A stretch of DNA of 43,468 nucleotides. Source: Chromatiaceae bacterium (lineage in GTDB: Bacteria > Pseudomonadota > Gammaproteobacteria > Chromatiales > Chromatiaceae). The translations under genes were made by a program, and so were the position numbers. Within the stretch, counting starts at the first letter, position 1, and each line of letters begins with the position of its first letter. The notes beneath the pieces are model-generated. The model was not told the origin of the DNA. It searched no databases and was given only the letters and a program-made list of their open reading frames with translations. Shown one piece after another: positions 1 to 43,468 of this stretch. The DNA lies in contig JACDZG010000057.1 of the NCBI GenBank assembly GCA_013426805.1, positions 1-43,468 of the forward strand. The letters run 5' to 3'.

Positions 1-64
1 ACACAAACTTCGACCTGAAGCGCGGGGAGGGGCCGGTCTACTCTCCCGGACCGCCAGCGACTTG

Positions 65-1279
65 TCAGGATGCCCGGTCGCCGCGATCATCCGCCGCGAA
101 CGCGTGTGCCGGCCCCTCATCCAGTCGCTGATCCGGCTCCGGTGCGGCCCGCGTGCTTTCCACCAGCGGCCCCTCCGGATCGCCCGGCGGAACCTCGGTG
201 TCGTGTCGACGATCCATCACCACCTCCACATCCGGCAGGATGTCCGCGAACTCCACGCCGTAGATCTCCCAGATCGCCACGAACAGCGAGGCGATCACCG
301 GGCCGATGAAGAGCCCCGGAAAGCCGAACATCAGGATGCCGCCCAGGGTGCTGAAGAAGATCATCAGCTCGTGCAGCTTGGTGTCCTTGCCCACCAGAAT
401 GGGGCGCAGAACATTGTCCAGACTCCCCACCACCAGGCCGCAGAACGCGGCCAGGGCGATGCCGGTGCCGACCTGCCCCTGGACGATCAGGACGATGACC
501 GCCGGAATCCAGATCAGTGCGGCACCCACGTTGGGGATGGTGGACATGACCGCCATCACCGACCCCCAGAAGACGGCGTTCGGGATGCCCGCCACGTAGA
601 ACGCGATCCCGGCCAGACTCCCCTGCAGCAGACCGATCAGCAGCGACCCCTTCAGTGTGGCCCGCGTCACCGAGGTGAACTTCTCCAGCATCAGCCGCTC
701 TTCCTGAGTCTTGAGCGGCAGGTAATAGAGGATGCGCTCGATCAGTTTGTCCCCGTCCATCTGCAGGAAATACAGGCTGTAGAGGAATACGAAGGTCGTG
801 AAGATGAGATTCACCGCCCCCAGCGTGATCGTTGACAACCCCTCGACCACCACCTTGCTGAGCGCCGTCGTCGCCTCGCCGACCTGCTGAGCGATTTTGC
901 CCCAGTGCGGCGCCAACTGATCGTAGAAGGGCAGGCGATGTAGCAGTTCGGACACCGCCCCCGGCTGGTTCAGCGTGGTTTTCAGCCAGACGCTGAGAAT
1001 CTGACTCACGTCCAGCGCCTGTGACACCAGGACACCGGCCAGCAGGACCAGCGGGATCAGCACCATCACCGACATGATCGACAGGGTGGCCAGGGAGGCC
1101 AGCCCGCGGCGGCCGTTGAACAGCGTCTCCAGCCGCAGGAACAAGGGGCGGGCCAGTGCGCTGAAGACACCGGCCATCAACAAGGCCATCAGAAAGCCTT
1201 GGATCATGGAGAGGAAGAGCGCGGAGATCCCGAGCGCCAGGATCAGGACCACCGCCTTGCTGACCTGGTCTTGCGTCAT
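65..1279 (-). CDS. AI-2E family transporter (PerM/YdiK-like permease)
   Basis: A 404-residue polytopic inner-membrane protein of the AI-2E transporter family (PF01594). Hydrophobic segments lie near residues 9-45 and 62-90, then a longer soluble stretch, then a second membrane cluster from about residue 145 to 345 with the family-typical segments around NVGAALIWIP and GFPGLFIGPVIASL. The last 50 residues are charged and presumably cytoplasmic. Substrate cannot be told from sequence; family members export autoinducer-2 or act as sodium/proton antiporters. The start has a good ribosome binding site (GAGGG, 8 bases upstream). It follows the WD40 gene by 48 bases on the same strand and may be cotranscribed with it. 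Family call is firm, substrate unknown. Confidence 0.9.
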   Translation of the reverse strand: MTQDQVSKAVVLILALGISALFLSMIQGFLMALLMAGVFSALARPLFLRLETLFNGRRGLASLATLSIMSVMVLIPLVLLAGVLVSQALDVSQILSVWLKTTLNQPGAVSELLHRLPFYDQLAPHWGKIAQQVGEATTALSKVVVEGLSTITLGAVNLIFTTFVFLYSLYFLQMDGDKLIERILYYLPLKTQEERLMLEKFTSVTRATLKGSLLIGLLQGSLAGIAFYVAGIPNAVFWGSVMAVMSTIPNVGAALIWIPAVIVLIVQGQVGTGIALAAFCGLVVGSLDNVLRPILVGKDTKLHELMIFFSTLGGILMFGFPGLFIGPVIASLFVAIWEIYGVEFADILPDVEVVMDRRHDTEVPPGDPEGPLVESTRAAPEPDQRLDEGPAHAFAADDRGDRAS

Positions 1280-1327
1280 CGTGTCACCCTCGATGGCTGG
1301 GTTTGTCGGGGCAGGTGGATCAAGCGA

Positions 1328-2362
1328 TCAACCGCGGCGTCCAAACAGCCGGCCGAACAGCCCGCCCTGGGTCGCGCCCGCGGTCGACTTGGCCGGCAGT
1401 GCCGCTGCCGCGGCGCTCTCGGTCGCCGCGTTGGCCTGCCAGCGGGCGTCGCGGGCCTCCCAGTCCGCGGCCGACGGGTCGGTGCCCCAGAGCCGGATGG
1501 TCCGGTCGGCGCTCCCGGAGACCAGGTAACGGCCGTCCGGCGTGAACTCCAGCGCATAGACATCGCCGACATGCCCGGTGAGCCGGCCGAGCTGCTCGCC
1601 CGTGAGGGTATCCCACAGCATGATGGTGCGGTCCGCGCTGCCGGTGGCGAAGGTGCGGCCGTCGGGGCTGAACACCGCGGTCCAGACGGGATACCGGTGC
1701 TCGTTGCGCTCCTGGAGCAGTGCGCCGGTGGCCAGATCCCAGACCCCGACGACGCCGTCCACATTGGTCAGCAGCACCCGCTGGCCGTCCGCGGTGAAGC
1801 GCACGCTGTTGATGCCGTTGTGGATCACCTCGACCCGGCCGACCTCCTGGCCGGTCGCCACATCCCACAGGATGAGGAAGCTGTCGCGGCTGCCGGAGGC
1901 GAGCAGGCGCCCGTCGGGGCTGAAGGCGACGCCCTGCACATACTGGTTGTGGCCCTCGATGTGATGGACTTGCTCGCCCATCAGGGTCCAGATGGCGACC
2001 GTGCCGTCCTCGCTCCCGGAGGCCAGCAGCTTGCCCTGGGGCTGGAAGGCGACACTGTAGATCAGACTGGAGTGACCAGACCTCGACCAGAGCGACTCAC
2101 CCGTCTCGGCATCCCAGACCCGCACCACCGCGTCGGTCCCGCCGGACGCCAGCACCCGGCCCTCGGGGTGAAAGGCCACCGAGTAGACCCGGCCCTCGTG
2201 GCCGCGCAGCGTCTGCAGGGTGCGCCCGGCCTCCAGGTCCAGGACCCGCACCGTGCTGTCCCAACTGGCCGTCGCCAGCAGTTGGCTGTCGGGGCTCACC
2301 GCCAGCCCGTAAATGGTATCGGTTGCGCCGGGACGCGCCACAAAGCGCCAGGTGTCGGACAT
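1328..2362 (-). CDS. WD40 repeat protein, seven-bladed beta-propeller
   Basis: 344 residues from the ATG at 2362, which is preceded by GAGGAACC; an upstream in-frame ATG at 2452 would add 30 low-complexity residues and is less likely. Seven WD40 repeats of about 42 residues fill residues 10-300, each ending in a strand such as VRVWD, VAIW, LILWD, IMLWD or IRLWG and carrying S-PDG-LLA-GS-D type turns. This makes one closed seven-bladed propeller. The tail (about residues 300-344) is Ala-rich and ends in a GGLFGRLFGRRG motif. No signal peptide is visible, so it is probably a cytoplasmic protein-interaction platform. It lies directly upstream of the AI-2E permease. No enzymatic domain is seen and the partner is unknown. 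Confidence 0.88.
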   Translation of the reverse strand: MSDTWRFVARPGATDTIYGLAVSPDSQLLATASWDSTVRVLDLEAGRTLQTLRGHEGRVYSVAFHPEGRVLASGGTDAVVRVWDAETGESLWSRSGHSSLIYSVAFQPQGKLLASGSEDGTVAIWTLMGEQVHHIEGHNQYVQGVAFSPDGRLLASGSRDSFLILWDVATGQEVGRVEVIHNGINSVRFTADGQRVLLTNVDGVVGVWDLATGALLQERNEHRYPVWTAVFSPDGRTFATGSADRTIMLWDTLTGEQLGRLTGHVGDVYALEFTPDGRYLVSGSADRTIRLWGTDPSAADWEARDARWQANAATESAAAAALPAKSTAGATQGGLFGRLFGRRG

Positions 2363-2747
2363 GGGAGGTTCCTCTGAATCAAATAGCGATCGGGTCGTCG
2401 GGTGTCTTGGGTACCCGGCGGTCGGCAGTGTGCACCAAGGTGCGGCCGGCAAGGCGCGAATCTTAGGGGAATCGCGCGGCCCTGGCTTGGATATTCGCAG
2501 GGGTCAGGCGAGTGGCTGGTTCACGGCGTGTTTTGTTGGACTCAGGCGGCGGTGTCGTCCCGTCCGATCGGGGTTGCGCTGCGGTGCGCTTGGAGGTATA
2601 GCATTCGGACGTGATAACCGGATGTAGGGGCGGGTTTCAAACCCGCCCCTACACCAAGGGTCTGTCTGGATATCAGGTACGAAGGCGAGAATGATCAGAC
2701 CGCTGCGCATCAACCAAGACGCGGTCGCACCGCGACCGACAGCCGCT
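2363..2747. other. intergenic region with one palindromic repeat
   Basis: A 385-base gap between the TPR1 stop and the WD40 start, both on the minus strand. The only structure I see is the 31-base palindrome at 2623-2653. No convincing coding frame is present. Confidence 0.6.
2623..2653. repeat. 31-bp near-perfect palindrome (intergenic repeat)
   Basis: Two 15-base arms (TGTAGGGGCGGGTTT and its exact complement) separated by a single C. Repeats of this GTAGGGGCGGGTTTnAAACCC type are common dispersed intergenic elements in many bacteria. As RNA it forms a strong hairpin just downstream of the TPR1 stop, so it could also end or stabilise that transcript. There is no U-tract on the minus-strand transcript. 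Confidence 0.8.
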
Positions 2748-4910
2748 TCACACAAACAACGGTGCGGGCAAAGGCTGATACCGATCGAGCAGCCCCTTGA
2801 GCCAGTCGGTGCCGACAGCCAAAGCGGCATTCATGGGAGCATTCAAGTTCTCCCAGAACCGGCTCAAATAGGGAACCCACGATCGACTTTCGTCTGTGGA
2901 TGCGCGAATTTCAGCCTCGATCCATGCCCCCAAGGCACGCTTTGCGCGATCCCGCTCGCCATCGCTCGCTGCGCTGGAGTGCAGGGTTTGCAAGTAACGC
3001 CAAAGCCGCGTCTCCAAGGGAAATTCCTGCTGGACCGCGGGTTCGTACCGATCGAGTATGTCGGTCTCCCATTGGCCTTGCGCCACGGCACGCCGCAGGG
3101 CCTGCGGTAGAGGCAGCACGCGGTCGATCGACGATGGATCTTCGGTGGGGGGCGGGGAATCTTCCGCCGCGGTCCAGGTACGAATCGACTCGGCAAAGGC
3201 CAGCCAAGCGGGGTCGCGCTCGGGAAGAACGGGGCCGCTGTTGGCGGGTGCCTCGCTGTCTTCGTACTCGATCGGTTGCTCTTGCGACACCAACTGCCTA
3301 CGGCGCAGCAGTTGGCGCAGATAACTTTCGGCACGCAATTGATCAGGATAGCGGCCCGTAAACCGCTGCAGATGGTCAATGGCCGTCTCCAGGGCGCCCA
3401 CGTCTCCACGCCGGGCATAGGCGGTTGCCAGCAGCACTGCGCAGGCCGCGTCGGCCGGGTCGATCTGCAGGCCCCGTTGGGCATGGTTCAGCGCCTGGGG
3501 CCAGTCCCCGCGACGAATCGCCAGTTGCGCCAAGGTGGAATAGGCATGCAGATTCTCGGGATCCAATTGCAGCACCTGCTGCAACAGGCGCTGTGCCTGG
3601 GCCTGTTCGAGGGGGTCGCTGGACGCCGCCAGCAAACGCGCCAGCTCGACGCGGCAGGGCAGATGGTCGGGAAAGCGTCGGATCATTTCCCACAACACCC
3701 ATTGAGCGCGCTGCGGATAACCCGCCTGGCGCAACACCAACTCCCAGAGCATCCACCGCCTGGGATCATCGGCGTCCATCTGCAAGGCCAAGTGTATCCA
3801 CTGGAACAGGCGTCCCTGGATCTGCGGATCGGGTATGGTGTACTGGTTGCACAGGGCGCGGGCGCACCTGTCGAGGGTCCGCACAAAGTCGTATGCATCA
3901 CCCGACTTATGTACGAAGTCTTCGTGAGCGCTGAGTAGGGGGCGAATGGCGTTCCATGCCTGCTCCAGGCTGCGGGAGCGGCGCACGTCTTCGACGGCTT
4001 GGTCGGTCTCTGGTTTTTGGCCTGGCGGCTCGAGTCTGTATACTGCGCTGGAGATGGTGGCGGCATTGCGCTGGGTCAGCGCGGCATTCGAGAACCCCAG
4101 CAAGCGCAACACCGAGATGGACGTATCCTCGCCCAGCGGGGCGAGCAGGGTGGTCAGGAAGGCCCGGTAATGGGCGGCATTCAGGCTTGGGTTTCGCGTC
4201 ATGACTCCGAGCAGGGCCTGCGCCAGATCCTCTTGGGCCGGTGCGCCCCAACCCTTGCGGTGCTGATAGCGATTGATGAGCGCCTGCACCTGCAACCGCA
4301 GGTTGCGCAGGCTGTCCTCTTCCGACAGGGGCAGCCTGGCCAATGCCAGCAGCCCCAGGTTGAGGTACCGCGCGGAGCGGGTGCGCCCCGCCTCCATCAC
4401 GAATGCGTGCCAGAAGATTTGTAATTGGTCGTCGGTCTGGTGAGAGGCCAGTACCTGCCAATAATCGTACTCGGGGTCGCGATAGGCCGAGAGTGTGAGC
4501 GAGCCGAGCCATTTCAGCCAACGGACCCGGTCGGCCTGCAACGCCTTGCGGGTTTTCGGCAGTTCAAAATACAGCGGCCATTGCAATGCCTCGCACACCT
4601 GGTCGGCATAAGCGCCCAGCTTTCTCGCGGCTGGTTTGGCAGCCTCGCGTTGTGTCATCAGCCAAGCCGACAGGCCGGTATCCAGGTAGCCGGGCAGGTC
4701 GGTGTTTGAATCCCGTGCCGCCGCGGTCGAACGGGGCTCACCGAGCAATGCGCGGGACAGGATGCGACTGTCGCTGGGCAAGATCGCCAATAAGAATTCA
4801 TGCGGCGTCGCGCGCTCGAAAGGGCTGATGTCCGCGGCGCCGCGCAGCAAGTCCGCGACTGCCTGCTGGGGTGCCTGGCGCAGTTCGTCGGCCCATCCAT
4901 GCCAGCTCAT
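2748..4910 (-). CDS. TPR protein 1, partner in X-TPR module copy 1
   Basis: 720 residues, no signal peptide. The N-terminal half (to about residue 320) is helical and matches the other two TPR partners in this window by a weak pattern around FWHAFVMEAGRTRSARYLNLGLLALARLP and by HEDFVHKSGDAYDFVRTLDR, which corresponds to the GDSYYLVRCFER and GDSYNLAYSATR segments of the others. Tetratricopeptide-type helical pairs follow at about residues 365-530 (for example LLQQVLQLDPENLHAYSTLAQLAIRRGDW-P-A). The C-terminal 180 residues have no recognisable domain. The ATG overlaps the stop of the upstream X1 gene as ATGA, so translation is probably coupled. Most likely a scaffold or sensor acting with X1; function unknown. 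Confidence 0.8.
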   Translation of the reverse strand: MSWHGWADELRQAPQQAVADLLRGAADISPFERATPHEFLLAILPSDSRILSRALLGEPRSTAAARDSNTDLPGYLDTGLSAWLMTQREAAKPAARKLGAYADQVCEALQWPLYFELPKTRKALQADRVRWLKWLGSLTLSAYRDPEYDYWQVLASHQTDDQLQIFWHAFVMEAGRTRSARYLNLGLLALARLPLSEEDSLRNLRLQVQALINRYQHRKGWGAPAQEDLAQALLGVMTRNPSLNAAHYRAFLTTLLAPLGEDTSISVLRLLGFSNAALTQRNAATISSAVYRLEPPGQKPETDQAVEDVRRSRSLEQAWNAIRPLLSAHEDFVHKSGDAYDFVRTLDRCARALCNQYTIPDPQIQGRLFQWIHLALQMDADDPRRWMLWELVLRQAGYPQRAQWVLWEMIRRFPDHLPCRVELARLLAASSDPLEQAQAQRLLQQVLQLDPENLHAYSTLAQLAIRRGDWPQALNHAQRGLQIDPADAACAVLLATAYARRGDVGALETAIDHLQRFTGRYPDQLRAESYLRQLLRRRQLVSQEQPIEYEDSEAPANSGPVLPERDPAWLAFAESIRTWTAAEDSPPPTEDPSSIDRVLPLPQALRRAVAQGQWETDILDRYEPAVQQEFPLETRLWRYLQTLHSSAASDGERDRAKRALGAWIEAEIRASTDESRSWVPYLSRFWENLNAPMNAALAVGTDWLKGLLDRYQPLPAPLFV

Positions 4911-5905
4911 GCCATCACCTCGCCAAAGCTTTCACAGCCAGGTAAACGCCGTAGGCCCTGCACATGGCGGTTGCGGGCCGCCAGAACCGACTCGTCCTCT
5001 TGGAGCCCATGCTCCCTGGAAATGAATCCCAGGGCCTTGATATGTCGGGGCTGGTAATCGATGGGAAAGGTAAGCAGTTCAGGGGTGAAGGAGTCGGTGA
5101 CCTCGGTGCCCGCCAAATCCAGCGTGTATCCGTAGCTCCTGTTTCCAGGCAGCAGTGGCGCGGGGATGAAGGCCGCGGACATTTCCGAATCCAGTACGGT
5201 CGGACGGGAAAAGCTCGATACCGCGCCCTTCCTGGTGGCCATTGCGCGAGCCTGTCGCACCTCGTCCAGCGTGAAGCACATCAAGGCCACCGGGAGCGGT
5301 CTACCCGCCGTGCTGGGCCAATGAGTCAAGCCCAGACGATCACGCAAAAGATGTGGCCAATCGGTTTTCACCAATTGCTTCAAGTCGCCGCCAAAATCGT
5401 TGAGAAAGGTAGCGAACATGGGACGAGCCTGAATGCGTTGGGCATTCCATTGCGTTACAAACTCGGTGCGTAATGCCTCATCGGTGTCGGACAGTGAGTT
5501 TTTCCTCAGGTCTTTTTGTGAATTGAAGAAGCGTTGCCAGAAAGCCTGGGCAAGGTCGGCTACCAACGGTTGGTCAAACAAATAATCTATTGACTCCAGC
5601 CGCAACAGAAAGGTGTTGTCGAGGTGCTCGTCAAGCGTTGCTCTGCTATTCACGGCCATGAAGCAGTCGGCGCTTCTCGGCAGGTCCTTCGGGACATGGA
5701 CAAAAGAACTCACATAGCCCTTGTGTTCTGCCTTCCAATCCTTGTGCGAGCTGACTTCTCCGACATATGCGTTGTATTCTGCCGCGCGCTCATCGGCAAC
5801 CGCGCGCTCCCAGCGGAAGTTCCCTGCCGTACAACGCGCTGTCGTCCCCGCCGGGGACGCGACCGCATCTGAAGCAAGCTCGTGCAGCGGTGGGCTAAGG
5901 TCCAT
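4907..5905 (-). CDS. X1: unrecognised protein, module copy 1
   Basis: 332 residues from the ATG at 5905 (MDLSPPLHEL). The frame stays open to 6088, but this start gives a length close to the homologue X2 (338) and aligns with its N-terminus. I do not recognise the family. Features shared with X2: a head with AGNF..E, an aromatic Y and W..EHKGYV; a middle with RPMFATFLND and LRDRLGLTHWP; and an end with RPTVLDSEMSAAFIPAPL, GYTLDLAG and a YQPRH motif. No transmembrane segment or signal peptide. The stop overlaps the TPR1 start (ATGA). Base composition is somewhat lower in GC than the housekeeping genes, compatible with transfer. The start choice is uncertain because only a weak, distant GAGG precedes it. 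Confidence 0.72.
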   Translation of the reverse strand: MDLSPPLHELASDAVASPAGTTARCTAGNFRWERAVADERAAEYNAYVGEVSSHKDWKAEHKGYVSSFVHVPKDLPRSADCFMAVNSRATLDEHLDNTFLLRLESIDYLFDQPLVADLAQAFWQRFFNSQKDLRKNSLSDTDEALRTEFVTQWNAQRIQARPMFATFLNDFGGDLKQLVKTDWPHLLRDRLGLTHWPSTAGRPLPVALMCFTLDEVRQARAMATRKGAVSSFSRPTVLDSEMSAAFIPAPLLPGNRSYGYTLDLAGTEVTDSFTPELLTFPIDYQPRHIKALGFISREHGLQEDESVLAARNRHVQGLRRLPGCESFGEVMA

Positions 5906-6245
5906 AAAATTAAGACAATACCTCAAGCCGTTCGGGGTCCAAAGAAATTGGTGGTAGACCACGGATTCGTGTTCATCAGCCGAGGACGCCTGCGACCGAC
6001 CGCGGACCGGCTGTTGCAATGCGCTCGGAACTGCCGGCCCCGTGATCGCTGTGCACCACCCGCCCTCTATGGTGCCCGGCGAGAGCAACGAGCGACGCTC
6101 GCGCGGCCGGAGTCTGCTCGCTCACGTGATCGCAGCGGCTGGAAATGATAGCACTGCGCAAGGCGAGCCACGACGGATTCGATTTGGGCAGCGGTCGCTT
6201 CCAGTGACAGATCGCAGCGATGGTTGGCCAGGTTCCTGAGCGATT

Positions 6246-6319
6246 CGGCCTACAGCACCGGCAGTGCCGTGCGCTCCACCACCCGCCACAGCACGAAACC
6301 GGAGTGGACGCCGGTCACG
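6246..6319 (-). pseudogene. Remnant of the 3' end of an Lrp/AsnC gene
   Basis: These 74 bases align without gaps to 24397-24470, the last codons and stop of the intact Lrp gene, with only a few differences. Translated on the minus strand they give VTGVHSGFVLWRVVERTALPVL and a stop, against VTGVHSSFVLRRVVERTALPVL in the intact gene. The rest of the gene is absent. It lies upstream of X1 in the same orientation, as intact Lrp lies upstream of X3. The surrounding 5906-6503 holds nothing else I can support. Confidence 0.85.
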
Positions 6320-6503
6320 TGATTCCGCGCGGCGTTTGGTGCGAGGGGTGGTACGTGAAGCGTCAAGCAGCGGAGGCAAGCTGTTGTTCCCTCTTCGCGC
6401 GCCCGCGGACAAGAAGTTTTCGTGGTACGTCCCCGGTTTCCCCCCGATTGCCCCGCCTGTCCAGTCGGCCGGAGGCGGCGCCCCCGGCCGGCCGCAACCT
6501 TCC

Positions 6504-8813
6504 CTACTGCAGCGGGGTCAACCGCGCTTCGCTCTGGTTGCGCTGGTAGAGGTTGAGGTACCCGCACCGGCCGAAGTGATTGCGGGAAGGGTATGGCGTG
6601 TCCGACTGCTGGATGTCGCCTTCCCAACCAGGGCCGTTCGAGATATAGGTCTTGAACTCGAACCAGCCGTCGGCGGTCCGGCTACAGTCCATCTCCACGT
6701 CCAGCATCCAGTAGTGCGGTCCCTCCCGATTCAGCGGCTCGACGCCGAAGCCGTCGGCGGCCACCGTCCGTGCGGGAGGACCCCAGGCTGCCGGCCAGGT
6801 GTTGGTCGTCCAGTCGAGCGGCGTGCCGGCGGCCGGCATACCGTTCGAGATACCGGTCTGATTGGGTTCGCGGCCATACCAGTCCAGCGCCTCGTCACCT
6901 TGTTTCCAGGGATTGGTCGTCGCGTTGCGGAGGTTCAGGTGGTGAATCGGGACGGCACACCGGTAGTTGGAGACCGTGCAATCGCGGTGCAGGGTCGCTT
7001 TGGCATAGTCGTGATCGATACCGCCGCGTATGAACATGTCCTGTCCGGGAACGGTTTCCGCCTTGATCAGCACCACCGTCCGCGCCCATTGGCCCGCATC
7101 CGGGGTCTTGGCGCCGACGTGGATGGCTGTCGCGGTCCAGGGGGCAACCTGGAAGCGCGCGGTGCCGCCGGCAGCGACGGTGATCACCGACCCGGTGCAG
7201 GCCCCGTCGACCAGCTCGCCGTCCCAGGCATTGCAGTAGCGGCCGGCGCCGAGCCCGGTCTGCAGGGTCTGGTCGAGTGGCGCAGCCTCGCGGTTGATGA
7301 CCACGAAACCCAGGGCGCCGCGTCCGAACGCGATCTGGTTGTTGCCGTTGTCCCACCAGTGATCGACGTGCCAGGCCGGCAGCGTACTGTTACGGAAGGC
7401 GACCATATTGGCGATCGGCCGCCAGCGGTGCTCACACATCCACCGGGCGCCGGCGTCGAAACAGGCATTGCGTGCGCCGGGACCATCACCGTCCCAGACC
7501 CGCTGGGTCGTCCAGTTGGCGGCAGCGGGATAGTCCGCCGCCTCCAGCACACCCCGGTGGAGACCGTCATGCGGTGGTCCGAGAAAATCATCCTTCACCG
7601 GCATGGCGACGACGCTCGTGATGTCCTGCCCCGGATTCTGGTCGAAGCGCCAGATCTCGCCGTTGCCGAAGCGGTAACTCGACATCACACTGGGATAGCC
7701 GTAGGGCCAGGCCAGCATGAAGACGTTGGCCAGGGTATAGGCGCCCAGGTTGTTGCGGATGTCCTTGATGACCTGCCCGCCGCCGCCATGGCCGCGTTGA
7801 TTGTCATGGTTGTCGATGAAGGCGATGGACTGGACACTGGCCTGCAAGCCCCAGCCCTCGCCAAAGGGGACTTGGCCGTGCAGCAGGGCGAGCGGACCGC
7901 CCAGGAACTTCTCCGCCAGTTTGCGGCCGTATTCGAACTCGGTGACCTTGCCGTTGGCATAGGCCGCACCGGGATCGGCCGGCGTGCCGATGATCTCCTG
8001 AAAGACCAGTACCGGCCGCGCCCCGCCGGGATTGATTGCCGTATTCTCGATCCGCACATTGGCCGCCGCGGCGGCCTTGGTGAGGATGGCATGCAGATCG
8101 GCGGGCGCCAGGTGCTTGGCCGCGTCGATGCGCAGGCCGTCCACTCCCAGGGCGAAGAGGCTGGCCAGATAATTGGCGATGGTATTGCGAACGTCATCCC
8201 GCTCCGTCGCCAGGTCGGCCAACCGCTCCAACTCGCAGTTGAGGTCGCTGGTACAGGCGTGATGGAAGTGCTCGGCCTGATAGGCCGGCAGGGCCCCGGC
8301 CACGCGGCCGGCGTCCGCGGGCTCGAACAGGTTTGCGAACGCGAAACCGCCCGGCGTAAAGGTGGCCCCGGCGACCCCGCGGTTCCCGTACTGGGGCTGC
8401 TGCTGGTCGCAGTCGGGACGGCAACTCGCCATATGATTGATGATCGCATCGACATAGACCTTGACGCCGGCCGCATGGCAGCGCGCGATCATCGCGGCGA
8501 ACTCCTGCCGAGTCCCGCTGCGGCTGGTCATCCGATAGCTCACCGGTTGGTAGCGCTCGTACCAGGGGCGCCCCAACAACAGCCGATGTTCGTTGGGCGG
8601 CGAGACCTGGACCGCGGCGTAGCCCTTGGGGCCGAGAAACGCCTCGCACTCGCGCGCAATGTCATTCCAGGTCCATTCGAACAGATGGACAAAGGCGGTA
8701 CGCGGCACCGCCTCGTCCGCCGCGCTGCCGGTCGCGGCAAGCAGCAGTGCCGCCATCAGGAAGCACCTGCGCGGCCCGCCGCCTAACCACCCGCACCAAT
8801 CCGATACTTTCAT
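6504..8813 (-). CDS. Secreted alpha-amylase, GH13, animal/Alteromonas type
   Basis: 769 residues; endo-hydrolysis of alpha-1,4 bonds in starch or glycogen. A signal peptide covers about residues 1-32 (hydrophobic FLMAALLLAATGSA). The GH13 motifs are all present: DAIINH (122-127), GLRIDAAKH with nucleophile D230, FQEIIG with acid/base E273, and FIDNHD with D337. The motif set and the PYGYPxVMSSY block (369-380) place it with chloride-dependent animal-like amylases. Of the usual chloride ligands R228 and N335 are kept, but the third position (Arg or Lys in relatives) is S375. After the all-beta domain a roughly 210-residue C-terminal region starts near WARTVVLIKAETVPGQDMFIRGG; it resembles extensions of Vibrio/Aeromonas amylases and may bind starch. 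Ribosome binding site GAGG precedes the ATG. Confidence 0.93.
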   Translation of the reverse strand: MKVSDWCGWLGGGPRRCFLMAALLLAATGSAADEAVPRTAFVHLFEWTWNDIARECEAFLGPKGYAAVQVSPPNEHRLLLGRPWYERYQPVSYRMTSRSGTRQEFAAMIARCHAAGVKVYVDAIINHMASCRPDCDQQQPQYGNRGVAGATFTPGGFAFANLFEPADAGRVAGALPAYQAEHFHHACTSDLNCELERLADLATERDDVRNTIANYLASLFALGVDGLRIDAAKHLAPADLHAILTKAAAAANVRIENTAINPGGARPVLVFQEIIGTPADPGAAYANGKVTEFEYGRKLAEKFLGGPLALLHGQVPFGEGWGLQASVQSIAFIDNHDNQRGHGGGGQVIKDIRNNLGAYTLANVFMLAWPYGYPSVMSSYRFGNGEIWRFDQNPGQDITSVVAMPVKDDFLGPPHDGLHRGVLEAADYPAAANWTTQRVWDGDGPGARNACFDAGARWMCEHRWRPIANMVAFRNSTLPAWHVDHWWDNGNNQIAFGRGALGFVVINREAAPLDQTLQTGLGAGRYCNAWDGELVDGACTGSVITVAAGGTARFQVAPWTATAIHVGAKTPDAGQWARTVVLIKAETVPGQDMFIRGGIDHDYAKATLHRDCTVSNYRCAVPIHHLNLRNATTNPWKQGDEALDWYGREPNQTGISNGMPAAGTPLDWTTNTWPAAWGPPARTVAADGFGVEPLNREGPHYWMLDVEMDCSRTADGWFEFKTYISNGPGWEGDIQQSDTPYPSRNHFGRCGYLNLYQRNQSEARLTPLQ

Positions 8814-8869
8814 GGTCCTCTGTCCTCACGATGATGGTTTTTATAATCAGGACTCCCGGTCCACGGATC

Positions 8870-8884
8870 GGTGGTTAAACCACC
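8870..8884. promoter_or_regulatory. 15-bp palindrome upstream of the amylase gene
   Basis: GGTGGTT-A-AACCACC is perfectly symmetrical and lies 57 bases upstream of the amylase start, where an operator would be expected. No transcription factor can be named. The rest of 8814-9078 shows no gene. Confidence 0.4.
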
Positions 8885-9078
8885 CGCGACCCGGCCTCGG
8901 CGCGATCCTAGCCCCGGAGAGGGCCGAGAGCAAGGCGGCGGAATGCGCATCGACCACCACGCGCGAGCCCCTGCGTTTATGGGAGGCTATAATATGTCAG
9001 GAGTATTGCAACTGTGTTGCAAACGCGCGAACGTTTGGTCACATTCGACGGCCGGATGGCATGACAGGGGGTATTCTG

Positions 9079-9321
9079 ATGACTTGGCTGCCCAATTTCC
9101 TCACCTTGACCCGTCTGCTGTTGGTCGTGCCCGTGATCTTGCTGCTTGCATTCGGGGGCGCGACCGCTGCCTGGTGGGCTTTGGGTCTCTTTCTGGCGGC
9201 ATCGGCAACCGATTTTTTCGACGGCTGGCTGGCGCGGCGCCTGGACTGCGCGTCCAATCTCGGCCTCTTTCTCGATGCGGATTTGTGGCAGCGGGCGCCG
9301 GTGGCTATGGAACGGCGTTGA
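9079..9321 (+). pseudogene. Truncated CDP-alcohol phosphatidyltransferase (pgsA-like)
   Basis: 80 codons from an ATG with an AGGGGG ribosome binding site. The start NFLTLTRLLLVVPVILLLAF and two membrane segments match phosphatidylglycerophosphate synthase, and the CDP-alcohol motif begins normally (DFFDGWLARRLDCASNLGLFLD). It should continue as LDxxADK, but here becomes LDADLWQRAPV and stops, so the second metal-binding aspartate, the lysine and the remaining roughly 100 residues are missing. An enzyme without these cannot be active. The functional pgsA is presumably elsewhere in the genome. Downstream 9322-9464 contains no further recognisable piece. Confidence 0.8.
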
Positions 9322-9464
9322 GGCGTGCCCGGTTCGCGCCGGATTCGGGTACGTGTTAACCCGAGATAAGCAACAGGCGAGAAAGTAAGGGTTGGGTGCT
9401 CTTAACGTAGCGCCATTTTGGTCCGTCCAGGGTTTCCCCTCGTTATCTCCGGCACCTCATTTCC

Positions 9465-12152
9465 TCAGCGTCGCCCCAGCCGCTCGATCCGCAGTCGCGG
9501 CGCGAACGCGTACAGGTCGACGATACGCACCGTCGGCGTCTTATCGCGCCGCGCGCCGGTCTCGACAATCCCGAGATCCTCCAATGTCTTTAGAGCCGCG
9601 GCCGGGTCGCTCTCGCCCGCCTGCTCCAACGCATGCAGAAAGTCATTCCGATCTTGATACGACTTGAATCCGGTGAGCCGCTCGACGTGCGAGCGTTGCT
9701 CCTGACCGCTCTCGGTTATCAGCTCGTTCAGCCTGCCTTCGGAAACGTCCGGTATGGCGTCGCGCAGCGAGCGCGGGTCCAGGAGCGGAGGGGTCTCGAT
9801 CCGCTCGGACTTGCGGGAGCGCACGGCGGAGTCGAGCAGCCAGAGCGCGGCCCGCGGATAGAGACGCCCGTTGCCGTCCCGCAACCGCTTCGCTGCCCAT
9901 ACCGTGGAGCGGGTGTTGCTGGCCCCGGTGCCGAGCCGCTCGCCCCAAATCAAGGCCAGGGCGCCCTCCCAATCCTCCTGCGGGATTTCTTCCAGATTGT
10001 GAATCCGGATGCCCTGTCCTTCGAGGTGCCCGCGAAACGCCGGTGAGGCCGCTGCCATGGCGCGTACGATCAGACGCCAGATGTCGTCGGCAAGCCATTT
10101 CAAAGTCACCTCGCGCCGCTGGTACTTGGCCTGCTCCTCGGTCGCCAGACCATCGAAGATATCCTTGCGCAGAAAGATCTTGACGCCGAGGTGCCGGCTC
10201 GACATCCAGGACGCATTGGCCTGATCCAACAGGCCGACGATCATGCCGCGGCGTCTCGCGATGGCCTCGTGGCTCTCGCCGAGCGCGACATCCAGGTCGT
10301 CGAACAACAGCGTCACCTGCTTGCCTTCGTGCTCGCACCAGGCGTCCATCGCCCGCCAGGCGTCGCTGATTAACAAAGGCAAACCTTTCCCCAATAGTGC
10401 GGAGACGGCGTCTAAGACGGCCTGCTCGCCATCCGCTTCCACGAGGCCATTCAACAGTTGGAGCATTGCCCGATCGGCAGCGGACAGGGACACGGTCGCC
10501 GAATAGGACCATTCGCGGTCAAGGACAGCGGTGCAACGCCCCAAGGCAAGCACCGACCACACCTCGCTCCACCGGTTCTCGAATTGCTTGTCCAGCGCGC
10601 GCAGCAGGTTCTGGGATGCCGGCGGCAGCGCTCCGCGACCGCCGCGCGGGCTGGCATAGCCCTCGACGAAGACCGTATTCTGGAGTGCCGGGACCTGCGC
10701 ACGATGTTGAAGAAGCGCCGGCTGCTCCAGGCAGATGCGCCGCAGATAGCTCTTGCCCGTGCCCTTGGCCCCCAGCACGAGACAGGTATCTTGGCGGACG
10801 AAGAGGTCCAGATCGGGCGTGCGCGTGAAGAGATCGGCCAGGATTTTCGAGTCCGGCTCGCTTTCCGCCTGGGGTACCGGAACCTTTGCCTCCCGGATGA
10901 CCGTGGCCGCCCAACCCTCATCGATCCGGCGGAAGGAGAGTGGCAAGGGCGGGGGCTGGATGCGCTCGGCGAGTTCCCGATAGCCCTCGCCAAGACCGCT
11001 GACCAAGAGCCCGCCCTCGTTTTCGACGATCCGGGCCGAATAATCGATGGTGACGATGGACGCCTCGGGCGGTAGATCTGCGGGCGGCGTCTCCAGTATC
11101 TCAGCAATTCCCTGGCGGGCCATTTCGAGTTGGAGCGCGAACTCTTCGACGCAATTCGCACGCGCATCGTCTCCGGCCGGCAGCATGGCGGCGACGAAGT
11201 GAATGAGTCCCGGCCGCCCGCGCGCCCGGCGGCTGCGCTCCAATGCGGCGACCGCGGGGACCAGTGATGGATAGGTGGACGGTGCGGGCGAGGCGAACAG
11301 CACCACCTCGTCCGCCAGGTCCAGAACAGCGACGGCCGATTCGTCGCAATAACCGGAGCGGGCGTCCAGAAGGACAATCTGTGCCCCGGATGCGCGCACG
11401 GCCGCGCGCAGCAATCGGCGCAGCGGGGGGCGGATGCCGCTGTACAGGACGCTCGGCGAGAGCGGCCCCAAGAGCGCATGGACGAATGGGATATCCGCCC
11501 CGGCGGGACCGAGTACCTCGACCAGGCTGCCGGCACCGGTCGCGGGCAAGAGACAGCGTTGCACCTCCCGCTCAAGGGCCTCGTCGCCGAGACTTGGGTC
11601 TGCGGCCATTCGCACCAAGTCCTCGAAGCGGGGGACGCCGTCCGAGTCTCCGGTCATGGCGCCGACCAAGGCCGGCGACTCCAGGTCAAGGTCCACCGCG
11701 AGGACCTTGACCTGGCGCTGCCCCAAGAGCAATGCGACATGCGCCAAGGCCGTGGAGCGGCCCACGCCGCCCTTCAGCCCCCAGAATGCAATGGTTTTGA
11801 CCCCATCCGGTAGGCCGCGATCGTCCGGCTCCGGCGTCTGCGGCTCCAGCATTAGCGCGTCAGCCCAGTTGGGCGTGCCGATCAGGCGTTGGGAGAACAG
11901 CCGCTGCTCGTCGTCGTCCTCCAGATCGTCCGGGGACTTGAGCAGGGTTAGGGTGCGCTCGGGCAGATGCAGATCCTTCTGCTCCAGCCGCTCGCTCAAT
12001 AGCCCCAATGGGTCATCCGCATCGGCGAAGTCATCTGCGAGGACGCGCAGATCGACAGACCCGGCGTGCCCGCGTCGGACGACAAGGCGCCGGGGGTGAA
12101 ACAGGTCTTCGATGGCATGTCGCAGGTCGGATAGCGAGGCTTCGGTCGTCAT
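9465..12152 (-). CDS. ParA/MinD-like + P-loop ATPase fusion (KGGVGR motif)
   Basis: 895 residues with two nucleotide-binding modules. The first (about 115-400) is a ParA/MinD-type domain: deviant Walker A KGGVGRST (127-134), then DLDLES (154-159) and VLLDARSGY (260-268). The conserved KGGVGKT lysine is arginine here, a known variant in which the remaining lysine is the first one. The second module (about 435-800) has a classical Walker A GAKGTGKS (461-468) and Walker B VTLLFDDLD (614-622), in the style of STAND/AAA ATPases. A winged-helix-like C-terminus (about 850-895, ALKTLEDLGIVETG) ends the protein. No membrane segment. It is divergent from the two ATPase genes at 12373-15643. Probably a sensor or conflict-system ATPase; function unproven. 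Confidence 0.82.
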   Translation of the reverse strand: MTTEASLSDLRHAIEDLFHPRRLVVRRGHAGSVDLRVLADDFADADDPLGLLSERLEQKDLHLPERTLTLLKSPDDLEDDDEQRLFSQRLIGTPNWADALMLEPQTPEPDDRGLPDGVKTIAFWGLKGGVGRSTALAHVALLLGQRQVKVLAVDLDLESPALVGAMTGDSDGVPRFEDLVRMAADPSLGDEALEREVQRCLLPATGAGSLVEVLGPAGADIPFVHALLGPLSPSVLYSGIRPPLRRLLRAAVRASGAQIVLLDARSGYCDESAVAVLDLADEVVLFASPAPSTYPSLVPAVAALERSRRARGRPGLIHFVAAMLPAGDDARANCVEEFALQLEMARQGIAEILETPPADLPPEASIVTIDYSARIVENEGGLLVSGLGEGYRELAERIQPPPLPLSFRRIDEGWAATVIREAKVPVPQAESEPDSKILADLFTRTPDLDLFVRQDTCLVLGAKGTGKSYLRRICLEQPALLQHRAQVPALQNTVFVEGYASPRGGRGALPPASQNLLRALDKQFENRWSEVWSVLALGRCTAVLDREWSYSATVSLSAADRAMLQLLNGLVEADGEQAVLDAVSALLGKGLPLLISDAWRAMDAWCEHEGKQVTLLFDDLDVALGESHEAIARRRGMIVGLLDQANASWMSSRHLGVKIFLRKDIFDGLATEEQAKYQRREVTLKWLADDIWRLIVRAMAAASPAFRGHLEGQGIRIHNLEEIPQEDWEGALALIWGERLGTGASNTRSTVWAAKRLRDGNGRLYPRAALWLLDSAVRSRKSERIETPPLLDPRSLRDAIPDVSEGRLNELITESGQEQRSHVERLTGFKSYQDRNDFLHALEQAGESDPAAALKTLEDLGIVETGARRDKTPTVRIVDLYAFAPRLRIERLGRR

Positions 12153-12309
12153 GGTCGTGGTCCCGCTCCTGTCTTCCCCATGTCTGAGCCGCGGTGCGTG
12201 AATCGATGGGTCGCTAGGATAACCCCAATTCGAGCCCCATTGGCGGCCAGTCGCCCGAGACCGGGTTGGATCTCGAGCCCCACGGTCACGTCAAGGTGAT
12301 CATTGCTTT

Positions 12310-12329
12310 TGACAACGGATCTTTTGTCA
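12310..12329. promoter_or_regulatory. Dyad 1 in the divergent ATPase promoter region
   Basis: TGACAA and TTGTCA separated by 8 bases. It lies between the divergent genes at 12152 and 12373. The same 8-base spacing is used by dyad 2, so both could be sites for one dimeric regulator. Confidence 0.5.
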
Positions 12330-12334
12330 TCTAT

Positions 12335-12358
12335 CTTGGCAACAGATTTATTGCCAAG
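12335..12358. promoter_or_regulatory. Dyad 2 in the divergent ATPase promoter region
   Basis: CTTGGCAA and TTGCCAAG separated by 8 bases; perfect 8-base arms. The dyad ends 14 bases before the ATG at 12373, so a bound protein or an RNA hairpin could block translation or transcription of the ATPase operon. Centre-to-centre distance to dyad 1 is 27 bases. The rest of 12153-12372 has no gene. Confidence 0.55.
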
Positions 12359-12372
12359 AGTCTCCTCTCGCC

Positions 12373-13503
12373 ATGTCGACCTTCCCACGTCCGAAACTCG
12401 AAGACGCCTTTTGGAGAGCCCTACAGTCCGGCAGTCACCTGCTGATCCCAGGCCCCAGGCGCATCGGCAAGACCACGCTCCTCAAGCAGGCGCTCGCCCG
12501 GCCCAGCGCCGACTTTTTTCCTGTTTATGTCTTCGTGGAGTCTGTCGATTCGGTCGATGAGCTGTATCGAAAGCTCCTGTCCGCGCTCCTGGACCAGGAA
12601 TTCGTGGGTCGGCTCAGCCGCGCCTCTAAGCGTTTCTCCAACTGGGTCAAACAGATTCGCATCGAGGAGATCGGCTCGAAGGTGCGTTTCGGAGCCTCCG
12701 GGCCGGTGGATCACCAGGATGAGTTTGTCCGGTTCGGTCGAGGCCTGGAGCTTGACGGGCGCGTCGTCCTGATGGTAGACGAGCTCCCTCAGGCGGTGGA
12801 GAACACCCTGGGGAGCAAGTCCGAACAGGAGCGCCGCGAAGCCATTCGGATGCTCCAGACCCTGCGCGACTGCCGGCACGATCCCAGCCTTGTGGAACGC
12901 ATCCAGTTTGTCTTCGCCGGCTCCATCGGACTGGAGAACGTCGCGGCGTCCCTCGGGGCAAGCAAGCACATCAATGATCTGAAGACGCTGCGCATCCCGC
13001 CGCTCACCCCGGACGAGGGGCGCGCTTTTCTCGACCAGGAGCTGCCCCGGCTCGGCCTCGCGGACCTCCCGCGGGAGGTGCGCGAGCACCTGCTCGGGCG
13101 GATCGGCTGGGATTGGCTGATCCCTATTTTCATCAAACGTCTCGCGGAGGAACTGCCGCCTGAGGCCGCGACCCCGGATGCAGTAGATCGGGCTTTCAGC
13201 CTGCTGCTGACTCACCAGAACCTGTTCGAGCACTGGTACGGTCGATTGCGAATGACCCTGGAGCCGAAAGAGCTTCAACTCGTCAAAGCCGTGCTCGGTC
13301 AGGCCGCCGACCCGCACAACAACGGCATCCACAGTCGATCCGTAACCAATCTCGCCGTAGAGCACGGGCTCTTGGAGCATCAGGTCAATCTCGTCGGCAT
13401 CCTCAAGCACGACGGGTACCTCAACAACCAGGAAGACCCGGTGCGCTATCGCTTCAACTCGCCGGTGATCCGCGAATGGTGGTGGCGCAATGTCGCCAAT
13501 TGA
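12373..13503 (+). CDS. AAA/STAND-like ATPase, first of a tandem pair
   Basis: 376 residues. Walker A GPRRIGKTT (27-35), Walker B VVLMVDELP (132-140), and a sensor-1-like FVFAGS around residue 180 define an ATPase of the archaeal ATPase_2 / MNS-STAND type. The C-terminal part (about 265-376) is helical and looks like a winged helix (LAVEHGLLEHQVNLVGILKHDGYLNN) followed by FNSPVIREWWWRN, the usual end of this family. No signal peptide. The stop is 20 bases before the next ATPase start, so the two form an operon. Proteins of this kind act as sensors, chaperones or regulators in defence or stress; no specific role can be assigned. Confidence 0.82.
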   Translation: MSTFPRPKLEDAFWRALQSGSHLLIPGPRRIGKTTLLKQALARPSADFFPVYVFVESVDSVDELYRKLLSALLDQEFVGRLSRASKRFSNWVKQIRIEEIGSKVRFGASGPVDHQDEFVRFGRGLELDGRVVLMVDELPQAVENTLGSKSEQERREAIRMLQTLRDCRHDPSLVERIQFVFAGSIGLENVAASLGASKHINDLKTLRIPPLTPDEGRAFLDQELPRLGLADLPREVREHLLGRIGWDWLIPIFIKRLAEELPPEAATPDAVDRAFSLLLTHQNLFEHWYGRLRMTLEPKELQLVKAVLGQAADPHNNGIHSRSVTNLAVEHGLLEHQVNLVGILKHDGYLNNQEDPVRYRFNSPVIREWWWRNVAN

Positions 13504-13522
13504 CCGCAGGGGAGTGCGTGCG

Positions 13523-15643
13523 ATGAGCGAAACACTGGGCGGGATTTACAACCCGCAGGCGATGCCGGAGGCCGAGTTTCTGGCCCGTTATTCCGTTCGA
13601 CTGGAGCTGACGAACAAGCTGCTGCGAACCATTCTGAGCAGCGGACCGGAAGACGACCCCGACCACGCGATCATCCAGGGCCAACGCGGACAGGGCAAGA
13701 CCAGCCTGCTGCGCCGCGTCCAGATTGCGCTGCGGGACCACCAGGAGACCCGCGACTGGCTGATCCCGCTGTTGTTCAGGGAGGAACTCTACGGCGTCAC
13801 CAGCCTCTGTCGGCTCTGGGAGGAGGCGGCCGGCCTGCTGTGCGACAGACCGGGTTTCAAAGGACTTCCGGATGCAATGGAGGCCCTGTGGAACACGCCC
13901 TACTACGAGAAGGACTGTCATCTTATCCTAGACCGCGCCCTGGCCGACCAGGGCGTGCGACTGGTCCTGCTGATCGATAACATCGGCGACCTGTTCGGCA
14001 AGCTCAAGCGCCCGGAGCAGCAACGTCTGCGCGAGATCCTGCACACCACCAAGCGCATTCAGATCCTCGGTGCGTCCACTGTCATGCTGGAGCAGCACTA
14101 CGACCACGGCGCGCCCTTCTACCAGTTTTTCAAGGAGATCAATCTCCCCGGTCTCTCTCAGGATGAGGCGCTGACCCTGCTCCGGCATCTGGGCACCCCG
14201 GAACAGCAGGCGCGGCTGGAAGAGGTCATCGCGCGCACTCCGGGTCGCATGGAAACCCTCAGGCGTCTGACCGCCGGCGTCCCGCGCACCCTGGTGCTGC
14301 TCTTCGAGATCCTGCTCGACCGGGACGGCAACGCATTCCGCGACCTGGAACTGCTGCTCGACCGGGTTACCCCGCTCTACAAACACCGGATGGACGACCT
14401 GCCGGCCCAGCAGCAGGCCATCGTCGATGCCGTGGCCCTGGGCTGGGATGCCTTGTCCGCCGGGGAGATCGCCCGCGCAACGCGTCTGCCCAGTAAACAG
14501 GTCGCTGCTCAGCTCAAGCAGTTGGAGCGCGCCAACGTCATCCACCGCGAGCCCACCAGCACCAAGAACAACCTCTATCGGCTCGTCGAGCGCTTCTTCA
14601 ATATCTGGTATCTGATGCGCCACGGCCGGCCCGGTGACCGGCGCCGGGCGCTGTGGCTGGTGCGGTTTCTGGAGGTTTGGTGCACACCGGATGATCTGCG
14701 CGAGCGGGCGCTCGGCCATTTGGCCATGCTCGCCGACGCGCTCCTGGCGCCCGAGCATGCCTGGCTCATGACCGAGGCCTTGCGTGGGGCGGGATTGGAT
14801 CTGGAGACCGAGGATTTGTTGGTGAAGGCGACGCGGGAGTACCTGCCGGGGGACTTGCGGGATCAGGTCGGGGATTCCATCGCTGAGAGAGTCGAAAAGG
14901 TAGAAAGTGCCTTTTTTCCCGAGAAGATCCGCCCGTTTTTTGACAGAGAGCGTATGGCCGCCATGGGCCGGCCCGAGCTGCTCGAATACTTGACTCAAGG
15001 AATCTGGCTATTTCACGCAAATGAGTCTCCTCTGACGAAAAGATTCGGCATTGTCGATCGATTCTTTGAGCGATTTGAGCGCGAAGGACTTGACGCAGCT
15101 TTGGCTCAGTTGGAAACGTATGAGTGTATACCAGTGCCTACGGAGTGCGACAGCTATCCCGGCCTTGTCGAAATCTGGAAGGGGATGGGTATGGGGGCAG
15201 CGGGACTTCGCGAAGGGTTACGCATGTTAGGTTCGGTGCTGAGAGAGGTATCGAGCAGGGATGCTGGGCTCTGTCTAGCCATCGTATACCTCATAGCTCA
15301 GGAATTCCCCAAAGCATTCGAGACCTTAGAATCCTCGCTCCGGAGCCTCGACTTAGACGCAGAAGCATCTGGCATCACTATTCTTCTGACATTTCTCCTC
15401 GCCGCCGAGCAAACCGCCTACGTCCGTCGTCTGTTTGAAGACGAAGCCTTCGCCGCTTACAAATTCAAGGACAGATTCAAGCCCCATTATTTCGCCCTCC
15501 TCGCGCAGCTTGGCGAATCCCGAGCAGACGATTTCAAACGTATGGGACCGGAGCTTGCTCAGACCGTAGACGAGATCCGCGCAAATGTTGTCGAGTACCG
15601 CAAACTCATTGATCGGCCGCCGGGCTTGTCGCGGCGGCCTTGA
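13523..15643 (+). CDS. AAA/STAND-like ATPase with winged helix and variable C-terminus
   Basis: 706 residues from the ATG at 13523, which has GGGGAG 8 bases upstream; an in-frame ATG at 13490 inside the previous gene is less likely. Walker A GQRGQGKTS (53-61), Walker B LVLLIDNIG (147-155), a helical lid, then a winged helix around residues 318-360 (LSAGEIARATRLPSKQVAAQLKQLERANVIHRE) and the family-typical FFNIWYLMR. The last 260 residues are an all-helical TPR-like region. From about 14870 base composition becomes richer in A and T than the first half, suggesting a separately acquired C-terminal, possibly ligand-sensing, region. It is the second gene of the ATPase operon. Confidence 0.82.
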   Translation: MSETLGGIYNPQAMPEAEFLARYSVRLELTNKLLRTILSSGPEDDPDHAIIQGQRGQGKTSLLRRVQIALRDHQETRDWLIPLLFREELYGVTSLCRLWEEAAGLLCDRPGFKGLPDAMEALWNTPYYEKDCHLILDRALADQGVRLVLLIDNIGDLFGKLKRPEQQRLREILHTTKRIQILGASTVMLEQHYDHGAPFYQFFKEINLPGLSQDEALTLLRHLGTPEQQARLEEVIARTPGRMETLRRLTAGVPRTLVLLFEILLDRDGNAFRDLELLLDRVTPLYKHRMDDLPAQQQAIVDAVALGWDALSAGEIARATRLPSKQVAAQLKQLERANVIHREPTSTKNNLYRLVERFFNIWYLMRHGRPGDRRRALWLVRFLEVWCTPDDLRERALGHLAMLADALLAPEHAWLMTEALRGAGLDLETEDLLVKATREYLPGDLRDQVGDSIAERVEKVESAFFPEKIRPFFDRERMAAMGRPELLEYLTQGIWLFHANESPLTKRFGIVDRFFERFEREGLDAALAQLETYECIPVPTECDSYPGLVEIWKGMGMGAAGLREGLRMLGSVLREVSSRDAGLCLAIVYLIAQEFPKAFETLESSLRSLDLDAEASGITILLTFLLAAEQTAYVRRLFEDEAFAAYKFKDRFKPHYFALLAQLGESRADDFKRMGPELAQTVDEIRANVVEYRKLIDRPPGLSRRP

Positions 15644-15695
15644 TCATCGTGCCGGCCAGACCTTCCGCCGATGCCCTGTGGCAGAAATCTGATCT

Positions 15696-15754
15696 ACAGA
15701 TGTCACAGATGAACACAGTTGTTTTCTTCATCTGTGTTCATCTGTGACATCTGT
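15696..15754. repeat. Inverted repeat, 23-bp perfect arms
   Basis: Arms 15696-15718 and 15732-15754 are exact complements around a 13-base loop. It is built from the ACAGATG/CATCTGT unit seen in dispersed intergenic repeats of many bacteria. It lies between convergent genes and could act as a two-way transcription barrier. Confidence 0.85.
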
Positions 15755-15813
15755 GGATAAATCCGAGTGGCCGCTTTGGCCAAGACGATGATCAAGGCGC
15801 ATCTGTGCTGCGG

Positions 15814-16474
15814 CTACAGATGCGATGCCTCGGCCGGATGCATGGCCGTCCTGGCCAGTTCCAATTGCAGTTTGCATTGCTTCAACAGCTCGCCGATCAA
15901 TTCTTTTTAACCATAGGTCGCGAGGTTGGCGGTCAACTGCCGGTCGAATTCAGAGCACATGATGCCAAGATTATCCAGATAGGCCAGGTCGTTATTCTTG
16001 ACGCAATAGATGATGTGATTGGTCCGGCAGATCAGGCTGTGGATTATGCAAATTCAGATTGGCCGAGGCCTTGCTGCCGAGTATTTTCTCCATCCGCTGA
16101 TTGATGAACTCCAGATTTTTTTATTTGTTGTCTCGTGGGTTTGCTGTAAGTGGTCGGTATCGCTGCGGAACGCCCGCGACGCTTCGGTCAGGCGAACAAT
16201 CCGACCGCCCTGGGCTTTGGCCAAGTCTAGCGGGTCGGCTGCCGGATCGGCGGCTTGGATGACGAGCAGCAACTCGCGTTCGTCGACCAGGCGGTAGATG
16301 GATGCCCGGGGCCGGACAGAGTGGTGCTGATCTCCAGGATGATGGCGACCCCTCGCCGCGCTTGTCCATGAGACCGGGGCGGTAGGGGGCGATTTGGATC
16401 GGGGATCGGGCCAACAGGTTGGTGAGGGCTTGGTTACGGGCGGCTTGGCGCAAGGGCAGGCTCTTCGGGGTCAT
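15814..16474 (-). pseudogene. Decayed unrecognised gene (frameshifts and stop)
   Basis: A start with an AGGAG ribosome binding site at 16474 (MTPKSLPLRQAARNQ) opens a reading path kept only by changing frame several times: near 16350 (VAIILEIST), near 16310 (ASIYRLVDERELLLVIQAADP), at the run of seven T at 16114-16120 (then NLEFINQRMEKILGSKA), and near 16040 (IIHSLICRTNHIIYCVKNNDLAYLDNLG). An in-frame TAA follows LTANLATYG, after which ELIGELLKQCKLQLELA runs to a TAG at 15814. The restored product of about 210 residues is helical and not one I recognise. Codon-like continuity shows it was once a gene. The run of T is also a typical sequencing-error site. Confidence 0.65.
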
Positions 16475-16604
16475 GCCCGCTCCTGGACTCGGATGCGCCG
16501 GCACCACCCGCACAGGAGCTATCCTTCGCTCGCTCCGACTATCGCCCGGTCGCGATCATCGCTAAGCTAGTGGGAACTTCGACGGAGTCGATAGGGGGCG
16601 TCGC

Positions 16605-17432
16605 TTGGAAGGTTGCGTGGCAGTAGCGGACACCGGTCCTGGAAGGTATCGCTGGATAGTGTCCCGGTGTACCGTGGGTTCGGATTCCGATGGCGGCGGA
16701 GTCCTGGCAGCGATTGTCCGGCGCGCTCGCCAGTCCTACGGGGAGCAGTTCCTCGACAACCTCCCCGAGCCTGACGGCGGCACCGAACTGCGTTTCGATC
16801 TGGGTGCTATCAGGGTGGCGATTCGAGCTGGGATGCCTGATCCGGATGTCGAGCTGCGCAAACCCCAGGCACTCAGGAACTACCGGTCCGAGGTGGCCGA
16901 ACTGGTCGCCCAAGAGGTTCTGGCACACGCCTATCAGGTCCAGTTCCCGGCTAGTCCCCAGGCGACCAAAGGCAACGCCAACCAGCCGGTGCTCGGATTC
17001 GACGGGTGGGGATTGCTGGATCTGGACGACGGCGCGGCGGCTTTGGTCTTGGTCCAAGTCAAAGGCTCCGACCACGACCAGCGTCCGCCCGATGTGGCCC
17101 AGGTTCTCGTTGAAGAATGCTGTCGGGTGCCTCGCGAGCCCGACAAGCTCTGCCGCGCCCTGACTGCCATGTTCGCCTTGCTTCACACAACGGCCTTTGC
17201 GCCCAAGTTGCTCGCCATGCTGGAAACCCTGGGTCGGGACTCGCTTCCGCCGCTCGTGGTCTGTCCGGTGATCGTCCGCGGGGCCATTGCGGCACACTTG
17301 GACGACCTCACATCCTTGCGCGCGGCCGAGTCGCGATTTGAACCGGCCGGGGTACGCGGCCTTTGTGTTTCGATTGGTACCCCACTGGAGCCTTTCGGTC
17401 ACCACGTTTTCACCGAGGCACGCAAGCCGTGA
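16605..17432 (+). CDS. PD-(D/E)XK-like nuclease, HamA-like (Hachiman candidate)
   Basis: 275 residues, start TTG at 16605 with AGGGGG 7 bases upstream; a GTG at 16617 is a possible alternative. The core looks like a PD-(D/E)XK nuclease: E96/E99 in a helix (RSEVAEL), then D133 (GFDGWGLLDL) and a strand LVLVQVKGS giving a Q151-x-K153 catalytic pair. A helical C-terminal half follows. The stop overlaps the GTG of the SF2 helicase (GTGA), a strong sign of coupled expression and a complex. A small nuclease in front of a Ski2-like helicase is the layout of Hachiman defence (HamA-HamB). I cannot confirm membership of the DUF1837 family by eye; another nuclease-helicase defence system is possible. 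Confidence 0.65.
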   Translation: MEGCVAVADTGPGRYRWIVSRCTVGSDSDGGGVLAAIVRRARQSYGEQFLDNLPEPDGGTELRFDLGAIRVAIRAGMPDPDVELRKPQALRNYRSEVAELVAQEVLAHAYQVQFPASPQATKGNANQPVLGFDGWGLLDLDDGAAALVLVQVKGSDHDQRPPDVAQVLVEECCRVPREPDKLCRALTAMFALLHTTAFAPKLLAMLETLGRDSLPPLVVCPVIVRGAIAAHLDDLTSLRAAESRFEPAGVRGLCVSIGTPLEPFGHHVFTEARKP

Positions 17433-20400
17433 GTGCGGTCCTGAAAGACCTCTACGCGACCCACGAGATCTGCGAACTCGTCCGCGATGTGGACGGCGCG
17501 CGCCTGGTCGCGGCATTGGGGGTGCCATCGCACCCGGCCGTTCGACCAAACCCCGTAGGTCGCTTGCGCATTGCCGCTGTTGCCGGGTTGCAGGACGCAT
17601 TGGCCAGCGCAGACCTGTACCGGCAACAGCGCGGAACGCTAGCCGATTCCGGGCCGCCGGACCTTAGCGTCTTTCAAACCTGGGACGCCTATCTTGAGGC
17701 ATTGTCTGCCGCGGGCGGCACCCCGTCCCTTGATGATCTCCTGGCCTATGCAGCCGCCGGCTATCTGGCCCGCCGCGACACTGAAGTCCGCGCTTTCCTG
17801 CGTCGTGTATCCGGCTTCCCAAGCGGGGGCGACAAGCCTTGGCCCGAGCAGGTGCGCGAGGACGTCGCGCGCGCCCTCTTGTCCATGGCGCGACAGGGAA
17901 GTCGTGCTGACCTCATTGAAGGAAATGCGATCATTGATCGACTGTCCGCCATTCAGCAAGGGCATGACAGTCAATGGCTGGAGTCGCGTAACGGGAGCGG
18001 GCGGCGCGATGCACTCACCCTGCTGGGGTTCTACCACCTGGCCCAACTCGCGGTGCGACTTTCCGAATACATGCTGGCGGGGTCGGTCGCCGACGCTTCC
18101 GGAGCGCGGCGGGACTTGGAGCCCGAACTCAAGCGCCTGTTGACCAGAGCAGAGGACTATCTGGAGGCCGCCGGGGACCCGGAGGCTTTGGCCTGGCTAG
18201 CCTCGGTCAAGGTCGTCGCCTGGCGGCTCTATTCGGACTCGATCTGGAAGACCGCTCAGGGTCTCTATCCCCGCATGAACGAGCTTTTGAGTGCGCTCAT
18301 GGCCGCCGGGCGGGAGCACCCGATCTTCAGCCTGATGCCGTCTCAACAGGAGGCACTGCGGGAAAGTCTGCTCGACCCGGTGCGGGTCTGCGTGGTCCTG
18401 CAGATGCCGACCGGCGCCGGCAAGACCCTATTGGCGGAGTTCGCCATCCTGCAGAGCCTGCAATCCTTTGGTAAGGATTCACGTGTTCTCTACCTGACGC
18501 CGACGCGGGCCTTGGCGACCCAGGTGCGCCGAACGCTCAACAGCGACTTGGGTTCCCTGGGGATTGCGGTGTCGGCGGCCGGCGGTGCCTTTGAGGAGGA
18601 CCCCTACGAACTCGGCTTGCTCCAATCGGCTGACGGCGTCATCGTGGCCACGCCGGAAAAGACGGACCTCCTGCTGCGTGCCCATCGTGACTGGTTCGAC
18701 CGGGTGCGCTTGATCGTTGTCGATGAGGCCCATCTGCTGAGGGATGGGGAGCGGGGTGTTCGCCTGGAGTTATTGCTTGCGAATCTGCGCCGCGAATGCA
18801 AGGACATCCGGCTGCTGCTGCTCACCCCCTTTGTCGATAACGCCGTTGAGATTGCCACCTGGCTGGGTGGTGACCGCGGCGCCCCCATCAATATCGCCTG
18901 GCGTCCATCCCGACTGATGATCGGACTCGCCAAACTCGCCGGGCGCAAGCCCAACCGTGCCTTTGAGATTACCTGGCGTGAGCCGCACAGCGAGCGGCCT
19001 GATCCGCGGCCATCAAGACTCCCGGTGGCCGCCGATTCCGGCCCGTTCTCGACGGCTCGTGAAAAGCTGGTCTATCTTGCCCGTCGCTTCGTTAACCTGG
19101 GTCCGGTGCTGGGTTTTTTCAGCGCGAGCAGATCCGAACCGGAGAAGGCCGCAGCGGAGATTGCCGAAGGCCGTGACCTGCTCGCCCCGGAAAAGGCGAC
19201 ACCGGGGCTGCGGCTTGCCATCGCCTTGGCGCAAGCCGATTACGGTACGGAATCGGCTTTGGTGCGTTGTCTGGAGCGAGGAGTTGCCTTCCACCACGCT
19301 GCCTTGTCATCGGAACTGCGTTTCCTGATCGAAGACCAAGTCCGCGCCGGTACTATCAGGTTCATCGCCGCGACTTCGACCCTGGCGCAAGGCATGAACT
19401 TCCCCGTCAGCACCGTGCTGATCCATTCGGTGCATAAGCCGAACGGTGGCGGCGATTTGACCTCCGGTGAATTCTGGAACATCGCCGGGCGTGCCGGCCG
19501 CGTCGGCATGGCCGACAAGGGACTCGTGGTCTTCGTCAACCACAAACACCTTGCCAAGTGGGAAGGTTACGCTGACGCCCTGAGCGATGATATCAGGTCC
19601 GCCCTGTTGGACGTTCTTGATCAGGCGAGTACGTCGGCGACCCTCAAGGATGCCTACCACAATTATCCTCAACTCCGGCCTTTCTTCCAGTACCTCGCCC
19701 ATGCGGTTGCCACACTAGGTGCGAATCGGGCGCGTGACGCCTTGGATGAACTGCTGCAAATGAGCTTGGCCAATAGCCAGGCCAGTGGATCGATACAGCG
19801 CCGGCAGTTACGCGGTTTGGCCCAGAGCTATCTGGCCGAGATCGCCGTAAAGCAGACCGGCTATCTCAAGACCGCCGATGCGACGGGTCTGGGTTCCTTC
19901 AGCTTCGACTCCCTGTATGCCGCTATTCGCCATGATTCATTATTGCAGCAAGGTCCCGGCGCCGTCCTTGGCAACAAGGCGGACGGCATCAAGCACCTCA
20001 TCGAGGCCTTGCGCTGGCTGCCCGAATTGGAACTCGGGATCGGCAAAGGGACGGGTGAGATGGATACCGCGGCCGTCGCGCGTGTCGTGCAGGGCTGGAT
20101 GGATGGCAGTTCGGTACAAGACCTCGCCGTAGAATTTCCCGGCACGGAACCGGACGACCGCGTGCGTAAAGCCGGCGTCTATGTCCACAGCACGGTCGCC
20201 ATGACGGTGGCCTGGGGCGCGCATGCCTATCTGCGCGGCCTGGGACTCACCAACAACGCGGTCATGGATGCCAGTACGGCCGAACAGCAGATGTTGCCGG
20301 CCTATATCCAGTACGGGGTCCGCACGCCGGAGGCAGCCGTCGCCGGACTCTTGGGAGTACCCCGCCAACTCGCCGAGGCCGTGGGTGCCGACTATCGGGA

Positions 20401-20572
20401 TCAGCACGGCAGGCTCGATCCCAAGGATGCCGGCCGGCTCAAGGACTATGTGGAGCGCGCCGATCAAGCCGATTGGAGCCGCATCCTCGGGCGTTCCACC
20501 TTGGCTGGCCGGATTGATCCAGGGGATGTCCGGCTGGTGTGGCGGCAGATGCAAGGGTTGACCGAATCCTGA
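17429..20572 (+). CDS. SF2 DEAH helicase, Ski2-like, HamB-like
   Basis: 1047 residues from a GTG that overlaps the previous stop. A 300-residue N-terminal helical region is followed by a helicase core: motif I QMPTGAGKT (ending 333), Ia LTPTRALATQV, Ib VIVATPEK, II VVDEAH (430-435), III-like LLLTP, V AATSTLAQGMNFP (648-659) and VI NIAGRAGRVG (684-693). Motif VI begins with N-I rather than the usual Q-M of Ski2 enzymes. The 350-residue C-terminal part is helical with no nuclease motif. With the upstream nuclease it probably forms a DNA-sensing or DNA-degrading defence complex. Compare HamB of Hachiman systems; the match is inferred from architecture. Confidence 0.8.
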   Translation: MSAVLKDLYATHEICELVRDVDGARLVAALGVPSHPAVRPNPVGRLRIAAVAGLQDALASADLYRQQRGTLADSGPPDLSVFQTWDAYLEALSAAGGTPSLDDLLAYAAAGYLARRDTEVRAFLRRVSGFPSGGDKPWPEQVREDVARALLSMARQGSRADLIEGNAIIDRLSAIQQGHDSQWLESRNGSGRRDALTLLGFYHLAQLAVRLSEYMLAGSVADASGARRDLEPELKRLLTRAEDYLEAAGDPEALAWLASVKVVAWRLYSDSIWKTAQGLYPRMNELLSALMAAGREHPIFSLMPSQQEALRESLLDPVRVCVVLQMPTGAGKTLLAEFAILQSLQSFGKDSRVLYLTPTRALATQVRRTLNSDLGSLGIAVSAAGGAFEEDPYELGLLQSADGVIVATPEKTDLLLRAHRDWFDRVRLIVVDEAHLLRDGERGVRLELLLANLRRECKDIRLLLLTPFVDNAVEIATWLGGDRGAPINIAWRPSRLMIGLAKLAGRKPNRAFEITWREPHSERPDPRPSRLPVAADSGPFSTAREKLVYLARRFVNLGPVLGFFSASRSEPEKAAAEIAEGRDLLAPEKATPGLRLAIALAQADYGTESALVRCLERGVAFHHAALSSELRFLIEDQVRAGTIRFIAATSTLAQGMNFPVSTVLIHSVHKPNGGGDLTSGEFWNIAGRAGRVGMADKGLVVFVNHKHLAKWEGYADALSDDIRSALLDVLDQASTSATLKDAYHNYPQLRPFFQYLAHAVATLGANRARDALDELLQMSLANSQASGSIQRRQLRGLAQSYLAEIAVKQTGYLKTADATGLGSFSFDSLYAAIRHDSLLQQGPGAVLGNKADGIKHLIEALRWLPELELGIGKGTGEMDTAAVARVVQGWMDGSSVQDLAVEFPGTEPDDRVRKAGVYVHSTVAMTVAWGAHAYLRGLGLTNNAVMDASTAEQQMLPAYIQYGVRTPEAAVAGLLGVPRQLAEAVGADYRDQHGRLDPKDAGRLKDYVERADQADWSRILGRSTLAGRIDPGDVRLVWRQMQGLTES

Positions 20573-20729
20573 CCGTCGCCGTCCTCGCCGACGGTTGGTC
20601 CCTCCGGTGCGAGCTTGCTTGACGCGGCGCAATCGCAACCGGACTCCTCATTCAAATGCCCCCTCGACAGCGGCCGGTCGGATCGCAGGTCTATACTGCG
20701 CCTCATCCCCCAACCGCGGAGCTGCCCCC

Positions 20730-21311
20730 ATGTCCCTGCAACCCAAACTGCAACTGACCTTCGATGACTGGCTGGAAGGCGAGCGGGCGTCCCTGGAGGG
20801 GCGCAGCGAGTACCTGGACGGCGAGGTCTTCGCCATGACCGGGGCGAGCGTCGAGCACAACGCTATCGTCGTCAACATCGTCAGGGAACTGAGCATCCAG
20901 ATGAAGGGCCGGCCCTGCCAGGTCTACGCCAACGACCTGAAGGTGCGCATCCGCCCCGCCGACGCCGGCAAGTACCCGGATTTGATCGCCCTGTGTGGCG
21001 AGCATCAGTTTCAGGATGGCCGCCGCGACGTGCTGCTCAATCCCAGCCTGATCGTGGAGGTGCTGTCGGACTCGACCGAGGCCTACGACCGCGGCAAGAA
21101 ATTTGCCATCTACCGCCAAATTCCGAGTCTCAGGGAGTACCTCTTGGTCTCTCAGCACCAGGTTCAGGTGGAACTGTTCAGTCGGGGTGACGACGGCCGC
21201 TGGACCCTATCGGACTATTCCGCCCTGACCGACAGCGTGCCCCTGCCCGGCGTCGGTTGCACCCTGTCGTTGGCGGAGGTCTACGATAAGGTGGATCTTA
21301 AGCCTGCCTGA
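20730..21311 (+). CDS. Uma2 family endonuclease-like protein
   Basis: 193 residues from the ATG at 20730, which has GGAG upstream; longer in-frame starts cross non-coding-looking sequence. The Uma2 family (PF05685, PD-(D/E)XK fold) is shown by FDDWLEGE near the start, YLDGEVFAMTGAS..HN (about 30-50), KYPDL (about 88-92), the strand NPSLIVEVLSDST (110-122), and RGKKFAIYRQIPSLREYLLV. Uma2 proteins are present in many copies in cyanobacteria and some Chromatiaceae; their role is not established. It is convergent with the TPR3 gene, 39 bases away. Confidence 0.88.
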   Translation: MSLQPKLQLTFDDWLEGERASLEGRSEYLDGEVFAMTGASVEHNAIVVNIVRELSIQMKGRPCQVYANDLKVRIRPADAGKYPDLIALCGEHQFQDGRRDVLLNPSLIVEVLSDSTEAYDRGKKFAIYRQIPSLREYLLVSQHQVQVELFSRGDDGRWTLSDYSALTDSVPLPGVGCTLSLAEVYDKVDLKPA

Positions 21312-21350
21312 AGCCGCGTAGCGGGCCGCCGACTTGCCGCCAGCATCGGG

Positions 21351-23411
21351 TCAAATCACTTGTGCTGCGGCTAACCAGTCCTCTTCCGCCGCATCGCGGC
21401 GGTCGGCGAAGGCCGCTTCCTGGTAGACCCAGGCGTTGCGCTTGAGGTCTTCCGGGTCGTCCGCGCTCACCCGCGTTCGCGGCAGGTCCGCGTCGCTGAG
21501 CACCCGGATGATCGGCTCGAACTGCGGCAGGTCGCGCAGCAATGGTGCCCAGTCCACCGCCTCGCCGGCCCGCCCGCGACTGCGTTGGGCGTAGATGCGG
21601 GTCACCGACTCATAGGTCTCGCGGGCACCCCACCACTGGGCGGCAGCGGTCCAGCCGTCGTTGGCGGCGATCAACAGGCCCTCTTCCACGTCGTGCTCCG
21701 GGCCGGCGCAGAGGCGCTTGATCGCGGCCCGGGCCAGGTCGTGTTTGCCTGCCTGACGGAACAGAGTGCTCGCTCCCAGGGCCGGGGCCTGGGCCAGGCC
21801 CCGACCGGCAATGTCGGCCAGGGTGTTCGGGTCGCCGTCCTGGCTTTCGTGCGGCACCTGACGGTGCCGCGGCTGGAGATTGCCGGACCGGGCGAAGTCG
21901 AGAAGACGAGCCAACTCGCCCACTTTCGGGTCATGGGCTCGTTGCTGGGCATCAAGCCGCCGCGCGATCTCCAACCAGCGCCCTGCCTCCTGCAGGTCGC
22001 CGATCTGGATCAATGCATCCGTGTAGTCGTTGCACAGCGGGAGGTGGGTTGGATGGGCCGTGACTGCAGAACCTAGTACCGGCAATGCGGCTTCGGGTCC
22101 GTTCAGCTCCAGCAATGCGTGGCCGTAACCGGCCAGAGCCACCGGATTGCTGGGGAAACGGCGGGCGGCCTCAGCGTAGGCAGCCAGGGCTGCAGCGTCC
22201 TCGCCGCGGCGCAGTAGGGCGTGGCCGAGTTGAGTATGCGCATAGGCGTCAGATGGGAAGCGGCGACGGGCGTGCCAGAAAACGGCACGGGCCCGGGTCC
22301 AGTCCCCGGCGGCATCCAGGGCCGCACCCAAGGCCGCCCAGTTATGGTGGTTAGACGGCGCAAGACGCAATGCCTCATGGGCCAAGTCTGCGGCTTGGAT
22401 AGGATCGAACGGGCGCAATTCCCTGGACAGACGTTCGAAACATCGCACCAGGTAATAGCTATCCCCGGTGTCCTGCACGTACTGGCGGTGACCAGCAACC
22501 AATAGTTTCAACCGCCCCTGTGCGGCCGCGCGCCCAGAGACCTGAATCAGGCTCACCAACTCGCTCAACTCGGCCGGCATAGGCAAGCGCGGAGGCGATC
22601 CACCCTGCCGGGGAGCTTTGAACGCATTGGGCACGGCCGCCTCCAGCCAGGCGCGCGCGTCGGCCTCCATTTGGCGCTTGCTGTCCCCGATCTGTTGGCC
22701 GATTGCCCGGCGCAGGGGCTTGGACAGGGTGGCAGGTGTCATGGATTGCAGGGCGCAGATGTAGGCAATCTCATCGTTCATGGCGTCCGGGCCGGCGCGA
22801 CGCCTCGCCAGCCCCTCGGCGAACTGGACCAAGCCACCGAAGAATCCCGGGGCCAGGCCCGGACGACTGGGGTCGGCCGGGGGCAACAGACGCAGCCCGA
22901 CGAGGGCGGCACGTCCCTGCCACAGCGGCGTTTGACCCTCCAGCCGGGAGAGGCGCAGCCAGAAGGGCTCCAGCGAGCAATCCGATTGTGCGTTGGCCAG
23001 GGTCGAGAACAAAGCATCCAGGGGCGTGGCCGGTCCACCGACCTCCAGTGCCTCCAACCAGCGATAATCGCTGGGCGCGCGGCCTTGCAGCCAGCGTCGG
23101 CACTCCGGGAGTCCGAGCAAATCCACCGCCCGCAACGCCTCGGCCAGTGCCTGGGCATAACGGCGCGTGCGCAGCCCATCCACCGCTGTCTTGCCCCAAT
23201 GCTCACGCAGCCAACGCAGGACAATGGCGTCGAGGGTCTGGCCCGGATCGGCAACGATCTGACCCAGCGCGACCGCGGCCGGCAAGGTGTTGAATGCGCC
23301 CAGGTGGGCGCGGCCGGTGAGTGCCTGGTCCAGTGCCTCCAGGGGACGCAGCCGGAAGTGCTCCAGCCAGTCACGGGCGGCCTGATCAGCGGGGGCGGCG
23401 GCAGTGCTCAT
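21351..23411 (-). CDS. TPR protein 3, partner in X-TPR module copy 3
   Basis: 686 residues from the ATG at 23411, whose first bases overlap the X3 stop (ATGA). The N-terminal region carries the module signature: FWLRLSRLEGQTPLWQGRAALVGLRLLP, parallel to WWQLCELPPDQPWYRGHCGIVGLRGLP in TPR2, and later VQDTGDSYYLVRCFERL. Four or five TPR units follow around residues 340-500, for example AWHARRRFPSDAYAH-like and AEAARRFPSNPVALAGYGHALLE. The C-terminal 180 residues are helical without a recognised domain and end near AAEEDWLAAAQVI, faintly like the RLEEDWVRRY end of TPR2. Cytoplasmic; function unknown. Confidence 0.8.
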   Translation of the reverse strand: MSTAAAPADQAARDWLEHFRLRPLEALDQALTGRAHLGAFNTLPAAVALGQIVADPGQTLDAIVLRWLREHWGKTAVDGLRTRRYAQALAEALRAVDLLGLPECRRWLQGRAPSDYRWLEALEVGGPATPLDALFSTLANAQSDCSLEPFWLRLSRLEGQTPLWQGRAALVGLRLLPPADPSRPGLAPGFFGGLVQFAEGLARRRAGPDAMNDEIAYICALQSMTPATLSKPLRRAIGQQIGDSKRQMEADARAWLEAAVPNAFKAPRQGGSPPRLPMPAELSELVSLIQVSGRAAAQGRLKLLVAGHRQYVQDTGDSYYLVRCFERLSRELRPFDPIQAADLAHEALRLAPSNHHNWAALGAALDAAGDWTRARAVFWHARRRFPSDAYAHTQLGHALLRRGEDAAALAAYAEAARRFPSNPVALAGYGHALLELNGPEAALPVLGSAVTAHPTHLPLCNDYTDALIQIGDLQEAGRWLEIARRLDAQQRAHDPKVGELARLLDFARSGNLQPRHRQVPHESQDGDPNTLADIAGRGLAQAPALGASTLFRQAGKHDLARAAIKRLCAGPEHDVEEGLLIAANDGWTAAAQWWGARETYESVTRIYAQRSRGRAGEAVDWAPLLRDLPQFEPIIRVLSDADLPRTRVSADDPEDLKRNAWVYQEAAFADRRDAAEEDWLAAAQVI

Positions 23412-23875
23412 AGCGGGATGCCTGCTGCGAATTGATCGTGGCCCGCCCACAGTCTCACCCAGTCCAGGTGGCAGCGACGCCGACCGGACAGTGACAGAGC
23501 GGGGTCCAGCGGCCGGTCAATGTAGGCGACCGCCCAGCAATGCTCCGGTTGGTAGTCGAAGCAAGGGTGGAGGAATTCGGTACGCAAGACGGTGATCGGG
23601 TCCTGGGGTTTGAGATTTCCACCGTTCTCGGGGCCAAAGGTCCAAGGGTGCGCAATAGCCCCGATCAGTTGGACTTGATCAGCAAGAAAATCGCCGTGCC
23701 GGGTGCGCCACTCGCCCAGATCCGCGACGGCTTCGCGTCCGAAGTATTTCCGGTAAGTGGAGCGGAGACTTGCCGGGAGGCGCTGCTCCATCAAGAAATT
23801 TCCGGCAATCGCCCGGTGACCGGCGTTGGCCCCTTGGAGCAGGTTGTCGAAAAGTTGTGTCAGTGAATCGTGCAC
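23408..23875 (-). CDS. X3: short form of the X protein, module copy 3
   Basis: 155 residues from a GTG at 23875 with AGGGA 7 bases upstream; an ATG at 23929 would add 18 residues. It has both ends of the X family: the head AGNFLMEQ, YRKYFG, EWRTRHGDFLADQV, which matches X2 ARNFLLDE, SYRDSG, WCAQHGKYLKQRV; and the tail LRTEFLHPCFDYQPEHCWAV, which matches REVLHPTLAFGARHLWRI. The middle of about 180 residues (with LRDRLGL and PTVLD in X1 and X2) is absent. The frame is intact and the ATGA overlap with TPR3 is kept, so this looks like a genuine compact form rather than a pseudogene. It may show the minimal unit needed to work with the TPR partner. Confidence 0.75.
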   Translation of the reverse strand: MHDSLTQLFDNLLQGANAGHRAIAGNFLMEQRLPASLRSTYRKYFGREAVADLGEWRTRHGDFLADQVQLIGAIAHPWTFGPENGGNLKPQDPITVLRTEFLHPCFDYQPEHCWAVAYIDRPLDPALSLSGRRRCHLDWVRLWAGHDQFAAGIPL

Positions 23876-24034
23876 TTGGGTCCCTGAGCGCTGGCCGATC
23901 GCTTTGCGATCATAGCAAATCCGGTTCATGGAGTAACGCGGGCAAGGTCGGTTTTGCCAGAGCCCCGTCGAGACCGCCGGAAGGTCGGCACGTATGACCG
24001 GCCCTCGTCAGTCCTCTGCCGGATCGGCGGCATG

Positions 24035-24283
24035 TCACCCCCAGGCATCGCGGTTGGCCGCGATCTCGCGCTCCATTCGGGCCGGGTCGCCAGGGAGTGC
24101 CGCGGCGAAGGCGGGGCTGTCCAAGACCTCCAACAGGGCCGCGCCCCGACCCTTGACCTGCGCCGCTACGTTGGTGGGCGAGAGGATGGTCAAGATCGCC
24201 CGTCTGGTCTGCTGCACATGCACGGACTCCAGCAGGGTCACCCGTCCATCCGGGCTGACTTCGGCTTCGACCGCCTGCAACAT
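24035..24283 (-). CDS. Small antitoxin-like protein, no toxin beside it
   Basis: 82 residues with a strong GGAGG ribosome binding site. The start MLQAVEAEVSPDGRVTLLE resembles short beta-rich proteins usually annotated as antitoxins of PIN-type toxins (an all-beta N-terminus with a G-x-V/I-x-L pattern). The second half is helical (AALLEVLDSPAFAAALPGDPARMEREIAANRDAWG). No toxin gene lies downstream; the next gene is X3, 160 bases on. It may be an orphan antitoxin. The family call is by look only. Confidence 0.55.
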   Translation of the reverse strand: MLQAVEAEVSPDGRVTLLESVHVQQTRRAILTILSPTNVAAQVKGRGAALLEVLDSPAFAAALPGDPARMEREIAANRDAWG

Positions 24284-24400
24284 GGTGGGCCTCCGTCTGT
24301 GGGAGTCGCTGACGCTGGGGTCCGGATCGAGTTCACGGCGTAACGTAGCATGTAGTCTGTCCTCGCCGAGGTGGAATGAGTTTGGTTTCTGAAACGCGGC

Positions 24401-24865
24401 CTACAGCACCGGCAGCGCGGTGCGCTCCACCACCCGCCGCAGCACGAAACTGGAGTGCACGCCGGTCACGCCCTCGATGCGGGTGATGCGCTCCAGCAGC
24501 AGATCCTGGTAGTGCTCCATGTCGCGGACGACGACCTTGAGCTGATAGTCCGCGTCCCGGCCGGTGATCAGCAGACATTCCAGCACCTCGGGCATGGCCG
24601 CGACGGCGGCGTCGAAACCCGCGAAGCGCTCCGGGGTGTGGCGGTCCATGGAGACGCTCAGGATCACCATCAGATTGAGACCGAGCCGCTTGGCATCCAG
24701 CAGGGCGCGGTAGCCGGTGATGATGCCGGCCTCTTCCAAAGCGCGCACCCGCCGCAGGCAGGGTGAGGGCGAGAGGCCGATCCGGTCGGCCAAATCCTGA
24801 TTGCTCAGCCGTCCTTCCTGTTGCAGTGCTTCAAGGATGCGGCGGTCGTAATTGTCGAGGTTCAT
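24401..24865 (-). CDS. Lrp/AsnC family transcriptional regulator
   Basis: 154 residues, the full family length. The N-terminal winged helix (LDNYDRRILEALQQEGRLSNQDLADRIGLSPSPCLRRVRALEEAGII) binds DNA and the C-terminal RAM domain (from about residue 65: LNLMVILSVSMD..HTPERF) binds amino acids and forms oligomers; V-V-RDMEHYQDLLLERI-RIEGV is typical. It probably regulates amino acid genes. A dyad TAGCA-N6-TGCTT 60 bases upstream is a likely own operator, and its duplicate lies in front of leuA, which fits an ancestral divergent lrp-leuA pair. Pieces of this gene also occur at 6246-6319 and 29129-29220. Confidence 0.93.
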   Translation of the reverse strand: MNLDNYDRRILEALQQEGRLSNQDLADRIGLSPSPCLRRVRALEEAGIITGYRALLDAKRLGLNLMVILSVSMDRHTPERFAGFDAAVAAMPEVLECLLITGRDADYQLKVVVRDMEHYQDLLLERITRIEGVTGVHSSFVLRRVVERTALPVL

Positions 24866-24944
24866 GCATCTTGCCCTGCGCTGGCGGCTGATCGATGTGC
24901 TGCTGTTTATTGCGGCGAAATATTAGCAGAAACTTGCTTAACTC
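24853..24944. repeat. 92-bp direct repeat, left copy (Lrp start and promoter)
   Basis: Aligns gap-free to 29129-29220 in the same orientation; the two copies share the first Lrp codons and the upstream operator. Together they bracket module copy 2 (X2-TPR2). Confidence 0.85.
24924..24939. promoter_or_regulatory. Candidate Lrp-type operator
   Basis: TAGCA-N6-TGCTT, A-T rich in the centre, in the Lrp upstream region. It resembles the Lrp consensus YAGHAWATTWTDCTR with one extra base. Autoregulation is likely but inferred. Confidence 0.45.
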
Positions 24945-25125
24945 ACGCCGTTTCTCGACATCTTTTCGTCCCTCCGCCGGGAGTCAGTATCTATTGTCGC
25001 CTAACAACGACCCTCAGAACCCTAATCCGCAGGAGTCCGGCAGGCTGGTCGGTAGGGTTCCCAGAGTGCTTATAGTGGTAGACTTTTACGGTTGCATTTT
25101 GGACATATCTGGAACGAAACGGACG

Positions 25126-26142
25126 ATGGGACCGCTCAGCACAACCGATTCCGGCTTTCGCGCCTTTCTTGACCGGATCTCCGCAGATCCAGCTCAGTAT
25201 CGAATGGCTGCCCGAAACTTCCTCTTGGACGAAGGCATCGCTCCCGCTCGTTGCGACAGTTACCGCGACAGTGGGGCCGCCGTGGATCATGCCGACCGCC
25301 CGGCGTGGTGCGCTCAGCACGGGAAATATCTGAAACAGCGGGTCTTTCGGCCGACCCCGGACACCGGCCTACCAACGGAGATCGATGCGGCAGACGAGGA
25401 TCTGTGCCCTGAGACTTTCCGCCTGGTCGTGCCGGGATCGCCCTTTGCTTCCAGCGATAAAGCGCTGCACCTCGTTCGTACTGAAGAACTCTCCTTCGTT
25501 GCCCGTTTGAGCGGCGTCCCACCAAACCGCCTGAAGGACTTGGCTCGGGACGTGGCGCAGCGCGGGACCGCGGCCGGCGGCTTCGCGGCGCTCGATAGCG
25601 CGCTACGCACCTGGGCCAAGCAGATCGACCTGCGCCCTACTTTCGCCGCATTCTGGGAGGATCTGTCCGATCTCTTCGGTGCTGTGCCGGGTGCGGACCC
25701 CGACGACTGGGCAGATCGGCTTCGCGACCGGCTCGGTTTGGCGCACCTGGATCCTGGCGCGCGCGGCGGACCCATCGACGTGCTGGTCTTTCGCTACGCG
25801 ATCGGCAGTCTGGCCCGCATCCTGAGCCGCGGTGCCGATGTCCGCGCGCTGGTGACGCCGACCGTGCTCGACGGCACATTCTCGGACGCCTTTTGCCCCG
25901 CCCCGCTCGGCGCCATGACCGGACATACCTTAGACCTGAGCGGTGCTTGCGAGGGACCAAGGCGCGAGGTGCTTCACCCGACCCTCGCCTTCGGTGCGCG
26001 TCACCTGTGGCGCATCGGGACCGTCAATGCGTCGGCGGATCTCGCATCGTTGGGGACCCTGCGCGGTCTGCACCTCGTATGGCTGCGCGAGCAGTGCGGC
26101 AGCGCGGACTATGCCGCGGACACCGACGGGGATCTGCTATGA
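25126..26142 (+). CDS. X2: unrecognised protein, module copy 2
   Basis: 338 residues from the ATG at 25126; the frame is open from 24895 but the upstream translation (SRRFSTSFRPSAGSQY) looks non-coding and has no match in X1. Shared X-family motifs: head ARNFLLDEG..C.SYRD and WCAQHGKYLKQRV; middle LRPTFAAFWEDL and DWADRLRDRLGLAHLDP; end TPTVLDGTFSDAFCPAPLGAMTGHTLDLSGA, REVLHPTLAFGARHLWRIG and LHLVWLREQCG. No membrane segment. The last codons overlap TPR2 by ATGA. Family unknown to me; the strongly conserved PTVLD and AF-PAPL blocks could be a binding or catalytic site. Confidence 0.78.
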   Translation: MGPLSTTDSGFRAFLDRISADPAQYRMAARNFLLDEGIAPARCDSYRDSGAAVDHADRPAWCAQHGKYLKQRVFRPTPDTGLPTEIDAADEDLCPETFRLVVPGSPFASSDKALHLVRTEELSFVARLSGVPPNRLKDLARDVAQRGTAAGGFAALDSALRTWAKQIDLRPTFAAFWEDLSDLFGAVPGADPDDWADRLRDRLGLAHLDPGARGGPIDVLVFRYAIGSLARILSRGADVRALVTPTVLDGTFSDAFCPAPLGAMTGHTLDLSGACEGPRREVLHPTLAFGARHLWRIGTVNASADLASLGTLRGLHLVWLREQCGSADYAADTDGDLL

Positions 26143-29108
26143 ATCTCGACCTTGATCGCATCTTCGGCGGCGGCCGTGTGCCGGATTGGCTGCGCACCTT
26201 CGCCGCTGATCCGGATCTGGCCTTGCACAACCTGGTGCTGGGCCGGGCCGAACTGGGCCACCTGACGGTCGCGGACCCGGTGGATCTGCTGCTGGGTTGG
26301 CTTCGCGCCCTCGGCAATCGGACCGACTTTCGTGCTCAGGTCGATCAAAGCCTCTCGTCCTGGATCGTCCGCAATTGGGGGCTCATCGAACTGCCCGGCG
26401 GCGCCGACAGCGCGACGCTGACCAGCGCCGCCTGGGTTCGTGTCGGCGAAGTGCTGGCGGCAGCGCCAACCCTGACCGCTGCCGGGGACGCGCTTGCTCA
26501 GCGTGTGCTCGCCGACCGGCGTTACCTCAACAGCCTCTGCGAGGGGCGCAGTCGTGATCCCCAAGCGGCTGCCTGGCGCGCCCTTGCCGCGCACCAGCGC
26601 GACCGCTCGCTCTTGCCGACCTGGTGGCAACTCTGCGAACTCCCTCCGGACCAACCCTGGTATCGCGGACACTGCGGGATCGTCGGTTTGCGTGGCCTGC
26701 CCGCGGAGTCCGCCGCCCGGGCCGGCGGTTTTCCCAAGGAGGTGGCAGAAGGGCTGAACCGTTTCGGTCTCGCCTTGTGGCGATTTCAGGACGAGGGCTG
26801 GTTGCGCCCGGACCTGGCCGCGGAGGAGTTTCAGGACGCCCTGCGTCTCTGTCTCTCGGCCTACCCCTTTCCGGATCGCTGGATGTCGTTCTGGCGCCAT
26901 GTGCTGCGTCGTGACTACCGCCGCGGGGACCTTGGACCCTGGATCAGGCAGCTTCTGCCGCGGGTGGCGGACGACCAAACGGGCAAGGGATCCAATAAGC
27001 CGAACTGGGTCAGCTACGATCCGGCATGGTCCGACCACCGTAACTCCATCGCCGAGAAACTGCGCCGAGGCAGCGAAGGCGCGGTCATTGAGGCGAATTG
27101 CTTGCTGGCTGCTCAGCGCCGTTACTTTGATCATAGCGGTGATAGCTATAACTTGGCTTACTCCGCTACGAGGTTCTCAGCCGCAGTACGCCAGGGTCAG
27201 CCGGCTCAGGCTTTGCTGTGGGCGCGCGTTGCCAAGGAGGTCGAGCCTTGGAATAGCTATGGCTGGACTAACGAAGGCCAGGCCCTATTGGTGCTGGGCG
27301 ATCGGATCGCGGCACTGGAGGCTTACCGTGAGACCAAGGCGCGGTTCCCCGACAACGCCGTCGCCCGCAATGGATTGGCAGAGGTCTTGAAGGCGCAGCA
27401 CCGATTCGCAGACGCAGAGGCCGAATACCGCGAGACCAAGGCACGGTTCCCCGACAACGTCTTCACCCGCAACGGACTGGCCGAGGTTCTGAAGGCTCAG
27501 GGCCAATTCGCAGACGCGGAGGCGGAATACCGCGAGACCAAGGCGCGGTTCCCCGACAATGTCGTCGCGCACACTGGGCTGGCCGCAGTTCTGAAGGCTC
27601 AGGACCGATTCGCAGACGCGGAGGCCGAATACCGCGAGACCAAGACGCGGTTCCCCGACAACGTCGTCGCCCGCAAAGGACTGGCCGAGGTTCTGAAGGC
27701 TCAGGACCGATTCGCAGACGCGGAGGCGGAGTACCGCGATTTGAAGACGGCCTACCCGGAATCGCTGGTTCCTCGCAATAACCTGATCTTCGTATTGAAA
27801 GCCCAGGGGCGATGGGACGAGGTCGTCACCGAACACCTGGAGGCAATCGACCTGTTCCCGGAGAACGTGCACCTGCACATGGGCCTGGGGGCCGCACTCG
27901 TCCAAGCGAAGCGCCTCGCCGAGGCCGAGGCTCATTACCGCCGGGCCCAGGAATGGTTCCCAGACGAGCCGTTTTCCTACGCCAAGCTGGCGGACATCTT
28001 GGTCGCCCAAGCGCGTTTCAGCGAGGCAGAGCATGCGTATCGCGAGGCCCGGTGTCGTGCTTCCGACAGCTTCGCGATTTGGGTCGGTTTGGCCCGCGTT
28101 CTGGATCGGCAAGGGCGGACGGAGGAGGCGGAGGCGGAATATCGGGCCATGGAGGAGCGATTCCCCGATAAATGCGTGCCGCGCGGTCATTCGGATGAGA
28201 TCCCCGACAGTGTGCCCGAGGACACAGACAGCGCGGTGATGACCGACGAAGGCGACATCGCCCCGCTGGAGACCGAGTTACCCGGTACGGTCTCGGCGTC
28301 CGTCGTTGAAGATTCGCCGGCCGATGTCAAAGCCCCTGCGAAGACCCCGCCAGTGCCGGGCGAGGAGCTATGGCTCAACCGGCGGGAGATCGATATCGTT
28401 GCCGGCGACGCCTTCCTGATCCGGGGCTGGGCGCGCGCGGCCGGGACCTACGATCCCGACGCGCTCCCTGGCCGATTCCGCGAGCGTGCGGCTGTGCTGC
28501 TTCAACGGCTGCTGCCGTCGGTGGACACCGATTCGGTAGCTGCCGGGGAATCGGCCCTCCTGGAGCTTGACGACGGGGCCCTCGCTGAGGGACTGGCGTT
28601 GCTGCGTCGCGCCGTCCAACGTTTTCCCGGCAGTGCCCGGGTGCGCTACGCCCTGGCCCGTGCCGAGCGCGAGGCGGTCCAGGGCGATCCGATCACATCC
28701 TGGCGGCGACTGCTGCGCATGGACCCGCATTACGAGCCCATCGTCTACCTTGGTGCCGGACGCGCTTGGCTGGGCCGGATGGCCCAGGACGGCGCCCAGG
28801 CCGAAGGCCAGGCGCGCGAGATGTTCGGCCGACTGGGGTACTGGATCGATAAGCACATCGAGCCGCTGCCGGGCTTTGATCCGAATGATCCGCAAGCCGA
28901 GCCGCGTACCAGTTATCGCGCGCAGCGAAAAGGCGATTTCTCCGGGTGGTGGGGTATTGAAGCCCAGGCCGAACTGTTCGGCATGCGCCCGGTTGCGGGA
29001 TGGGACGACCTGGATGATTTGGGACCGATTCGCGAGCGGATACTGACAAGAAGCGCCAGCCTCGACCGGCTGGAAGAAGACTGGGTGCGCCGATACGCCC
29101 GGGCTTGA
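26139..29108 (+). CDS. TPR protein 2, partner in X-TPR module copy 2
   Basis: 989 residues, start overlapping X2 by ATGA. The N-terminal 390 residues carry the shared module region (WWQLCELPPDQPWYRGHCGIVGLRGLP; FDHSGDSYNLAYSATRFSAAV). About eight 34-residue TPR units then run from about residue 395 to 670; the first four (27321-27728) are nearly identical to each other and read as EYRETKARFPDNVVARNGL. A linker rich in E and D (about 690-745) leads to a C-terminal domain that ends LDRLEEDWVRRYARA. The longest of the three TPR partners, 270-300 residues larger because of the repeats and linker. Probably a protein-interaction scaffold; function unknown. Confidence 0.82.
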   Translation: MNLDLDRIFGGGRVPDWLRTFAADPDLALHNLVLGRAELGHLTVADPVDLLLGWLRALGNRTDFRAQVDQSLSSWIVRNWGLIELPGGADSATLTSAAWVRVGEVLAAAPTLTAAGDALAQRVLADRRYLNSLCEGRSRDPQAAAWRALAAHQRDRSLLPTWWQLCELPPDQPWYRGHCGIVGLRGLPAESAARAGGFPKEVAEGLNRFGLALWRFQDEGWLRPDLAAEEFQDALRLCLSAYPFPDRWMSFWRHVLRRDYRRGDLGPWIRQLLPRVADDQTGKGSNKPNWVSYDPAWSDHRNSIAEKLRRGSEGAVIEANCLLAAQRRYFDHSGDSYNLAYSATRFSAAVRQGQPAQALLWARVAKEVEPWNSYGWTNEGQALLVLGDRIAALEAYRETKARFPDNAVARNGLAEVLKAQHRFADAEAEYRETKARFPDNVFTRNGLAEVLKAQGQFADAEAEYRETKARFPDNVVAHTGLAAVLKAQDRFADAEAEYRETKTRFPDNVVARKGLAEVLKAQDRFADAEAEYRDLKTAYPESLVPRNNLIFVLKAQGRWDEVVTEHLEAIDLFPENVHLHMGLGAALVQAKRLAEAEAHYRRAQEWFPDEPFSYAKLADILVAQARFSEAEHAYREARCRASDSFAIWVGLARVLDRQGRTEEAEAEYRAMEERFPDKCVPRGHSDEIPDSVPEDTDSAVMTDEGDIAPLETELPGTVSASVVEDSPADVKAPAKTPPVPGEELWLNRREIDIVAGDAFLIRGWARAAGTYDPDALPGRFRERAAVLLQRLLPSVDTDSVAAGESALLELDDGALAEGLALLRRAVQRFPGSARVRYALARAEREAVQGDPITSWRRLLRMDPHYEPIVYLGAGRAWLGRMAQDGAQAEGQAREMFGRLGYWIDKHIEPLPGFDPNDPQAEPRTSYRAQRKGDFSGWWGIEAQAELFGMRPVAGWDDLDDLGPIRERILTRSASLDRLEEDWVRRYARA
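27321..27728 (+). repeat. Four tandem 102-bp TPR units, nearly identical
   Basis: Units start at 27321, 27423, 27525 and 27627, each 102 bases (34 codons). Differences are few (for example NAVARNG, NVFTRNG, NVVAHTG, NVVARKG). Similarity at the DNA level shows recent expansion; later units have diverged. Confidence 0.85.
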
Positions 29109-29128
29109 GCGTTAGTCAGCGATGATGA

Positions 29129-29220
29129 TGTCGAGGTTCATGCATCTTGCCCGGCGCTGGCTGCTGATCGATGTTCTGATGCTCAGTACGGCCAGATGAT
29201 AGCAGAAAATTGCTAAATTC
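29129..29220. pseudogene. 92-bp direct repeat, right copy (Lrp 5' remnant)
   Basis: Gap-free match to 24853-24944. The first three codons of Lrp (minus strand) and its upstream region are kept, but the gene body is replaced by TPR2. It contains a better dyad (29200-29215) than the left copy. Confidence 0.85.
29200..29215. promoter_or_regulatory. Candidate Lrp-type operator upstream of leuA
   Basis: TAGCA-GAAAAT-TGCTA, perfect arms, 258 bases before the leuA ATG. Leucine biosynthesis genes are classical Lrp targets. The 29221-29472 leader holds no gene I can support and may contain the leuA promoter. Confidence 0.5.
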
Positions 29221-29472
29221 TTGCAGTCTGAGGCTGCATTCGCAATCATCTGGCGCGGCCGTCAGTGTAATCTATGCCCTGTCGACCAAGGCAGCGACAC
29301 CCGGCAAAGGCCCACCAGGCGCGAGCCGATCAGGCCCCAGTTCCTTACCGGGAGCGGGGCGGCCTCAGTGCCCCACCAGGGCGAGGTCAGCAAGCCAAGT
29401 CCCAGGAGTACGGCCTCACAGAGTCCCCGCCGGGGGATCGGATGCCCCACGAGATCAGCAACAGAGACCGCC

Positions 29473-31164
29473 ATGATGCACTTCGATCACCGCAAGTACC
29501 AACCCGGCCCGGTGTTGGTCATGCCGCACCGCCAGTGGCCCGACCGCAGTATCCTTAAGGCGCCGATCTGGGCCAGCGTCGACCTGCGCGACGGCAATCA
29601 GGCGCTGTTGGAGCCGATGGGCGTGGCGCAGAAGCGCCGGCTTTGGGGGCTCCTGGTCCGCCTGGGTGTGAAGGAGATCGAGGTCGGTTTTCCCGCGGCC
29701 AGTCAACCGGACTTCGACTTCGTGCGGTGGCTGATCGAGTATGATCAGATTCCCGCGGATGTGACGGTGCAGGTCCTGGTGCAGGCGCGCCAAGACCTGA
29801 TCCGCCGCACCTTCGAGGCGCTGGCCGGGGCGCCGCGGGCGATCGTTCATGTCTACAACTCCACCTCTCCGGTGCAGCGCGACTGGGTGTTCGGCAGCGA
29901 TCGGGAGGGCGTCAAGGCGATTGCCCGCCAGGGTGCCCGCTGGGTGCGGGAGGAGGCGGCCAAGTATCCGCAGACCGACTGGACTTTCCAGTATTCACCG
30001 GAGAGTTTCACCGCCACCGAGCCGGATTACGCGGTCGAGGTCTGCGAGGCGGTGATCACGGAATGGGCGCCGACCCCGGATCACCCCTGCATCATCAATC
30101 TGCCGGCCACGGTGGAGGTGGCGAGCCCCAACCGCTTCGCCGATCAGATCGAATGGTTCGCGACTCACATCAGCCGGCGGGACGCCCTGATCCTCTCGGT
30201 GCACACCCATAACGACCGCGGCGGCGCCGTGGCGGCGGCCGAGTTGGCCTTGTTGGCTGGGGCTGACCGGGTGGAAGGGACCTTGCTCGGCAACGGCGAG
30301 CGCACCGGTAATATGGATCTCGTCACGCTCGCCATGAACCTGTACAGCCAGGGCATCGACCCTGGGCTCGATCTCAGCCGGCCGGACGAAATCCTCGCGG
30401 TGGTGAGCGCATGCACCGGTATTCCCACCCACCCCCGGCATCCCTGGGTGGGCGAACTGGTCTACACCGCTTTCTCGGGCAGTCACCAGGACGCCATCCA
30501 CAAATGTCTCAAGCGGCAGCGCGCGGACACGCCCTGGCAGGTGGCCTACCTGCCGATCGACCCGCGCGACCTGGGCCGCACCTATCAGGAAGTGGTGCGG
30601 GTCAACAGCCAGTCCGGCAAGGGCGGGGTGGCCTTCGTGATGGAGCGTGAACATGGGCTCAACCTGCCGCGCTGGCTCCAGGTCGAACTGGCGCAGATCG
30701 TTCAGCGCGAGAGCGAACGCGATGGCGGTGAGATCGACGGGCTGCGGATTCACCAGTTGTTCCGCGAGCACTTCGTGCGCGATCAGGGACCCTGGCGGTT
30801 GACCGGCTATCGGCTGGCCCGCAATGGTCACGATCGGATCGAGGTCCGTCTCGGGACTCCCGCCGGGGAGCGCATCCTGCACGGTGAGGGTCAGGGGGCC
30901 ATCGGCGCTTTCGTCGACGCCTGGACGCGCGCCTTCGGTCAGTCCGTTCAGGTGTTGGATTACCAGGAACACGCCATCGGCGAGGGCACTGATGCGGAGG
31001 CGGCGGCCTATGCCCTGATCACTGTGGACGGGGAGCGGGTCAGCGGGGCGGCGATCGACCGCGACGTGGCGGGTGCCTCACTGCAGGCGGTGCTGGCGGC
31101 ATTGAATCGATCGGTGCCGACCGTGGTGCACGATGTGGCGATGGAGCAGGCGCTGGCGGCCTGA
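29473..31164 (+). CDS. leuA: 2-isopropylmalate synthase
   Basis: 563 residues; condenses acetyl-CoA with 2-oxoisovalerate, the first step of leucine biosynthesis. The start is ATG at 29473 or 29476, giving HFDHRKYQPGP; further upstream the frame is leader sequence. Metal and substrate motifs are present: DLRDGNQ (37-43), HTHNDRGGA (about 244) and GNGERTGN (about 270). The C-terminal regulatory domain for leucine feedback lies in about 430-563. It belongs to the longer, roughly 560-residue type shared by actinobacteria and many proteobacteria. It follows a duplicated Lrp operator, which suggests Lrp control. Confidence 0.96.
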   Translation: MMHFDHRKYQPGPVLVMPHRQWPDRSILKAPIWASVDLRDGNQALLEPMGVAQKRRLWGLLVRLGVKEIEVGFPAASQPDFDFVRWLIEYDQIPADVTVQVLVQARQDLIRRTFEALAGAPRAIVHVYNSTSPVQRDWVFGSDREGVKAIARQGARWVREEAAKYPQTDWTFQYSPESFTATEPDYAVEVCEAVITEWAPTPDHPCIINLPATVEVASPNRFADQIEWFATHISRRDALILSVHTHNDRGGAVAAAELALLAGADRVEGTLLGNGERTGNMDLVTLAMNLYSQGIDPGLDLSRPDEILAVVSACTGIPTHPRHPWVGELVYTAFSGSHQDAIHKCLKRQRADTPWQVAYLPIDPRDLGRTYQEVVRVNSQSGKGGVAFVMEREHGLNLPRWLQVELAQIVQRESERDGGEIDGLRIHQLFREHFVRDQGPWRLTGYRLARNGHDRIEVRLGTPAGERILHGEGQGAIGAFVDAWTRAFGQSVQVLDYQEHAIGEGTDAEAAAYALITVDGERVSGAAIDRDVAGASLQAVLAALNRSVPTVVHDVAMEQALAA

Positions 31165-31249
31165 GCGGGTCGGGCCGGTCGGTCGTGGTCGCATTGATCA
31201 TCGTTCCGGGCGGTTGGGGATGGTCCATCGCGAGGGGTTGTGGAGGGAT

Positions 31250-31305
31250 GGTCCGCACAGCGGACCCTACGAAAACTGTGATCCGTAGGGTCCGCTACGC
31301 GGACC
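31250..31305. repeat. Inverted repeat of the GGTCCGC..GTAGGG type
   Basis: Arms 31250-31271 and 31284-31305 (22 bases, two mismatches) around a 12-base loop. Placed between convergent leuA and the RCC1 gene; a dispersed intergenic repeat that may also act as a terminator. Confidence 0.8.
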
Positions 31306-31323
31306 GATCAGCCTAAGGCCGCC

Positions 31324-33438
31324 TTACGGGCCGACCGTATAGACCGCTGTTTTCTGGTTATTGCCCTCGCGAGTCTCCCGCGTGTCGCAGTAGCTGTCCA
31401 CGAAAGCGCGCAGGGTCTTGGTCCCGACAGCCCCGCCGAGCAGACCGTCGATGGTCAGGGTGGTGCTGGCGCCTGCCGCCAGGGTGCCGACACTGACAAA
31501 GGTGTTGCCATCCGCACGACAGGTTTGGGCCGCCGGTTGATCGGTCCAGACATCCAGATAGCCCGCATTGCCGGCCCCCGAGCCCTGGTTCTTGACCGTG
31601 ACCGTCGCACTGAAGGTTGCGCCGGCACTTGGGCTGCCGGAGGGCAGGACGATGCTGGTCACCACGAAATCAGCCGTCGGCCGGCCAGAAACAGTGTACG
31701 CCTTTGTGAACTGGTTGTAGGTCTCATTGGTTTCCGCGGTTTGGCATTGGCTGTCGACGAAGACGCGCAGGGTCTTGGCTCCGCCCGTCCCGGCCGGCAC
31801 GCCGCTGACCGTCACCGTGCGTTTGGCGCCGACCGTGACGCGCCCCAGGGTGGCCGCCTGATCCCCGACCGCGGTGCAGCCCTGGGTGGTGGCCTGGTTG
31901 GCCCACACCTGCACGGTGCCGAGCGTCCCGGCGACCGTGCCCTGGTTCTGCACCGTGATGGTGGCGCTGAAGGTGCTGTTGGCGAGCGGGTCAAGCGGGT
32001 TCATGGTCACCCCGGTCACCACGAAATCGGGGGCGTTTGGCCCCAAGAACCCGGCAACCTGCATCGGCCGCGGGCTGTCGGTGGTGGTGCCGTCGCCGAG
32101 CTGGCCGTAGATATTCCATCCCCAGGCCCAGAGGCTGCCGTCGGTCTTGCGGGCCAGGGTGTGATAAGTGCCGGCTGACACGGCCGCGACCCCGATCAGG
32201 ACCTGGACCGGCGTTGCCTGATTGGTGGTGGTGCCGTCGCCGAGCTGGCCGTAATTGTTGTATCCCCAGACCCAGAGGCTGCCGTCGGTCTTGAGGGCCA
32301 GGCTGTGATACTGGCCGGCCGCCACTGCCGCGACCCCGGCCAGGACCTGGACCGGCGTCCAGCGCCCGGAGGTGGTGCCGTCGCCGAGCTGGCCGGCCCA
32401 GTTGTTGCCCCAGGCCCAGAGGCTGCCGTCGGTCTTGAGGGCTAGGGTATGGGCTTCGCCCGCCGCCACGGACGCGACTCCGGTCATGACCTGAATCGGC
32501 GCCAACTGATTGGTGGTGGTGCCGTCGCCGAGCTGGCCGGACCAGTTGGCGCCCCAGGCCCAGAGGCTGCCGTCGGTCTTGAGGGCCAGGGTGTGATTAT
32601 TGCCGGCCGCTCCGGCCGCGACGCCGGTCAGGACCTGAAGCGGACGCAGGCTCCAGTAGGTCGTGCCGTCACCGAGTTGGCCGTACTCATTGTTTCCCCA
32701 GGTCCAGAGGCTGCCGTCGGTCTTGATGGCCAGGGTGTGCATGTCGCCGGTCGCCATCGTCGCGACCTCGGTCAGGACTTGTACGGGCGTTGGATTGGTC
32801 CGGGTGGTGCCGTCGCCGAGTTGACCAGCGTAATTGTATCCCCATGCCCAGAGGCTGCCGTCGGTCTTGATGGCCAGGCTGTGATACCCGCCGGCCTCCA
32901 CGGCCGTGACTCCGGTCAGGACCTGGATCGGGGTGGCGCGATGCTCGCAGGTGCCGTCGCCGAGCGCGCAAGTTCCGTTATATCCCCAGGCCCAGAGGCT
33001 GCTGTCGGTCTTGATGGCCAGGCTGTGATAAACGCCGGCGGCCTGCCGCTGCATGTCCGGATTGCCGGCCGCGGCCACCGCCGCCAAGGGCGAGCCCAGC
33101 AGCGCATCCAGCCCGGCGGCGTTGACCTGCAGCGTCAGGCTGTCCGAACCGGCAGTTCGCTCGACCGCGTCATAGGATCCGGCCGGCAAGGCGAACAGCA
33201 GGTCCTGGGCCGTTTGCTCCAGGTCGTCCGCCGTCGACGCCGGCGCTTGCAGGTCCACCCGTACGCTCACCCAGCCCGCGGCGGCCACCTGGTCGCGCAG
33301 GGCGGCGGCGTTGGGCGCCGTCAGCCCGGCCGCGGCCTGACCCAGGGCCAGACTCAGGACCAGCATTAAACACCAGAACACGGGCGCCGCGCGCTGGCCG
33401 CGCGGCCCCGGATGGGGCAGGAACAGTTGGAAAAACAT
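31324..33438 (-). CDS. Secreted RCC1-repeat protein with two CARDB domains
   Basis: 704 residues. A signal peptide ends near residue 36 (VFWCLMLVLSLALGQAAAG). After a 100-residue N-terminal domain, seven RCC1 repeats of about 51 residues run from about 130 to 485, each with YHSLAIKTDGSLWAWGYNxxGQLGDGTT; together they form a closed seven-bladed propeller. Two CARDB-like adhesion domains follow (about 490-595 and 600-704), each starting DFVVT and ending AFVDS-C-T-E--N. Cysteine pairs such as C-QTAETNE suggest disulfides outside the cytoplasm. Likely an extracellular binding protein; ligand unknown. The intergenic 33439-33614 shows no gene. Confidence 0.9.
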   Translation of the reverse strand: MFFQLFLPHPGPRGQRAAPVFWCLMLVLSLALGQAAAGLTAPNAAALRDQVAAAGWVSVRVDLQAPASTADDLEQTAQDLLFALPAGSYDAVERTAGSDSLTLQVNAAGLDALLGSPLAAVAAAGNPDMQRQAAGVYHSLAIKTDSSLWAWGYNGTCALGDGTCEHRATPIQVLTGVTAVEAGGYHSLAIKTDGSLWAWGYNYAGQLGDGTTRTNPTPVQVLTEVATMATGDMHTLAIKTDGSLWTWGNNEYGQLGDGTTYWSLRPLQVLTGVAAGAAGNNHTLALKTDGSLWAWGANWSGQLGDGTTTNQLAPIQVMTGVASVAAGEAHTLALKTDGSLWAWGNNWAGQLGDGTTSGRWTPVQVLAGVAAVAAGQYHSLALKTDGSLWVWGYNNYGQLGDGTTTNQATPVQVLIGVAAVSAGTYHTLARKTDGSLWAWGWNIYGQLGDGTTTDSPRPMQVAGFLGPNAPDFVVTGVTMNPLDPLANSTFSATITVQNQGTVAGTLGTVQVWANQATTQGCTAVGDQAATLGRVTVGAKRTVTVSGVPAGTGGAKTLRVFVDSQCQTAETNETYNQFTKAYTVSGRPTADFVVTSIVLPSGSPSAGATFSATVTVKNQGSGAGNAGYLDVWTDQPAAQTCRADGNTFVSVGTLAAGASTTLTIDGLLGGAVGTKTLRAFVDSYCDTRETREGNNQKTAVYTVGP

Positions 33439-33614
33439 GTGCGATTCCTTAAATAGTGTGGATAGTTAAATCAGGGCGACGGGACCCTAGCACGATAGCG
33501 CGTGCGCGTTCTACTGCCACCAGACGGATGGGCCGGATGAACTGACGGGGGGCGTCGGCGAGGGCCGCCGGCCCCGTCGCGATTGCCTGACGCGCGCCCG
33601 GCTGCGCACGCTGG

Positions 33615-34961
33615 TCAATCCTCCACCGGCTCAGCCCATAGATCATGGTCCCCCGAGTCGGTGACGATCACGTCGACGAAGTCGCCCGGGTCCAGTTCCC
33701 AGGCGCCGGGGATGATGACCACGCCGTCGATTTCGGGGGCGTCGCCGGGGCCGCGGGCGATGACTTCCGCATCGTCCACCGTATCCACCAGGACGGTGAG
33801 CCGCCGGCCGATCCGCGCGGCGAGCTTGTCGCGGCTGATCTCGGCCTGGACGTCCATGAACCGGGCCAGACGCTCCTGTTTGACGTCCTCCGGCACCGGG
33901 TCGGGCAAGGCGTTGGCCGCCGCTCCCGCGACCGCCGAATAGGGGAAGCAGCCGACCCGGTCGAGCCGCGCCGCGCGGATGAAGTCGAGCAGGGTGTCGA
34001 ATTCGGCCGCGGTCTCGCCGGGGAAGCCGACGATGAAGGTGCTGCGCAGGACCAGGTCCGGACACTGGGCACGCCAGCGGTCGAGACGCTCCAGGACGCG
34101 CTCGGCAGCGGCGGGCCGGCGCATTGCCTTGAGCACCCGTTCCGACCCGTGCTGCAGCGGCATGTCCAGATAGGGCAGGATCACGCCGTCCGCCATCAGC
34201 GGGATCAGGTCGTCGACATGCGGGTAGGGGTAGACGTAATGCATCCGCACCCAGGCGGGCAGTTCGCCCAGGGTGCGCGCCAGGGTGACCAGGTTGGTGG
34301 TCAGCGGTCGGCCCTTCCAGAAGTCCGGCCGATAGCGTAGGTCCAGGCCATAGGCGCTGGTGTCCTGGGCGATGACCAGCAATTCACGCACGCCGGCCTC
34401 CACCAGCCGTTCGGCCTCGGTCAGGATTGCGCCGATGGGGCGGCTGTCCAGATCGCCGCGCAGGCTGGGGATGATGCAGAAGGTGCAGCGGTGGTTGCAG
34501 CCTTCGGAGATTTTGAGATAGGCGTAATGGCGCGGGGTGAGTCGCACCCCCTGGGGTGGGACCAGGCTCTGGAAGGGGTCATGCGGGGCCGGCAGTTCCC
34601 GATGGACCGCGGCCATGACGGCGTCCAAATCATGCGGCCCGGTGATGGCGAGCACCCGCGGGTAGGCGTCGCGGATCAGCTCGGCGCGGGCGCCCAGACA
34701 GCCGGTGACGATCACCTGGCCGTGCTCGCTGAGGGCTTCGCCAATCGCTTCCAGTGACTCCTCCACCGCGGCGTCGATGAAGCCGCAGGTGTTGATGATC
34801 ACCAGATCGGCCCCGTCGTAGCTCGGCGCGATGCCGTAGCCCTCGGCGCGCAGTCGGGTGAGGATGTGTTCCGAGTCCACGGTCGCCTTGGGGCACCCCA
34901 GGCTGACGAACCCGATGCGGGGCGGGCGGGTAGAGACCGCGCTGGAATCAAGAGAGGTCAC
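33615..34961 (-). CDS. rimO: Ribosomal protein S12 methylthiotransferase
   Basis: 448 residues from the GTG at 34961, preceded by GGGAG; a longer frame exists but the family starts here. RimO adds a methylthio group to Asp88 of ribosomal protein S12. The N-terminal UPF0004 domain has the three cluster cysteines C23 (LGCPK), C59 (NTCGF) and C88 (TGCLG); the radical SAM motif C155-NHR-C159-TF-C162 follows, and a TRAM domain closes the protein (about 375-448). It reads away from the slpA-ispH-thiO block. Confidence 0.95.
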
Positions 34962-35288
34962 GGGAACTCCCGGCAGAGTGAACGAAAGTGCCCTGATGGT
35001 TGGGCAATCGTCTATGGTATTGGTAGGAGGCACCGGAAACAAAGGCTCGAGTGCGAAATACTTGTCCGCTCGGGCTTGCCCTCGCACGCTGATTCGGTAA
35101 GCATAGCGCCCGCCGGTGGGCTACGCGTGACACCGGGTCGCGATACAGTGGTATCGCGGGAGGACACCCCCACGGACGGGGCGCGTGGGTACCGGACGAT
35201 AACGGCGCCTGATCCTGTCACCGAAAGAGGACCTGCCCTCGCGCCACGGGGCCGGCCTCGGAAGTTCACTCGGCGTACGGTCACCATA

Positions 35289-35426
35289 ATGAAAAACTGC
35301 AATCTCTGTAAATACAGCAAGGTCTGTAATGACCTGCCCGGTGTTTGTATTCTCCTGCCCTACCTGGCGATCACGGTCGTGGTCGTGTCGTTGGGCTATC
35401 TGTTCGTCACCCAGGAGCTGATGTAG
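35289..35426 (+). CDS. Small cysteine-rich membrane protein (45 residues)
   Basis: Starts MKNCNLCKYSKVCND with four cysteines in the first 20 residues (C4, C7, C13, C20) and then one membrane segment (LLPYLAITVVVVSLGYLFV). The CxxC-x5-C pattern could bind metal or an iron-sulfur cluster. No known family comes to mind. It is 91 bases before slpA. The ribosome binding site is weak, so coding status needs proof, but the composition is convincing. Confidence 0.6.
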   Translation: MKNCNLCKYSKVCNDLPGVCILLPYLAITVVVVSLGYLFVTQELM

Positions 35427-35455
35427 CAGCCATGATGTAGCAGCTATGGGGTCGC

Positions 35456-35486
35456 CGCGCGGTGTCCGGTTCATCCGGACAGCGCG
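35456..35486 (+). terminator. Hairpin between the small membrane gene and slpA
   Basis: TGTCCGG-TTCAT-CCGGACA with a further CGCGC/GCGCG stem after a two-base bulge. No U-tract follows, so it is a processing or attenuation structure at best. Confidence 0.35.
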
Positions 35487-35516
35487 TCGACGACCCTGCC
35501 GTTGAACTGCGAGCCC

Positions 35517-35966
35517 ATGCCGACACCTGCGCAAATCGCCCCCGGCTGTACGCTGGTGATGCATCTGGAAGTGCGTTTTCACGACGGCTTCGTTGGTTTT
35601 TCCACCTTCGATCAGGAGCCGATCACCTGTCGTCTGGGCGATGGCACCCTGGCTCCGGGGATGGAGGCTGCGCTGCTGGGTCTCGCGCCGGGTGAGGATC
35701 ACCTGATCCTGGCCGACGGTTCCGAGTTGTTCGCCGAGTATGACCCGGATAATCTTCACTGGTTGCCCGTGAGCGACTTTCCGCCGGAGCTGGACCCTGC
35801 ACCGGGCCAGGTGGTCGCCTTCACGACCCCGGCCGGGCACGAAACCAGCGGTCTGGTGCTCGAACGGGAAGGGGCGGGTGCGGCCGGGCGGGTGCGGGTC
35901 GACTTCAACCACCCCTTTGCCGGCCGTTCGCTGACCTTGCGGGTGCGTCTCCTGTCGGTCGCCTGA
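35517..35966 (+). CDS. slpA: FKBP-type peptidyl-prolyl isomerase SlpA/FkpB
   Basis: 149 residues from ATG 35517. The FKBP fold with an inserted IF domain is shown by LVMHLEVRFHDGFVGFST, LGDGTLAPGMEAALLGLAPGE and FAEYDPDNLHWLPVSDFP. Catalyses prolyl cis-trans isomerisation and acts as a chaperone in the cytoplasm. It lies upstream of ispH as fkpB does in Escherichia coli, which supports the call. Confidence 0.9.
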   Translation: MPTPAQIAPGCTLVMHLEVRFHDGFVGFSTFDQEPITCRLGDGTLAPGMEAALLGLAPGEDHLILADGSELFAEYDPDNLHWLPVSDFPPELDPAPGQVVAFTTPAGHETSGLVLEREGAGAAGRVRVDFNHPFAGRSLTLRVRLLSVA

Positions 35967-36075
35967 CCGCGGTTGGAATTGCCCCAGCGAGCCGATGCGG
36001 TCACCCGCGGCCACCGGATTGCCCCATAATGTCTGACTTCTTCTCTCACCCAATCTTCGCCTATCCTCTGTTGCC

Positions 36076-37032
36076 ATGGATATACTCCTCGCCAATCCCC
36101 GCGGTTTCTGTGCCGGTGTCGACCGCGCCATCGCCATCGTCGAGCGCGTGCTCGACCTCTATGGTGCCCCGATCTATGTGCGACACGAAGTGGTCCACAA
36201 CCGCTTCGTCGTGGACGGGCTGAAGCAGCGCGGCGCCATCTTCGTCGAGGAACTGGAGCAGATTCCGGACGGGGCCACGGTGATCTTCAGCGCGCACGGG
36301 GTCGCCCAGCAAGTGCGGGCGCAGGCGCAGGCGCGCGGGTTCCGGGTCTTCGATGCCACCTGCCCGCTGGTGACCAAGGTCCATCTGGAGGTGGCGCGGC
36401 ACTGCAAGGCCGGCGATGAACTGGTTCTGATCGGACACCGCGGACACCCGGAGGTCGAGGGCACCATGGGCCAATGCCAGACGGACGGCGGGCTCATCCA
36501 CCTGGTGGAGTCGGTCGAGGATGTCGCCGGCCTGCCGGTGCGCGACCCGGAGCACCTGGCTTACGTGACGCAAACCACGCTCTCGGTCGACGACACGGCG
36601 GGAATCATCGCGGCGCTGCGCGCGCGCTTCCCCAAGATCGAGGGTCCCAAGCGCAGCGACATCTGCTACGCCACCCAGAACCGTCAGGACGCGGTGAAGA
36701 CGCTGGCGGCGCGCTGCGACCTGTTGCTGGTCGTCGGTTCAGCCAACAGCTCCAATTCGAATCGCCTGCGGGAACTGGCGCACAAGCAGGGCTGCGCGGC
36801 CTATCTGATCGACGGCCCGGACGACATCCGCCGGGACTGGCTGGAACAGGCGCCGCGGGTGGGCCTGACCGCCGGCGCATCCGCCCCCGAAATCCTGGTG
36901 GAACAGGTGATTGCCCGTCTGCGAGAGTGGGGTGCCGGGAGCGTGGAAGAACAATCAGGCATTCGTGAACAGGTGGTCTTCAGCCTGCCGCGCGAACTGG
37001 CGGCAGCCGGCGCGGCCGCGAGCGGAGACTGA
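36076..37032 (+). CDS. ispH: 4-hydroxy-3-methylbut-2-enyl diphosphate reductase
   Basis: 318 residues, full length. IspH makes IPP and DMAPP in the last step of the MEP isoprenoid pathway with an iron-sulfur cluster. Cluster ligands C12 (GFCAGV), C96 (DATCPLV) and C197 (DICYAT) are present, as are H124 and E126 ([10 protein letters not shown]) and the SNSNRL phosphate loop around residue 225. In a phototroph this pathway also supplies carotenoids and the bacteriochlorophyll side chain. Downstream of slpA, 41 bases before thiO. Confidence 0.97.
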
Positions 37033-37072
37033 TACCGTGCGCGTGCCCGATCCAGGCATTGGACGCTGATCG

Positions 37073-38158
37073 ATGAGCGATATCCTGGTCATCGGCGGCG
37101 GCATCATCGGTCTGCTGACCGCCCGCGAGCTGGTGCAGGGCGGGGCCGCGGTCACCCTGATCGAGATGGGCCGGACCGGCCGCGAGTCCTCCTGGGCCGG
37201 CGGCGGCATCGTGTCTCCGCTCTACCCCTGGCGCTACCCGGATGCGGTCACCGCGCTCGCGCGCTGGAGTCAGCAGGTCTACCCCGACCTGTGCGCGGCG
37301 CTCCATGAGGCATCCGGCATCGACCCCGAGTTCACGCCGAACGGGCTCTTGATTCTGGACACCGAAGAACGCGATCAGGCGCTCGCCTGGGCCGCCCGCC
37401 AGGGCGACGAAATCCAGCTCATCGATGGCCCGGCGGTGCGCGCGCTCGAACCTGAACTGGGCCTCGGTGCATCCCAGGCCCTGCGCTTGCCGGCGGTCGC
37501 GAATGTGCGCAATCCGCGTCTGGCCAAGGCCGCCCGGCGGGCCCTGGATGGGTACCTGCTGCTGTGTGAGCAGGAAGAGGTGCTCGACATCCTGGTCGCG
37601 CACGGCCACATTCAGGGTGTGCGCACGACGCAGGGCGTGATCCACGCCGATCAAGTCATCGTCTGCGCCGGGGCCTGGACCGGGCGACTCTTGAATCAGT
37701 TCTCCCAGCCGCCGGCCATCGCGCCGGTGCGCGGGCAGATGATCCTCTTCCAGACGCGGCCGGGCCAAGTGCGTCACACCACACTCTACCGTGATCGGTA
37801 CGTCATCCCGCGCCGTGACGGGCGCGTCCTGGTCGGCAGCACCCTGGAGCACACGGGCTTTGTCAAGGCGATCACCGCCGAGGCCAGAGACGCGCTCTAC
37901 CGCAGCGCCCTGGAACTGTTTCCCCTGCTCGAACAAGCGCCCGTGGAAACGCACTGGTCCGGGTTACGCCCCGGTGCCCCGAGCGGCATCCCCTACATCG
38001 GCGCCTACCCCGGCACCACCGGGCTCTATGTCAACGCCGGCCATTATCGCAACGGCGTGGTCACCGCCCCAGCCTCCGCCCGGCTGGCCGCCGACCTGCT
38101 GCTGGGGCGCGCGCCCAGCATCGACCCCGCGCCGTACGCGCTGGAGGCCCCGCGCTGA
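37073..38158 (+). CDS. thiO: Glycine oxidase ThiO (FAD-dependent)
   Basis: 361 residues. A DAO-type flavoenzyme: the Rossmann motif IGGGIIGLLTARELVQGG (from residue 6) binds FAD, and RESSWAGGGIVSPLYPW (about 37-53) is the family-specific cofactor region. The C-terminus has HWSGLRPGAPSGIPYIG and the GHYRNGV motif. It oxidises glycine to the iminoacetate used to make the thiazole of thiamine. No thiazole synthase gene is nearby, so it may be the tail of the slpA-ispH operon. Confidence 0.92.
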   Translation: MSDILVIGGGIIGLLTARELVQGGAAVTLIEMGRTGRESSWAGGGIVSPLYPWRYPDAVTALARWSQQVYPDLCAALHEASGIDPEFTPNGLLILDTEERDQALAWAARQGDEIQLIDGPAVRALEPELGLGASQALRLPAVANVRNPRLAKAARRALDGYLLLCEQEEVLDILVAHGHIQGVRTTQGVIHADQVIVCAGAWTGRLLNQFSQPPAIAPVRGQMILFQTRPGQVRHTTLYRDRYVIPRRDGRVLVGSTLEHTGFVKAITAEARDALYRSALELFPLLEQAPVETHWSGLRPGAPSGIPYIGAYPGTTGLYVNAGHYRNGVVTAPASARLAADLLLGRAPSIDPAPYALEAPR

Positions 38159-38194
38159 ACCACGACGCGCGATGTTTCGATGTTTCGGTTTGCG

Positions 38195-38223
38195 TTGAGG
38201 TAGACGACTGCTTCCCTTATAAT
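38195..38223 (+). promoter_or_regulatory. Sigma70 promoter of the tRNA-Thr gene
   Basis: TTGAGG (38195-38200) and TATAAT (38218-38223) with a 17-base spacer; the mature tRNA begins 15 bases after the -10 box. Confidence 0.75.
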
Positions 38224-38237
38224 CAGCGGTCCGATGC

Positions 38238-38313
<76 letters not shown>

Positions 38314-39639
38314 ATAAAATCAATGGTTCGGCTCGGAGGCGCTGGAGCTGAACTACAAGACCCCAACCGGCAAGGTAGCCAACGAGCTGCTCTACCGCCA
38401 CGACGAGCCCCGCCTGGAGCTGGTTGAGCAGGACCCCCTTGGAGTTTCGATGGCGACGGCGCCCTGTTTCGCCTGGTGTCGGAGGCGCACCGCATTCGGC
38501 TGGCCCACTTGGAGAACGACAAACGCGTCGGCATCGCCGCACCAGAAGCTGGTCATCTTCACCGAGCACCGCGATACGCTGAACGATCTGGATGGCCGCA
38601 TCACTACCTTGCTCGGGCGCAAGGAGGCCGTGGTCATCATCCACGGCGGCATCGGCCGGGAAGCACGCCTCAAGGTCCAGGAGTCCTTCAAGCACGACCC
38701 GCAAGTCCAGGTCCTGCTGGTCACCGACGCCGCGGGCGAGGGCATCAACCTCCAGCGCGCCCATCTGATGGTCAACTACGACCTGCCGTGGAACCCCAAC
38801 CGCCTGGAGCAACGCTTCGGACGCATCCACCGTATCGGCCAGACCGAAGTCTGCCACCTATGGAACCTGGTCGCGGACGACACCCGCGAGGGCGATGTCT
38901 ACCGCAAACTGCTGGAGAAGCTCGAACAGGCGCGTCAGGCCCTGGGCGGCTAGGCCTTCGACGTGCTCGGTAAGCTCCAGTTCCAGGGCAAGTCACTGCG
39001 CGAACTGCTGATCGAAGCGATCCGCCACGGCGAACGGCCCGAGGTCAAAGCTTTCCTCACTACGGTGCTCGACACCACGCTCGACCGGGGCCACCTGCAA
39101 GACCTGATCGATGAGCGCGTCCTCGCCCATGACGCCATGGACGCGAGCGGGGTCCGGCGCATCCGCGAGGACATGGAGCGCGCCGATGCCCGCCGCCTGC
39201 AACCCCACTACATCGAGTCCTTCTTTCATGAGGCATTCAAGCGGCTCGGCGGCACCGCCAAACAGCGCGAGCCCCGCCGCTACGAGATCAGCCACGTCCC
39301 CGCCCCGGTGCGCCACCGCGACCGCCTCATCGGCATCGGCGAGCCGGTGCTGCCGCGCTACGAGCGTATCGCCTTCGAGAAAACCCTGGTGGCACCCCAG
39401 GGCCAGCCGCTCGCCGCCTTCGTTTGCCCCGGCCATCCGCTGTTGGATGCCGTCATTGACCTCACCCTGGAGCGCAACCGCGACCTGCTGAAACGCGGCA
39501 CCGTGCTGGTCGACGAGCGCGATATGGGCACCGCACCGCGGGTGCTGTTCTACCTGGAGCACGCCATCCAGGACGCCGGCCTGACCCGTGCGGGCGAGCG
39601 CCGGGTCGTCTCCAAGCGGATGCTCTATGTCGAGGCGAG

Positions 39640-39712
39640 GATGAGAAGAGAGGGGAGAGGAGTGAGAGGGGGAGCGATGCATTATCGAGAGACAACTGTC
39701 TGGCAGAAGGCT
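39640..39712 (+). pseudogene. 5' fragment of a four-helix-bundle (S23-type) gene
   Basis: A purine-rich ribosome binding site and ATG at 39677 give MHYRETTVWQKA, the standard beginning of four-helix-bundle (23S rRNA intervening-sequence) proteins. It is fused in frame inside the helicase remnant just before ISLNKPDDF. Confidence 0.6.
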
Positions 39713-39775
39713 ATCTCGCTCAACAAACCGGACGACTTCATCCTCGCCATCGTCGAGTTTCTGGACGACGACGGG

Positions 39776-39882
39776 CACCGGGTCCACTACCTGCGCCGAC
39801 CCTTCCAGCGCGAACCGGATTTTGGCGTAACCAGCGTTAACTACGACTTTGCCGAACTGCCGGCACGCGCCGCAGCACCGGG
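39776..39882 (+). repeat. 107-bp direct repeat, left copy (DUF3883 end)
   Basis: Gap-free match to 40763-40869 with scattered substitutions; encodes [20 protein letters not shown]. The two copies flank the toxin-antitoxin locus. Confidence 0.85.
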
Positions 39883-39933
39883 ATGCCCCAGAGCAACGGC
39901 CCTGGCGTCCGATCCAGATCCCGTTGTATAAAG

Positions 39934-39953
39934 GCGCATAGACGTCTATGCGC
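39934..39953. promoter_or_regulatory. Perfect 20-bp palindrome, operator of the RHH antitoxin
   Basis: GCGCATAGACGTCTATGCGC is perfectly self-complementary. It lies directly after a TATAAA box (39927-39932) and 12 bases before the antitoxin ATG. Ribbon-helix-helix antitoxins bind such sites to repress their own operon. Confidence 0.75.
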
Positions 39954-39965
39954 TTAGGAGGCAAC

Positions 39966-40223
39966 ATGACCGAAGCAATCCGTTGGACAATCAAGGTGTC
40001 GCAAGACACTGATCGAGCGCTGCGCGGTTTCCTTGGTGCACAAGGCATGAAGAAGGGCGATCTCTCCAAGTTCGTCGAGGACGCGGTGCGTTGGCGGATG
40101 CTTGATCGCACGGTTCAGGTCGTGAAGGATCGCAATCAGGACATCGCGCCGGATCTGTTGGAGGCGATGATCGACGATGCCACGCGCGAGGTCCGGGCGG
40201 AGATGCGTCGCCAGGGTCAGTAG
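39966..40223 (+). CDS. Ribbon-helix-helix antitoxin-like protein
   Basis: 85 residues from ATG 39966 with a strong AGGAGG ribosome binding site. The N-terminal strand IRWTIKVSQDTDRALRGFL followed by KKGDLSKFVEDAVRWRML fits the ribbon-helix-helix fold; the helical C-terminus would bind the toxin. The PIN-domain gene starts 9 bases later. Its promoter holds the 20-bp palindrome. Intact, but its partner is broken. Confidence 0.8.
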   Translation: MTEAIRWTIKVSQDTDRALRGFLGAQGMKKGDLSKFVEDAVRWRMLDRTVQVVKDRNQDIAPDLLEAMIDDATREVRAEMRRQGQ

Positions 40224-40232
40224 CGTTGTCCC

Positions 40233-40644
40233 ATGCGCCTCGTTCTCGATACCAACATCTTACTGTCCGCCTTGATGGTTCGCGGTACGCCACCGGACCG
40301 GCGCTATGAAGAATGGCGACATGGGCGCTCAGCTTGCCTGCGCCGAACAGCAACTTGACGAACTGAGGCGGGTCTCGCGCCGCCCGTTTTTCCAGGAGCG
40401 GCTCACGGCGAGCGAGATTGGCCGCATGGTCAATGACATTCGCCGACTCGCCACGATGTGTTCTCCGTTGCCCGACGTGTCCGCCTCGCCGGACCCGAAC
40501 GATGATTTCTTGTTGGCCATCGCCCAGACCGCCGACGCTGACTACCTCGTCACCGGCGACAAGAGCGATCTCCTTGCGCTTGGCTCGCATGGGCGGACGC
40601 GAATCGTTTCTGCACGGGCTATGGTGCAGTTGCTTAACCCTTAG
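40233..40644 (+). pseudogene. PIN-domain toxin, frameshifted
   Basis: The start MRLVLDTNILLSALMVRGTPPDRRYEEWRHGR is a normal PIN domain beginning with the first catalytic aspartate (D6). Near 40330 the frame is lost; two extra bases would restore [21 protein letters not shown] and the rest, including [11 protein letters not shown] and [15 protein letters not shown] with the other acidic residues, to a TAG at 40644. The first frame stops at 40354. A ribonuclease toxin disabled in this way would leave the antitoxin harmless and free. Confidence 0.82.
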
Positions 40645-40873
40645 ATTTCTCGCCGACTTGGGGGGTCAATTACGTCTGGGACACCGAAAACCACTTTCGG
40701 GCCTTGGCCGCCACCGGCAATCCAGATGTGCCGCCCGTGCCCGCGTCATCGTTGCGGACTCGCACCGGGTCCACTACCTGCGCCGTCCCTTCCAGCGGGA
40801 GCCGGATTTTGGGGTGACCAGCGTAAACTACGGGTTTGGCGAGCTGCTCGCGCGGGCGCAACCACCGGGCTGA
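40645..40873 (+). pseudogene. Second DUF3883 tail fragment
   Basis: 40763-40873 encodes [36 protein letters not shown] and a stop, the end of a DUF3883 helicase. The preceding bases (about 40658-40740) read [26 protein letters not shown], a coding-like piece of another gene I cannot name. Confidence 0.75.
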
Positions 40874-40930
40874 GTTGCTTCAGGCCCCGCGCGGGCACCC
40901 CAATCCACCGGTGACCGGATCGACTCCGAC

Positions 40931-42352
40931 ATGCTGACATCGCTGCGCTTACAAGGCTTCAAGAACTTCCGCGACGCCACGGTCGCGTTAGGTCCGCTGA
41001 CCCTGTTGGTCGGTACCAACGCGGCCGGCAAAAGCAACGTGCGCGATGCATTCCGGTTCCTCCATGGCGTCGCGCGCGGCTACTCCTTGGCCGAGATCAT
41101 CGGCGAGAAGTGGGGCGACGGCGGGGTCTTGCAGTGGCGCGGCATTCGCGGGGGGATCCGGGAGGCGGCCTTCGAGGGGGCATCCATCTTTGGGCCTCGA
41201 TCAAGATTCCGGCCACTTGGACTCGCCGGGTGCGTAGTGAGGCCATCCTGGCCTGACAGCGTCAGGGCTGGAAGCCCTGACGACGCACGCCGCTGGCCGG
41301 GATTACGATCAAGGCCCATCTTTGCGTTGACAATGGGGTTCCGATATCAAGCAATCGGCGCCCAACCGCTCATTTTTCCAGAGGAAGGTTACTATTTCAT
41401 CGAAGTCGATGTCGGAGATAGCGGCAAGCCCCCACGGGTAACCCGCGAACGGCTGACCGTCGGTGATCTGATGGTCTTCGACTCACACCCGATCGGCGAT
41501 GCCTTGGCGACAGCACCCGATGACCCGGACCATCTGCCAGTGCGAATGATGAAGGGCGGCCAGCGTGGCGCCTATGGGGAGAAGCTCACTTGCCTGAGCG
41601 CCCGTCCTGCCTTGGGGCAGGTCGCAGATAAGGCGCGGATGAAGACGGCCAGGGACTACGCGAAAGTGGCCCTCGCCGAGCTGTCATCCATGCGCTTTCT
41701 CGACCTGGACCCTGACGCCCTCCGCCGCCCCTCGTTACCAGGCCAGACCGTCCTGGGCGACAAGGGCGAAAACCTCTCCTCTGTCTTGCAGAGCATCTGC
41801 ACCAAGTCCGATCTGAAGGCGGCCCTTGCCTCCTGGATTGCCGAACTGACGCCGATGGACGCCACGGACTTCGAGTTTCCAGCCGATCAACAAGGCCGCA
41901 TCCTGGTCAGCCTGATCGAGAAAGGCGGCGGGCACATCTCCGCGTATAGCGCATCCGACGGCACCTTGCGCTTCCTGGCCATGATCGCCGCACTGCTCGG
42001 CCCCGAGTCGTCGCGCTTCTATTTCTTCGAAGAGTTGGATAACGGCATCCATCCGGCGCGGCTCCATCTGCTGCTCGGTTTGATCGAGCGTCAGGCTGAG
42101 CGCGGCACCGTGCAGATGGTCGCCACCACCCATTCGCCGGAGTTACTTGCGCTGCTCGATGGCAAGTCTCTGGAAAGCGCATCGCTCGTTTACCGCCTGC
42201 CCGGCAGCAATGAAGGCCGAATCGTTCGCATACTCGATATTCCGGGGGCGGCCGATCTCATCGCCAACCAGGACCTGGCTAAGCTTCATTCCACCGGCTG
42301 GTTGGAAGACGCCGTCTACTTCTCCGCGGATGAGGACGGACCGGCACCATGA
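40931..42352 (+). CDS. AAA ATPase, RecF/OLD-like (AAA_21 type)
   Basis: 473 residues. Walker A GTNAAGKSN (residues 27-35) after LRLQGFKNFRDATVALGPLTLLV; ABC-type signature YSASDGTLRFLAMIAALL; Walker B YFFEELDNGIHP; H-loop VATTHSPELL. This is the SMC/RecF-like ATPase of OLD and PARIS-type systems. Residues of about 85-132 (41185-41325) look foreign: an in-frame palindromic repeat disturbs the region after EAAFEGASIFG. The stop overlaps the Toprim-like gene (ATGA), as in two-gene defence pairs. Whether the protein still works with the insertion is unclear. Confidence 0.85.
   Translation: MLTSLRLQGFKNFRDATVALGPLTLLVGTNAAGKSNVRDAFRFLHGVARGYSLAEIIGEKWGDGGVLQWRGIRGGIREAAFEGASIFGPRSRFRPLGLAGCVVRPSWPDSVRAGSPDDARRWPGLRSRPIFALTMGFRYQAIGAQPLIFPEEGYYFIEVDVGDSGKPPRVTRERLTVGDLMVFDSHPIGDALATAPDDPDHLPVRMMKGGQRGAYGEKLTCLSARPALGQVADKARMKTARDYAKVALAELSSMRFLDLDPDALRRPSLPGQTVLGDKGENLSSVLQSICTKSDLKAALASWIAELTPMDATDFEFPADQQGRILVSLIEKGGGHISAYSASDGTLRFLAMIAALLGPESSRFYFFEELDNGIHPARLHLLLGLIERQAERGTVQMVATTHSPELLALLDGKSLESASLVYRLPGSNEGRIVRILDIPGAADLIANQDLAKLHSTGWLEDAVYFSADEDGPAP
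41261..41281. repeat. Palindromic repeat inside the AAA coding region
   Basis: GTCAGGGCT-GGA-AGCCCTGAC, a 9-bp perfect stem. The surrounding 41185-41325 reads as low-quality protein (RFRPLGLAGCVVRPSWP), so an intergenic type of repeat appears to have entered the gene without breaking the frame. Confidence 0.6.
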
Positions 42353-42936
42353 AGGTATTGATCATCCCCGAGGACTTCCGCAAGGATCAGTACATGCTCA
42401 AGCCCATCGTCGAGGCTATGCTGACCTATCTCAACCGGCCCAGGAGCAAGGTCACGGTGCTGACCGATCCACTGCTCGGCGGCATCGATCAGGCACTCAA
42501 TCACGACCAGATCAGGAAGATCGTCGAACGCTACCGCGGCATGGTGGACCTCTTTCTGCTGTGCGTCGATCGGGACGGCAATGTCGACAGACGCAAGCGG
42601 CTCGACAACATCGAAAAGGCGATGAAGAGCCACCTGCCGCCCGGTAAGGTACTGCTGGCCGAACATGCCTGGCAGGAGATCGAGGTTTGGGTACTCGCCG
42701 GGCTGGACCTGCCGCCCGCGTGGTCTTGGCAGACGATCCGCGCGGAGCCCGATCCCAAGGAAAAGTATTTCCAACCCATTGCCGAACAACGTGGGCTCCT
42801 CGCCGAACCGGGCGAGGGCCGCAGGACCCTTGGCCTGGAGGCTGCGCAACGGTATGGCCAAAGGCTTCGGCAGAAGTGCCAGGAAGACCTCCAGGCACTC
42901 GAATCACGGATCGGCCAGTTCATCGAAAGCAAATGA
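42349..42936 (+). CDS. Toprim-like DUF4276-type protein, partner of the AAA ATPase
   Basis: 195 residues. Starts [25 protein letters not shown] with the Toprim-type glutamate (E8), followed by [11 protein letters not shown] (about 63-73) giving the D-x-D pair, and [17 protein letters not shown], which is usual for DUF4276-like proteins. Toprim domains cut or nick nucleic acid with metal ions. ATGA overlap with the AAA gene and again with the DUF1156 gene downstream. The ATPase-Toprim pairing is like that of PARIS or OLD-type anti-phage systems, but family assignment is by inspection. Confidence 0.72.
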
Positions 42937-43311
42937 ATTACAAAAAGAAGCTCATCGAGGTCGCGCTGCCGTTGGAGGCGATCAACAAGGCAGTGCGCGG
43001 GAGAAGTCCATCCGGCACGGGCACCCCTCCACGCTGCACCTGTGGTGGGCGCGCCGACCGCTGGCGGCGGCGCGGGCGGTGATTTTTGCACAGTTGGTTG
43101 ATGATCCGTCAGCGCATCCGGATATCTTCAAGACCGAGAAGGCGCAGGAGAAGGAGCGGCAGCGGCTGTTCCGTATCATCAAGGACTTGGTGCTATGGGA
43201 GAACACCACTAACGAGATGGTGTTGCAGCAGGCGCGAGACGAGATTTGGCAGAGCTGGCGCTATACCTGTGCCGCCTCTACACCCTTTGCGAGCGCAAGA
43301 ATGCAGGATGA
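42933..43311 (+). pseudogene. DUF1156 methyltransferase remnant, internal deletion
   Basis: Begins [20 protein letters not shown], then one base is lost at about 42992 and the frame changes to [38 protein letters not shown], the typical DUF1156 beginning. It continues to [20 protein letters not shown], where the next expected segment is the methyltransferase core (DPFAGGG), but instead, in another frame, RLYTLCERK follows, the kind of sequence found at the C-terminus of these proteins. Hundreds of codons are missing. DUF1156 genes belong to a phage-defence cluster with DUF499 and helicases. Confidence 0.8.
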
Positions 43312-43350
43312 GGAAGTGAAGGCGCTCACAAGGACACCATAGCGAACAGC

Positions 43351-43468
43351 ATGGCCATCACCAACCACGAGCGCGTCGGCAAATCGCTGGAGCAACTGAA
43401 GGCCGGTCTCGGCCCATTCGTCGAGCGCGAGATTCATGGCGCCATCGCCGCGAACGCCATCTCCATGG
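43351..43468 (+). CDS. Start of a DUF499/Swt1-HEPN-like gene (cut by window end)
   Basis: ATG at 43351: MAITNHERVGKSLEQLKAGLGPFVEREI, a beginning shared by the large DUF499 or Swt1-HEPN proteins found beside DUF1156 methyltransferases. After VEREI the sequence no longer looks typical, so this may be another fragment. Only 39 codons are visible. Confidence 0.55.
   Translation, partial: MAITNHERVGKSLEQLKAGLGPFVEREIHGAIAANAISM

Follow-up and report, generated by a model that had tools for sequence, protein, structure and literature searches.

A Co-inherited Two-Gene Module of a Conserved-Core Protein and a TPR Partner in Chromatiaceae

Three X–TPR Gene Pairs Within One Locus

The window, i.e., the whole 43,468-nucleotide stretch of Chromatiaceae DNA analyzed here, contains three gene pairs, each consisting of a gene for a protein termed X and a gene for a TPR protein termed T. 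An earlier note on this DNA had described three such pairs, each joined by an ATGA overlap. All six open reading frames (ORFs) are indeed uninterrupted at the coordinates claimed there, and the overlap is exactly 4 bases in each of the three pairs. X1 (4907–5905, minus strand, 332 aa) is a full-length member of the X family and belongs to clade A, and its partner T1 (2748–4910, minus strand, 720 aa) carries the T N-domain followed by diverged TPRs. X2 (25126–26142, plus strand, 338 aa) is also full-length. T2 (26139–29108, plus strand, 989 aa) combines the T N-domain with a TPR array and a long C-terminal part, and the near-identical repeats of its array (27324–27739, plus strand) have a period of 102 bases with 4.1 copies and 86% matches. 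X3 (23408–23875, minus strand, 155 aa) has a GTG start and an in-frame internal deletion, and T3 beside it (21351–23411, minus strand, 686 aa) is open end to end. Counting X3, the genome of the window holds six X and six T, paired one to one.

Between these pairs lie several further genes, some of which resemble parts of defense systems. A Hachiman-like pair is located at 16605–17432 and 17363–20572 (plus strand); the first gene matches PDC-M23A (E 5.7e-6) and the second PDC-M23B (E 1.5e-170) as well as HamB models. A Uma2-family gene (20595–21311, plus strand) separates this pair from T3, and Uma2-looking ORFs were also seen by eye upstream of the X–T pairs in loci L020 and L024. The minus strand encodes a PDC-M28B/C-like NTPase of 895 aa (9465–12152) with a ParA-type P-loop part and a PDC-M28C match in its second half, as if PDC-M28B and PDC-M28C were fused. 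It is followed by two overlapping ATPase genes on the plus strand (12373–13503 and 13490–15643), the second of which shows STAND/NACHT-like and winged-helix matches that fall under or close to the cut-off. The module genes are flanked by a WD40-repeat protein (1328–2452, minus strand) and a protein with RCC1 repeats and CARDB (31324–33438, minus strand).

X1 and X2 are full-length homologs (28% identity over 328 columns, E 2e-18 in BLASTP). The sequence blocks that the earlier note had listed for all X proteins thus stand for these two, but X3 is without LRDRLGL, PTVLD, and PAPL. In BLASTP X3 matches X2 with E 1e-5 and X1 with E 0.003–0.009. Against the family profile the values are 1e-95 for X1, 2e-87 for X2, and 1.5e-29 for X3, and those of the T N-domains against their profile are 1e-74 to 3e-94; scores are inflated for X1, X2, and all three T N-domains, which are rows of the profiles concerned, whereas X3 is not a row. 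The relatedness of the three X proteins is thus borne out.

All three T are TPR proteins according to Pfam (E 2e-11 for T1, 4e-32 for T2, and 5e-10 for T3 to TPR models). In BLASTP T2 and T3 match each other with E 4e-17 to 9e-21, T1 and T3 with 4e-7, and T1 and T2 most weakly with 7e-4. The N-domain is specific to the family and predicted to be all-helical. In the structure model of T3 (pLDDT 57) the TPR region is confident; Foldseek aligns the model with TPR proteins and further helical-repeat proteins, and these matches are uninformative on the N-domain. No strongly hydrophobic segment (19-residue mean of at least 1.6) was found in 30 X or 25 T.

In 8 of 29 T the array is composed of near-identical repeats, with neighboring 34-aa units at least 80% and up to 100% identical. 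These are T2 (88%) and the T of loci L027, L075, L077, L081, L118, L119, and L120. Array length differs among these proteins, and in these 8 the TPR array looks like the fast-changing part. The T of L118 (7838–10741, plus strand) has nine such units with a mean pairwise identity of 93% and that of L120 (4537–7587, minus strand) eleven with 86%, both belonging to clade B described below; in the related clade-B T of L119 the array is frame-broken. The other 21 T, T1 and T3 among them, are without a near-identical array.

X3 Deletion and Broken Partners

Compared with its nearest relative, the X of L087, X3 retains roughly 98 residues at the N-terminal end and 57 at the C-terminal end, with a stretch of about 175 missing in between. 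The junction lies near 23570–23590 (LRTE/FLH) and both flanks match L087 in frame. Similar short sequences (ESL and TEFL) are present at both sides of the gap. A disrupted X beside an open T was found in the window (X3) and in L025 of genome G007. An open X beside a broken T was found in L119, where the frame break lies in the array, and in L022, where T stops after 319 aa with the end of the contig 130 bases away. Because breaks hit either partner without a one-sided pattern, the idea that X is lethal when free of T is not supported.

X and T Are Inherited Together

X and T form a genuine module of two genes that overlap or abut and are inherited together. In clades A and B there are 42 X loci, where G548:C237, which agrees with L027 in length and match, was counted once with it, and T lies directly downstream of X in 39 of the 42. 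The truncated X of L085 and L124 have no T match, and the X of L046 is a fragment running off its contig. Spacing could be measured at 35 of the 42 loci: T starts from 17 bases before to 16 bases after the X stop, with an exact 4-base overlap at 22 of these 35. Even the degenerate X of L121 and L123 each have an adjoining piece of T, and the X at the contig ends of L053 and L065 are followed by the first 32 residues of T (E 1e-5). Some T are cut at contig ends or masks, or are broken, and in G527:C1087 T lies at the contig end with the X side out of sight. A recurring third gene beside type A and type B pairs was not seen by eye in the lists of neighboring ORFs.

Clade B accounts for five of the 35 measurable loci (L118, L119, L120, L122, and L146). 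With hhalign its X aligns to clade A X with a probability of 99% (E 1e-16, 280 columns) and its T to the clade A T N-domain with one of 94% (E 2e-7, 215 columns). For 29 pairs the X and T trees have 20 of 26 splits in common, and the X–T distance correlation is 0.954 (0.919 for clade A alone) with none of 2000 permutations as high, which is expected for tightly linked genes even without interaction.

Twelve comparisons among related genes, five of X and seven of T, all gave a dN/dS of 0.12–0.31, synonymous change being saturated in several of them. The highest value for a part of a gene was 0.41, in one T C-terminal part. In the trees X2/T2 group with L027, whose X, from a Candidatus Thiosymbion MAG, is 71% identical to X2, and T3 is nearest to the T of L087 (64% identity over 691 columns). 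T1 is placed with L019/L084 at 0.98 and X1 elsewhere at 0.51. The ratios reject diversifying selection across whole genes, and the suggestion that the three versions reflect a diversifying system is not supported, X2/T2 and T3 having their nearest relatives at outside loci instead of in the window.

The Core of X Recurs in Other Operon Types

The X family has the core pattern RDRLGL ... PTVLD ... F.PAP ... G.TL.L ... E..H ... R..H. The core domain, 4910–5359 (minus strand) in X1 and 25708–26139 (plus strand) in X2, is the portion common to other operon types. In the core profile (22 rows, X2 numbering) T246, E281, and H316 never vary and position 249 is always D or E, whereas R313 occurs in 21 rows and H284 in 20; with only one type-C row and no type-D row in this profile, residue counts across types are provisional. 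H284 is replaced by T in X1, where the E..H motif reads ELLT, and by S in L086 and L089. The conserved polar residues (T246, D/E249, E281, H284, R313, and H316) suggest, from their conservation, an enzyme or ligand-binding domain. A predicted structure of X2, based on an alignment of X1, X2, X3, and the L027 X only, reached a pLDDT of 34 and was set aside.

The core profile matches 20 of 334 genomes; apart from the window's own, all of these belong to the second class described below (Magnetococcia). Type C was found at seven loci (L147, L176–L180, and L182), with the core protein followed by a middle protein (ORFs of 366–530 aa) and, at six of the seven, by a third ORF of about 790–830 aa. 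From its motifs, read by eye, we take the start of this third ORF to be PIN-like; a Pfam scan at E 0.05 gave no match in three third-gene and two middle proteins. Type D was found at two loci (L181 and L183), where the core protein and a middle protein precede a ParA-like NTPase with TPRs. These NTPases match PADLOC PDC-M28B with E 4e-23 and 1.5e-18, the second mainly in the P-loop part. L183 has a short core ORF of 168 aa, and by BLAST the middle proteins of the two loci do not resemble each other. Type A and B modules have no NTPase gene.

In hhalign comparisons of the cores, A and C align with a probability of 95% (E 2e-8, 70 columns) and B and D likewise with 95% (E 7e-8). Weaker values were obtained for A and D (61%, E 8e-5) and for B and C (59%, E 1e-4). 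Because the direct C–D comparison gave 0.2% (E 0.34), the link between these two types depends on A and B. No kinship of the T N-domain with the two type-C partners or the type-D middle protein was apparent, hhalign giving a probability of at most 1.4% in seven comparisons. We consider it quite possible, while stopping short of calling it probable, that the X core defines a superfamily of its own, made up of enzymes or signaling domains of conflict systems, with at least four operon types (A with a TPR partner, B with a TPR partner that can bear about 9–11 near-identical, expandable repeats, C with a middle protein and a PIN-like nuclease, and D with a middle protein and a ParA-like NTPase–TPR protein).

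Taxonomic Range

A profile of 11 X matches 12 of 194 sampled genomes of Chromatiaceae and 15 of 398 of the phylum, the window's own genome included in both counts. Apart from the window's family, the phylum sample yielded 14 matches, and every one of them belongs to a single second class, represented by 48 genomes. Because a MamA match over the cut-off is found in 37 of these 48 genomes and in 0 of 14 control genomes, we read this second class as Magnetococcia. X is present in 15 of the 48 Magnetococcia genomes and missing from 33. Within the sample of the window's own class it occurs solely in the window's genome (1 of 229). The host may be a Thiodictyon, to judge in part from the best plasmid match of a neighboring gene (47% identity) and from the Candidatus Thiosymbion match of X2. 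All genome counts are samples, which include the window's genome except in the second class.

The T N-domain profile follows X closely. It matches 14 of 398 phylum genomes, all within the 15 with X, 13 of the 48 second-class genomes, again all within the 15 with X, and 12 of 194 Chromatiaceae genomes. G121 and G171, which have X and no T N-domain match, are clade B with a diverged T beside X. In the family set X without a T match occurs in G039 (clade B) and G604 (the truncated L085), and weak T fragment matches without X occur in G055 and G573. A BLAST match in G083 (E 4e-4, with internal stops) was dismissed as an X relative as the profiles gave no confirmation. T is present in 4 of 8 genomes of the window's genus, and two species (G000:C296 and G002:C111) have kept X–T copies with the same surroundings. 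Judged from these searches, X is patchily present in two lineages, the purple sulfur Chromatiaceae and the magnetotactic Magnetococcia. This range is a lower bound, since the profile searches covered the window's phylum and the contig search used a single protein query and reached close relatives only.

Searches of Family, Structure, and Mobile-Element Libraries

The earlier note knew of no named family or defense system with this pair, and the libraries agree: X and the T N-domain are without significant match in Pfam, PADLOC, and PDB, and profile searches match X to no characterized family. In Pfam and in NCBIfam, the latter scanned with the window's own proteins, X1–X3 match 0 families at E ≤ 1. 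When 30 X members were scanned against Pfam, the best single-member E was 0.012 and no family was common to two members; four clade-B X gave no match. With PADLOC 2.0.0 X1, X3, T2, T3, and two clade-B X had no match, and the best values were E 0.046 (PbeD) for X2 and E 0.022 (PrimPol, over the TPR stretch) for T1. Profile searches of PDB reached E 1.4 and 0.094 for the X profiles and 0.023 for the T N-domain (a four-helix bundle). In NCBIfam T1–T3 score below all curated cut-offs and the T N-domain has no significant match, and GreA/B or PIN are absent from the Pfam matches of T1–T3 at E ≤ 1.

Among 72,556 plasmids there was no match for X2 and T3, one clade-B X had no match in the plasmids or in 50,697 phages, and X1 had none in viral contigs in a search sensitive to close relatives only. 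An earlier description of the X–T pair was not found in open PMC papers. For the libraries and open PMC papers searched, the X–T pair is new at the level of family and module.

Genes Beside X–T Pairs Elsewhere

Neighboring genes were scanned for 27 loci with 149 ORFs, i.e., up to six nearest per locus, mechanically chosen from 206 kept of 249. At E 1e-10 they match 25 PADLOC models with one ORF each, among them ten PD-T4-6 and two PDC-S03, and the rest include DRT, Mads, helicase, and caspase models. The best 25 of 150 Pfam families are mostly metabolic. With a scan that covered X–T neighborhoods alone, these neighbors speak neither for nor against a defense setting. By eye, a degenerate X–T pair in L121 (about 1–8500, genome G009) lies near helicase-like and caspase-like ORFs.

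Possible Function of the Module

Our preferred reading, offered tentatively, is a conflict system in which X acts as effector or signaling enzyme and is held by the TPR protein. X and T, paired by genomics, would bind each other as two parts of one complex, and T, to judge from how the genes overlap or abut, would be made together with X. The T N-domain would be the X-binding end and the TPR superhelix may bind another macromolecule, the C-terminus of T being variable. T would keep X inactive until the TPR array meets a trigger, e.g., a phage or other foreign protein; X would then be activated and produce a signal or harm the cell.

The held-effector reading is consistent with the pairing at 39 of 42 loci, the agreement of the X and T trees, the T genomes of the phylum and second-class sets lying within the X genomes, the polar residues conserved in the core, and the near-identical arrays in 8 of 29 T. 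A defense role is further favored by the Hachiman-like pair, PDC-M28-like NTPase, and STAND-like ATPase in the window, by the PDC-M28B-like NTPase of type D, and by the patchy presence (4 of 8 genomes in the genus and 15 of 48 in the second class). However, none of the libraries assigns X an effector domain, and because of this and of the pLDDT of 34 for the X2 model the term enzyme draws on conservation. Purifying selection is unlike what a fast-evolving sensor would show, H284 is replaced in X1, L086, and L089, the neighbors elsewhere are mixed in a scan of X–T loci alone, and the proteins tried have no plasmid or phage match. The partner breaks are not one-sided, and we graded the reading lower because an open X occurs beside a broken T.

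A serious alternative, to which we likewise give limited credence, is lineage-specific cellular machinery outside defense. In an assembly or signaling task T would then serve as TPR scaffold or chaperone, with X as its client or cofactor. Low dN/dS in 12 of 12 comparisons, the mostly metabolic families among the best 25 of 150 in the neighborhood, the setting kept in G000:C296 and G002:C111, and the restriction to two lineages are in line with it. Against it stand the absence from 4 of the 8 genus genomes and 33 of the 48 second-class genomes, the six copies in one genome, and the re-use of the core with unrelated partners. Because the core recurs with PIN-like or ParA-like NTPase–TPR proteins, a conflict system, in defense or self-recognition, is somewhat likelier than a housekeeping one. 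A toxin–antitoxin pair, with one protein as a stand-alone toxin and the other as its direct inhibitor, would also explain why the two genes overlap or abut and are almost always paired, and why they occur patchily and in several copies per genome; we regard it as improbable, as the proteins are large (about 330 and mostly 650–1000 aa) and have no recognized toxin domain, those tried have no plasmid match, and each partner occurs open beside the broken other. Many relatives of the X–T hosts form aggregates, which together with the unequal array lengths and near-identical 34-aa units in 8 of 29 T would fit kin or self/non-self recognition, where expansion of repeats would make the TPR array a recognition surface that varies between strains, with X signaling any mismatch. 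This too is unlikely, as such arrays are lacking in 21 of the 29 T (T1 and T3 among them) and none of the 30 X and 25 T has a strongly hydrophobic segment.

If the held-effector reading is true, two well-separated proteobacterial lineages share a class of module that the annotation and defense libraries searched have missed. The conserved core points to particular residues for mutation, and a pair of only two compactly arranged genes is easy to transfer to a laboratory host.

Comparison With Known Systems

Pfam includes VMAP models, and these match none of the X scanned. In both type-D operons the NTPase gene in third place matches PDC-M28B of the PADLOC candidate PDC-M28, whereas the PDC-M28 models match neither X nor the type-D middle gene. 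T shares ordinary TPR repeats with TPR_CcmH_CycH, PEP-CTERM PrsT, and the Slam N-domain, but its scores to these stay below the cut-offs and its N-domain is unmatched.

The EAD10/effector–TPR–GreA/B-C–PIN proteins (PMC8195603) combine TPR and PIN, and the type-C relatives of X adjoin a protein that reads as PIN-like from its motifs. In the available parts of that article, however, these proteins are mostly stand-alone fusions with GreA/B-C, whereas T1–T3 are without GreA/B or PIN. Not all of the 13 effector domains are identified by name there, so that X may be one of them.

Another close comparison is with the modular conflict systems of multicellular bacteria, namely VMAP, iSTAND, and TERNS3 ternary systems (eLife 2020 e52696, PMC7159879; eLife 2021 e70394, PMC8195603). 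As far as the available parts of these two papers go, the systems are built on MoxR and vWA, whereas no such match is among those listed for the 18 window ORFs scanned, and neither family is among the best 25 of 150 Pfam families from the 149 neighboring ORFs at 27 loci. In the same parts Thiohalocapsa and Lamprocystis are named as hosts of modular conflict systems. Like these systems, as described there, X–T consists of adjacent genes with a constant component and changing partners, contains repeats (TPR or other), and occurs in several copies per genome; if a conflict role is shown, the X–T pair would belong among them.
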